Shown here: positions 1 through 36,461 of the stretch, piece after piece
Position numbering within the stretch: the first letter of the stretch is position 1
How the letters are laid out: each line of letters opens with the position of its first letter
Source of the DNA: a virus
Length of the DNA stretch: 36,461 nucleotides
Strand: one strand, 5' to 3'
Virus record (IMG/VR): IMGVR_UViG_3300017963_000506
Coordinates: 1-36,461 of that record
Program-made: the position numbers and the translations under genes
Notes under the pieces: generated by a model
What the model was told of the DNA's origin: nothing
Database searches by the model: none
What the model saw: only the letters and a program-made list of their open reading frames with translations

Positions 1-61
1 CAACGCTCGCGTTGATCAACATTTTGGGGCAAATTATAAGGATGAAAATGGTCAAGAATAA
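1..61 (+). CDS. C-terminal end of a small ORF cut by the window edge
   Basis: An open frame enters from the left edge (codons from base 2) and stops with TAA at 59-61. It ends in residues VDQHFGANYKDENGQE, a charged, protein-like tail. If the window is circular, the frame continues without a stop from a GTG at 36430 at the other end, giving a 30-residue protein. No function can be proposed. The alternative is that these bases are only a leader for the gene at 110. Confidence 0.35.
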   Translation, partial: NARVDQHFGANYKDENGQE

Positions 62-109
62 TCCAGCATATATGCCACAAGCAAAAACCATTGTGATTTG
101 GAGGTAACA

Positions 110-355
110 ATGTCAAAAAACAAATCACCTAAAATCGTCTGGCGAAACCCATATTTTCGTCTGATCTACAAGCCCAAGGACAAGGCATGTGACGAAAATT
201 GGATTGTCGAGCGAAGGAAATGTGATAGCATGGGTCAGGAATATTGGGAATACGTTTGGGCCAAAGAATCCTTTGGCCTAGTTCGATGGGAAACCATAGA
301 GACTTTCATTAGCGAAGTCGGTCAATGGTTTTTGGAGGGAACAAATGAATCCTGA
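110..355 (+). CDS. hypothetical protein, 81 aa
   Basis: I do not recognise this protein. The start ATG at 110 is chosen because GGAGG-like sequence (TTGGAGGTAAC) lies a few bases upstream. A TTG twelve bases earlier overlaps that site and is unlikely. The product is rich in Trp, Lys and Glu (WRNPYFRLIYK near the N-terminus, YWEYVW in the middle) with no membrane segment. It overlaps the next small gene by 11 bases, so the two are probably translated together in the cluster ahead of the terminase genes. Confidence 0.6.
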   Translation: MSKNKSPKIVWRNPYFRLIYKPKDKACDENWIVERRKCDSMGQEYWEYVWAKESFGLVRWETIETFISEVGQWFLEGTNES

Positions 356-524
356 AACCCTCAAGACCATCGCCGACCTTCTCAGGTCTGAAGCCGATGA
401 AATCGAATTGGCCGTCAAGCGCGAAATTCCAGCCGAAAAAATTTTCGCAGATCTTGAGAGAATCTTCACAGATATCCGGGATCAAATAGCAGCAGAAAGA
501 CGGAGGCAATTCAAATGCCACTAA
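345..524 (+). CDS. small charged helical protein, 59 aa
   Basis: The ATG at 345 follows a good ribosome-binding site (TTGGAGGGA) and overlaps the end of the previous gene by 11 bases. The 59-residue product begins MNPETLKTIADLLRSEADEI and is almost entirely predicted helix, with alternating acidic and basic residues, ending in a basic RRRQFKCH tail. Function unknown. Strong initiation signals and coupling to the upstream gene are the reason to keep it. Confidence 0.5.
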   Translation: MNPETLKTIADLLRSEADEIELAVKREIPAEKIFADLERIFTDIRDQIAAERRRQFKCH

Positions 525-592
525 TAAAAAAATCCTTTTGGCCTTATGGATGGTGTCGCAAAGTGCTACAGAAGAAAAAAGTTGTAATATAA
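515..592 (+). CDS. possible micro-ORF, 25 aa, basic
   Basis: An ATG at 515 lies eight bases after a GGAGG (502-506) and overlaps the previous stop. It encodes 25 residues, MPLIKKSFWPYGWCRKVLQK followed by KKVVI, rich in Lys and aromatic residues. Start signal and overlap resemble the neighbouring genes, but at this length the frame could be chance. Confidence 0.25.
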   Translation: MPLIKKSFWPYGWCRKVLQKKKVVI

Positions 593-615
593 CCCAACAA
601 AAATAAAATAAAAGT

Positions 616-1182
616 ATGAATTCTGGAAAACCATGGGATAAATTACCAAAGGAAACGCAAAGGGCATATTCTGCTTTTTTGCGGTATCTTGAGCTTGGAA
701 ATGCCCGCCAACAGATTGAAATTGTTAAGATTTGCAAGGCGGCCCCCTGTACAGTTAATGGCTGGTTTCAAAAATACCGCTGGAAAGATCGGGCCGAGGC
801 TTATGACCGCTATATTTTTGAGAAATCCGTTGAAAATCGGGTTGAATCCCGAGAGAAAGCTCGTCAACGTGCCATCGATAACATTGACGAAATCATTATG
901 TGCCTTATGGATATACTTAGGGGGAAATGTGTTGGAGGGGATCTGGATACACGTGGCGAACCAATCGTCAAACCGTCAACCCGGCTTCAAGCCGGGATCC
1001 ATCTCCTTGGGATTTCTGGAGTTACAATTCCGAAACGGATGGAAATCAGCGGGCCCGATGGTTCCGAAATACAGCTATCTGCCCGGAGAGCCATTAGTCA
1101 ACTTTCGGACGAAAAGCTTCAAGCCCTTGACGCGGCTTTTGTTGAGGTCAAGCAATTGACGGAGGGAGAAGGCGATGAATGA
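616..1182 (+). CDS. terS: terminase small subunit (putative)
   Basis: The 188-residue protein has the layout of phage small terminases. The N-terminal third holds a predicted helix-turn-helix (SAFLRYLELG, then a helix ending in CTVNGWFQKYRWKDRAEAYD) of the type that binds the packaging site. A long helical region follows (residues 60-95), then a variable C-terminus. The WFQKYRWKDRAEAYD pattern is typical of the family. It sits just before the large terminase with two tiny genes between. No good Shine-Dalgarno site precedes the ATG; the leader is A/T-rich, so translation may be weak. Expected role: recognise phage DNA and load the large subunit. Confidence 0.75.
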   Translation: MNSGKPWDKLPKETQRAYSAFLRYLELGNARQQIEIVKICKAAPCTVNGWFQKYRWKDRAEAYDRYIFEKSVENRVESREKARQRAIDNIDEIIMCLMDILRGKCVGGDLDTRGEPIVKPSTRLQAGIHLLGISGVTIPKRMEISGPDGSEIQLSARRAISQLSDEKLQALDAAFVEVKQLTEGEGDE

Positions 1183-1405
1183 TCAAGACTGTGAATGCAG
1201 GGAATGCCAAGAAAGAAATGAGCCTCTTTGGATCAGTAATCACGCTGAAAAACTATTTGTTCTTTTGATGCAACTTAAAATAGCTTTGATCTCTCATTCC
1301 GAAGCCCAAACTCTTTACGAATCCATGGAAGGTTGTTGCGATTCGGAGGGGATGAACCTGATTCGTGACATTCTCAAGCGCTTCGATCCGGAGTTTCACC
1401 ATTGA
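1175..1405 (+). CDS. hypothetical Cys-rich small protein, 76 aa
   Basis: Overlaps the small terminase by eight bases. The N-terminus carries CECRECQE, a possible metal-binding knuckle, and a CC pair lies near residue 53 (EGCCDSEGM). The middle is helical (AEKLFVLLMQLKIALI). Not recognised. Position between the terminase genes suggests coordinated late expression but does not reveal a job. Confidence 0.6.
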   Translation: MNDQDCECRECQERNEPLWISNHAEKLFVLLMQLKIALISHSEAQTLYESMEGCCDSEGMNLIRDILKRFDPEFHH

Positions 1406-1491
1406 TGCTTACCCTTTGGGTCATAATTGCCTGGGTTGTCATAGTGGCAATCCTTTTAATTGCCACAAGGAAAATAGGGGATGATGACTAA
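1405..1491 (+). CDS. single-pass membrane micropeptide, 28 aa
   Basis: The start overlaps the previous stop (TGATG) and the stop overlaps the start of the large terminase. The 28 residues are almost entirely one transmembrane helix (LWVIIAWVVIVAILLIA) followed by TRKIGDDD. A membrane peptide translationally wedged between terminase genes is odd; it may mainly keep ribosomes running into the large-terminase start, or be a real membrane peptide. Its overlaps on both sides favour translation. Confidence 0.45.
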   Translation: MLTLWVIIAWVVIVAILLIATRKIGDDD

Positions 1492-2950
1492 TCCCTCCGA
1501 AATTTTTGCTTCGCTTCCGGAATCTGAAATCCGACGCATTATTGACGCTGAAAAGGCCCGCCGATCCCTGAAGGAATTCATCCGACAAGCTTGGCATGTT
1601 CATCATCCACAATCTGCATTTGTGGACAATTGGCACATTGGGGTCATAGCGGAGCATCTTGAAGCGGTTTCAAAGGGCCAAATCAAGCGATTGATTATCA
1701 ACATTCCCCCCAGATTCCTGAAATCATTTATAGTTTCCGTATATTGGCCGGCGTGGGAATGGATAGATAATCCCCACTTGCAATACATAGCCTCAGCAGC
1801 TGCCAATGACGTTGTGCTCAGGGACGCCCGGCATCATAGGGAGGTTTGCACTTCCGATTGGTACCAGAAATCTTTCCTCCCCGAATGGAAATTCGACACC
1901 AATCAGGACGCAAAAGGTTATTTTGTGAATTCCGCCGGCGGGGCCCGTCTTTCAAGATCCACAGGCCAGAGAATCCAAGGCATGGGTGCCCGACGGATCA
2001 TCATTGACGATCCCATTGATGCCGGCGATGCATTTTCAGACAAAAAGCAACTTATTGAACATGTTCGTTTTTTCGACACTAAACTCTCAACCCGCCTAAA
2101 TGATCCCGACAATGACCCCATCGTTTTGATCATGCAACGATTGCATCAAAGGGATCTTGCTGGCCACCTTTTGGAACAAGGGGGCTGGGAATTGGTCTGT
2201 CTACCAAATGAATTTGACGGGATCCGTCGAACCACTGTTCTTGGGGCCTACGATCCACGCAAAGAAAAAGGAGAGCTTCTTTTTCCCAAAAGACTTTCGA
2301 GGGAGGGAACCGAGCGGAAAAAAATCCAGCTTGGTTTATCAGCCTACACTGGCCAATTTCAACAGCAACCCTCACCGGCCGGCGGGATGATTTTCAAAGA
2401 ATCGACCTTCCAATATTGGCTACCAGACAAGCTTCCTGAAATGGATTATGTCATTGGATCTTGGGATTGCACTTTTGGATCTACCACCTCAGACGCTGAT
2501 TTCGTCGTGGGCCAAACATGGGGGGCTTGCGGAGCAAAAAGGTACTTACTTCATCCCCAAGAAAAGCGTCGAATGACAGTTCCAGACATGGTTGAAGCTA
2601 TCAAGGAGCAAGTCCGTAAATGGCCCAATCTAAGGGCGGTAATAATTGAAAACAAAGCCAAGGGAAAAGAAGTGATTGATGCGCTAAGTCGGGAAATACC
2701 AGGTTTAATTGGCTGGAACCCCACGGGTCAATCAAAGCAGGGCCGGGCTTATGCTGTAACGCCCCTTTTTGAAGCTGGGCAAATATTTTTCCCACACCCT
2801 GAATATTACGGATGGGTTCGGGATGATTTCAAACCCGAAATCCTGACTTTTCCGGCGGCCCGTCATGATGATCAAGTGGACGCGATGACCATGGCTCTGA
2901 TTTGGATGTCCGATTATTCAAAGCCATGGTTTGGGACGTTGGGAAAATGA
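1481..2950 (+). CDS. terL: terminase large subunit
   Basis: ATP-driven DNA packaging motor and headful/cos nuclease. The N-terminal ATPase has a deviant Walker A (IPPRFLKS, residues 75-82) and a Walker B ending in acidic residues (RRIIIDDPID, 171-180). The C-terminal RNase H-like nuclease shows Asp329 (VIGSWDCTF), Glu390 (AVIIENKAKG) and HDDQVDA (462-468), the three expected acidic sites. At 489 residues the length is normal. Start: ATG at 1481 or the next codon, after AATAGGGGATG. The gene follows small terminase and two small genes; a short gap follows it. Confidence 0.93.
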   Translation: MMTNPSEIFASLPESEIRRIIDAEKARRSLKEFIRQAWHVHHPQSAFVDNWHIGVIAEHLEAVSKGQIKRLIINIPPRFLKSFIVSVYWPAWEWIDNPHLQYIASAAANDVVLRDARHHREVCTSDWYQKSFLPEWKFDTNQDAKGYFVNSAGGARLSRSTGQRIQGMGARRIIIDDPIDAGDAFSDKKQLIEHVRFFDTKLSTRLNDPDNDPIVLIMQRLHQRDLAGHLLEQGGWELVCLPNEFDGIRRTTVLGAYDPRKEKGELLFPKRLSREGTERKKIQLGLSAYTGQFQQQPSPAGGMIFKESTFQYWLPDKLPEMDYVIGSWDCTFGSTTSDADFVVGQTWGACGAKRYLLHPQEKRRMTVPDMVEAIKEQVRKWPNLRAVIIENKAKGKEVIDALSREIPGLIGWNPTGQSKQGRAYAVTPLFEAGQIFFPHPEYYGWVRDDFKPEILTFPAARHDDQVDAMTMALIWMSDYSKPWFGTLGK

Positions 2951-2977
2951 CTTTTGAAGAAAAAATAGGGGATAATA

Positions 2978-3283
2978 ATGACAACTAGGATCCTATTGAA
3001 CTTATGGATTGAATCATTGATACTGAATGTTCGTCGAGAACCCGATGAATTTGGGGTTCTGTTCTATCCAATTGGTGATAATGTTAGGCATTTTGAATTA
3101 CTTTCCGAAATTGGCTTGGCCAAAAGAATCGGAAATATAGACCCGACTATTAGACACTATAAATTCATTTTGTCCGAATTGGACAGCATTACAGAGGAAG
3201 GGCTTGAGAAATGTCTTCACAGTGAGCTCAATCATTCATTGGGGTGGTATTTGACATCCCTGATAAACGAGATTGAAAGCTAA
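2978..3283 (+). CDS. hypothetical protein, 101 aa
   Basis: Not recognised. A soluble 101-residue protein, with a helical N-terminus and a C-terminal helix ending SLINEIES. Its ribosome-binding segment (AAAATAGGGGAT then ATG) is nearly the same as that of the large terminase, as if the start region had been duplicated. It is the last gene before a 455-base gene-free stretch. Confidence 0.6.
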   Translation: MTTRILLNLWIESLILNVRREPDEFGVLFYPIGDNVRHFELLSEIGLAKRIGNIDPTIRHYKFILSELDSITEEGLEKCLHSELNHSLGWYLTSLINEIES

Positions 3284-3738
3284 CGCCTTGATATCATTAA
3301 CCTTTTTCCATGACAATACCTCCAAATAGGCGAAAATCCCTAAACTACCGAAATCATTACAAAAAAGATAGGCCTAGAATCCATTTTCTTGATCTCCGAT
3401 GGATGTTAGTATCCTTAAAAATAGCGCCGATTCTGATGCCATTTAGACTCCTCTAAAGGCCCGGAAAAGGCCAAAAATTACGGATACTTAACAAAATATG
3501 CAAAAATTTCATAGTTTTTCCTCAAAACGGCCAAATAATCACAAAAATCATAAAAATCAGTATGAAAAAAGTGCTAAAATGACTGCAAAAGTTGCGGGAT
3601 TCTTCGGGTTTTCCCCTGAAATAACAAAGATCACAGCGGAAATCATTGAGTTTTTCGTGTTCAAGTTGGCACCCCGTTTGCAATATATAAGGGCATGAAC
3701 GCAACACAAACCAACAAAGGAAGAAAGGAAGAAAGAAA
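3284..3738 (-). other. 455-base gene-free stretch with a minus-strand structured element
   Basis: No convincing + strand gene. On the minus strand, 3444 down to 3311 holds a copy of the leader element found at 8428, 15082 and 24914: AAATGGC, CAGAATCGGCG, a GATTCT arm, the GTAATGATTTCGGTAGTTTA block (3360-3341), then GGAGG (3323-3319) and an ATG at 3311 that meets a stop after four codons. An inverted repeat ATCCAT/ATGGAT lies inside it. The right half is A/T-rich, with three 9-base tandem units ending in ATCAC, ATCAT and ATCAG (3535-3561). A weak frame at 3498-3698 is probably not a gene. Confidence 0.5.
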
Positions 3739-4014
3739 ATGACAATTGCTCAAGCAATCGCCAGAAGATTCAACAACGATGGGATGAATTTCAAGGACAA
3801 AGACGGTCATTATTTGACAGAAGTTCTTGAGGATACCTCGATTCGGGAAGATTGGCGGGATGGATATAGGACTGGTGATGTGATCCGTTATACATTTATG
3901 GATCAATCCGTAATTACAGTAGCTGGCGACGGATGGGACCTCGGATATGGGCTCTGTTATTGCTGGCGATCTTGCCCCAATGAAGATTGTCCAATCCATG
4001 GGAGTCAATCATGA
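3739..4014 (+). CDS. hypothetical protein, 91 aa
   Basis: Preceded by a purine-rich leader (GGAAGAAAGAAA) rather than a canonical GGAGG. The centre, DVIRYTFMDQSVITVAGDGW followed by DLGYG, resembles small phage and plasmid proteins with an F-x-D-x-S-x-I ... W-D pattern. It ends with paired cysteines (CYCW, CPNEDC) that could bind metal. No known function. First of three overlapping small genes. Confidence 0.6.
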   Translation: MTIAQAIARRFNNDGMNFKDKDGHYLTEVLEDTSIREDWRDGYRTGDVIRYTFMDQSVITVAGDGWDLGYGLCYCWRSCPNEDCPIHGSQS

Positions 4015-4274
4015 CCATCATGGCCTACAAAGGGAAGAATAAGCCTAAGCCGCGACGAGTTCTCAAAGCCGAGACCCGTCCGGCTTCCTACGATCTTGCC
4101 GAAAAACATCGAAGGGAAAAGGCTTGGGTGAAATTCACGCTGATTCAGGCAGGTGGCAAGATCAAACAAGCCGCTGAATCGGCCAAGGAAAAATACGGCA
4201 CTTTCTGGCGAAAATGTCAGAGACACGATCTCTTGGATTTTGCCAAACAACTCAGAAAGGGGAGAAAACAATGA
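4011..4274 (+). CDS. Fis-type helix-turn-helix DNA-binding protein (putative)
   Basis: ATG at 4011 overlaps the previous stop (ATGA) with GGAG six bases upstream. The 87-residue product has a very basic N-terminus (KGKNKPKPRRV) and a C-terminal half resembling the Fis/NtrC HTH: a helix with AGGKIKQAAESA, a turn, then KYGTFWRKCQRHDLLDF. That matches the family's pattern of G-G-N-x3-A-A followed by T-x-x-R-K. A transcription or nucleoid-type regulator of phage genes is plausible. No other domain is present. Confidence 0.55.
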   Translation: MTIMAYKGKNKPKPRRVLKAETRPASYDLAEKHRREKAWVKFTLIQAGGKIKQAAESAKEKYGTFWRKCQRHDLLDFAKQLRKGRKQ

Positions 4275-4573
4275 AAAGACAACCGTTGAGTAATGGATCT
4301 TGGTTCGATTTGGACAAAGCAACCAAGTATGGTGAGGATTCATGGTGGGATGGGTCTAACCATGTGTCGAAAGCCACCGGATCAAAAACTGAACACGAAG
4401 CCCTTTACCGGACCGCAAAAGGGAAATGGGTCCTAAATTGTTGGTCTCAATGGCAAGGGACAATTGAGACCTGGGAAATTATCGATGAAGACGAAGCGGC
4501 CAGATGGTTAAGCCGCAATAATTGTGATTTTCCCGCAGAAATGGAACCCTTAATAGCGGAAATGGAGATTTAA
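4271..4573 (+). CDS. conserved hypothetical phage/plasmid protein, 100 aa
   Basis: ATG at 4271 overlaps the preceding stop (ATGA) and has GGGGAG upstream. The sequence is rich in tryptophan and has a pattern I associate with a small protein family of unknown role: WWDGSNHVSKATGS, EALYRTAKGKWVLNCWSQWQ, then DEDEAARWLSRNN. It is probably a compact beta-sheet domain with a C-terminal helix. End of the small cluster; a hairpin and a promoter-like site follow. Confidence 0.6.
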   Translation: MKRQPLSNGSWFDLDKATKYGEDSWWDGSNHVSKATGSKTEHEALYRTAKGKWVLNCWSQWQGTIETWEIIDEDEAARWLSRNNCDFPAEMEPLIAEMEI

Positions 4574-4582
4574 CTTCCTCTT

Positions 4583-4605
4583 GTTTCAAACCGTTGGCTT
4601 GAAAC
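4583..4605 (+). terminator. hairpin after the small-gene cluster, possible terminator
   Basis: GTTTCAA at 4583-4589 pairs perfectly with TTGAAAC at 4599-4605, with an inner CC/GG pair. The sequence after it is C/T-rich (CCCCCTCTT) rather than a T run, so termination is uncertain. It sits between the last small gene and the promoter-like site ahead of the portal gene. Confidence 0.4.
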
Positions 4606-4629
4606 CCCCCTCTTCCAAATCACCGAAAT

Positions 4630-4660
4630 TTGACAAATAGGCCCAATCCTGTCATATCTA
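4630..4660 (+). promoter_or_regulatory. TTGACAAATAG promoter-like site before the portal gene
   Basis: A perfect -35 box (TTGACA, 4630-4635) begins a motif shared with three other gene junctions (5922, 18036, 28774). Possible -10 sequences are CATATC (17-base spacer) or TATCTA (19). Transcription would start at or very near the portal ATG at 4665. Confidence 0.4.
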
Positions 4661-4664
4661 AGAT

Positions 4665-5924
4665 ATGGCTATTAAGGATTGGTTTAGGCGGAATAAGGTC
4701 AAATCTGATGACTCGGAAACCGGACAAAAGGACTACCAGCTTGTCGTGTATATGCGATCGGACGGCTTTATTCCGGCTATACAATTTTCCGGGGATAACT
4801 TGGAAACCCTTCTCGAAGCGTCAACTTTTTCTTACGCTTGCATTTCTGGAAACTCCGAAGCGATCGCTTCGCTCCCAGCAATAGTTCAAAGGGCCGGAAA
4901 AGCCAATGAAGACAAATGGGTTGAGATCTCAACTCATCCCCTAAATGATCTAATTAAGCACCCATTTGGCACAAATGGCAATCTACCTAAATGGTCATGG
5001 AATCAGTTAGTTGAAACCATGGCCCAGCATATTTACCTGACCGGAAACGCATGGCTGAAACCGGCCTTGATCAAGTCTGGAAAAAATCCGCGGATCAAGG
5101 CCGTTTATCTTTTGATTGAGCCGTCAAAAATGAAGGCACGTGAGGGATCCGACGGAGTTCCTATTGAATACCAATATGGATCCGAGAAATATCGGCCAAA
5201 TGAACTGGTAAACATCCAAAATGCGGCCCCCGGATCCCTTTGGAAGGGTCAGTGCCCATTGCATGCGGCAATGAGGGATGTTGAAATTGATCGAACCGCG
5301 CACAATCGCCAGAAGGCCAATCTCGAAAATCGTGTTGCCCCCGGAATCGTTGTCGAAATAGACGGATTTTTCGGACCTACCGAAGAGCAAAAGCAACAAG
5401 TTCTGAAGGAATTGACCGAAAACTACCAAAAAGCCACCCAAGACGGGACCCCCCTTGTCGTGGGAAAAGGCGCAAAAATACATCCCCCAATTCAAGCCGG
5501 TCAAGCTTCTGACATTTTTGATACTCGCAGATTTTCCAGAGATGGGATGCTGGCCGTTTTTCGGACCCCACCTCCCATTGTTGGGATATACGAAAACGCC
5601 ACACTCCAAAATTTCGCCACAGCGACAAAGATTTGGTGGTTAAATGCCCTTTTCCCCATGCTGAATACTATTTATTCGGCATTAAATAACCAATTGATTT
5701 GGCCAATTTATGGGGATCAGGTCCGTCTTTGGTACGATGTAACAGGATCTGATATCGGCTTGACGATCCTAAAAGATCGTGTCGATGTGGCCCAAGGTCT
5801 TGTGAATCTTGGATATCCGACAAATATAGCAGCGAGACGAGTTGGCCTGAACATGGAACATGTGCCGGATTTGGATCTGGCCAATTCTCAGATTGTCGTT
5901 GCAGGAAGAAATACCGAAAATTGA
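4665..5924 (+). CDS. portal protein, HK97 family
   Basis: Dodecameric ring at the head vertex through which DNA enters and the tail attaches. The 419-residue protein shows the family's order: an N-terminal wing, the LTGNAWL motif, VNIQN, a helical stem (HNRQKANLENRVAPGIVVEI), the RFSRDGMLAVFRTPPPIVGI region, then a C-terminal helix around ALFPMLNTIYSALNNQL. No ribosome-binding site precedes the ATG, and a TTGACA box lies 35 bases upstream, so the message may be leaderless. It starts the head operon. Confidence 0.92.
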   Translation: MAIKDWFRRNKVKSDDSETGQKDYQLVVYMRSDGFIPAIQFSGDNLETLLEASTFSYACISGNSEAIASLPAIVQRAGKANEDKWVEISTHPLNDLIKHPFGTNGNLPKWSWNQLVETMAQHIYLTGNAWLKPALIKSGKNPRIKAVYLLIEPSKMKAREGSDGVPIEYQYGSEKYRPNELVNIQNAAPGSLWKGQCPLHAAMRDVEIDRTAHNRQKANLENRVAPGIVVEIDGFFGPTEEQKQQVLKELTENYQKATQDGTPLVVGKGAKIHPPIQAGQASDIFDTRRFSRDGMLAVFRTPPPIVGIYENATLQNFATATKIWWLNALFPMLNTIYSALNNQLIWPIYGDQVRLWYDVTGSDIGLTILKDRVDVAQGLVNLGYPTNIAARRVGLNMEHVPDLDLANSQIVVAGRNTEN

Positions 5925-5927
5925 CAA
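5922..5927 (+). promoter_or_regulatory. TTGACAAATAAG motif at the portal stop
   Basis: The portal stop codon TGA is embedded in TTGACA, followed by AATAAG as at 4630. No good -10 box is seen at 16-18 bases, so this may be a binding motif rather than a working promoter. Confidence 0.25.
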
Positions 5928-5966
5928 ATAAGAATCCTTCAGGCAAGATTTTAAAAGAGGTAATAA

Positions 5967-6599
5967 ATGTCACAAGAAAAACAGGATTCAAAACCAGCAG
6001 AACTCGATGCTTGTGTTGAAGCCCTATTAGCTCAAGGATATTCAGAAGATAGCGCGTGGGCTATTTGTCAATCCCAAATGAAATCTAAGGGATTATTTGC
6101 AGGCGAAATCCAGGGCTATGCTTCCGTTTTTGGAAATGTGGACAAAGATGGCGAGGTGGTAGATAAAGGGGCTTTCGCTCATTGGCTGGAATTGTATAAA
6201 TCACAGGATTTGCCACTTCTTTGGATCCACCAAACCCAACAAATCCCAATTGGGATTACCACAATCCTAAAGGAAGATGATTACGGCCTCTATTATGAAG
6301 CCAAGATCCACAATACCCAACAAGGCCAAGACCTCATCAAGGCCATAGAATCCGGAGCAATTGACTGTTCAAGTTTCAAGTACGGAATTGTCGACTCGTA
6401 TGAAGATGATGGAATTCCTCATCTTTCCGATCTTGCCTTGATCGAGATCTCAGCTGTTACCAAAGGGCTTTCAGCCAATCCGTTGGCCACATTACAAATA
6501 AAAACCAAAGAATATGAGGATTACAAAATTCCAGTGGACAACACTGTGGATATTTTTCAAGCCGAATTGCGGCGTTTTATAAATCAATTTGGAGGATAA
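5967..6599 (+). CDS. prohead protease, HK97 U35 family
   Basis: Serine protease that matures the capsid by cleaving the scaffold domain. GEIQGYASVFGNVDKDGEVV (residues 46-65) is the family hallmark. The catalytic His is His88 in LLWIHQ, and the Ser is in DCSSFKYG (133-140). A short N-terminal extension with two cysteines (ACVEALLAQGYSEDSAWAIC) is seen in many phage versions. AAAGAGG precedes the start. It lies between portal and capsid genes as expected. Confidence 0.9.
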   Translation: MSQEKQDSKPAELDACVEALLAQGYSEDSAWAICQSQMKSKGLFAGEIQGYASVFGNVDKDGEVVDKGAFAHWLELYKSQDLPLLWIHQTQQIPIGITTILKEDDYGLYYEAKIHNTQQGQDLIKAIESGAIDCSSFKYGIVDSYEDDGIPHLSDLALIEISAVTKGLSANPLATLQIKTKEYEDYKIPVDNTVDIFQAELRRFINQFGG

Positions 6600-6601
6600 A
6601 A

Positions 6602-8107
6602 ATGGACAAAATGTTACACAATGACCCGCAAAACGGCGGGCCCAAGGAAATTCGAGAAGGTTTCAAGGCCCTTCAGGAAAAATTTGCTGAGGAAACCAAA
6701 AAAAGGGAAAAAGCAAATCAAGAAGCTTTGACCGAATATCAGGAAAAGACAGGTAAAACCCTTGAGGAACTAAAAGCCGAATTTGCCGAAAAAGCCAAGG
6801 AAATCAATGACCGCATTGACAATCTTGAGCTTGCAAGGCCGCCAACGAAACCCGAAGGCCAAAAAACCATCGGTCAAATGATCCATGAATCTGAGGTCTA
6901 TAAAAACCGTTGGTCTCAGAAAAATGTTGGAGCCTTGGCAGGATCTCCAGGAGTAAAAGTCCCATCCTTGACCGGCGGATCCAAGGCAACAATTCTAGGA
7001 TCCACTGAATTGAGCGGTTTGGTGATTCCCAAATATAGGCCCGGTGTTGTCGAAGATGCTTTTGACGAGATGGGCCTTGTGGATGTCATTGCTCGAATTC
7101 CGGCCCCTGGAACCGAGTCGGTGATTGTCCGAAAAGAGACTAGAACATCTCATTTTGGATATGTTCATACCCTTTCCACTTCGGCCGTTGCTGGTGACGT
7201 GACTCCAGTTGACGAAATTGTAGTTGATTCAACTGACGGTTTTGTGGCGGGAACATATGTCAGGATCTGGGCCACAGCAACAGGAATGCACCGACATTTG
7301 ATTGACACTGTTGACACTGGAAACAGCAAATTGACTTTCGCTTCGGCCGTCATTGATTACGCCGTTGCCGAAGATGACAATATCACCTCAGAGGTTTACG
7401 GAGCAACAGCCGAATCAGCGACAAAACCCTATGGTTTCGCGGAGTTTGAAAACGTAACCGAAACCATGAAAACATTGGCTGTTCTACTTGGGATTACCAA
7501 ACAAAGATTGAATGCGGCTCCAATGCTAGATTCTTGGATCCGCCGTGTTCTTGTTGAGCGAGCAAAAAAGATCCTTTCTTGGCATTTGATGTATGGCGAT
7601 GATGCTAATGCTGGGGAACTCGCCGGATTTGCTTCGGAAACTGGCGTCCAGACCTATGCTTGGAGTGGTGGAGTCGTTGGGGATACCCGAGCCGATGCGG
7701 TTTTGAAAGCAAGTCTTCTGATTGCTGGGGATCCCAATCTTGTACTGGTACTCAACAAGCGGGATTGGATGAACATTTACTTGGAAAAAGCTTCTAGTGA
7801 TGGCCATTACATTAATACTCGACAAGGTCCGACATTGATCGTCAACCAAGGACCAGGTCGGCGTTATTTGAGTTCATTCCCAGTGGTTCTTGATGATGCT
7901 ATTGTTGATGGAGATTTTCTCCTATTGGATCCCGCAAGGGCTTCGGAGCTTTACGACCAGCAAACATCTGAGATCCAAATAGGCTACATCGATGACCAGT
8001 TCGCAAAAAATGAACTGACTGTCAGGTATGATGAAACCCTATTACACTCCATTAACTCCGTTTTCGCCTATGTACATGGTGAATTCGATTCGGCCCCGAG
8101 CGCATAG
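6602..8107 (+). CDS. major capsid protein with N-terminal scaffold domain, HK97 fold
   Basis: 501 residues. Residues 15-78 form a charged coiled coil (KEIREGFKALQEKFAEETKK and on), the delta domain expected to act as scaffold and be cut away by the upstream protease. No separate scaffold gene is present. The mature part begins with the flexible SQKNVGALAGSPG region and includes TKQRLNAAPMLDSWIRRVL and NQGPGRRYLSSFPVVLDDAI, typical of the HK97 fold. A beta-rich insertion around residues 193-265 (TPVDEIVVDSTDGFVAGTYV) looks like an added surface domain. Three bases separate it from the protease gene. Confidence 0.9.
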   Translation: MDKMLHNDPQNGGPKEIREGFKALQEKFAEETKKREKANQEALTEYQEKTGKTLEELKAEFAEKAKEINDRIDNLELARPPTKPEGQKTIGQMIHESEVYKNRWSQKNVGALAGSPGVKVPSLTGGSKATILGSTELSGLVIPKYRPGVVEDAFDEMGLVDVIARIPAPGTESVIVRKETRTSHFGYVHTLSTSAVAGDVTPVDEIVVDSTDGFVAGTYVRIWATATGMHRHLIDTVDTGNSKLTFASAVIDYAVAEDDNITSEVYGATAESATKPYGFAEFENVTETMKTLAVLLGITKQRLNAAPMLDSWIRRVLVERAKKILSWHLMYGDDANAGELAGFASETGVQTYAWSGGVVGDTRADAVLKASLLIAGDPNLVLVLNKRDWMNIYLEKASSDGHYINTRQGPTLIVNQGPGRRYLSSFPVVLDDAIVDGDFLLLDPARASELYDQQTSEIQIGYIDDQFAKNELTVRYDETLLHSINSVFAYVHGEFDSAPSA

Positions 8108-8114
8108 GTGCTAA

Positions 8115-8408
8115 ATGTCTAGAAAGGTTGTTCTTTTAGCAACAGTTCAGAACCTCGGAGCGAGGGGTTTAATCACCCCTCGCCTTCCAGAGCATTATGC
8201 AAAGGTGCTTATTAGGCGAGGTCTGGCGAAACCATATGACGAAAAACCGCTGAAAAACAAAGTGGCCCCCCAAATTCGTGAGGAAATTCGGCCGGTTGTG
8301 GATTATTCCACTTGGAAAAAATCCGAACTAAAGGCCAAATTGGATGAATTGGGTGTGGAATATGATGGATCGGCCAAGAAATCCGAATTAATTGCATTAT
8401 TGGAGTAA
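8115..8408 (+). CDS. small head-region protein with C-terminal HeH/SAP-like motif
   Basis: 97 residues. The N-terminus (VVLLATVQNLGARGLITPRL and LIRRGLAKP) resembles a strand-helix domain found in small proteins encoded after capsid genes. The C-terminus, STWKKSELKAKLDELGVEYD then SAKKSELIALLE, is a helix-extended-loop-helix of the HeH/SAP type, often linked to nucleic acid binding. The context points to a head completion or decoration role; this is inferred from position. Confidence 0.65.
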   Translation: MSRKVVLLATVQNLGARGLITPRLPEHYAKVLIRRGLAKPYDEKPLKNKVAPQIREEIRPVVDYSTWKKSELKAKLDELGVEYDGSAKKSELIALLE

Positions 8409-8427
8409 GTAGTTGAAATCATTTAAT

Positions 8428-8618
8428 TATCAAATTCGCGGAGACATGGCAGATTCGGCCCAGAATCAACGTTATTTGGGGAGGTATTACTATATCGCCT
8501 TTTCAAAAACGTTGATTGTGAAGCGACTGTTTTCGTAGTGATTTCAATGGGTTATAAAAAAATGGCAAAAACTCTGGTTTCACAAAATAAAACCCCAATA
8601 AAAACAAGGGGTTAGAGA
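8428..8618 (+). promoter_or_regulatory. structured leader element, copy A (before connector gene)
   Basis: Gene-free 210-base gap. In order: GCGGAGA (8438-8444), AATCAACGTT (8464-8473) perfectly paired with AACGTTGATT (8508-8517), ATTTCAATGGGTTAT (8541-8555), and a 3' hairpin AACCCC (8591-8596)/GGGGTT (8608-8613) that covers the ribosome-binding site AAGGGG of the connector gene. The same ordered blocks recur at 15082 and 24914 with almost the same length. Bases 8510-8555 align without gaps to 24994-25039 at 33 of 46 positions. Confidence 0.65.
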
Positions 8619-9314
8619 ATGCGAGTTGTTGACGTCATGTCTTGGGCCACTAACAAACGGGAGATGAAGCAATATCTCGGCCTAGATGGAGATGTATCAG
8701 AAGATATCAAGCTCAGATTGTGGCTCGAAGCCGCAATCGAAGCCGCCGATCTTTACCTCGACAAGGATTTCATTCTCAATAAGGCCAGATTTGTCATTGA
8801 ATCTGGCGTTGGTGATGGAGACCTTTTTGAATTACAAGTGATTCCCGATGATGACTCGGGATATTCAGTAAGTTACACCGCATCATCGGGAGACACTTCC
8901 AGTAAAGTGGCGTCGGAACTTCGGGAAGATTTAGCCGAAAGCCTTGACGGATCGCGGTATTGGGATTTTGAGATTTATGGGGCCGGCCCCAATATCTGGG
9001 TTTACTCTGGAGATCCGGAAGTAGCATTTCAAGCGGATGCTACCTATACCCCCAGCGGAGGAACAAGCGGAATAGTTGAAACATATTTTTATGACGACAT
9101 TCCAAGCGGGGTCAAAATCGGAGTTTATGAATATGTAAAGGCCCTTAGGGAAATCTATCGGCGGGCTATCGGACTCAAGGGAGTGAAAACCGGCCAATTA
9201 GCCGAGACCTATGGTGGTGATGGCATGACCCCCAATGATGTGGCCTTTCAAGCGGGTAAAGGTTGGTGGTCTCGGTGGAAAAAGGATCTCTTAATTGACG
9301 GAAATGGTGATTGA
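8619..9314 (+). CDS. head-tail connector, gp6-like, with an inserted beta domain
   Basis: Ring protein expected to sit under the portal. Residues 10-60 (SWATNKREMKQYLGLDGD onward, LEAAIEAADLYLDKDF) and 160-190 (IPSGVKIGVYEYVKALREIY) give the helical connector fold. Residues 62-156 interrupt it with a beta-rich module (GVGDGDLFELQVIP ... GDTSSKVASELREDL ... GGTSGIVE) that also occurs in the tail sheath gene here. This makes the protein about twice the usual length. Start ATG at 8619 follows leader element A. Confidence 0.7.
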   Translation: MRVVDVMSWATNKREMKQYLGLDGDVSEDIKLRLWLEAAIEAADLYLDKDFILNKARFVIESGVGDGDLFELQVIPDDDSGYSVSYTASSGDTSSKVASELREDLAESLDGSRYWDFEIYGAGPNIWVYSGDPEVAFQADATYTPSGGTSGIVETYFYDDIPSGVKIGVYEYVKALREIYRRAIGLKGVKTGQLAETYGGDGMTPNDVAFQAGKGWWSRWKKDLLIDGNGD

Positions 9315-9741
9315 CAGAGATCATGGCTACAATCGGATTATTCGGAGTCTTTATGAGCTTGATGGCCTTGCGGCTTGGGTTGGAGTTTTGGACTCAAAAA
9401 CCAAATACAAGGATGGTGTTTCAACGGCAAAGGTTGCCGCAATTTGGCAGGCAAAAGGACAATGGTTGTCAGCAACCATTGACGCCAGAAGTTCGGTTTT
9501 TGCTACGGAATTTCAAGAGGCCCAATACAATATTTTGATACGGCAAATGGATCCAATTGATGCATTAGCCGACATTGCGGAAAGAGTTAGGAAGGACATT
9601 TTGTCAGGATTGAAGGGAATTGTAAGCGAAAGATCGGGTCTGCTTTTTTCTTCCATTCGCTGGAGAATTGGCATCGCTTCAGATCGTGGTCGATCTGGAC
9701 AACAGCCCAAATGGTCAAAAATTATCAGAGATGGCCCATGA
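9304..9741 (+). CDS. neck / virion morphogenesis protein (putative)
   Basis: 145 residues, overlapping the connector by 11 bases; ATG at 9304, with a GTG at 9307 as an alternative. It contains DGVSTAKVAAIWQAKG and MDPIDALADIAERVRKDILSGLKG, a pattern of phage neck or minor head proteins (HK97 gp10 or Mu-type virion morphogenesis groups). It ends SGQQPKWSKIIRDGP. Assignment rests on weak motifs plus position between connector and stopper. Confidence 0.5.
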   Translation: MVIDRDHGYNRIIRSLYELDGLAAWVGVLDSKTKYKDGVSTAKVAAIWQAKGQWLSATIDARSSVFATEFQEAQYNILIRQMDPIDALADIAERVRKDILSGLKGIVSERSGLLFSSIRWRIGIASDRGRSGQQPKWSKIIRDGP

Positions 9742-10106
9742 CGATTTTGGCACCTAAAAAATTCACCATTAGACGGCAATCGGAAGCCGGTTCCTATGTC
9801 TATGGGAAATGGGTGCCATCGACAACTACGGATCAATTCACAGTAATAGGATCCCTTCAACCCTTAAATGCTCGCGAAATTGAAATGCTACCCGAGGGAA
9901 CAAGGACCAAGGCGAGATTTTCCTTTTACTGTGAGTCGAATCAGCCTTTTTTAAAAACAACAGATCTAAACGGACAGAAAGGATCTGATAGATTCCTTTG
10001 GAATGGAAATGAATATTTGGTTTTTGCAATTGGAGATTGGCAACTCCACTTGAACGGGATCCCTCACAAGGCCTATGTTTTGATTGAGGTCGGTAATGAC
10101 GAATAG
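9738..10106 (+). CDS. head closure / stopper-like protein (putative)
   Basis: 122 residues starting at ATG 9738 within an ATGA overlap. Small beta-rich protein: FTIRRQSEAGSYVYGKWVPS, then FTVIGSLQPLNAREIEMLPE, and LWNGNEYLVFAIGDWQLH near the end. This order and composition resemble phage stopper (head closure) proteins that cap the connector. Supported mainly by gene position. Confidence 0.5.
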   Translation: MTILAPKKFTIRRQSEAGSYVYGKWVPSTTTDQFTVIGSLQPLNAREIEMLPEGTRTKARFSFYCESNQPFLKTTDLNGQKGSDRFLWNGNEYLVFAIGDWQLHLNGIPHKAYVLIEVGNDE

Positions 10107-10605
10107 CTTTTTCACATTATTGGAGACCTGGATCAAAGGGGCCTTGCCCACAGTGACCAATGTGATTCAACGGAGTCAAATAAACGCCGATGCCCCAAGG
10201 CCACCCAAGCCTTATGTAGTGATCCATTTCCGAAAAGGCATGCCCGAATCAGCCACCCCATATGTTTTTTGCAGCGAAACTGTGGATCCAGAGGAATCGG
10301 CTGATGTTTTACAGTATCATTCTTGGCAAAGACGAGGGACTTTAGTCGTTGATATCTTTGACGAATATTCGACAGATTTAATTGATGATTTGATGCTTAG
10401 TTTACATTTGCCATCCAATTTGGAGATTTTCAAAACTGCCAACGTGGCAATCCACCCAATCGGAGACTATTTGGATACAACGGAATTGAGGGATGTGAGT
10501 CATGACCCCTCGGTTCAAATGGAATTTGCAGTGAACAGCATTCAATCCATGACGGAGGGAACGCCATGGATTGATGAAATAAATGTAGAAATCGAAACGA
10601 CTTAG
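10096..10605 (+). CDS. tail terminator / neck protein, LIC_12616-like
   Basis: 169 residues; ATG at 10096 overlaps the stopper gene, with GAGG upstream. PRPPKPYVVIHFRKGM, then WQRRGTLVVDIFDEYSTDLI and the C-terminal SVQMEFAVN give the alternating strands of phage tail terminators. The family I recall from its Leptospira member has the same PxxPYxxI opening. Expected to end tail-tube growth and join the tail to the neck. Directly precedes the sheath gene. Confidence 0.6.
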   Translation: MTNSFFTLLETWIKGALPTVTNVIQRSQINADAPRPPKPYVVIHFRKGMPESATPYVFCSETVDPEESADVLQYHSWQRRGTLVVDIFDEYSTDLIDDLMLSLHLPSNLEIFKTANVAIHPIGDYLDTTELRDVSHDPSVQMEFAVNSIQSMTEGTPWIDEINVEIETT

Positions 10606-10615
10606 GAGCGAAAAA

Positions 10616-11986
10616 ATGGCAACATGGGATTTGAACGTAGTTGTCAATATTCTGTCCACGGCCCTCGGAGTGACCAGGGCAACATTTGGCAGAATTATGT
10701 TGATGACAGAAGATGTCACATTTTCCGAAGATTACAAAATTTATGAGACAAATCAGGATGCTCAAGACGATTCCACACTGGGAACGGATGTAAAATCGGC
10801 TGTGGCAACATTTTTCAGTCAGACTCCACACCCCCCGGATGTTGCCGTTGGGAAAAAAGCATCCGATGAGGCCCAATCCATCAAATGGACAATTGGGGCT
10901 GGGGTTGCCGAAAATGACGAATTCGACATCGAAATTGTTCCATTTCACGGATCTACAATCACTGGCACGGATACCGCCGGGGCCGGTGATACCGAAACCG
11001 ATGTTGCAGCGGCCCTTAGGGCGGATCTTACAACAAAATTGGCCGCCGAAAATTTGACCGTGGGCGGATCCGGAGCCGATGTCACTGTAACTGCCGATAA
11101 TCCCGGCGAACCATTTTCCTATGATTCGGAATATCGGGATTTGGGATCGGGAACATCGGGCATTACCACAGTGGTAACCCAAGCCAATGTGAACTATGAA
11201 ACCGAGCTTTCGGATCTCAATGGCATTTTTTCGACCTGGTATGGTCTTGCGATTGATTCCCGTGATAAAAACGACATTTGGTATGCTTCTGATTTTGCCG
11301 AAGCCAACACGAAAATGTTTTCATGCCAAACCTCAGATTCGGATGTGAAAACGGCAGCATCTGATAATGTTTTGGGTTACATGAAGGACCAAGCATTGAC
11401 TCGAACATTCTGTTCATGGCACCATGACGATACCGAGTGGTTGGATTTTGGTTGGATCGCTCGTTTTCTCGCAATTGATCCGGATGTTGCCTCCACAACG
11501 GCGGCTTATTTGACAATTGTCGGAATAACCCCAAATTCGTCAACTGACATCGACGCCACGGCCAAAGCAAACATCATAGCTCAAAATGGCAATCTATACC
11601 TAACTTTTTACGGCGTTAATTGCATTAATAATGGGGTTTTGGTCAATGGTGATTTTATTGATGTTTTGCTGGCTCACGATTGGCTTGAGGCAAGAATAGA
11701 GGAGGCCGTTGCTCAATTAAAGCTTGATCAAGCGGCCCTCGGAAGCAAAATCCCTTACACCCAAGCCGGAATCGATATGGTCGCAGCTCAAGTAAGGCGA
11801 ATTCTTTCCCGTGGGGAGTCAATTGGTCATCTTGCCGCTGGTGAATCGAGTCTTGATATTCCGACAAGGGCGAGTATAGATCCAGCTGATGTTTTGGCCA
11901 GGGAATTCAATGACTTGAAGGCTGAAGCGCTTCTTTCGGGAGCAATCCAGAAATCAACCATAAATGTCGCGGTTTTGAAATCATAG
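10616..11986 (+). CDS. tail sheath protein, DUF3383 type
   Basis: Contractile sheath subunit, 456 residues. The DUF3383-like N-terminus is VVVNILSTALGVTRATFGRI and the C-terminal core includes DWLEARIEEAVAQLKLD, IPYTQAGIDMVAAQVRRIL and IQKSTINVAVLKS. Residues 93-190 form an inserted beta module (GVAENDEFDIEIVP ... AGDTETDVAAALRADL ... GSGTSGITT) shared with the connector. A sheath plus gp25/gp47 baseplate genes shows this is a contractile tail. GGAGCG precedes the start. Confidence 0.85.
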   Translation: MATWDLNVVVNILSTALGVTRATFGRIMLMTEDVTFSEDYKIYETNQDAQDDSTLGTDVKSAVATFFSQTPHPPDVAVGKKASDEAQSIKWTIGAGVAENDEFDIEIVPFHGSTITGTDTAGAGDTETDVAAALRADLTTKLAAENLTVGGSGADVTVTADNPGEPFSYDSEYRDLGSGTSGITTVVTQANVNYETELSDLNGIFSTWYGLAIDSRDKNDIWYASDFAEANTKMFSCQTSDSDVKTAASDNVLGYMKDQALTRTFCSWHHDDTEWLDFGWIARFLAIDPDVASTTAAYLTIVGITPNSSTDIDATAKANIIAQNGNLYLTFYGVNCINNGVLVNGDFIDVLLAHDWLEARIEEAVAQLKLDQAALGSKIPYTQAGIDMVAAQVRRILSRGESIGHLAAGESSLDIPTRASIDPADVLAREFNDLKAEALLSGAIQKSTINVAVLKS

Positions 11987-11998
11987 GCGAGGTAGAAA

Positions 11999-12436
11999 AT
12001 GGGTGAAACAACACGAACGTATAATTTGGATGATGTAACCCTAGTATTAGGGACAAATATCATCACTGAATTCATCAAAGGCGAAGCAATCACTGTCTCA
12101 AAAGATGATGATGATTGGGCAGTAACTCAGGGATCCCATGGATCTGTCGTAAGGGCTAAAAAGTTCAATAATGTCGGGACTGTAGTCATACGGACAGTTC
12201 AGGGAAGTCCGACAAACAAACTCCTAAATGACATGATGTATGCTGATATTGCTTCTGGCGAAGATTCTTTTTCCCTCCAGTTGAAAGACAATCGGGGTGA
12301 ATCTGTGGTTTCCGCTCCACAATGTTGGTTTACGAAGCCGGCCGACATGACTTTTGGGGAAGAAGTTGGCCAGTTGGAATGGAGTATCAAAGCCGGCCAT
12401 CTAAAAATGGAGTATGGGTCTAACGTTAGCGCTTAA
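11999..12436 (+). CDS. tail tube protein, DUF3277 type
   Basis: 145 residues directly after the sheath, as expected. The N-terminus TRTYNLDDVTLVLGTNIITE and the middle DDDDWAVTQGSHGSVVRAKK match DUF3277-type tail tubes of small myophages. GTVVIRTVQGSPTNKLLNDM follows. It should form the inner tube that DNA passes through. GGCGAGGTAG precedes the ATG. Confidence 0.85.
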   Translation: MGETTRTYNLDDVTLVLGTNIITEFIKGEAITVSKDDDDWAVTQGSHGSVVRAKKFNNVGTVVIRTVQGSPTNKLLNDMMYADIASGEDSFSLQLKDNRGESVVSAPQCWFTKPADMTFGEEVGQLEWSIKAGHLKMEYGSNVSA

Positions 12437-12450
12437 AAAACAGGGGAAAA

Positions 12451-12978
12451 ATGCAAGCCCAATTTAATACCACAATTTCGGATTCAGAAGGTCAAGAACA
12501 TGAATATATGACGGTGGCCTTCCCAACGAGCGAGGGAACCGATCTACTTTTGACCTTGGGCCAAATTGTTGGCGGTCCGTTTGGCTATGCCATAAAATCC
12601 ATGTTTTCCTTGTCCGGATCGGATGAAATGGATCTCGATGTGGATTTGAGTCAATTGCCAACAATTATAGAAAGAATTCCGCAGATGCTGGTCAAGGAAG
12701 GCGGATCAAAACTGATTCAGAAAATCCTTTCCAAAACAAGGCGTTGCAATGGTGACGGAAAATGGGTAGCTTTAAAAGAACAGCGACATTTTGACTCGGT
12801 TTATGCCTCAAATTATGTGGAAATGTTTAAGGCAATTGCCTGGGTATTAGAGGTCAATTTTGCCCCTTTTTCTCAGGACGGTTCGCCGTCTTGGAAAGGG
12901 CTCTGGACAAAGCTGACTTCCTTGATCCCGATAACCCCCGCCGGGAGCGGGATGATAAATATCGAGCCGAACTCTTAA
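12451..12978 (+). CDS. tail assembly chaperone, short form (gpG-like)
   Basis: 175 residues encoded between tube and tape measure, where tail chaperones lie. The N-terminus is a small beta domain (QAQFNTTISDSEGQEHEYMT) followed by helices. The frame stops at 12978. Another frame, open through the overlap and ending at 13175, can be joined by a -1 shift at CCCTTTT (12864-12870) followed by a hairpin, giving a 241-residue long form. This matches the G/GT arrangement of many tailed phages. Preceded by AGGGGAAAA. Confidence 0.8.
   Translation: MQAQFNTTISDSEGQEHEYMTVAFPTSEGTDLLLTLGQIVGGPFGYAIKSMFSLSGSDEMDLDVDLSQLPTIIERIPQMLVKEGGSKLIQKILSKTRRCNGDGKWVALKEQRHFDSVYASNYVEMFKAIAWVLEVNFAPFSQDGSPSWKGLWTKLTSLIPITPAGSGMINIEPNS
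12864..12893 (+). promoter_or_regulatory. -1 ribosomal frameshift site: CCCTTTT plus hairpin
   Basis: CCCTTTT at 12864-12870 is read C CCT TTT in the chaperone frame and fits the X XXY YYZ rule. A hairpin with GACGG (12877-12881), loop TTCG and CCGTC (12886-12890) starts six bases later; the stem can extend outward to CAGGACGG/CCGTCTTG with one G-T pair (12874-12893). Confidence 0.75.
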
Positions 12979-13175
12979 AAAAGCAAGATGAAAAGCGGAA
13001 AATGATAGATGTATTTGCCAACGAAATCAAGGATTTCTTCTTTTCATGGCCGGAATGGTTTGTTTACGCGAAAGGGGGTCATGACCTAACCGAAATTCGG
13101 CACAATTGGAGTCTAATAGACCTTTTTGATGCATATTATCATCTCCGTTTACGGGCCTTGATCGCGGGGGAATAA
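12870..13175 (+). CDS. tail assembly chaperone extension, -1 frame (T domain)
   Basis: About 101 residues read after a -1 shift from the upstream chaperone: first FSGRFAVLERALDKADFLDP, then a charged helix (RERDDKYRAELLKKQDEKRK) and a helical C-terminus (WPEWFVYAKGGHDL, FDAYYHLRLRALIAGE). There is no ATG with a ribosome-binding site at its left end, so expression as a fusion is the simple reading. It would bind the tape measure during tail assembly. Confidence 0.7.
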   Translation, partial: FSGRFAVLERALDKADFLDPDNPRRERDDKYRAELLKKQDEKRKMIDVFANEIKDFFFSWPEWFVYAKGGHDLTEIRHNWSLIDLFDAYYHLRLRALIAGE

Positions 13176-15034
13176 TGCCTGTCATAAGATCCCTTCTCAC
13201 TCATTTCGGATTTAAAATCGAGTCTGGAAAACTACAGAATTTCCAGAAACAAGTCGGAGCCACAAAGGGACAGTTGCGGGTTGCGGCCCGTGAATCTAGG
13301 AATATGGGGAGGCAAATACGCGGTATTGGAAACATGGCCCGTTACGCAGTTGCGGCTTTTGTCGGATCTCGTTTGGTCAAGACTTTCACGACAGGATTTT
13401 CTGAAGGGGTAGATGCCGCAGCGAAAATGTCCAAAGCCATGGGAATAAATGTCGAGACATATCAAGGGCTTGGGCATGCGGCTCGGTTGAGTGGGGCATC
13501 AATTGAAGATGTTGGAAAATCCATGATGCAATTGGGCAAGCGGGCCCGCGATGCATCTGAAGGATCCAAAAAACAACGCGATGCATTTCGTGAACTCGGT
13601 CTTGAAATCAAAGATTCATCCGGAAATCTGAAAAATCAAGATGTTCTTTTGATGGAAGTCGCGGATCGCTTCAAAAAAATGCCAGATGGGACTACAAAAA
13701 CGGCTTTGGCAATGGAAGTTTTCGGACGGGCCGGCGCAAAAATCATCCCGCTTTTAAATGAGGGCTCAAAAGGCATTAATGCGATGATGCTTGAAGCTCG
13801 CCAGCTAGGAATTGTACTCTCAAAAGAAGATGCCAAAGCCGCTGAGGAATTCAACGATCAGCTTTTGAGATCAAAGGCCGCGTTTCAAGGTCTAAGAAAT
13901 GCTATTGCAAGGGAAATTTTACCTTATCTCACCCGATTGCTCCGTGGTTTCCAACAATGGTATCGGGAGGGAGATAATGCGGTCAAATTATTGGGGGTTT
14001 TGAAGGCCGTGGCAATTGCCGCCGGAATCGCTTTGGCTGGAATTGTGACTGCTAAAGTCATTGGGCTTTTCAAGGGATTTTACGGTGCGGTTAAATCTGC
14101 AATAATTATCCTAAAATCCCTAGGAGCCGCGGGAACCCTAGCAAAAATCAAACTTTACGCAATGTTGGCAATAATCATCCTATTAGTTTTAATAGTGGAA
14201 GATCTTTGGCGATTTGCAAGGGGGGATAAATCGCTTATTGGGAAATGGCTTGGGGAGGATTCGGAACAAGCTAAGGAGCTCAGGAAAAATCTTCAGGATC
14301 TCGGGAAAGCCTTAATTGGTTTTTGGAGGGAGTTAAAGCCTCATTTATTCAAGGTAATCAAGGCATTAGTACCAGTTTTTATCAATTTGCTCAAAGTCAT
14401 TGTTCCGATTTTGCCAACATTGGCCAATATTTTTGTTAAATCATTGAATTTCCTTGCGAAAGCACTTGCATTTGTTACCGAGTGGGCCACTTGGCTAACG
14501 GTTATGGCCAAAGAGTATGAACAGGAGATTGGATATCTGAAGAAAATTTGGGAGTATGCTCAGTGGATTATTAGTCCATTTACCGCACTTTATGATCTTT
14601 TTACCGACCTCGTTTTTCATAGCAATCTTTTGAGCCAAATTTGGGAAACAATGAAGTCGGTCTGGAATACTTTGGGCAATGCGATCAAGATTGTCGCAAA
14701 TACCGTGGAATCTATTTGGAAAAAAACCATCGGATGGATTTGGAATCAAATCGAAAAAATCATTCAGGCCACCGAGGGGGTAGTTAGCAAACTCGGAATT
14801 GGTAAAATAGGGGCCGGATTATTTGAAAACATCAGTAAGGCAACAAACGCTCAAATTAGGAAATCGATGAATCAGCAAAATCGGATATCGGTAGGAACCA
14901 TTTCAGTTAATGTTTCTGGCTCGGCTGATATGGGATCAGAAGAATTTCAAAAGGCGGTTCAAACAGGGACTGCAGATGCCCTAAATAATTTCGTCTCAGA
15001 TGCTTTTTCCAATTTGAGACCTGTAACGACATAA
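13175..15034 (+). CDS. tail tape measure protein
   Basis: 619 residues, start overlapping the chaperone stop (TAATG). The N-terminus is helical and basic, followed by a tape-measure core: GVDAAAKMSKAMGINVETYQ, ARLSGASIEDVGKSMMQLG and TKTALAMEVFGRAGAKIIPL. Two strongly hydrophobic segments (AVAIAAGIALAGIVTAKVIG and LYAMLAIIILLVLIVEDLW) could enter the host membrane during injection. The C-terminus ends SVGTISVNVSGSADM and a short helix. Its length sets tail length; at 619 residues the tail should be fairly short. Confidence 0.9.
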   Translation: MPVIRSLLTHFGFKIESGKLQNFQKQVGATKGQLRVAARESRNMGRQIRGIGNMARYAVAAFVGSRLVKTFTTGFSEGVDAAAKMSKAMGINVETYQGLGHAARLSGASIEDVGKSMMQLGKRARDASEGSKKQRDAFRELGLEIKDSSGNLKNQDVLLMEVADRFKKMPDGTTKTALAMEVFGRAGAKIIPLLNEGSKGINAMMLEARQLGIVLSKEDAKAAEEFNDQLLRSKAAFQGLRNAIAREILPYLTRLLRGFQQWYREGDNAVKLLGVLKAVAIAAGIALAGIVTAKVIGLFKGFYGAVKSAIIILKSLGAAGTLAKIKLYAMLAIIILLVLIVEDLWRFARGDKSLIGKWLGEDSEQAKELRKNLQDLGKALIGFWRELKPHLFKVIKALVPVFINLLKVIVPILPTLANIFVKSLNFLAKALAFVTEWATWLTVMAKEYEQEIGYLKKIWEYAQWIISPFTALYDLFTDLVFHSNLLSQIWETMKSVWNTLGNAIKIVANTVESIWKKTIGWIWNQIEKIIQATEGVVSKLGIGKIGAGLFENISKATNAQIRKSMNQQNRISVGTISVNVSGSADMGSEEFQKAVQTGTADALNNFVSDAFSNLRPVTT

Positions 15035-15081
15035 ACAACAAGTGTTGTAATGCAAGATTTGGTAAACCATCATACAAAAAA

Positions 15082-15273
15082 TAAAATCAACGGAGAGCCT
15101 TCAAAATGGCTTCAGAATCGACGTTTTTTCGAGACGCACAATCATATTACCCCCTATAAGAACGTCGATTTTCCCGAATTCGTTAACAATATCATATGGT
15201 TAGAAATGGGATACATCCTATCAAATGACAACTATGAGCAAGAAAGTCAACTGCCAACAAGGGTTGTTTGTCA
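15082..15273 (+). promoter_or_regulatory. structured leader element, copy B (before Dit-like gene)
   Basis: Gap of about 240 bases after the tape measure. ATCAACGGAGA (15086-15096), AAAATGGC and CAGAATCGACG, with AATCGACGTT (15116-15125) perfectly paired to AACGTCGATT (15161-15170). A diverged ATATCATATGGTTAG block lies at 15189-15203. Near the start codon CAACTGCC can pair with GGGTTG over the ribosome-binding site. Compared with copy A, the stem has A-T changed to G-C on both arms. A frame at 15050-15277 lacks a ribosome-binding site and is not counted as a gene. Confidence 0.6.
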
Positions 15274-15858
15274 ATGATTTATGCCTTTGAAAAAAATGGT
15301 AATCCATTGGCTCCAGCTTTCGCCCTGGATGCAACCCTTGAGGAAACCCGGACCGACAATTTCACCGTCACCAAAAAGGCAATCGAAACGGGAGCCAACG
15401 TTTCGGATTATGTCTGGGCGGAACCGAAAGAATATTCTGGATCTGGAATAATTACAGCAAGCCCATTGGATGGATTTTATTCCAAAGATCGGATCAAAAG
15501 ACAATTTGATGCTCTCGTGAAATTGGCGGATAGCCGGACCGAATTGACGGTTGTTTTCGGATGGTGGGTTTTTGACGGAATATTGTCCAATTTAGTTACG
15601 ACAAGTTCACAATCAATCGGAGATGCTCTTGAATTTTCCTTCACCTTTTCAGAAATTGTCCAATTTCAATATGAGACCACAGATATTCCGCCAAGCCGAC
15701 TGAAGGGCAAGGCCAAACGCCGGCGGGGGACGAAAAAAGGGACTGCCCAGACTCCCAAAACCCCAACCGGAAAAAATCAAAAATCCAGTCTTTTGTACAA
15801 GGGTTTCAACGGCCTTTCAAATGCCGGCGGAATTATCAGTAAGTTGACAGGTGGATAA
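15274..15858 (+). CDS. Dit-like baseplate protein (putative)
   Basis: 194 residues from ATG 15274; a TTG at 15268 is an alternative. It opens with ATLEETRTDNFTVTKKAIET then ANVSDYVWAEPKEYSGSGII, the pattern of Dit-like / DUF6046-type proteins that sit between tube and hub. RIKRQFDALVKLADSRTELT and LVTTSSQSIGDALEFSFTFS follow. The tail is basic and disordered (KGKAKRRRGTKKGT). Position after the tape measure agrees. Confidence 0.7.
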   Translation: MIYAFEKNGNPLAPAFALDATLEETRTDNFTVTKKAIETGANVSDYVWAEPKEYSGSGIITASPLDGFYSKDRIKRQFDALVKLADSRTELTVVFGWWVFDGILSNLVTTSSQSIGDALEFSFTFSEIVQFQYETTDIPPSRLKGKAKRRRGTKKGTAQTPKTPTGKNQKSSLLYKGFNGLSNAGGIISKLTGG

Positions 15859-16235
15859 TGGCGTATGAACTCCAACCGTTCGAACCCCAAGAGCAAGAGC
15901 CAGCTTACGATTATCAAATGGCTCTCGATGGAGAAACTTACCGTTTTTATCTACAATGGAGAGAACGTCAAGAAAATTGGTACCTTAGCCTATATGATTC
16001 AAATGATATTTTATTGGCTTCTGGAATTCGAATGAAGCTCAATACTCCACTTGGATGGAGATTGACCGGCCGAAAAATCGACACCGGATTTTTGATCCTT
16101 TTGGATACTGAAGGATCGGGATTGCCATGTTCTTATGATGATTTGGGATTCCGTTGTCAATTAATGTATTTTTCCAATAGTGAATTTGATGAAATTGAAT
16201 CTGAATACAATATTACCATTGAAGATGTTCCATGA
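15858..16235 (+). CDS. baseplate plug protein, Pam3-type (putative)
   Basis: 125 residues, ATG overlapping the previous stop. The core YRFYLQWRERQENWYLSLYD, then DILLASGIRMKLNTPL and FLILLDTEGSG, matches the family of small baseplate plug proteins of minimal contractile tails such as cyanophage Pam3. It should close the hub end of the tail tube before contraction. C-terminus acidic. Confidence 0.65.
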   Translation: MAYELQPFEPQEQEPAYDYQMALDGETYRFYLQWRERQENWYLSLYDSNDILLASGIRMKLNTPLGWRLTGRKIDTGFLILLDTEGSGLPCSYDDLGFRCQLMYFSNSEFDEIESEYNITIEDVP

Positions 16236-17038
16236 GTCAATTGACAGAAAGAATTGTCGAAATCCGAATCGGGCCATCCGGAGGGGAAGGCCGATCCTGG
16301 AAAAATCCCGCTTATATCGAATTTGAAGTTGAGCGAACCACAGGCCGAAATCCGAATAAAGCCACTGTGAAAATGTATAATCTATCATTGGCAAGTCGCC
16401 AATGGATTGAACAGCCAAATCAGACCATGCAAATTTTGGCAGGGGAAGGGATTCCAGGTCAAATTTTTTTCGGAGATATCCATAAAAAGGGCGTGAAAAC
16501 CAAGCCCCAAAATGAAAATACAATCACAGAAATCAAAGCTTCTGATGGTCAAAGAAAATGGAGGGATTCGATTTTCTCGAAAAGCTATCCCCCCAATATT
16601 ACCAGATCGGTCATTTTGAAAGATGTCATCGCGGCAATTGGATTGTCAACGGGTTATATTGCGACAATTCCGGAAAAACGATATTCAAATGGTTATGCTG
16701 GGGTTGGTTGGGCCAGAGATATTTTGACGGATATACTCGGAAATGATGCTGAATGGTCGATTCAAGCCGGATCACTCCAAATTGTTACAAAGGGAGATCA
16801 AATTCCAGGCAACGCCGTTGTCATCAAGCCGTCAACCGGAATGATTGGATCTCCAGAACGCACTGACAAAGGTGTCAACGTAAAAACAATTTTCACCAGA
16901 GAAATTGTACCGGCCGGTCCGGTGACTATCGAAGGCAATTTATTTCAAGGCGATTTAAGAGTGACAAAAGTTGTCCATAAAGGCAATTCTCAGGGGCTGG
17001 TTTGGGAAACAGCTGTCAAAGGTATGCCATTATCATGA
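16232..17038 (+). CDS. baseplate hub protein
   Basis: 268 residues. The N-terminus (VEIRIGPSGGEGRSWKNPAY, then IEFEVERTTGRNPNKATVKM and NLSLASRQWIEQ) is the first hub beta domain of gp44/gpD-like proteins. QTMQILAGEGIPGQIFFGDI and the C-terminal VTIEGNLFQGDLRVTKVVHK complete the pattern. It should form the trimeric hub that joins tube and spike. Four-base ATGA overlaps link it to both neighbours. Confidence 0.75.
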   Translation: MSQLTERIVEIRIGPSGGEGRSWKNPAYIEFEVERTTGRNPNKATVKMYNLSLASRQWIEQPNQTMQILAGEGIPGQIFFGDIHKKGVKTKPQNENTITEIKASDGQRKWRDSIFSKSYPPNITRSVILKDVIAAIGLSTGYIATIPEKRYSNGYAGVGWARDILTDILGNDAEWSIQAGSLQIVTKGDQIPGNAVVIKPSTGMIGSPERTDKGVNVKTIFTREIVPAGPVTIEGNLFQGDLRVTKVVHKGNSQGLVWETAVKGMPLS

Positions 17039-17682
17039 CATTTACCGAGGGAAATCCGACATTTATGGAATTGATCGAGACGGCGTTTGATGAATATTTT
17101 CGCCGTTTCGCCGGGCCGATGTTGGCCGAGGTCAAAACTTATAACGCATTGCAACAAACAGCCGATGTCCAACCGATCGTAAAAATCTATTTTCAGGATC
17201 ATCTTGTCAGTATGCCAATTATTCGATCTGTTCCGATTCAATGGCCAGGTGGATCCGACGGGGCCCTAACCTTCAATTTGGCAAGTGGCGATATCGTGGG
17301 AATAATTCCCCAAGGGGTTGACATTTCCAATTGGGTGGCAAGCGGAACGATAAACCAAGCCGCGGCCACAGCTCGAAAACTTTCTCTTTCCGACGTTGTG
17401 GCAATTCCTAGATTTCGGAGTATTGCAAATCCGTTACCGCCAACGGCCTATTCTGTCTTGGGCCCAGTTCTGAGTGGACCTACCGTTTTTCTCGGAGATT
17501 CAACGGCAACTGAATTTGTTGCTTTGGCCAATTTGGTTTTAAACGAATTAACGGCAATTAAAACCTGGGCCGATACACATGTGCATTCCGGAGTTACACC
17601 GGGCCCAAGTCCAACTGGGAGCCCCACAGTTCCGATGCCTGTACCTGGATCTGTTGAGGCCACGAAAGTGAAGGCAAAATAA
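17035..17682 (+). CDS. baseplate spike protein, Gp138-like
   Basis: 215 residues from ATG 17035. The N-terminal OB-fold matches Gp138-type spikes: MLAEVKTYNALQQTADVQPI, VPIQWPGGSDGALTFNLASG and DIVGIIPQGVDISNW. The C-terminus has THVHSGVTPGPSPTGSP, with an H-x-H pair (His182, His184) like the metal-holding tip of phage spikes. It should puncture the outer membrane. A second ATG at 17065 is also possible. Confidence 0.75.
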   Translation: MTFTEGNPTFMELIETAFDEYFRRFAGPMLAEVKTYNALQQTADVQPIVKIYFQDHLVSMPIIRSVPIQWPGGSDGALTFNLASGDIVGIIPQGVDISNWVASGTINQAAATARKLSLSDVVAIPRFRSIANPLPPTAYSVLGPVLSGPTVFLGDSTATEFVALANLVLNELTAIKTWADTHVHSGVTPGPSPTGSPTVPMPVPGSVEATKVKAK

Positions 17683-18039
17683 ATGGATCTTTTCCTCGAC
17701 TCAAACCACGATATTGTAATCGAAAATACAGATTTAAAACTTGTGGAAAACGTTCAGGATTCTCCAGATGAGACGAAACAAGCCGCAAAAGTGACATTTT
17801 TGACTCAAAGGGGAGAATGGCTTTTTGATATTGATTTTGGATTCCCTTACCTTCAAGAGGCATTTGTGAAAAATCCGGATCTTGATGCTCTTGTGGCCCG
17901 GGCCAGGATTATCGCGTCTGGAGTATTCGGGGCTACAGAAGTGCAAAAATCAGAAATTACACTGGATCGGGAAACTCGACAAATGACAGGATATATCGAA
18001 ATTATGACAGATCTTGGTTTGACTCGAATCGAATTTTGA
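17683..18039 (+). CDS. baseplate wedge protein, gp25/GPW family
   Basis: 118 residues with the gp25-like pattern: MDLFLDSNHDIVIENTDLKL, then DETKQAAKVTFLTQRGEWLF and DIDFGFPYLQEAF. The EWLFDIDFGFPY segment corresponds to the conserved E-P/W-R type core of the family. It starts sheath polymerisation at the baseplate. One base separates it from the spike stop. The stop is embedded in TTGACA, the start of the next promoter-like site. Confidence 0.8.
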   Translation: MDLFLDSNHDIVIENTDLKLVENVQDSPDETKQAAKVTFLTQRGEWLFDIDFGFPYLQEAFVKNPDLDALVARARIIASGVFGATEVQKSEITLDRETRQMTGYIEIMTDLGLTRIEF

Positions 18040-18063
18040 CAAACAGAGTGAAAAAGGTATCAT
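18036..18063 (+). promoter_or_regulatory. promoter: TTGACA - 16 - TATCAT
   Basis: TTGACA (18036-18041), 16-base spacer, TATCAT (18058-18063), one mismatch from consensus. It shares TTGACAAACAG with the sites at 4630, 5922 and 28774. The expected start point falls at the ATG of the next gene (18070). Confidence 0.5.
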
Positions 18064-18069
18064 AAAAAT

Positions 18070-19257
18070 ATGGCAACAAGAGAAATTACCGCGGCCGGGC
18101 TCACGGTCAAAACCACAGACGAAGTCCGGGAAGATCTGCGGGATGCAATTCATGGATCTAGTGAATTCGGAGAAGAAACATCTGTTGGATCATCTTCTGT
18201 CATGGGCCAGATTATAGATGTTCATGCCGACTCTATTTCAGAAATGGATGATTTGGCTCAAGCCCTTTATGATGCTTTCAATCTGGATTCGGCCGAGGGG
18301 GTAGCCCTTGACAATCTTGCCTCCCTTGTTGGAGTGATCCGAAAAGCCGCAACATATTCAACGGTTACACTAACCCTTGGGGGTGTGGCCACAACAGTAA
18401 TTCCAGCTGGATCAAGGGCAAGAGTACCGGATGGAACAATTTTCGCGATTGATGAGGAAGCAACAATTGGAGGGGGTGGAACCGTCGATGCGGATGCAAC
18501 GGCAACGGAAACTGGACCCCTTGAAGCTGCCGCCGGTTCTGTTACTGAAATTGTCGACGCGGTTTCCGGGTGGAACACGGTAACAAATGCCGCGGATGCA
18601 ACCCTTGGGACAAATACGGAAACGGATGAAGAATTACTGGCCAGACGGGAACGGAGCCTTGCCATTGGTGGCAATTGCACAGATCAAGCGATCCGAGCCA
18701 ATTTGGAGCAATTGGAGGATATTACATCCGCAACCGTAATTTCTAACCGCACTCTTGTAACCGATTCTTTTGGGATCCCCGGAAAGGCTTTTTTGTGTGT
18801 CCTATGGCCAGATTCGGGAATCGATGAGGATCGTGTGGCCGAAACCATCTGGGCTTCGATGCCGGCCGGAATTTATCCCCATGGGAGCGAAGAAAAGCTG
18901 ATAACGGACGACCAGGGATATGAACAAACCGTCCGTTTTGAATATGCGACTCCATTAAGCATCTATTTGATCGCAAATGTCACAACGAAAGCCGGATATC
19001 CTATTGATGGGGACGATTTAATCGAAAACGCTCTTTTAAATTTCGGGAATGCCTTTCGGCCTGGCCAAAATGTCGAACCGGATTATTTTGAGGGATATGT
19101 GCTATACGATTCCAACGATCGGGTTGAGGGGATCGCAGCAATTACAATTCTTGCAAAGGTTGGGGGTTGGCCGGGGGGCGGGGATGATGTTCCAATTGAT
19201 ATTTCCTTGGTGAATATTGCTGATTTTGATTCGGCCCGGATCCAGGTGAACAGTTGA
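18070..19257 (+). CDS. baseplate wedge protein, gp47 / baseplate J family
   Basis: 395 residues. Motifs of baseplate J proteins: VGSSSVMGQIIDVHADSISE, LYDAFNLDSAEGVALDNLAS near residue 75, GGVATTVIPAGSRARVPDG, then DEELLARRERSLAIGGNCTD and VSGWNTVTNAADATLGTNTE. It forms the wedge ring with gp25. AAAGG lies about 11 bases before the ATG, but the promoter above would start the RNA at the ATG itself, so it may be read from both a long and a leaderless message. Confidence 0.88.
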   Translation: MATREITAAGLTVKTTDEVREDLRDAIHGSSEFGEETSVGSSSVMGQIIDVHADSISEMDDLAQALYDAFNLDSAEGVALDNLASLVGVIRKAATYSTVTLTLGGVATTVIPAGSRARVPDGTIFAIDEEATIGGGGTVDADATATETGPLEAAAGSVTEIVDAVSGWNTVTNAADATLGTNTETDEELLARRERSLAIGGNCTDQAIRANLEQLEDITSATVISNRTLVTDSFGIPGKAFLCVLWPDSGIDEDRVAETIWASMPAGIYPHGSEEKLITDDQGYEQTVRFEYATPLSIYLIANVTTKAGYPIDGDDLIENALLNFGNAFRPGQNVEPDYFEGYVLYDSNDRVEGIAAITILAKVGGWPGGGDDVPIDISLVNIADFDSARIQVNS

Positions 19258-19838
19258 CAATACCAACAAAAATCACAAATCACGTTGAATTGGTCATTGG
19301 TAATCTTCTTTGGCAATTTAGAAACTCTCCTAAACTTGTTGAATTGGTTAGTATTTTTGCTACTGAAATCCAAGACCTTGAAAATCTTTATAATAACCTT
19401 TTTGAAAAACGATATTTGGATAATGCTGCTGGGGTCCAATTGGATCTTTATGGGAAAATAGTCGGTTGGAGCCGACAGGGATTTGATGATGATGATTTTA
19501 GAAGACTTATAAAGGTCGCAATTGTCATTAATCAAACAGACGCCCAAATTGATGAAATCACTTACATAATTGCTGAGTTAATTGATGCCGGATCTACTCC
19601 AATCCGATATGTCCAACGCGGTCGAGCTCACTATTCTCTTGATTGGATTGTGGACCCACCAACAGATCCGGATTGGCTAAGGACAATTGAAGTAGTAATG
19701 GAAAAAATTACCGGATCCGGAATATCGTGGGATACGGTTGAGGGAACTGATGAAACGAACCCTGTTTTCCGATTCGACACAGTGGGATCAGGTTATGATT
19801 TGGGCGGATATGCTCAAAATACCGAAAGCATAACATAG
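19254..19838 (+). CDS. baseplate-region protein, DUF2612-like
   Basis: 194 residues, starting with TTG at 19254 that overlaps the previous stop; AGGTG lies upstream. FRNSPKLVELVSIFATEIQD, YLDNAAGVQLDLYGKIVGWS and FRRLIKVAIVINQTDAQIDE match DUF2612, a family encoded right after baseplate J that probably links wedge to fibres (gpI-like role). The C-terminus is Gly/Thr-rich (FDTVGSGYDLGGYAQN). Confidence 0.75.
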   Translation: MTIPTKITNHVELVIGNLLWQFRNSPKLVELVSIFATEIQDLENLYNNLFEKRYLDNAAGVQLDLYGKIVGWSRQGFDDDDFRRLIKVAIVINQTDAQIDEITYIIAELIDAGSTPIRYVQRGRAHYSLDWIVDPPTDPDWLRTIEVVMEKITGSGISWDTVEGTDETNPVFRFDTVGSGYDLGGYAQNTESIT

Positions 19839-19845
19839 GGAAATC

Positions 19846-21180
19846 ATGAGCGAAATAGGCGGAACAAAACCAGATTTTTCAAAATATCACTGGAATGATG
19901 GTGGAACACCAGAGCCACAATCTGAACCTAACGAATCAAAAAAAGATGCTGGATTCCCCTTTCAAGATATCCCACCGGCTGACGAGGAAAATTGGTGGCG
20001 AGATTTTGGATCCCAATTGCTGAATTATTTAGGGACAACCCATATCCGCGAATTCGATTATTTAAATGAAGCCATTGCGGCAACGAATCCACCGGATGTT
20101 TTTCGCGTTAGGGCACCCGCCGCTGGAATTAACGATAGGGCTGGATCTGTTTTCAATGTCCAGGGATATCAAGGGGCCGTGCCAATCACTGATTCATGTA
20201 CGGACGGTTATCAATATTACTACCTACAGGGAACCTGGTTAAATGCGGCAAATACTTTGACTGGGGGGTATATTTGGCAAGCATGGCCTAGAAACCCCTT
20301 CGCCGGGAATGCGATATGTTGCGATTGCGATGGTCAATATATTGTCGTTTGCTATCCTTACAATCCGACTCCATATGATACGTTTCTTTTAGATGCAAGC
20401 GGTGGGGTTCAAGCAAGTTGGAATATTGGAACATCGACACCAAATACCGATGTCGTTGATGTGGCAATCAACGGAAAATATCTTGCCGCATTGCGTCAAA
20501 TGGCAGGGACTCCGATAGGAGCCGCCATTTGGGTTTATGACATTTCTTCACTTCCGGCTACACTAGTTGGCACGACCCCAACTTATACCACAGGTGGAGC
20601 CATTACCAATGCCGGCCAAATTGTCATTGATGATTATTACGCACATGCAGTTTGGAATGATTATTATCTAAAATGCCAATTATCAGCCCCCGTTGCAACA
20701 ATTAGCTCTATTGTTAGCACGTCGGTTTTTACCGCTTCAACTCCATTTAATGCTGTTACAACGGATGGATTAGGGGTCTGGATTGGTACGAATAGGAGCG
20801 CTCTAATTGCTGGCGGAAATGCTGATGTTTTGGTTGTGGAAAGGCCAACAAATACAATACTGGACACAAAGGATTACACAATTGACGTTCAAGACATTTG
20901 TTGCGATGACCATTACATCATTTTTTCACGAACTACACCGAGTGTTCTTTTGGGGATTTGTGAGAAAATAAATACAAAATATGTTCATGGGACAATTAGC
21001 GGCCGTCGGGTTTTCGGCCACAGTTGTGATGGGATTTCATTTTTCGGCTCTGATGGGGCTAACAATATTACTCGAAATTGGATGGGTAATCCAACGCGGC
21101 TTTTCATGCGATGTCAAGGGACAGATTATTCCCGAAAACCTTTTTACAATGCGGCAATTCCAATGACAGACGAGGCATAA
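19846..21180 (+). CDS. tail fibre / propeller-like receptor-binding protein (putative)
   Basis: 444 residues after the baseplate genes. The N-terminus is polar and Pro-rich (HWNDGGTPEPQSEPNESKKD), likely the attachment part, with a helix (DEENWWRDFGSQLLNYLGTT). The remainder is repeated short beta segments with recurring D-G-x-Y/W-I/V patterns (CDCDGQYIVVCYPYN, VAINGKYLAALRQM, VTTDGLGVWIGTN, CDDHYIIFSRT), consistent with a beta-propeller. Several Cys pairs could form bridges. Function is inferred from position and repeats. Confidence 0.6.
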   Translation: MSEIGGTKPDFSKYHWNDGGTPEPQSEPNESKKDAGFPFQDIPPADEENWWRDFGSQLLNYLGTTHIREFDYLNEAIAATNPPDVFRVRAPAAGINDRAGSVFNVQGYQGAVPITDSCTDGYQYYYLQGTWLNAANTLTGGYIWQAWPRNPFAGNAICCDCDGQYIVVCYPYNPTPYDTFLLDASGGVQASWNIGTSTPNTDVVDVAINGKYLAALRQMAGTPIGAAIWVYDISSLPATLVGTTPTYTTGGAITNAGQIVIDDYYAHAVWNDYYLKCQLSAPVATISSIVSTSVFTASTPFNAVTTDGLGVWIGTNRSALIAGGNADVLVVERPTNTILDTKDYTIDVQDICCDDHYIIFSRTTPSVLLGICEKINTKYVHGTISGRRVFGHSCDGISFFGSDGANNITRNWMGNPTRLFMRCQGTDYSRKPFYNAAIPMTDEA

Positions 21181-21181
21181 A

Positions 21182-21646
21182 ATGAGATTTATGACAATCG
21201 TAAGCATAATCATCCTGATATTACTCGCAGGGCTGTTTCTGGCTTGTGGCGGAAATTTACAAAATGGATACCGAACGACATTATTGGTCGGAAACACACG
21301 GGACTCAATTTCAAAAGCACTCGCCGGATTCTGTAAGCAAAGACACGAAAAATGCATTCAAGACAAAGCTGAATATAAAAAATGTATTGCCGAATGCAAG
21401 GAAGCCCTTAGATTTTGGACCGAAAAAATCCTTCCCATAATCAATGCGTCGATCAAGATAACAAGTGGCGTCTTGGAATCAGCGACAGAAAAAAAACAGA
21501 AAAAAATCAATTGGATCAAGGTGCTGAAACCAGCGATTTGTGGAGTCTTCGGGGCCCTTGATCATCTAAAAATATTCATGGGAGATCATTGGAAAAAAAT
21601 TCAATCTGGATTTTCCCTCGGAAAGGCTGTCTGCGATGGCAATTGA
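21182..21646 (+). CDS. predicted phage lipoprotein, 154 aa
   Basis: N-terminal signal MRFMTIVSIIILILLAGLFL followed by ACGGN: a lipoprotein signal with Cys at position 22. The lipobox F-L-A-C is looser than the usual L-A/S-G/A-C. The mature part has four more Cys in a charged helix (CKQRHEKCIQDKAEYKKCIA, then EC), then a helical C-terminus. An inner- or outer-membrane role at fibre genes suggests superinfection exclusion or host-surface interaction, but no homologue is recognised. Confidence 0.6.
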   Translation: MRFMTIVSIIILILLAGLFLACGGNLQNGYRTTLLVGNTRDSISKALAGFCKQRHEKCIQDKAEYKKCIAECKEALRFWTEKILPIINASIKITSGVLESATEKKQKKINWIKVLKPAICGVFGALDHLKIFMGDHWKKIQSGFSLGKAVCDGN

Positions 21647-21827
21647 ATCAATGATTACAATGGCCGCGGCCATCATTAAAGTTGTTTGGGAGTTTATTGA
21701 TCAATATGCCAAAGATCATGGATTACCCAAAGAAGAACTAAGAAAAAAAGTTCTTCAAATCGCAAAAGAGCATGATAAGTCTGCCGAGGAACTTCTGAAA
21801 TTGATAAAAAAGACGGAAAATGAATAA
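21636..21827 (+). CDS. small helical protein, 63 aa
   Basis: ATG at 21636 inside the end of the lipoprotein gene; a second ATG at 21651. The first 20 residues are hydrophobic (MITMAAAIIKVVWEFI), the rest charged helix (KEELRKKVLQIAKEHDKSAE). Possibly membrane-associated and coupled to the lipoprotein. Not recognised. Confidence 0.5.
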   Translation: MAIESMITMAAAIIKVVWEFIDQYAKDHGLPKEELRKKVLQIAKEHDKSAEELLKLIKKTENE

Positions 21828-22303
21828 TGCCCGGTTGGGTAACAAAAGTCACATACAAACCAGCTTTTCAAGCTGAATACAATCCAATACTCCCTCAATT
21901 GGCAAGGGAGCGTGTGATCCATTTTCCCTATCTGCTGATTGGCGGAATTCCTACAGTAGATTCATGGGTCAGCGTCAAATCGGAAATTGATTCCGAGGGA
22001 TCGGCTGAACGGTGGTGTCAATTGGATATCGCCAATCCAGACCTGGCAATCCCGGGGGCAATTTGGTATGTTGGCGAAATTCCGGCAATCCCTTCCGATA
22101 TCCCTGACCCCCCGGTAATTGATGCCCAATACAAGGATGACTTACTATCTGCCGGTATAATCTTTTTGAATTTGCTAAAAAATCCAGAATGGAACGTTTT
22201 TGTTGAGCGATTTCGATTGTTAACAGGTGATCAAATTGAGAATACCCCTATTTTCAAGGCAGCTAGGGATATTTCGGCCTATATTGGTGAATTGTGGAAA
22301 TAG
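21827..22303 (+). CDS. hypothetical protein, 158 aa
   Basis: Starts in a TAATG overlap. A soluble protein with a beta-rich N-terminus (HFPYLLIGGIPTVDSWVSVK), Pro-rich middle (IPAIPSDIPDPPVID) and helical C-terminus (DDLLSAGIIFLNLLKN). Not recognised. It lies among fibre genes and may be a fibre chaperone or linker. Confidence 0.55.
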   Translation: MPGWVTKVTYKPAFQAEYNPILPQLARERVIHFPYLLIGGIPTVDSWVSVKSEIDSEGSAERWCQLDIANPDLAIPGAIWYVGEIPAIPSDIPDPPVIDAQYKDDLLSAGIIFLNLLKNPEWNVFVERFRLLTGDQIENTPIFKAARDISAYIGELWK

Positions 22304-23919
22304 ATCTTTATAATGATTTTTCAACATCATTTGTGGGTGCCGTGGACAATTCCGACGGAGTAGGCCTACCAAGGCCAACGCCCTTGTTGCCAAACTGGAT
22401 CCAAGATGGATCTCCTCCTAATGGTTGGGGAGGGGGTAGTACCAGCTTTCGCTATATTCGTGGCGGTTGGGTTCATGGTGGATATGCCTATTTTTGCGTT
22501 CAATCAACTGGGGGGACCGGTCGCGGTATTTATCGCTACAGTTTAAGCGGAACAGATCCTGTTACGATGACTTACGATAGCTATGTTTCGCTTTCATCAA
22601 TACTTACCGGAGCAACGTATTGGTGCCTGTCAACACATTGTGCTTTTTACGATGGCTCAAAAGTGGTTTTGGTGGGGATGAATACCGGTGCGGGTTATCA
22701 CAGTAATGTGATTGGGCAATGGACTGTTTCCAATTGGCCGTTTACCTCGACTAATGCAGATTGGATATCGTCCCTCCCAACCTATGTTGGCGGCTATGTT
22801 TCGGATGCTGCTGTTTACGAGCCTTGTTGTGCATTGGGGGCGAATGATTTTTATGTCTCGTCTTATCGTGCTGGCCAGGTCCATATTGTGTCTAGATCAG
22901 ATGGATCGTTTTCAGGTCCAATGGTTTGGCGGGCATTTTACGAATTGACTGCCAGTGCTTATGTTTTATGCGAACATGGCGATGGCAAACCATTTGCGGG
23001 TGCATATCATGCTGGAGGTAATTTAAGCCTCTGGAATACGAGTACTCCAACAGCCTGGGCGGAGGATACTGTAATTTGGCCATCGGCTGGTAGTGTTTAT
23101 ACTACCCCTCAGCATATTTTTAAACGGGCAACCCAGGCTTTAAATAATGGTTATTATGCAGAAAAATATAACGACATTACACGATATGAATTGACCTTAT
23201 TGGGATATCCCTCGACAACCATTGGAGCTTGGACCGGGATTTACAACCGAGGATTATTGTTGCATGATACGGGAACCGGCGCTTATATTGAAGCGCCTAT
23301 TCCAATAAATACATATTTACGGGCAATTCCTAGGGCAATTCTTACCAATAACTTTCATCGATTTGTTGAAATTAATTCACTTCCCTATTTTTTAGCATGG
23401 AATCAAGAAACCAGAGATCATGAGGCTGAAAACCCAGGTGGAAATGCAACTACTTTTTACGGTATATCCGCGTGTCCGGTTGGCCCTGGGAAGGTCACAT
23501 ATTCTAAAACAATTTCAGTTGGCACAACAGGGAAACCAACAGGATTATTTTTCAGTATACCAGCCTCAAAAGGAAACTATTCCAGATCAGAGCATTATTC
23601 TAAGCATCGCATTAGATTACGAGTTAACGGCGGAGCGTGGTCGGATTGGAGATCGGGCGAACAAGAATTAAATAATCTCCAAAGTGTTGTAAATGGTAAA
23701 AATGTATGGCCTAGTGAATTTTTAAGTGGACAGACAATTGATATTGAGCATGAATTGAGTTCAGGTTGGCCTTATGATTGGGAAACAGTTAAGGGAAATC
23801 CAGGGGAGTCTGGCGATCCAATTACACCGAATGTAATTTCGGCAGATAATGGCCCCCCTAGGCATATTCGGGCGATTTTGAGGTTAGATCCCAAGGAGTT
23901 AGGAGGGGGGTTATTCTGA
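22294..23919 (+). CDS. large fibre / receptor-binding protein (putative), propeller-like
   Basis: 541 residues from a GTG at 22294 overlapping the previous stop. Repeated blocks of aromatic- and Gly-rich beta segments (RGGWVHGGYAYFCVQSTGGT, THCAFYDGSKVVLVGMNTG, ADWISSLPTYVGGYVSDAAV) suggest a beta-propeller like the protein at 19846. A separate C-terminal domain (LRVNGGAWSDWRSGEQELNN) looks like a beta-sandwich tip. It is rich in Trp and Tyr, common in sugar-binding fibres. No enzyme motif seen. Confidence 0.55.
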   Translation: MEIDLYNDFSTSFVGAVDNSDGVGLPRPTPLLPNWIQDGSPPNGWGGGSTSFRYIRGGWVHGGYAYFCVQSTGGTGRGIYRYSLSGTDPVTMTYDSYVSLSSILTGATYWCLSTHCAFYDGSKVVLVGMNTGAGYHSNVIGQWTVSNWPFTSTNADWISSLPTYVGGYVSDAAVYEPCCALGANDFYVSSYRAGQVHIVSRSDGSFSGPMVWRAFYELTASAYVLCEHGDGKPFAGAYHAGGNLSLWNTSTPTAWAEDTVIWPSAGSVYTTPQHIFKRATQALNNGYYAEKYNDITRYELTLLGYPSTTIGAWTGIYNRGLLLHDTGTGAYIEAPIPINTYLRAIPRAILTNNFHRFVEINSLPYFLAWNQETRDHEAENPGGNATTFYGISACPVGPGKVTYSKTISVGTTGKPTGLFFSIPASKGNYSRSEHYSKHRIRLRVNGGAWSDWRSGEQELNNLQSVVNGKNVWPSEFLSGQTIDIEHELSSGWPYDWETVKGNPGESGDPITPNVISADNGPPRHIRAILRLDPKELGGGLF

Positions 23920-24290
23920 TGGCAACCAAAGTCCCCTATAATAATTCTACGCAAATGGGAGTGTTTTTAGCCAAAGGGCCAGCCCCTTCCGGAAATGCGA
24001 AATATTCGCTCCAAATCAAATCTGGCGAAGATGCCTTGATCTCGTTTCCATCCGAAGTGACGATTACCTCAGGAAATCAGTATCAGGTCTTCCAGGTCAC
24101 ATGGATTCAACAGGGTACAACAATTCTACAAGCTCAACTGACCGAATATGATGGAAATGCAGTAACTGGTACAATTTTTGAGCAAACAGTTATCTGCGTT
24201 GATCCCCCTGAAGCTGGAGGGGGAGGGACATTGGAAGCGACCGGAATAATTACCCTACCAACTCAACTGAGAGTATCGGTGGAAATATGA
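23919..24290 (+). CDS. fibre-associated hypothetical protein, 123 aa
   Basis: Starts in a TGATG overlap. Beta-rich; NAKYSLQIKSGEDALISFPS followed by QYQVFQVTWIQQGTTILQAQ looks like an Ig-like surface domain. A Gly-rich linker (EAGGGGTLEATG) precedes a C-terminal strand. Probably a virion decoration or fibre accessory; this is inference. Confidence 0.5.
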   Translation: MATKVPYNNSTQMGVFLAKGPAPSGNAKYSLQIKSGEDALISFPSEVTITSGNQYQVFQVTWIQQGTTILQAQLTEYDGNAVTGTIFEQTVICVDPPEAGGGGTLEATGIITLPTQLRVSVEI

Positions 24291-24679
24291 CCGCAACAGC
24301 TGATTTTTTCAATTATACAATTGTCGAAGGGGATGATGTTCAAATCACCTGGACCCTTACCGATTCGGACACAGGAAATCCTTATACATTTTCCGGGGTT
24401 ACCAAGCTTTGGGTTTGCCTTAAAGTGGACTTTTCAGATCTTGATGATGATGCAATTGTCAATATCAATTCCATTGATGACCCAACTTACTGCAAGTATG
24501 GATCCGTGGATGTTGGAGACGGTCAAGTTTGGGCATGGATCCAGGATACACAAACCGCTGGATTGGGAGAATACGAATATGTCTATTATGACATTCAGGT
24601 ATTGGCAGACGGAAAAATCCTGACTCTTTGCCGTGGTAAAATCCCATTTGTTTCCGAAGTGATTCAGGAGAATATATAA
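24287..24679 (+). CDS. BppU-like N-terminal domain protein (putative), 130 aa
   Basis: 130 residues with ATADFFNYTIVEGDDVQITW, LTDSDTGNPYTFSGVTKLWV and YYDIQVLADGKILTLCRGKI: the pattern of the BppU N-terminal domain (egD...i.w.l.d..G.py) of phage baseplate/fibre proteins, without any C-terminal receptor part. Overlaps the previous gene by four bases. Likely a short fibre adaptor. Confidence 0.55.
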   Translation: MTATADFFNYTIVEGDDVQITWTLTDSDTGNPYTFSGVTKLWVCLKVDFSDLDDDAIVNINSIDDPTYCKYGSVDVGDGQVWAWIQDTQTAGLGEYEYVYYDIQVLADGKILTLCRGKIPFVSEVIQENI

Positions 24680-24882
24680 TGAAATTGTCAGACAAACAAC
24701 AAAGGGCCTTTTGGTGGTCAAGTCGAATTTTCGCATTGTTAGCCTTGCTTTCCGGAGCCATTGCCGCCTTTGGATTTATGCCCCCTTTAGGATCGCAAAT
24801 ATCAGGAGCGGCCGCGGCTTTGGCCGGGATTGTTTCCCGATGGTGTGAACAACATTTGCCGCCGAAAGAGAAAAAAGAGTAG
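24679..24882 (+). CDS. holin candidate, two-TM, 67 aa
   Basis: 67 residues: charged N-terminus (KLSDKQQRAFWWSS), two hydrophobic segments (RIFALLALLSGAIAAFGFM and SQISGAAAALAGIVSRW) and a charged C-terminus (PPKEKKE), the plan of small class II holins. It starts in a TAATG overlap and is followed, after leader element C, by the cell-wall enzyme candidate. This placement supports holin. Confidence 0.65.
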   Translation: MKLSDKQQRAFWWSSRIFALLALLSGAIAAFGFMPPLGSQISGAAAALAGIVSRWCEQHLPPKEKKE

Positions 24883-24913
24883 GCATACTTACATATAGAA
24901 AGGTAATAAAGCT

Positions 24914-25106
24914 TACAATCAACGGAGAAGGGCCAAAATGGCCCCCTAATCGCTTTAAAAAAAAGATGGATGCTAACCCATGAACTTTTTTTTCATTGAT
25001 TGTAGGGGAACATTTTCCTTACTAATTTCAAAGGGTTATGCGATTTGGCCGATTTTCCAAATTACCCTGGGAAAAACCCCAATGATTTCAAGGGGGTGAA
25101 AATATC
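24914..25106 (+). promoter_or_regulatory. structured leader element, copy C (before endolysin-like gene)
   Basis: ATCAACGGAGA at 24918-24928; TACAATCAA (24914-24922) pairs with TTGATTGTA (24996-25004). Inside, GGGCCA (24930-24935) and TGGCCC (24939-24944) form a hairpin with an AAA loop. ATTTCAAAGGGTTAT is at 25025-25039. Near the start codon ACCCC (25076-25080) pairs with GGGGT (25093-25097) over the ribosome-binding site. Distance from GGAGA to ATG is 183, against 178 in copy A and 182 in copy B. Confidence 0.65.
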
Positions 25107-25982
25107 ATGTCCAGACTAACATCCAAGACATTAGAAGCATGGAAAGGGAATCTTCAAGGATCCTATTTGTCCCGTGGGGACCAAGGGGAAGATATTTACA
25201 CCCTTCAATTACTGCTGAATTCATTTGGATTTGATTTGTCCATTGATGGAGATTTTGGCCCACAAACTGAAGAGCTCGTGGAAAAATTTCAAGAAAAAAG
25301 AATCATTTTACCTGATTCTATTGTTGGCCCAATGACCATTGATGAGTTGATTCATTGTTGGGAAAAAGGATGGAATTTGACGGAAGTCCCTTTTTTGCAC
25401 CGAAGTGGGATCTATGTTTATGGCCCCAAACATCCGTTCGCCGGTTCCATCCCTGATGTTTTTGGGGCAATGTCGACTTTTGGAGGTCCCAACGATTGGG
25501 GAGATCTGATGTATGGACAATCGTTGATTGCCGCACAAACTCCAGATGAGGTCAAGAGGAAATATCCCCAACTAGTTGACGCTGGAATCTTTCGAAAAGA
25601 TGTTGAAACTCTGCCAAGAATCAAAAATCCACATACTGGCAAAATGGTTCAAACGGGGATTTCTTGGATGTTGAATCCGAAAAGTTACTATTTGGCGATG
25701 CGTTGGAGCTACGCACAAAGGACATTGATGTCAAAAGATCCATCAAAATATCCCGTACTTGTGGGCGTGCCTTCCCGAAATCTTTGGGTAATAGTTTGCC
25801 CTACAGATTATGGCCCAGCCAAATGGACTAAAAGAATTGCGGATCTCAGCTATGGGGCCACCGATGCTTTGGCAACAGATGATTCAGGAAAAATCATAGA
25901 AGATGGAATTAGTCTCAAGACAGATTCCAAAGTAGTCTGTGGATGGGTTGCCAATCAAATAGTTTTCGGCCCGGTAAAATAA
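25107..25982 (+). CDS. cell-wall protein: peptidoglycan-binding plus double-psi barrel; endolysin candidate
   Basis: 291 residues. Residues 18-83 are a peptidoglycan-binding_1 domain (YLSRGDQGEDIYTLQLLLNS, then IDGDFGPQTEELVEKFQ). The second domain, from about 118, has STFGGPNDWGD and CPTDYGPAKWTKRIADLSYG (231-250), resembling RlpA/expansin double-psi beta-barrels (D-x-G-P ... R-x-x-D-L-S). Residues Asp234 and Asp246 sit where the conserved acids lie. It follows the holin candidate, so it is the best endolysin candidate, though it has no classical lysozyme, amidase or peptidase motif. Expressed behind leader element C. Confidence 0.65.
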   Translation: MSRLTSKTLEAWKGNLQGSYLSRGDQGEDIYTLQLLLNSFGFDLSIDGDFGPQTEELVEKFQEKRIILPDSIVGPMTIDELIHCWEKGWNLTEVPFLHRSGIYVYGPKHPFAGSIPDVFGAMSTFGGPNDWGDLMYGQSLIAAQTPDEVKRKYPQLVDAGIFRKDVETLPRIKNPHTGKMVQTGISWMLNPKSYYLAMRWSYAQRTLMSKDPSKYPVLVGVPSRNLWVIVCPTDYGPAKWTKRIADLSYGATDALATDDSGKIIEDGISLKTDSKVVCGWVANQIVFGPVK

Positions 25983-26326
25983 TGGAATCTTTTTTTCTTA
26001 AATTGGCTGCAAGTGGATTTGGAACCGCTGTTGCATTAGGCGCGATTTGGCTGGTTTGGAAAACCATAAAAATCAGTAAAACTCCAGAAATAGCAGAATT
26101 TGATGAAGAAAGTAGCGTAGTTAGGCGGCCAAGTTGGCCCGGAGTGCCAAGGAATGCTGTAACTGAAGATGTTTGCGTAATCCGACAAAAAATGATTTCC
26201 AATCAAATTGATATGTTGGCCAAGGATGTCAAGAAATCCGCCCAAACAATTGATGATGTTTCAGAGAAAATTGATCAAGTTAAAGAGGTCGTTGCTGTTT
26301 TAAAGGATCGGTCAAATAGGTCTTGA
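25982..26326 (+). CDS. spanin-like / membrane-anchored coiled-coil protein, 114 aa
   Basis: From ATG 25982 (TAATG overlap): one N-terminal TM segment (LAASGFGTAVALGAIWLVWK), a linker, then a C-terminal coiled coil (MISNQIDMLAKDVKKSAQTI and DDVSEKIDQVKEVVAVLKDR). An i-spanin or a XhlA-like helper of lysis are both possible. No strong ribosome-binding site, so it probably depends on coupling to the gene before. The stop codon is inside the TTGACA of the next promoter. Confidence 0.5.
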   Translation: MESFFLKLAASGFGTAVALGAIWLVWKTIKISKTPEIAEFDEESSVVRRPSWPGVPRNAVTEDVCVIRQKMISNQIDMLAKDVKKSAQTIDDVSEKIDQVKEVVAVLKDRSNRS

Positions 26327-26350
26327 CACCAATTCCGTTTTTGCTACGGT
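26323..26350 (+). promoter_or_regulatory. promoter of the RNA / tRNA / recombination block
   Basis: TTGACA (26323-26328), 16-base spacer, TACGGT (26345-26350) with TGC just before it (extended -10). Expected start point is near 26357-26358, which is exactly where the predicted structured RNA begins. It likely drives the RNA, the tRNA-like gene and the recombination genes. Confidence 0.6.
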
Positions 26351-26357
26351 CTTTCCC

Positions 26358-26472
26358 ACAGGGTTGATATCCAAAAAAATAAATCGTAGGCCAAAAGGCT
26401 GAATTTTCAAAAATGGGTTTGTGGTAATCCTTTTTCCTTGTTGTGTTTAGCTGGGATACCAACCCTGTTTTT
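26358..26472 (+). ncRNA. predicted structured RNA with paired ends
   Basis: CAGGGTTGATATCC (26359-26372) pairs with GGATACCAACCCTG (26454-26467) with one mismatch; adding A26358-T26468 gives about 14 pairs. The closing T run is 26468-26472. Transcription is predicted to begin at the 5' arm. The 81-base interior includes GGCCAAAAGGC. A leader RNA that acts on transcription (put-like antitermination), or a free small RNA with paired ends like 6S RNA, are both possible. Confidence 0.5.
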
Positions 26473-26540
26473 GGCTCGCTGAATGGTTTAGCACTTGGCT
26501 GTTAACCAAGAGTATGTAGGTTCGATTCCTACACGGGCCT
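26473..26540 (+). tRNA. tRNA-Asn (anticodon GTT), shortened D arm
   Basis: Acceptor GGCTCGC (26473-26479) pairs with ACGGGCC (26533-26539), except the seventh pair. The anticodon stem is CTTGG/CCAAG with loop CTGTTAA (anticodon GTT). T arm GTAGG/CCTAC with a 7-base TTCGATT loop; variable loop of 5. Only 14 bases separate acceptor and anticodon stems (19 or more is usual), so the D arm is poor; CTGA/TTAG is the best fit. Discriminator T, no encoded CCA. It may be functional, a decoy, or degenerate. Confidence 0.6.
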
Positions 26541-26552
26541 TTGGAGGGAATT

Positions 26553-27404
26553 ATGAAAGTGAGTACAGATCCATCGAAGCCCGGTATGCATTATGGAATC
26601 AAATTTGAAGACTACCTAAAAATTGACGCGGTATCCAAATCGATTCTTTGGAAATTTCACCAGACGAGCCCCGCAGGATTACAGCATTGGCTGAAAAATC
26701 CTGGGGACCCAACGGAAGCTATGACCTTAGGATCAATGGTTGATATTCGGGTTTCCGATGGATTGAAAGCCTTCCAATCCCAATTTCAGCGAACACCCCC
26801 AGATCTTAGAAGGGACAAACGAAGTAAGAAATATCAAGATTTTCTCACAGCTTGCGGATCCAAGACCCCAGTCAAGGCAATTGATTATGACAAAGTAGAA
26901 ACTATGTATCAGAAAATCATGGATTATCCCCTTGCTAGAAAGCGGATTGAGGGAGCAACAAAGCAATTGAGCCTTGTTTGGGATCATGATGGTCATATTC
27001 CCATGAAAGGCCGTCCTGATTTTGTAGCCTTTATTAATGAACAGCCTGAACTTGTTGATCTCAAAGTATCACAATCTATCAAACCGGAATATTTCATCAA
27101 AACGGCGGATAGATTTGGCTATCATTGGCAAGCGGCAATTTATCTTGACGGATTTTCCCAACTTCAGGGATTTGGGTGTCACAATTTTTCGTTCGTCGTG
27201 ATTGAAGATCATCCGCCGTTTGGTGTGGAAGTGTTCAAGCTTGCCTATCCCGCGATCGAATTGGGAAGGGAAGAATACCGCGAAACCCTTAAGAATTATT
27301 ACGATTGTGTCTTGCAAGAAAAATGGCCCGCAAGTTCTGGCCAAATACAAGTATTGGATTTTCCTATTTGGAGATATCCGAAAATGGAGGTAGAAAATGT
27401 CTAA
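26553..27404 (+). CDS. RecE-like (PD-(D/E)XK) exonuclease
   Basis: 283 residues from ATG 26553, ten bases after GGAGGG, immediately behind the tRNA-like gene. PD-(D/E)XK core: GRPDFVAFI (Asp155), ELVDLKVSQ (Asp169, Lys171), then FGYHWQAAIYLDG with conserved Gln193 and Tyr197. LGSMVDI near residue 60 is the family's N-terminal helix motif with D instead of H. It should resect double-stranded phage DNA for annealing. Followed directly by its likely partner. Confidence 0.85.
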   Translation: MKVSTDPSKPGMHYGIKFEDYLKIDAVSKSILWKFHQTSPAGLQHWLKNPGDPTEAMTLGSMVDIRVSDGLKAFQSQFQRTPPDLRRDKRSKKYQDFLTACGSKTPVKAIDYDKVETMYQKIMDYPLARKRIEGATKQLSLVWDHDGHIPMKGRPDFVAFINEQPELVDLKVSQSIKPEYFIKTADRFGYHWQAAIYLDGFSQLQGFGCHNFSFVVIEDHPPFGVEVFKLAYPAIELGREEYRETLKNYYDCVLQEKWPASSGQIQVLDFPIWRYPKMEVENV

Positions 27405-28266
27405 AGAGATGGTAGTTCACGATCAAGATGGAGTGGTTATTCCGTCGAATGAATTTACACCTATTCCACTCAATTTGATCAAGGAACATCAGTCGGCCTT
27501 GAAGGAAATGATGAGGGCAATTCTTCAAGAAAATGTTGATTTTGGAATCATTCCTGGAACGAACAAACCAAGTCTTTGGAAGCCGGGAGCCGAAAAGATT
27601 CTTTCGAGATTCCGGATTCATGTGGGTCAACCGGTGATTGAGGATATGGGCTCCGAGCAAGAAATTAGGATTAGAGTGATGCTTCCCGGAATCACACCTG
27701 ATGGAATTTGTCGCGGCTTTGGGATTGGAGAATGTAGTTCTTTCGAGTCCAAATACCGCTGGAGAAAAGCTGTTTGTCAGGAGGAATATGACGAAACCGA
27801 TCCCTTTGAACGTCGCAAAAAATGGAATAAAGATGGAACCTATCAACATCAAATCCAGACCTCGGCCGCCGATCTGGGGAATACAATCCTGAAAATGGCC
27901 AAGAAACGGGCAATTGTTGATTTGGCGGTTACCGCAACGGCCGCTTCAGATTTTTTCTCTCAGGATTTCGAAGATGAAAGCCAACCAAGGCAGACTTCAA
28001 GACGAAAAAAAGAAAAACAACACATTCAGGTCTATGAAGGAATAATCAAAAATCTCCATCAACAACCTGGAAAAACCGGGAATAAAACTTGGATCAAATT
28101 CGGGATCCAAATAGATGATGATAGCTGGATTAACACCTTTTCAGAGGAAATCGGTCAAAATGTAATGGAAATTCTTGACAGTCCAGATCCAGTAATGGTT
28201 AGAATTGAATATACAACGGATAAATATGGGAAAAAAGTCGAAAGATTCGAGGTCTTAAGTGAGTGA
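27397..28266 (+). CDS. phage recombination partner protein (putative single-strand annealing)
   Basis: 289 residues, overlapping the exonuclease by eight bases, with TGGAGG upstream. Signature segments are VDFGIIPGTNKPSLWKPGAE, FESKYRWRKAV and GNTILKMAKKRAIVDLAVTA, ending TAASDFFSQDFEDE; I know these from phage proteins encoded next to RecE-like nucleases. A C-terminal OB-like region (YEGIIKNLHQQPGKTGNKTW) follows a basic linker. Annealing activity is inferred from gene pairing, not from a recognised fold. Confidence 0.6.
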   Translation: MSKEMVVHDQDGVVIPSNEFTPIPLNLIKEHQSALKEMMRAILQENVDFGIIPGTNKPSLWKPGAEKILSRFRIHVGQPVIEDMGSEQEIRIRVMLPGITPDGICRGFGIGECSSFESKYRWRKAVCQEEYDETDPFERRKKWNKDGTYQHQIQTSAADLGNTILKMAKKRAIVDLAVTATAASDFFSQDFEDESQPRQTSRRKKEKQHIQVYEGIIKNLHQQPGKTGNKTWIKFGIQIDDDSWINTFSEEIGQNVMEILDSPDPVMVRIEYTTDKYGKKVERFEVLSE

Positions 28267-28777
28267 ATCTCATTACCTTCTTTCAGTGGATCCGGGCAAG
28301 ATTTCCGGCTGGGCCATTTTCAAATTACCCCATCTTTTAATTGCCTATGGCCAGCTGAAAATGGACAAGTCAGAGCCGTGGGTCGAATTTTGGGATTATC
28401 ATTGTCATTATGATGGGGATTGGAGAATCATCTGTGAATCCCAGTTCATCCCCAACATTCCTTTCTCTGTCAGTAAATCACAAAAATTGGAATTATTCTC
28501 AAAGCAACAAAAAGCTTTGAAGATCGCCAATTCGGCTGGGATGTGGGAAGGCATGGCACAATACCTTGGATGGGAGATCATGGACCAAGTTCATCCCAAT
28601 ACTTGGAGGTCTGCGATCTTCGGAAAACGGAAGATGACCGTCGATCAAGCCAAGAAAATGTCTGTGGAATTAGTGAATCATACCTATGAACTGGCCTTGA
28701 AGAAATACCAACACCATACGGCCGAAGGGATCTGCATTGGTATGTATGCCAAACAACAGATTTTAACCGGGATTTGA
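28259..28777 (+). CDS. RuvC-like Holliday junction resolvase (putative)
   Basis: 172 residues from GTG 28259, overlapping the previous stop. RNase H-like fold with catalytic Asp11 in SVDPGKISGWA, Glu60 in RIICESQFI, and a C-terminal HHTAEGICIGMYA (His152, His153, Glu156) where RuvC has D-x-x-D-A. It ends the recombination operon. The stop is in TTGACAAAGAG, the shared promoter-like motif. Confidence 0.75.
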   Translation: MSESHYLLSVDPGKISGWAIFKLPHLLIAYGQLKMDKSEPWVEFWDYHCHYDGDWRIICESQFIPNIPFSVSKSQKLELFSKQQKALKIANSAGMWEGMAQYLGWEIMDQVHPNTWRSAIFGKRKMTVDQAKKMSVELVNHTYELALKKYQHHTAEGICIGMYAKQQILTGI

Positions 28778-28840
28778 CAAAGAGGGGATTCTACGTTATG
28801 TATCAACTTGTTTTCTTCTTTGGTTTTTTAGGCGTAGAAT
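28774..28840 (+). promoter_or_regulatory. TTGACAAAGAG motif and hairpin before the phosphoesterase gene
   Basis: TTGACA overlaps the resolvase stop. ATTCTACG (28788-28795) pairs with CGTAGAAT (28833-28840), loop 37 bases. The -10 sequences near 28797-28802 (TATGTA) are weak, so promoter activity is uncertain. Confidence 0.3.
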
Positions 28841-28869
28841 TCTGATATCCTTTCTCCCCCTGTATTGCC

Positions 28870-29640
28870 ATGTTAGGATTTTACGCCGCTTTTTTTCTTG
28901 CCTTCAGTTCTCCAAACCCTTGGAATTTTGCTGTCATTGGCGACATTCAGGCCCGACCGAGAATATACAGAAAAGCCATCCAACAGATGCAAAAAAATTC
29001 ATTCGATTTTGGCGTAAATCTTGGCGATATTCATTGGTGCGCAGATAAAAGAGCTTGGAAACGAAAACTACAATTAGCGCAATTGACCCAATTCCCGTGG
29101 CGTTGGGTTATTGGCAATCATGAATTATGGACCTGTCAAACAAGACCAAGAATGCTGTTTAAGTATCGGAGTGATTTTGTCAGGTTGTTTGGCCCCAGGA
29201 TTCAATCCTGGATTCATAAAGGCTGGAAATTTGTGATCCTTGATACTGCGAGTCCGTATATCCCAAAGGGCGATATTCTCCAAATTCGGCAAATACTACA
29301 AAATCAACAAATACCAACCATGATTTTCGCTCATAGGGGTATCCCCATCCCGAAAAGCTTCAAGATCGGAAGGCGGCAATATTACTCCTCAATGGGTCCA
29401 CTATATCACAAGAAAAGAAATCGCCAATTATGGCAAATCATTGACAAAAATCGTCAGTGGATCAAGGTTATCTTTCATGGGCATTATCACGCCTATAGGA
29501 GATATGTTTTTCCCAATGGCATTCTCGGGATTTGTTCGGGGGGCGGAGGGGGTACCCTCCAAAGAAAATCCGACTTTTACCATTGGCTGAAAATTCGGAT
29601 TCACAAACACCAATTTAAAATCGAGGTCAAAAAGCTATGA
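28870..29640 (+). CDS. calcineurin-like metallophosphoesterase, probably exported
   Basis: 256 residues. Motifs in order: VIGDIQ (Asp25; the usual D-x-H has Gln instead of His), NLGDIHW (Asp53), IGNHELW (Asn83, His84), IFAHRG (His155) and IFHGHYHAY (His203, His205). The N-terminus MLGFYAAFFLAFSS is a short hydrophobic stretch like a signal peptide without basic residues. No ribosome-binding site precedes the ATG. The substrate is unknown. Missing the first His may reduce one metal site. Confidence 0.7.
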   Translation: MLGFYAAFFLAFSSPNPWNFAVIGDIQARPRIYRKAIQQMQKNSFDFGVNLGDIHWCADKRAWKRKLQLAQLTQFPWRWVIGNHELWTCQTRPRMLFKYRSDFVRLFGPRIQSWIHKGWKFVILDTASPYIPKGDILQIRQILQNQQIPTMIFAHRGIPIPKSFKIGRRQYYSSMGPLYHKKRNRQLWQIIDKNRQWIKVIFHGHYHAYRRYVFPNGILGICSGGGGGTLQRKSDFYHWLKIRIHKHQFKIEVKKL

Positions 29641-29870
29641 AGCGACTAAGCCGAGCACGAGCTATGAAGGCCAAATGCCTGGAATGTATCAATTTTGAGA
29701 TGATCGATTGCCGAATCCCATCTTGTCCGCTATACCCGTGGAGACCCTATAAGGACAAAGATGCTCCGCATTACAATCTTTGGTGGGAAGGGGAAAACTT
29801 CACTGACAAGCAAAGACTCCGTCAACTCTGCGCTCAAAATCAACGGAGCGATTCTAAGACTTGCTCTTAG
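29637..29870 (+). CDS. Cys-rich small protein, zinc-binding type, 77 aa
   Basis: Starts in an ATGA overlap. AMKAKCLECINFEMIDCRIP then SCPLYPWRPYK is a pattern (R-x-x-C-x-x-C ... C-x-x-x-x-C-P-L-Y) seen in small phage proteins near recombination and replication genes. Four Cys (with two near the end, CAQ and TCS) suggest a zinc knuckle. Role unknown. The stop lies inside a hairpin (29854-29870). Confidence 0.6.
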   Translation: MKRLSRARAMKAKCLECINFEMIDCRIPSCPLYPWRPYKDKDAPHYNLWWEGENFTDKQRLRQLCAQNQRSDSKTCS

Positions 29871-29924
29871 GGCCAAAAATCCGATCTGGGATTTCTTGGC
29901 AAGGGGTTGACCCCACCCTGGGTG
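29836..29924 (+). promoter_or_regulatory. hairpin-rich segment; divergent leader element, copy E
   Basis: AAAATCAACGGAG (from 29837) is identical to copy B, and GGGCCAAAA (29870-29878) to copy C. In between is a hairpin CTAAGA/TCTTAG (29854-29870). Next: GCCAA..ATCC (29872-29882) with GG..TTGGC (29888-29900), then GGGG/CCCC (29903-29914), then CACC/GGTG (29914-29924). It overlaps the end of the Cys-rich gene; the remaining 29925-30068 has no gene. Confidence 0.4.
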
Positions 29925-30068
29925 TCAAAAATCTTTGGCATGGCAAAAACGGGCCTCAAACGGGGTTCCGAAGCGAAAGGATTCAACGGATGACCAATTG
30001 TAACAATGGCACTCAAGACGAATCCCGAGACATTTTCGACATAATACCCGAGAAATACAGGAGAAAAC

Positions 30069-31049
30069 ATGGGACAGACAAAGAAGGAAAAGCCGAAAAA
30101 GAAACAAATACTCTTAAAACTGAACGCCGATCTAGTCAACATGATAGATTCACAAACTGAGAATCGAACTCAGTGGATTATAGACGCGATTGAAGCCAAA
30201 CTTGATATATACTCACAATCGGATCAAGAAACTCCAAAGTATATACTTTCTCCCGATGTTAGCCTATCTGGTACAAAATCCAGTAATAAGCCTCACGAAA
30301 ATCAGCTTTATCACCAAACGGAGTCACAACAGAATAAAGACAATATAACCACCGAAAATCATGGAGTTTCTCGACCTAATGGCAAGACAATCCCTAATGA
30401 TTCCAGTGAGTTATCTTCTGATATATACTCACAAAACAACAATGATTCCGGCACGTTAGAACCTCCCACACGGGAACGCGCGCGCGCGGTTAGTAATAAC
30501 CTCTTCTGTAGTACTCTTGAAAAAAGAAATATTAAAAATATTTCTTTTTCAAGTAGTACTACTCCGGAGGGTGGTAGAAAAACAGCTTTAGAGGGGGCAA
30601 AAGAATCTCAAGAACAACGATCTGGTTTGTCTGAATTAAAAAACGGACAGTTCGGCCTATATCTTGAATACGCCCTTCCCGAAGGGTCTCCGGACAGAGG
30701 AAGATTGGCTCAGGATTTGCTCAAGCGACATTCAGCTGAGAAAATCAACATTGCATGTCAGATTTTTCTTGAAGAAAATAACCGGAAATTTATTCAGAAG
30801 CCGATAGAATACCTCCGAAAACTCCTAAATAAAATCACGTCAGATCAGGTATATGCCTGGAAGCGAGAATTGGATCGCCGCCGGAACCTGAATAATCCAA
30901 TTGGCTGGCAACCCGATGAACCTGAAAATCTGTTATCACCCGAGGAAAATTCACAAAGGGCCAAGCAACTTTTGAGCCATTTGTCAGAAATCAAATGCAA
31001 GTGGGACGTATTTCCCCATAAGCAAAAAAAGGGAAGGTGGGAAAGATGA
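30069..31049 (+). CDS. putative replication protein, RHH-like N-terminus, origin repeats in gene
   Basis: 326 residues; GGAG precedes the ATG. Residues 12-46 (KQILLKLNADLVNMIDSQTE, NRTQWIIDAIEAKL) look like a ribbon-helix-helix DNA-binding domain. Residues 48-190 are polar and low complexity (SQSDQETPKY, NNNDSGTLEPP, RERARAV). The C-terminal domain has YLEYALPEGSPDRGRLAQDL, then KFIQKPIEYLRKLLNK, similar in style to replication-protein ends (x-P-x-x-Y-L-R-K). DNA for the middle part carries repeats, a CG run and a large hairpin. Replication role is inferred. Confidence 0.45.
   Translation: MGQTKKEKPKKKQILLKLNADLVNMIDSQTENRTQWIIDAIEAKLDIYSQSDQETPKYILSPDVSLSGTKSSNKPHENQLYHQTESQQNKDNITTENHGVSRPNGKTIPNDSSELSSDIYSQNNNDSGTLEPPTRERARAVSNNLFCSTLEKRNIKNISFSSSTTPEGGRKTALEGAKESQEQRSGLSELKNGQFGLYLEYALPEGSPDRGRLAQDLLKRHSAEKINIACQIFLEENNRKFIQKPIEYLRKLLNKITSDQVYAWKRELDRRRNLNNPIGWQPDEPENLLSPEENSQRAKQLLSHLSEIKCKWDVFPHKQKKGRWER
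30204..30434 (+). repeat. iteron-like repeats inside the replication gene
   Basis: GATATATACTCACAA occurs at 30204-30218 and 30420-30434. Between them AAAGTATATACTTT (30236-30249) is a perfect 14-base palindrome sharing TATATACT. Repeated binding sites of this type mark many phage origins located inside initiator genes. Confidence 0.5.
30477..30561 (+). repeat. alternating CG run and large hairpin
   Basis: CG repeated six times at 30477-30488. From 30509 to 30561 an inverted repeat has arms TAGTACT..CTTGAAAAA..GAAATATT and the reverse order, with a three-base AAA centre and only small bulges, about 22 pairs. The whole lies in the low-complexity coding part (residues LEKRNIKNISFSSS). Confidence 0.6.
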
Positions 31050-31768
31050 ATAAAAACAACGCAAAAAGAGAAACAATCATTATTTTGTCCATAATAGCAG
31101 TGTTATTATTGACGTTTTGGGCATGGGCTGTTTATTCAAAACCGCAAAAAATCCCGAAAAAAAACTTGACCCGAATCAAAAACCTTGCTAATGGTATTTT
31201 TGCAATACGGGGTCATATGAAACACTTGAATCGGAAATATGCCAAATCATTGGCAAAAATATCTTTGGATGTCACTGCTAAAGAGTCTTATTCTTGGTTG
31301 ACTCCAGAGGAGCTTCTGGGCTTAGCAGCCAACGAATCGGATTTTCGATATTGGATCAAATTGGGAAAGGGTTGCCGTGCTGATTGCGGAATCACCCAAG
31401 TCCGGCTTTGCCTTTGGCGAAAATCCTGGAAATCTTGCCGAAAATTCTGCGTTCGGCTATCCAAGGATCCAGCCTTGAGCTTTCGATTCACCGCCAAGGA
31501 ATTAACTCGTTACAAAAACAGGTATTGCCGCCGATATAAACTCGGAACCTGGAAATTTCGCCGTTGCATCTACAATATCTACAATCAAGGTCCCTTTTAT
31601 GCCCGAAAGGAAAAATGTAAGGGATCTTGGAAATGTCTGTGGCTGAGCCGATATTACCTGAGGCATGAGTGCTTTACCACAGGAATCCGACTCCAGAAAA
31701 GATCCCGTTGGTCTTGTCGAAAGGCAAAATCAGCCAAATGGATAAAGAGGGCTTATAATGACCGATGA
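31046..31768 (+). CDS. membrane-anchored lytic transglycosylase-like protein
   Basis: 240 residues from ATG 31046 (ATGA overlap). One N-terminal TM segment (TIIILSIIAVLLLTFWAWAV), then an SLT-like region: LTPEELLGLAANESDFRYW with candidate catalytic Glu97, and ADCGITQVR in place of the G-L-M-Q-I motif. The C-terminal half is very rich in Arg, Lys, Cys and Trp. It may cut the wall during lysis or entry. The motif match is moderate. Confidence 0.55.
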   Translation: MNKNNAKRETIIILSIIAVLLLTFWAWAVYSKPQKIPKKNLTRIKNLANGIFAIRGHMKHLNRKYAKSLAKISLDVTAKESYSWLTPEELLGLAANESDFRYWIKLGKGCRADCGITQVRLCLWRKSWKSCRKFCVRLSKDPALSFRFTAKELTRYKNRYCRRYKLGTWKFRRCIYNIYNQGPFYARKEKCKGSWKCLWLSRYYLRHECFTTGIRLQKRSRWSCRKAKSAKWIKRAYNDR

Positions 31769-32147
31769 CTTTGCGATCCCATCCTGCAAAGCTTTTCTTG
31801 GGGACGAAATTGTCCAATCCGGTTGGATTGATATTTTTGAATATTTCATCAGACGGCCAGTTTACCACGATACTTTTTATAGGGCCGGCGGAAAACACGG
31901 ATTGAACGGATATGTGTTGTATCCAAAGGATTGGCATGTCGATTCAAGACAAATCGAATGTGTAGGGGGAATTACCTTCCATCGTGAATTCAGGGAGGGA
32001 ATGCTGATCGGGTTTGATACCCTCGGCTACGATGAAAATGAGTTCAATGATCCAGATTGGGCTATGGAACAATGCGAGCAAATCGCACGCCAAATCATGG
32101 AACAGTGGATAGCTAAAACTCAAGAGGTCAAAAATGCTCAATTTTGA
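31758..32147 (+). CDS. conserved phage hypothetical, 129 aa
   Basis: Overlaps the previous gene by 11 bases. GGKHGLNGYVLYPKDWHVDS, then ECVGGITFHREFREGMLIGF and DTLGYDENEF, match a small phage family of unknown role with the pattern G-Y-V-x-x-P ... G-G-I-T-F ... G-F-D. The C-terminus is helical (AMEQCEQIARQIMEQWIAK). First of the accessory small-gene run. Confidence 0.6.
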   Translation: MTDDFAIPSCKAFLGDEIVQSGWIDIFEYFIRRPVYHDTFYRAGGKHGLNGYVLYPKDWHVDSRQIECVGGITFHREFREGMLIGFDTLGYDENEFNDPDWAMEQCEQIARQIMEQWIAKTQEVKNAQF

Positions 32148-32478
32148 GAGAGTGAAAACCATCATGATGGAAAAAGACATTTCGGACCGGCTTGTCAGTA
32201 TTGAAAATCGTCTTCACAAGCTTGAGTGCCAAGCGGCTTTCGTCAAGGGATTCAAAAAGGAAACCAAATCCGAAACAAGACCATGGCCAACTTGTGTCGG
32301 CGAACATTGGAAGGATCGTCAAGGCGTCAAGTGGCAATTAACGGAAATCAACCCACCTTATGGCTGGTTAAACAACAAGAAAACCAATGAAATCAAGCGC
32401 TTGAAACTGAAATCCATCCGCAAGCATTACATTCTGGTAGGTCAGACTTACTGTTCATTTCCAGAGGATGAGGATTAA
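32134..32478 (+). CDS. accessory protein, coiled coil plus small beta domain, paralog 1
   Basis: 114 residues; GAGGT precedes the ATG. Short coiled coil (EKDISDRLVSIENRLHKLEC), then VGEHWKDRQGVKWQLTEINP, a beta motif shared with the proteins at 33037 and 34237 (G-x-x-W-x-D ... W-x-L/I-x-x-I). Function unknown. Confidence 0.55.
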   Translation: MLNFERVKTIMMEKDISDRLVSIENRLHKLECQAAFVKGFKKETKSETRPWPTCVGEHWKDRQGVKWQLTEINPPYGWLNNKKTNEIKRLKLKSIRKHYILVGQTYCSFPEDED

Positions 32479-32491
32479 GAGGGAAAGACCG

Positions 32492-32719
32492 ATGTCAGAT
32501 ACCAAACGAATCACAATTGAAGATCTTTACGAGCGATTTTGGAAAACCCATGAGATTAAGGGATCAGTTCCTTTTGACACAATGTTGTCTCTGTTCATCG
32601 CGGATCGTCTAAACGAAATAGTTCGACAAATGGATCCCATAAGTCTGGAATACAAAAAAACAGCTTTCTCACGATTGCGCAATGCGGTTACCGCGAATCA
32701 GACGAAAGGCAAAGCCTAA
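32492..32719 (+). CDS. hypothetical protein, 75 aa
   Basis: ATG 32492 is preferred because GAGGG lies eight bases upstream; an earlier ATG (32468) overlaps the previous gene. Helical throughout (DLYERFWKTHEIKG, FDTMLSLFIADRLNEIVRQM). Not recognised. Confidence 0.55.
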   Translation: MSDTKRITIEDLYERFWKTHEIKGSVPFDTMLSLFIADRLNEIVRQMDPISLEYKKTAFSRLRNAVTANQTKGKA

Positions 32720-32725
32720 GAAAAA

Positions 32726-33040
32726 ATGACCACTCCTAATCTCAAAGAATCCCAATGGTTAAAAGAGCGAGTTTTGGAGCTTCGCCGGATTTTTCCAGAG
32801 GAAAAATCCGAAATTCAACGCCACAATCGTTGGAGGGATCGGGATCTCCCAACGATTTCGACCCCCTATTTCTATTGGCTGGCTGAATTGAACACATGTC
32901 CAGTTGGCCTTCTGAAGGAATCCATAAAACGGAATGAAAACATCGAAAGAATTTCCGTCTCCCTTACCACAGACAGGGAAATAGGGGATATAGTCACTCT
33001 TAAAGCTGATGATTTCTTCAAGATGATTTGGAGATTATGA
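32726..33040 (+). CDS. hypothetical protein, 104 aa, donor of a repeated C-terminus
   Basis: Mixed N-terminal helices (SQWLKERVLELRRIFPEEKS), then a loop with TISTPYFYWLAELNTCPVGL. The C-terminus TTDREIGDIVTLKADDFFKM plus IWRL reappears as a remnant at 34154-34237. Not recognised. Confidence 0.6.
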   Translation: MTTPNLKESQWLKERVLELRRIFPEEKSEIQRHNRWRDRDLPTISTPYFYWLAELNTCPVGLLKESIKRNENIERISVSLTTDREIGDIVTLKADDFFKMIWRL

Positions 33041-33474
33041 TGGGATTTGCCACCATTTACTGTGATGAGGAAGGGATGCTTAAAATGGATTCAGATCGTG
33101 GCGAAATCGCCAAAAAATTCAATACCTTAAAAAGTGACATGATTGACTTGGCCGAAAACCACAAGGCCTTTCAGGGCCAAATTAAGGACATCAAAAAGGA
33201 ACTTCAAGAAATCCAGACCAAGCTCAAAACTCAGACTTGCGGATCTGAAGATCCCGCACTCCCCAATCCCAAACCCGGTCAGGTCTGGAGGGATCCTGTT
33301 GATGGAGAATGGATCATATACGACATTTCTCACATTGTTGAGTCTGATACCCCTATTCGGCGCGTGCATATGGCTAAACAAGATAATTTGATTTGGCACA
33401 AATCCCTAACCGAAGATGACTTGAAAAAGCATTACCAATTTTATTGGGAACCGAAAGTGAGCATAGACCGATGA
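33037..33474 (+). CDS. accessory protein, coiled coil plus small beta domain, paralog 2
   Basis: 145 residues from ATG 33037 (ATGA overlap, GGAG upstream). A long coiled coil (FNTLKSDMIDLAENHKAFQG, QIKDIKKELQEIQTKLK) precedes PNPKPGQVWRDPVDGEWIIY, the shared beta motif, and a C-terminal strand region ending WEPKVSIDR. Oligomer with a small binding domain is likely. Confidence 0.6.
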   Translation: MMGFATIYCDEEGMLKMDSDRGEIAKKFNTLKSDMIDLAENHKAFQGQIKDIKKELQEIQTKLKTQTCGSEDPALPNPKPGQVWRDPVDGEWIIYDISHIVESDTPIRRVHMAKQDNLIWHKSLTEDDLKKHYQFYWEPKVSIDR

Positions 33475-33665
33475 AACCGCAAAAAACCCTTGAAAGATTG
33501 CAGCAACTTAAAGTCAAAATGACCGAAGCCTTGACCTACAAGAAAGCTTGGCAAGATGTGGTCAAGGAGATCAGGGAACAAATGGATTCCCTTATTGACG
33601 GGGATGAAACAGATCAAACGGAGATTTTTGATCGGATGCCACCAAGGCCGGAGGTCCCGGAATGA
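33471..33665 (+). CDS. small coiled-coil protein, 64 aa
   Basis: ATG 33471 in an ATGA overlap. KPQKTLERLQQLKVKMTEAL and QDVVKEIREQMDSLI are helical; the C-terminus is acidic and Pro-rich (DRMPPRPEVPE). Not recognised. After it 33666-33712 holds no gene. Confidence 0.5.
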   Translation: MKPQKTLERLQQLKVKMTEALTYKKAWQDVVKEIREQMDSLIDGDETDQTEIFDRMPPRPEVPE

Positions 33666-33712
33666 AAGATGACAAGGCAGTACGGACTTGAAAAAGTGGA
33701 GGAGGTTAATAG

Positions 33713-34153
33713 ATGAGCTTGCAAGATTTAGGTTCTAACTATCCAGAAGGTCATCCTGGTGAATGCGCTCATGGGATGGCCGATGATGGAGTTAGTTGCA
33801 TACAATGCAAAATCAGACAAGTGCAAGGTGATCTCGATGATGCCATTGGCTATCTTGATGACTGGGACGAAAATCCAGAGGAGTCAAATTACACAGACCA
33901 AATAAGGCCGTTACTTAATCATATTAAACAATTCGTTAACAAAATAAATCCAGAAATCGAAAGTTGGAAAAGGGTTGTTACTCAATTAACCCATGAAAAA
34001 GCCGTAACTGAAACGCGGTGTGAATACTATGAAAGAGGTCTGAGGCTTATAGCTGAAAAGTGCGTTTCACCTACGGCTCAATTTGCAAATGCCATGCTAG
34101 ACGGTACTGTGCAACTACACACCGAATCGGTGATTAGCTGGGACAAAGGTTGA
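33713..34153 (+). CDS. hypothetical protein, 146 aa, sitting in a duplicated gene
   Basis: GGAGG precedes the ATG. N-terminus has CAHGMADDGVSCIQCKI, a possible Cys/His metal site, then acidic and helical parts (DDAIGYLDDWDENPEESN; IESWKRVVTQLTHEKAV). Its frame, read past the TGA, continues directly into the remnant C-terminus of a paralog of the 32726 gene. So it has probably replaced the body of that paralog. Confidence 0.6.
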   Translation: MSLQDLGSNYPEGHPGECAHGMADDGVSCIQCKIRQVQGDLDDAIGYLDDWDENPEESNYTDQIRPLLNHIKQFVNKINPEIESWKRVVTQLTHEKAVTETRCEYYERGLRLIAEKCVSPTAQFANAMLDGTVQLHTESVISWDKG

Positions 34154-34237
34154 TCTCAAGCTACTACAGAGAAGGAAATCGGAGATATCATTTGTCTCAA
34201 GGCAGATGACTTTTTCAAGATGATTTGGAGGCTGTGA
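34154..34237 (+). pseudogene. C-terminal remnant of a copy of the 32726 gene
   Basis: Translates as SQATTEKEIGDIICLKADDF followed by FKMIWRL and stop, against TTDREIGDIVTLKADDFFKM plus IWRL at the end of the gene at 32726. The DNA match (TTCAAGATGATTTGGAG identical) shows a real copy. The following gene starts in its stop, as at 33037. Confidence 0.75.
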
Positions 34238-34611
34238 TGAAAGAGGAAATCGAACACCTTGAACAGCGCATTTTCGACTTAGAGGAAACCATTACTCTAA
34301 TAATGGAAAGATTGAGCATAATGGAGGAAAAGGGCCTCAATCTCAACTGGCCCGAAATCATCCGTCAAGCCCGAAAAATGCAAGTCAATCATATCCCCCG
34401 GATTTTCGACAAAGATCCCGAAAGGGGTGAAATTTGGGTGGATTTGAAAGAAGAAAAACGTTGGTTGGTTTTGCGGATTGTTGTTGAACACAACCTAAGA
34501 GGTCTCCGAACCACCTTTGTCCATTTAGTGGCTGAAAACGATTTGAACAATCGGAGGAAACCCTGCCTTGACGCTTTCAAACTCAGCTATGGAAGGGAAG
34601 GGAAAATATGA
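34237..34611 (+). CDS. accessory protein, coiled coil plus small beta domain, paralog 3
   Basis: 124 residues; ATG 34237 follows GGAGG by six bases and overlaps the remnant's stop. Coiled coil (EEIEHLEQRIFDLEETITLI, MERLSIMEEKG), then DPERGEIWVDLKEEKRWLVL and RIVVEH, the same G-E-x-W-x-D ... W-L-V motif as paralogs 1 and 2. The gene order (32726-like end, then this family) repeats 32726-33037, a tandem duplication. Confidence 0.65.
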   Translation: MKEEIEHLEQRIFDLEETITLIMERLSIMEEKGLNLNWPEIIRQARKMQVNHIPRIFDKDPERGEIWVDLKEEKRWLVLRIVVEHNLRGLRTTFVHLVAENDLNNRRKPCLDAFKLSYGREGKI

Positions 34612-34679
34612 GCGAAATGGATGAACACATGAAAAAATTGGATTATCCTGAAATGTTGGATGTTCCGGAAGATGACTGA
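34608..34679 (+). CDS. micro-ORF, 23 aa, acidic
   Basis: ATG 34608 overlaps the previous stop; GGGAAGGGAAA upstream. Encodes MSEMDEHMKKLDYPEMLDVP plus EDD. Its end overlaps the next ATG. Likely translated, role unknown. Confidence 0.35.
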   Translation: MSEMDEHMKKLDYPEMLDVPEDD

Positions 34680-34824
34680 GTTAATTGTCGTTGAAATAAA
34701 CCGATACAAAACGGAGTGGAGCATCCGCGTCAATGATGATTTGGTGAATAATATCAATGAATTATTGGCGGCTTTGACAGTGGCAATCAAACGTACATAT
34801 CTGGAAAAGGAAAAATTGGGATGA
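34672..34824 (+). CDS. small protein, 50 aa
   Basis: ATG 34672 overlaps the previous micro-ORF, and its stop overlaps the next gene's ATG (34821). Encodes a beta hairpin (LIVVEINRYKTEWSIRVN) and a helix (NNINELLAALTVAIKRTYLE). Compact, plausible fold. Not recognised. Confidence 0.5.
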   Translation: MTELIVVEINRYKTEWSIRVNDDLVNNINELLAALTVAIKRTYLEKEKLG

Positions 34825-35087
34825 GGCAACGCAAGGCCAAGATGATTCAATTGGAAAAATACAGAATCATCGCAGTTCAAGATAACAATGATGTATTCAT
34901 TATTGACGAAAAATATAATGATTCATTAGGCATAGAATCTTGGAGGCAAGTCTACAATAAAAACGTTTTAGGTCTGCTTTCGTCTTCGGCGGCAAACCAG
35001 ATTTTAAAGGAACTTTGCCAGAAGCTTTTTGAAATGCAAGACGAGTCGGAAGGGCTTAAGATCCTGGAGACATTATATCATGACTGA
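34821..35087 (+). CDS. hypothetical protein, 88 aa
   Basis: ATGA overlap with the previous gene. Basic start (MRQRKAKM), beta segment (YRIIAVQDNNDVFIIDEKYN), then helices (LSSSAANQILKELCQKLFEM). Not recognised. Confidence 0.55.
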   Translation: MRQRKAKMIQLEKYRIIAVQDNNDVFIIDEKYNDSLGIESWRQVYNKNVLGLLSSSAANQILKELCQKLFEMQDESEGLKILETLYHD

Positions 35088-35256
35088 CTTTGCTGCTTGG
35101 TTTTGTAACATTGAATACAAAGAAATCAAATTGCCTCGGAAGAAATATCCGAAGGTTAAACAAGACGATAGCCCGCCGTTTCGTCACAAAGCGACAATTA
35201 AGAAGGCTATGTCGTGTGATGATTATTGCTGGGGAGGGAATGAACAATGGGATTGA
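35080..35256 (+). CDS. hypothetical protein, 58 aa
   Basis: ATG 35080 overlaps the previous stop. Lys-rich middle (EIKLPRKKYPKVKQ) and a Cys/Trp end (MSCDDYCWGGNEQW). Not recognised. Confidence 0.45.
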   Translation: MTDFAAWFCNIEYKEIKLPRKKYPKVKQDDSPPFRHKATIKKAMSCDDYCWGGNEQWD

Positions 35257-35411
35257 TTTCCTCTTTTGCATTTTGTATGGCTTCTTACATATCCATGTTA
35301 ACAGCATTCACATGGTACTGTGAATTAACGAGGAATACGATCCATGAAAGAAGAAAGCTACCTCGAACAGGTCCAAGGGTTTTTTCGCTCCTATGGACAG
35401 ATCGGAACTGA
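35247..35411 (+). CDS. possible membrane micro-ORF, 54 aa
   Basis: ATG 35247 has GGAGGG eight bases upstream. First 25 residues are one hydrophobic segment (MGLISSFAFCMASYISMLTA), the remainder basic. It runs 68 bases into the next gene, which lowers confidence. Confidence 0.25.
   Translation: MGLISSFAFCMASYISMLTAFTWYCELTRNTIHERRKLPRTGPRVFSLLWTDRN
35306..35325 (+). repeat. inverted repeat, operator- or hairpin-like
   Basis: ATTCACA (35306-35312) and TGTGAAT (35319-35325) around TGGTAC, upstream of the gene at 35344. Perfect 7-base arms; could be a dyad operator. Confidence 0.4.
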
Positions 35412-35535
35412 GATCCATTCGGCATTCAACATGTTGCTGCAAAGGATCTATTTACTCGAGCTCAGAATCGAAGCGGTTAGCGGTAGGGTTGAAGCGATTG
35501 GGAAAGAGATATCGAAGGGGATCGAAAACCTTTGA
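35344..35535 (+). CDS. small coiled-coil protein, 63 aa
   Basis: GAGG lies about ten bases before ATG 35344. Entirely helical: EQVQGFFRSYGQIGTEIHSA and RIYLLELRIEAVSGRVEAIG, with regular heptads. Similar in style to the coiled coils of the paralog family. Last gene before the terminator. Confidence 0.55.
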   Translation: MKEESYLEQVQGFFRSYGQIGTEIHSAFNMLLQRIYLLELRIEAVSGRVEAIGKEISKGIENL

Positions 35536-35575
35536 CGCGAAAGCTCATGCCTGTTAACCTAAATCATTCTCTGCC

Positions 35576-35614
35576 GGTAACCACCCTGTTTAAAACTCAA
35601 GGTTACCAGTGGTT
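35576..35614 (+). promoter_or_regulatory. two competing stems before the terminator
   Basis: GGTAACC (35576-35582) pairs with GGTTACC (35601-35607). AACCAC (35579-35584) can instead pair with GTGGTT (35609-35614). The two share bases, so only one can form. It lies just before a strong terminator, an attenuator-like layout, or simply an operator. Confidence 0.3.
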
Positions 35615-35619
35615 TTATT

Positions 35620-35656
35620 GAAGCTCACTTCTGCAAAAGTGGGCTTCTTCTTTTTC
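35620..35656 (+). terminator. rho-independent terminator
   Basis: GAAGCTCACTT (35620-35630), loop CTGCAA, AAGTGGGCTTC (35637-35647): 11 pairs with one T-G, followed by TTCTTTTTC. Ends the accessory small-gene transcript. Confidence 0.85.
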
Positions 35657-35690
35657 GTGTTTTTGGGACCCATTAAAGACGGATGGTACG

Positions 35691-36191
35691 ATGAAGCCTC
35701 ATTCGCAGTTTGCGCTCGCCCAGATGGATGCTGTTGACTGGCTCCAGACCCTACAGGATAACAGTGTCGATTTAATAGTAACCGACCCCCCCTACGAATC
35801 TTTGGAAAAACACAGAGCTGTCGGTACAACAACCAGGTTGAAAAACAGCAAAGCATCCAGCAACGATTGGTTTGAGATTTTCCCCAACAACAGATTTGAA
35901 GAACTTTTTGAGGAGTTCTTCAGGGTCCTAAAAAAACACAGACATCTCTACCTATTCTGTGACGCTGAGACCATGTTTGTTGCCAAACCGATTGCCGAAA
36001 AGGTAGGTTTTAGGTTTTGGAAACCGCTGGTTTGGGACAAAAAAAAGATGGGGATGGGCTATCATTACAGGTCCAGGTACGAACTGATATTGTTTTTTGA
36101 AAAAGGGAAGAGAAAGCTCAACGATCTATCTATCACCGACATCATTGAGGAACCTCGAATCTATCGAGGTTATAGCACATGGATAGGATGA
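35691..36191 (+). CDS. truncated DNA methyltransferase (N6/N4 class, DPPY)
   Basis: 166 residues. VDWLQTLQDNSVDLIVTDPP then Y (DPPY at 32-35) is the catalytic motif IV; FEELFEEFFRVLKKHRHLYL and GFRFWKPLVWDKKKMGMGYH follow as in intact enzymes. It stops after RIYRGYSTWIG, where complete members continue with P-T-E-K-P and the SAM-binding F-x-G-x-G. Those are absent from this frame and from the next gene. The protein has probably lost activity. Its style of codons differs a little from neighbours. Confidence 0.8.
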   Translation: MKPHSQFALAQMDAVDWLQTLQDNSVDLIVTDPPYESLEKHRAVGTTTRLKNSKASSNDWFEIFPNNRFEELFEEFFRVLKKHRHLYLFCDAETMFVAKPIAEKVGFRFWKPLVWDKKKMGMGYHYRSRYELILFFEKGKRKLNDLSITDIIEEPRIYRGYSTWIG

Positions 36192-36194
36192 ACA

Positions 36195-36458
36195 ATGCTG
36201 AGAGCTCTAATAGCTTGTAACGGTTGCGGAAAAATAGTTCATACAAATTATACCTCGCCTCAAATTGTTGAGGCCAAGCTGGAAATTTTAGAGTGGGAAA
36301 TATACCCAGTGCACAATTATCATTTATGTCCCCAATGTTGCAAAGAAGGTATCAAACCAGATTTTGGAATCGTGAAGTGTGTTCCAGGTGAGAAGTTAAT
36401 TTGGCCGCTAGACGATAGGGAGGGGGGGGGTGACCAAAAACGATCGGACCCCCTCTAA
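36195..36458 (+). CDS. zinc-ribbon-like protein, 87 aa
   Basis: Starts four bases after the methyltransferase stop. CNGCGK (residues 8-13) and CPQCCKEG are two Cys pairs spaced like a zinc ribbon. The C-terminus crosses a run of nine G (36422-36430), so its exact end depends on that run being correct. Not recognised. Confidence 0.5.
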   Translation: MLRALIACNGCGKIVHTNYTSPQIVEAKLEILEWEIYPVHNYHLCPQCCKEGIKPDFGIVKCVPGEKLIWPLDDREGGGDQKRSDPL

Positions 36459-36461
36459 GCC
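36430..36461 (+). CDS. start of a small ORF running off the window end
   Basis: GTG at 36430 after GGGAGGGGG, reading TKNDRTPSK to the edge. If the ends are joined, it continues in frame to the TAA at 59-61 of this window, 30 residues in all. Partial; only the start signals support it. Confidence 0.3.
   Translation, partial: MTKNDRTPSK

Follow-up and report, generated by a model that had tools for sequence, protein, structure and literature searches.

The window analysed here, the whole 36,461 nt (positions 1-36,461) of IMG/VR virus record IMGVR_UViG_3300017963_000506, a virus of bacteria, contains one element of about 190 nt in four diverged copies, all located in gaps of the region encoding particle-building genes. 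Copy A (8432-8618) precedes a connector-like gene (8619-9314), copy B (15081-15276) a Dit-like gene (15274-15858), its last bases overlapping the ATG at 15274, and copy C (24912-25106) an endolysin-like gene (25107-25982), all three on the plus strand. Copy D (3281-3474) is inverted, lying on the minus strand, and its 3' end runs into the stop codon of the gene 2978-3283. All borders are approximate. The four copies are old and homologous, far beyond chance. As judged from sequence, the element is likely a structured RNA and probably non-coding, and we tentatively favour the reading that A to D constitute a dispersed, cis-acting 5'-UTR cassette of late gene blocks, of which D would be a displaced copy.

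Each copy was recovered by an nhmmer profile built from the other three. Copy A scored 44.9 bits (profile of B, C and D; aligned 8433-8615), C 30.8 bits (profile of A, B and D; 24915-25097) and D 30.8 bits (profile of A, B and C; 3454-3281 on the minus strand, without the CGGAGA end). Copy B reached 30.3 bits (profile of A, C and D) and was aligned only over 15086-15205; hence, the evidence that its 3' third is homologous comes from the joint alignment. The chance level was set by 60 dinucleotide-shuffled windows per model, in which the best scores were 10.2, 11.8, 8.7 and 10.3 bits for the models holding out A, B, C and D, respectively. A profile made from all four copies gave spans of 8432-8617 (A), 15082-15275 (B), 24914-25103 (C) and 3472-3280 on the minus strand (D). 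Pairwise identity among the copies is 42-53%, the 3' half of B being poorly alike (45% to A, 34% to C, 42% to D). At this level of identity, about one half, the copies give only a weak signal when the window is compared with itself by plain BLAST. Despite this divergence, spacing is nearly fixed across the copies, with no length change in B and D and one base each in A and C over alignment columns 23-193.

A preliminary description of this DNA had reported related elements in the gaps before the genes at 8619, 15274 and 25107. This is confirmed, the three being copies of one shared element of about 190 nt, and the ungapped match of A and C at 33 of 46 positions (8510-8555 and 24994-25039) is exact. 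The lengths given from GGAGA to the start codon (178, 182 and 183 nt) hold for B and C, that of B as counted from the sequence, which holds another GGAGAGCC; the first, however, is 179 nt on recount. The proposed series of ordered blocks stands in part: ATTTCAAWGGGTTAT occurs in A and C only, and in C AATCNACG at 24917 precedes CGGAGA rather than following it. CGGAGA itself is common in the window (11 plus-strand and 4 minus-strand sites). Two features are additions to that description, namely the minus-strand copy D and the motif AATGATnTCAAGGGGTTA, repeated at a distance of exactly 60 nt in A and C.

The designation of the element as a leader before gene blocks applies to A, B and C, which end at start codons, but not to D, which is antiparallel to the surrounding genes and has no start codon downstream. 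CAAGG of the 3' end is found 9 (A), 11 (B) and 13 nt (C) upstream of the start codon. The gene behind A is connector-like by a weak PHROG match (E 3.2e-4), with no Pfam match; that behind B matches the Dit-like family PF21821 (3.4e-19), and that behind C encodes a peptidoglycan-binding, endolysin-like protein. Copy D scores like B and C when held out and has no start codon, and is thus unlike a decaying leader. As a background for pairing around the starts of A, B and C, the starts of 49 genes of this phage were folded, each from 150 bases ahead of the start to 60 bases past it. For the segment before the start, A, B and C ranked 39, 34 and 29 of 49, and for the Shine-Dalgarno-like motif 23, 19 and 11 of 32. 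A plain leader reading is weakened by D, which lacks a start codon and has diverged no further than B or C, and by the start sites of A to C, whose pairing is not unusual. A switch acting through hidden ribosome-binding sites is not claimed: single-copy folds do pair the AAGGG region, but this pairing is not above the phage's own background. By eye only, GGGTT could alternatively pair with AACCC in A and C.

That the family is structured, as had been proposed, is supported by the held-out profile scores, a consensus fold and its strand preference. The most prominent feature is a long hairpin (HP2), whose arms in A, B and C measure 13-16 nt and are separated by 22-29 nt, all on the plus strand. 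In A the arms lie at 8461-8476 and 8505-8520 (an inverted repeat, 88% complementary, forming the consensus helix), in B at 15116-15128 and 15158-15170 (92% complementary) and in C at 24948-24963 and 24986-25001 (75% complementary). The core in D consists of AGAATC (3434-3429) and GATTCT (3381-3376) on the minus strand, corresponding to alignment columns 43-48 with 96-101. The long hairpin was the best inverted match in the four-copy profile, scoring 4.79 against a maximum of 3.73 in 20 column permutations.

Consensus folding was compared with column shuffles, all fold and pairing tests being based on four sequences from one contig. The consensus energy was -17.5 for A, B and C (shuffle mean -3.9; 0 of 150 shuffles as low), -14.8 for A, C and D (mean -4.8; 0 of 150) and -4.3 for all four copies (mean -0.7; 2 of 150). 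It was weak for A, B and D (z -0.84; 24 of 150) and for B, C and D (z -1.66; 10 of 150), and D alone folded no better than shuffles (z 0.07 and 0.34). The complement strand also folds beyond shuffles, both for A, B and C together (-12.3, z -2.99, 0 of 150) and for C alone (z -2.71). The preference for the sense over the complement strand was equalled in 1 of 200 shuffles for A, B and C, in none of 200 for A, C and D, and in 1 of 200 for all four. Better folding of the sense strand favours RNA over a DNA dyad. In the structure of A, B and C, 13 of 31 pairs changed on both sides, compared with 6.1 in shuffles (0 of 500 as extreme), three of the four rows entering this count having also served to derive the structure; the core of the long hairpin alone lay within the shuffle range on covariation (74 of 500). 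The covariance search and pairing test proposed in the preliminary description thus had a mixed outcome, with significant pairing within the four copies and no homologues in limited searches.

Several other readings of the element were weighed. We consider it unlikely that it acts as DNA, namely as a regulatory cassette of late promoter plus operator in which the motif spaced by 60 nt and the half-site AATCRACG, first direct and then inverted, would be candidate protein sites, the spacing would reflect helical phasing and either orientation would be allowed. A spacing that stays nearly fixed while identity falls to 42-53% agrees with this reading, as does the recurrence of AATCNACG within the elements, on the plus strand at 8464 (A), 15085 and 15116 (B) and 24917 (C) and on the minus strand from 8517 (A) and 15170 (B); however, three further sites of this sequence (20466, 29838 and, on the minus strand, 25529) fall outside the elements. 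AATGATnTCAAGGGGTTA occurs twice at 60-nt spacing in A (8537-8554 and 8597-8614, with 2 and 3 mismatches) and in C (25021-25038 and 25081-25098, with 3 and 2 mismatches), and once at the 3' end of D (3281-3298, minus strand, 1 mismatch), a 10-base part of it recurring 60 nt off (3290-3299 and 3350-3359). Such a repeat would suit protein sites on DNA, but a lag of 60 bases is not prominent over the profile as a whole. A 10.5-base period of conservation was weak (p 0.044, one of seven periods tried). Promoter-like sequence (TTGGTA-17-TAAAAT, 15059-15087) lies directly before CGGAGA of B, and repeated gap cassettes of the distant relatives CRP-901 and MW202455 also look promoter-like by eye. Against this, the scanned stretches held no sigma-70-like match for A and C and three each for B and D, all 9/12 and at differing places, other promoter types lying outside the scan, and the strand asymmetry of the fold is unexpected for DNA dyads. 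The same strand preference, which holds with D included (0 of 200 shuffles for A, C and D), would also fit free-standing small RNA genes able to reside in any gap and to act in trans, the nearness of A to C to gene starts then reflecting compact packing. Copy D, inverted yet kept as well as B and C, is in line with this, and the elements fill most of each gap, in the case of D only if 3498-3698 is a gene. We nevertheless regard independent small RNAs as quite unlikely: in all three sense copies the conserved end falls on the ribosome-binding region, and simple scans revealed neither an intrinsic terminator at the 3' ends nor any promoter or terminator common to the four copies. The four 401-base stretches together yielded a single terminator-like site (24809-24826), inside the gene 24679-24882 upstream of C. 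Moreover, no Rfam family was matched; Rfam 15 over the window at gathering score returned only a tRNA (26473-26540), and a lax search of the four loci that tRNA plus one weak DUF805b match outside the element.

It is rather improbable that the copies are a dispersed repeat with no present regulatory role, an old mobile or duplicated segment or the trace of module exchange. Four sites in two orientations, with no homology seen in the flanks aligned, would be expected of such a repeat; a near-direct repeat, CAACAAG[T/G]GTTGT (12/13), is present at both ends of B's gap, and there is another partial duplication in the same genome. A neutral repeat at 42-53% identity should, however, have accumulated many length changes, not the one or none seen per copy, and should not display compensatory pairs and strand asymmetry. 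Least of all do we expect small protein genes or their remnants, a highly improbable reading in which a 75-codon open frame spanning B (15050-15277, plus strand) would be the intact member. The stop codon of this frame overlaps the next start (ATGA), A holds a frame open for 62 codons to a stop near the element end, with no common start codon upstream of its middle, and A, C and D share, by eye, an in-frame stop at nearly matching alignment positions. At 0.047 per codon, the B frame has a codon score in the overlap of the in-frame (5% point 0.001) and out-of-frame (95% point 0.085) ranges. The frame is closed at the matching place in A and C, and by eye in D, and identity between copies showed no 3-base periodicity (0.51, 0.45 and 0.50). 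We set the coding explanation aside because codon periodicity is missing and frames are not kept between copies. Searched against protein families, the B frame had no substantial match (best E 0.21 in PHROGs and 0.015 in Pfam, the latter below the cut-off), and it is probably not a gene.

In the cis-acting 5'-UTR cassette that we favour, the transcript would fold on the sense strand into the long hairpin, closed by AATC/GATT, and in A to C the 5' strand with CGGAGA could pair with a later U-rich strand. The 3' segment would carry the motif with its 60-nt repeat, which is clear in A and C, and end in CAAGG, which in A to C lies in the ribosome-binding region. Having spread by duplication to the edges of late gene blocks, the cassette may set the expression of these blocks after transcription, for example through a bound protein of phage or host origin, through processing of the mRNA at the long hairpin, or through the two combined; D would be a copy displaced into the opposite orientation. 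Transcription of the element, its action in cis and the step affected we infer from the DNA alone. A broader proposal, possible though doubtful, is that the RNA of about 190 nt represents a new class of structured phage RNA dispersed both ways in the late region, a mobile expression cassette copied to the borders of the modules for packaging, head, tail and lysis, all of which a single regulator or processing event could then tune, with the inverted copy acting as antisense or as a free RNA. A long and old cassette that keeps its structure and recurs at module borders would offer a handle on post-transcriptional coordination of late gene blocks in an uncultured phage and on the movement of regulatory pieces between modules. 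Rfam holds no such family, and families of this kind may be easily missed in other phages.

Relatives were sought with the phage's proteins and with the element itself. Connector, endolysin and sheath proteins revealed no relative among viral contigs, the terminase six loci at 35-37%, and DNA-pattern scans of these contigs yielded at least 120, 6, 23 and 5 stretches. Over 163 viral loci the element profile found no convincing copy, the best match scoring 12.0 bits (E 0.15, 34 model positions) and the next best 11.7 bits (E 0.2, Aeromonas phage vB_AsaM-56). Among genome contigs, the terminase alone gave no relatives from 23 stretches; a terminase alignment confirmed 534 relatives, and the 80 best among them contained no copy of the element (best E 0.98). 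BLASTN of A, B, C and D against phages produced short matches only (E at least 0.6), and of C alone against plasmids none. The covariance model R1 recovered the window itself and none of seven related records. Over 12 genomes it gave a single match, to a Rickettsiales genome (E 0.0027); the profile lends this match no support (4.4 bits over 47 bases), and by eye it lies at the start of a gene for initiation factor IF-1. Covariance searches with stricter filters, in which the genomes listed had only 6-8 candidates scored each, were negative for 369, 290 and 297 genomes, an empty outcome that is uninformative. Given the limited scope of these searches, which turned up no close relative of this phage, absence of the element elsewhere is weakly supported. 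A literature search likewise found no paper describing the element, which is no proof of absence.

In layout, the closest parallel is offered by the SAS and ESAS repeats of cluster K mycobacteriophages. Several SAS copies are dispersed through one phage just before start codons, mostly in large gaps, cover the ribosome-binding region and have an inverted repeat upstream in about half of the cases; four cluster K genomes each hold a single SAS that faces the other way and has no obvious link to the start of a gene (PMC3203893). SAS is a well conserved 13-bp sequence, GGGATAGGAGCCC, of the non-structural half of the genome, rare outside the group and without an assigned function in that paper, and ESAS repeats have 17-bp arms with a spacer of mostly 4-13 bp (PMC3203893). 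In the same manner, three of the four copies described here (A, B and C) lie directly upstream of start codons with an inverted repeat further upstream, and the inverted copy D parallels the single opposite SAS. The likeness to SAS is one of layout only: our element is about 190 nt long, diverged and located in the structural half, its hairpin is longer, and GGGATAGGAGCCC has no match in the window at up to two mismatches.

Promoter-early stem-loop (PeSL) cassettes were reportedly described by Arbiol in 2010 and Comeau in 2014. In T4-type phages a PeSL joins an early promoter to a stem-loop terminator (as cited in PMC4503421). PeSLs are likewise repeated non-coding cassettes in gaps, and are said in this secondary account to mediate gene shuffling; unlike PeSLs so described, the copies found here lie among late genes. 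Simple scans showed no common sigma-70-like promoter or terminator in them.

RNase III sites of phage T7 are short hairpins between genes on polycistronic mRNA, and repeated hairpins between genes would be a possible analogy to our element. A conserved frame of about 190 nt and a conserved ribosome-binding end, as found here, are not known from the T7 sites. For antitermination, which the preliminary description had raised next to a phage protein and RNA processing as a possible route of control, the precedent would be the put and nut RNA of lambdoid phages, which cause the polymerase that transcribed them to read through terminators. Finally, Roseobacter phage CRP-901 and MW202455 are distant relatives by terminase (36% and 34%). 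No copy of A to D was found in these two records, but both harbor repeated gap cassettes of their own, in four gaps of CRP-901 and three of MW202455. These resemble our element in ending at or near a start codon, and differ in being about 60-100 nt long, promoter-like by eye and located in the non-structural region.

The gaps before the connector-like gene (8619-9314), the Dit-like gene (15274-15858) and the endolysin-like gene (25107-25982) had been proposed to carry a family of structured leader elements. Profile searches with held-out copies bore out that all three hold related sequence (8409-8618, 15035-15276 and 24883-25106), here designated as plus-strand copies A, B and C of an element of about 190 nt. 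Comparison of the window with itself revealed a fourth copy, D, which occupies the gap 3284-3497 in minus-strand orientation. For the held-out searches, three copies were aligned, a profile was built and the window was searched for the remaining copy. Each copy was recovered by the profile of the other three: A at 44.9 bits (E 2.3e-13), B at 30.3 bits (E 7.2e-9), C at 30.8 bits (E 5.1e-9) and D at 30.8 bits (E 5e-9). The maxima in 60 dinucleotide-shuffled windows per model were 10.2, 11.8, 8.7 and 10.3 bits, respectively. Among the seven best matches per model, the only others above 8 bits were the hairpins of A and B against their own complement (at most 24.6 bits); thus, the profile sees four copies and, among the matches listed, no fifth in the window.

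Pairwise identity was 50% for A-B (92/185), 53% for A-C (98/184), 52% for A-D (92/178), 42% for B-C (82/193), 48% for B-D (88/185) and 51% for C-D (94/185). Held-out B aligned over 15086-15205 only, and its 3' half shares just 45% identity with A, 34% with C and 42% with D. Held-out D aligned over 3454-3281, leaving out the CGGAGA end, which required a 6-base insert in the joint alignment. That alignment has 41 invariant columns; across columns 23-193 B and D are free of gaps and A and C have a gap of one base each. The element begins near CGGAGA in A-C, ends near an invariant CAAGG and contains a hairpin closed by AATC/GATT, both invariant. The motif AATGATnTCAAGGGGTTA occurs twice in A (8537 and 8597) and twice in C (25021 and 25081), each time exactly 60 bases apart, and once in D, at the 3' end. 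These five are the matches in the window with at most 3 mismatches, versus 0.15 expected, for a pattern derived from these same copies; a 60-base lag does not stand out in the whole four-copy profile. The ungapped match of 33 of 46 positions between A and C in the preliminary description was reproduced exactly. Its length of 178 for A was measured as 179, and of the sequence blocks it named, B lacks one and in C another falls outside the stated order. A near-direct repeat, CAACAAG[T/G]GTTGT (12/13), lies at both ends of the gap of B (15036-15048 and 15255-15267) and may be due to chance.

Folding was analyzed for single copies and for consensus alignments. Single-copy z-scores were -3.60, -2.13, -2.67 and 0.07 for A, B, C and D respectively. 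With slightly shifted borders they were -3.64, -1.41, -2.98 and 0.34, and -1.21, 0.30, -2.71 and -0.94 on the complementary strand. The A+B+C consensus reached -17.5 compared with -3.9 for column shuffles (z -6.3, 0/150). Under the same shuffling, A+C+D gave z -4.5 (0/150), all four copies z -3.8 (2/150), B+C+D z -1.7 (10/150) and A+B+D z -0.8 (24/150). The complement of A+B+C also exceeded its shuffles (z -3.0, 0/150), that of A+C+D did not (33/150), and the difference between sense and complement was beyond shuffles for A+B+C (1/200), A+C+D (0/200) and the four copies (1/200). At the pairs of the A+B+C fold, 82.1% of cells can pair, whereas shuffles gave 71.4% and slid registers 39-60%; 13 of 31 pairs have changed on both sides versus 6.1 in shuffles, a count biased towards the fold because three of the four rows counted produced it. 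The hairpin core alone, in which 4 of 9 pairs are invariant, was not significant (74/500). Held-out copies kept part of the fold of the others (A 19/32, B 22/38, C 12/16 and D 19/30 pairs; p 0.0025-0.012 against letter shuffles). A slide by one column nearly or quite matched this for A (18/32) and D (19/31), and sequence likeness alone accounts for part of the retention. Taken together, the element probably folds as RNA, which is likely rather than proven.

The copies are probably not coding sequence: identity between them showed no third-position pattern, and the open frame of B is not preserved in the others. The codon score of that frame (0.047) lies where in-frame and out-of-frame windows overlap and favors neither reading. 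Copy A contains a frame free of stops over 62 codons, in which an ATG, GTG or TTG first appears only beyond the middle.

The conserved CAAGG is found 9 (A), 11 (B) and 13 nt (C) upstream of the start codon, about the distance expected of a ribosome-binding site, and to this extent the proposed placement as a leader before gene blocks stands. Pairing in the ribosome-binding regions downstream of these three copies, however, does not exceed that at other genes (ranks 39, 34 and 29 of 49, 1 being most paired). Simple scans of the four stretches revealed no common promoter and no terminator; B has one promoter-like site directly upstream of CGGAGA. The leader placement does not extend to D, which has no start codon closely downstream, is oriented against its neighboring genes and overlaps at its 3' end the stop codon of the gene 2978-3283; the adjoining frame 3498-3698 is a doubtful gene (0.038 per codon). 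D matches the profile no less closely than B and C do, which a pure leader leaves unexplained. For this reason a cis-acting leader cassette, the most likely single reading, is held tentatively, at somewhat below an even chance, and has serious rivals. The element could act as DNA, as a regulatory cassette; it could encode free small RNAs; or it could be a dispersed repeat of neutral character. All these functional readings are based on the sequence of four copies in one contig.

No Rfam family matched the elements. Copies elsewhere were not found with exact short patterns, through distant proteins (best matches listed) or in genome scans, whose empty answers are uninformative. The closest layout is that of the start-associated repeats (SAS/ESAS) of cluster K mycobacteriophages, which lie at start codons, chiefly in large gaps; about half of them have an inverted repeat upstream, and four genomes carry one inverted copy without obvious tie to a gene start (PMC3203893). 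Unlike in those phages, the SAS sequence is absent from the window. The promoter-early stem-loop (PeSL) cassettes of T4-type phages are another precedent, as reported in a citing passage (PMC4503421). The distant relatives CRP-901 and MW202455 have repeated gap cassettes of their own, different in kind from A-D. Given these precedents, repeated expression cassettes are already known in phages; new in this element are its size, divergence, fold and place. The cassette of Roseobacter phage CRP-901, judged by eye, is promoter-like and carries an AG-rich leader; it occurs in four gaps (1985-2100, 2620-2720, 3235-3350 and 4240-4345), and in two of these a GC-rich hairpin lies upstream of it. In MW202455 another cassette recurs in three gaps of the leftward region (29735-29825, 30500-30612 and 32935-33055).

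The virus record (36,461 bases) has a gene content resembling that of a contractile-tail phage, including terminase, portal, head protease, major head protein, sheath, tape measure and baseplate. Terminase and sheath comparisons revealed distant relatives and no close one: the terminase is 41% identical to that of Aeromonas phage vB_AsaM-56, and sheath identity is at most 28% among the matches listed. Two genes annotated as HNH endonucleases lie among the structural genes of vB_AsaM-56 (20786-21364 and 38727-39308; about 65% DNA identity). Rfam places a tRNA at 26473-26540 (48.8 bits), whose anticodon loop, CUGUUAA, reads by eye as GUU (Asn); four positions of the model are missing where the acceptor arm joins the D arm, and ARAGORN did not report it. 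The gap 34154-34224, before the gene 34225-34611, repeats the C-terminal 24 residues of the protein encoded by gene 32726-33040, the match (34162-34239 versus 32965-33042; 78 bases, 77% DNA identity) being a partial gene duplication.

Follow-up and report, generated by a model that had tools for sequence, protein, structure and literature searches.

Phages have leader terminators near early or late promoters; one example is pR'-tR' of phage lambda, whose terminated leader is known as lambda 6S RNA. In lambdoid phages, terminators stand ahead of most early genes, and the putRNA of phage HK022, which is ~70 nt long and forms two long stem-loops, acts on RNA polymerase (PMC9378689). The criteria used by PMC12207403 describe canonical intrinsic terminators as having loops of 3-13 and a stem-loop of at most 59 nt.

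We analyzed a gap between a gene for a small, probable membrane protein and an exonuclease gene (26327-26555) in an uncultured phage, IMG/VR virus record IMGVR_UViG_3300017963_000506, whose whole stretch of 36461 bases, classed as linear, is the window referred to below. We conclude that positions 26323-26472 are likely a plausible but ordinary phage regulatory leader. Like lambda pR'-tR', the locus combines a promoter-like site, a predicted short leader, a terminator-like stem with a U-run and, further along that strand, phage genes. The elements of such a gate, in which a terminator follows within ~200 nt of a promoter and ahead of the operon, are present, but neither the promoter nor the terminator is strong. 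Unlike in lambda, the first bases of the RNA pair with its last bases across 81 bases, and the genes downstream are a tRNA and recombination genes. No antiterminator family was recognized among the scanned early-region proteins, many of which match nothing.

The first-pass annotation had raised a put-like antitermination RNA and a 6S-like RNA as possible identities. The predicted RNA resembles HK022 putRNA in lying at or near the start of an early-type phage transcript. However, it is 115 nt long, and a single long-range stem closes a weakly folded interior of 81 nt, so that both size and shape are wrong for a put-type RNA of ~70 nt with its two long stem-loops, and this identity is not supported. 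With bacterial 6S RNA it shares small size and paired ends, but it lacks a long irregular helix interrupted by a central bubble; Rfam yields no 6S match in the window at the gathering score and none in 26250-26570 at E values up to 10. A group I intron and a self-cleaving ribozyme were rejected because they have no Rfam match. We also rejected a mobile element with terminal inverted repeats, as neither a target-site duplication nor a second copy is visible in the window.

Gene order and the tRNA-Asn-like gene

All genes read in this contig are on the + strand. Terminase, portal, capsid, tail and baseplate genes are followed by the lysis side and then the recombination side (Table 1). The tRNA and recombination genes announced downstream of the promoter-like site are indeed there, identified as an Rfam tRNA, an exonuclease and a RuvC-like resolvase. 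We sought relatives through the endolysin, exonuclease, terminase, capsid and baseplate proteins, the phrog_10048 protein and an exonuclease alignment. No close phage relatives were found in the collections searched, only distant ones at ~21-46% identity; the best matches are 34-41% identical for the terminase and ~34% for the exonuclease. From its position and its neighbors in other phages, the phrog_10048 protein is possibly a recombination protein. Its gene neighbors exonuclease genes in this contig, as it does in phages of Cylindrospermopsis and Acinetobacter, and in a Pseudomonas phage it adjoins an annotated endonuclease. The recombination block also encodes, at 28870-29640, a calcineurin-like metallophosphoesterase with a hydrophobic N-terminus.

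Table 1 Features at the junction of the lysis and recombination genes
Feature	Position	Strand	Evidence or remark
Endolysin-like protein	25107-25982	+	
Small membrane protein (probable)	25982-26326	+	Last lysis-side gene, upstream of the gap
Promoter-like site TTGACA-16-TACGGT, TG-extended -10	26323-26350	+	Sequence, matrix scan
5' arm ACAGGGTTGATATCC of long-range stem	26358-26372	+	A26358 is the predicted start
81-nt interior with a weak fold: GGCC-AAAA-GGCU hairpin and minor stems	26373-26453	+	Folding
3' arm GGATACCAACCCTGT of long-range stem	26454-26468	+	
TTTTT run	26468-26472	+	First T is the last paired stem base, partner of A26358
tRNA-Asn(GUU)-like gene	26473-26540	+	Rfam RF00005, 48.8 bits; directly 3' of the T-run
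RecE-type exonuclease	26556-27404	+	phrog_412, PF12684; GGAGG ribosome site just upstream
phrog_10048 protein, function unassigned	27397-28266	+	Position and neighbors in other phages
RuvC-like Holliday junction resolvase	28259-28777	+	

The GUU anticodon of the tRNA-like gene is read directly from the sequence. All three arms are intact, namely the D-arm, the anticodon arm (CTTGG CTGTTAA CCAAG, anticodon GTT) and the T-arm, and a tmRNA was rejected on account of the intact anticodon arm. Alignment with phage tRNA-Asn genes and with the Rfam model shows that four bases are absent at the acceptor/D-arm junction (GGCTCG----CTGAATGG), where a tRNA-Asn would have a 7-bp acceptor and a two-base linker. 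This absence would explain why ARAGORN reports no tRNA at 26473-26540. The first six bases of the acceptor strand still pair with the 3' strand, and the four-base deletion is therefore either recent or an assembly error.

The position of this gene bears on how a short RNA might arise. Because the tRNA begins right after the T-run, RNase P cleavage at its 5' end (26473) would leave a 3' end at 26472, and a stable RNA of ~115 nt could be cut in this way from a longer transcript, its paired ends being protective. The four missing bases make such processing doubtful and there is no conservation, and we consider this origin improbable.

Promoter-like site, paired ends and T-run

The sequence bears out the promoter-like site proposed by the first-pass annotation, with a predicted start near 26358 that coincides with the first base of the stem. 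A perfect -35 TTGACA (26323-26328) is separated by a 16-base spacer from TACGGT (26345-26350), and seven bases lead on to A26358. The -10 hexamer agrees with TATAAT at three of six positions, and TGC directly 5' of it forms an extended -10. The site is missed by a simple promoter scan that applies a 4-of-6 rule. Using an approximate sigma-70 matrix with an extended -10 bonus, we found that the site ranks fourth on the + strand, that the - strand has none as good, and that no second site of similar grade occurs between 26200 and 26560. Shuffled sequences contain 2.0 sites of equal grade per strand with the bonus; without it, they contain 7.3 per strand vs 7 in the window itself. Over the whole window, promoter grade is at chance level.

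The upstream ORF (25982-26326) ends in TGA (26324-26326), which the -35 overlaps, and the -35 is in part accounted for by this context. TTGACA occurs more often in the contig than expected (37 vs 25.7), and among its + strand sites 6 of 21 overlap gene ends, with the stop codons at 5921, 9311, 18036, 19254, 26323 and 28774 overlapped. By a post hoc estimate, a promoter placed 7 bases 5' of the stem would arise by chance in ~0.1% of cases. The placement is thus unusual, as had been remarked, but to say that it looks designed is too strong for a -35 that doubles as stop-codon context and a hexamer this frequent.

The stem, too, is as first described, with ~14 pairs closed by 26454-26468, an 81-base interior and five T. 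Watson-Crick pairs form at 14 of its 15 positions (9 + 5), with an A/C mismatch at 26367/26459, and the stem-loop measures 111 in total. To gauge chance, we made 60 dinucleotide shuffles of the window and counted inverted repeats with at least 14 of 15 pairs and a loop of 30-150 bases. An equally good stem is present in one third of them (20/60, mean 0.43), and none (0/60) has such a stem with at least five T among the six bases directly after it. Even under a looser definition (11/12 pairs), stems with a T tail occur only three times in the 570 kb around 87 exonuclease loci. The folding energy of the stem region is unremarkable (z -1.6 to -2.4). The single elements, promoter and stem, are each near chance, and it is their arrangement that argues for function; the combination of stem, T-run and promoter spacing is unlikely by chance, though it was picked after the fact.

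Searches for homologs of the RNA bear on the same question. In blastn searches of phages and plasmids, good matches are confined to the tRNA part, and the remainder gives short, weak matches. A pattern for the 3' arm hits 104 stretches in the viral contigs of IMG/VR, and the 5' arm lies upstream in none of the loci fetched; both arms as a gapped pattern have no match in IMG/VR, nor does the tRNA 3' half as a pattern give one. The 87 loci around related exonucleases contain no comparable leader. Four of them carry a tRNA, for Met or Ser and on the opposite strand, and none carries tRNA-Asn.

Much of this would also be expected if chance had placed a T-run and an inverted repeat with a long loop beside a stop-codon-derived TTGACA, the gap then being the 5' flank of the tRNA gene. 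The stem frequency in shuffled windows, the ordinary folding energy, the chance-level promoter grade and the missing homologs all agree with this. What it leaves poorly explained is the joint occurrence of T-run and promoter spacing, itself selected post hoc, and we regard a chance origin as rather unlikely.

The T-run directly follows the stem, as in a canonical intrinsic terminator, though it is short. The dimensions differ from those of that class, with a loop of 81 vs a median of 4 and a length of 111 vs at most 59, and the U-run is weak. The d'Aubenton-Carafa score is below threshold at -22 to -31. Thus, the stem 26358-26468 is not a canonical intrinsic terminator. These properties also weigh on whether stem and T-run terminate the lysis operon (25107-26326), with the promoter-like site as a by-product of TGA in a TTGACA context. 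The stem does stand directly after the last lysis-side gene, and the overlap of TTGACA with other gene ends fits such a by-product. On the other hand, the terminator score is poor, and the 83 bases that remain would offer no good promoter to the tRNA and exonuclease genes; we judge a lysis terminator unlikely.

A second predicted promoter-RNA-terminator unit

The second-best site of the matrix scan belongs to a predicted unit at 35532-35660, where TTGACG-17-TAACCT, likewise TG-extended, lies over a stop codon. The predicted RNA after this promoter-like site is ~90 nt long, with two hairpins (z -4.28) and a canonical-looking intrinsic terminator at its end. An N6/N4 DNA methylase gene starts some 40 bases 3' of the unit. 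No phage homolog of this RNA was found, and Rfam gives no match above threshold. The unit is a better-supported small-RNA candidate than 26358-26472, and from it we suggest that this phage may put short terminated RNAs where gene blocks meet.

Proposed leader between lysis and recombination genes

Our best reading of 26323-26472, which we put forward tentatively, is a leader close to its promoter, with a terminator-like stem that is weak and has a long loop; RNA start, termination or pausing, read-through and any regulation are predicted from sequence. The leader would sit at the junction of the lysis and recombination genes. RNA polymerase would start near 26358, and the first 15 bases of the nascent RNA would pair with bases 97-111, just 5' of the U-run, to give the terminator-like stem. 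Part of the polymerases may pause or stop there, releasing a short RNA of ~115 nt, and the remainder, with or without an antitermination step, would continue into the tRNA-Asn-like and exonuclease/resolvase genes.

Favoring this leader are a stem with T-run that no shuffled window matched and a promoter-like site seven bases upstream of it, which is among the four best on the + strand. The dominance of the end-to-end stem in the predicted ensembles, the frequency of terminators ahead of lambdoid early genes and the predicted second unit at 35532-35660 also speak for it. Against it stand the absence of a homolog or covariation, a -10 with half its positions matched, the non-canonical loop and length, the negative terminator score, a site frequency at chance without the extended -10 bonus, and a -35 partly derived from a stop codon. 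The 83 bases from the T-run to the exonuclease start are mostly tRNA and hold no promoter of comparable grade. Because there is no other comparable local promoter, transcription of the tRNA and recombination genes probably crosses the stem, whether it starts at 26358 or farther upstream. If the terminator at this point were strong, the downstream genes would be silenced; if it were weak, or if antitermination overrode it, it would set their level. With its long loop, short U-run and negative score, the stem resembles a weak terminator or a pause site more than a strong terminator.

Folding predictions also allow transcripts from 26358 and from upstream to behave differently. In upstream transcripts, 26328-26343 could pair with 26408-26426 and delay the 26358/26468 stem; termination would then be limited to RNAs from 26358. 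For RNAs from 26323, this alternative fold persists until ~26465 and comes close to the long stem in stability, and 26325-26343 is 79% identical to 26455-26473. However, the fold is not significant (z -1.85 for the chosen segment, -0.27 for 26323-26453) and includes the promoter spacer. The end-to-end stem, moreover, dominates the predicted ensemble of full-length RNAs from 26358 and from the upstream starts tried (26300, 26250 and 26200). Such a switch is very improbable. We attach just as little credence to a terminator that acts only on its own promoter, in which 26328-26343 of upstream transcripts would pair with the interior, or form a pseudoknot with the end-to-end stem, and permit read-through into the tRNA and recombination genes.

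If the promoter-proximal leader is real, it would offer an unusually long-loop leader stem as a terminator candidate, and it would be the control point where the lysis genes give way to the recombination genes, in a phage for which no close relatives were found in the collections searched.
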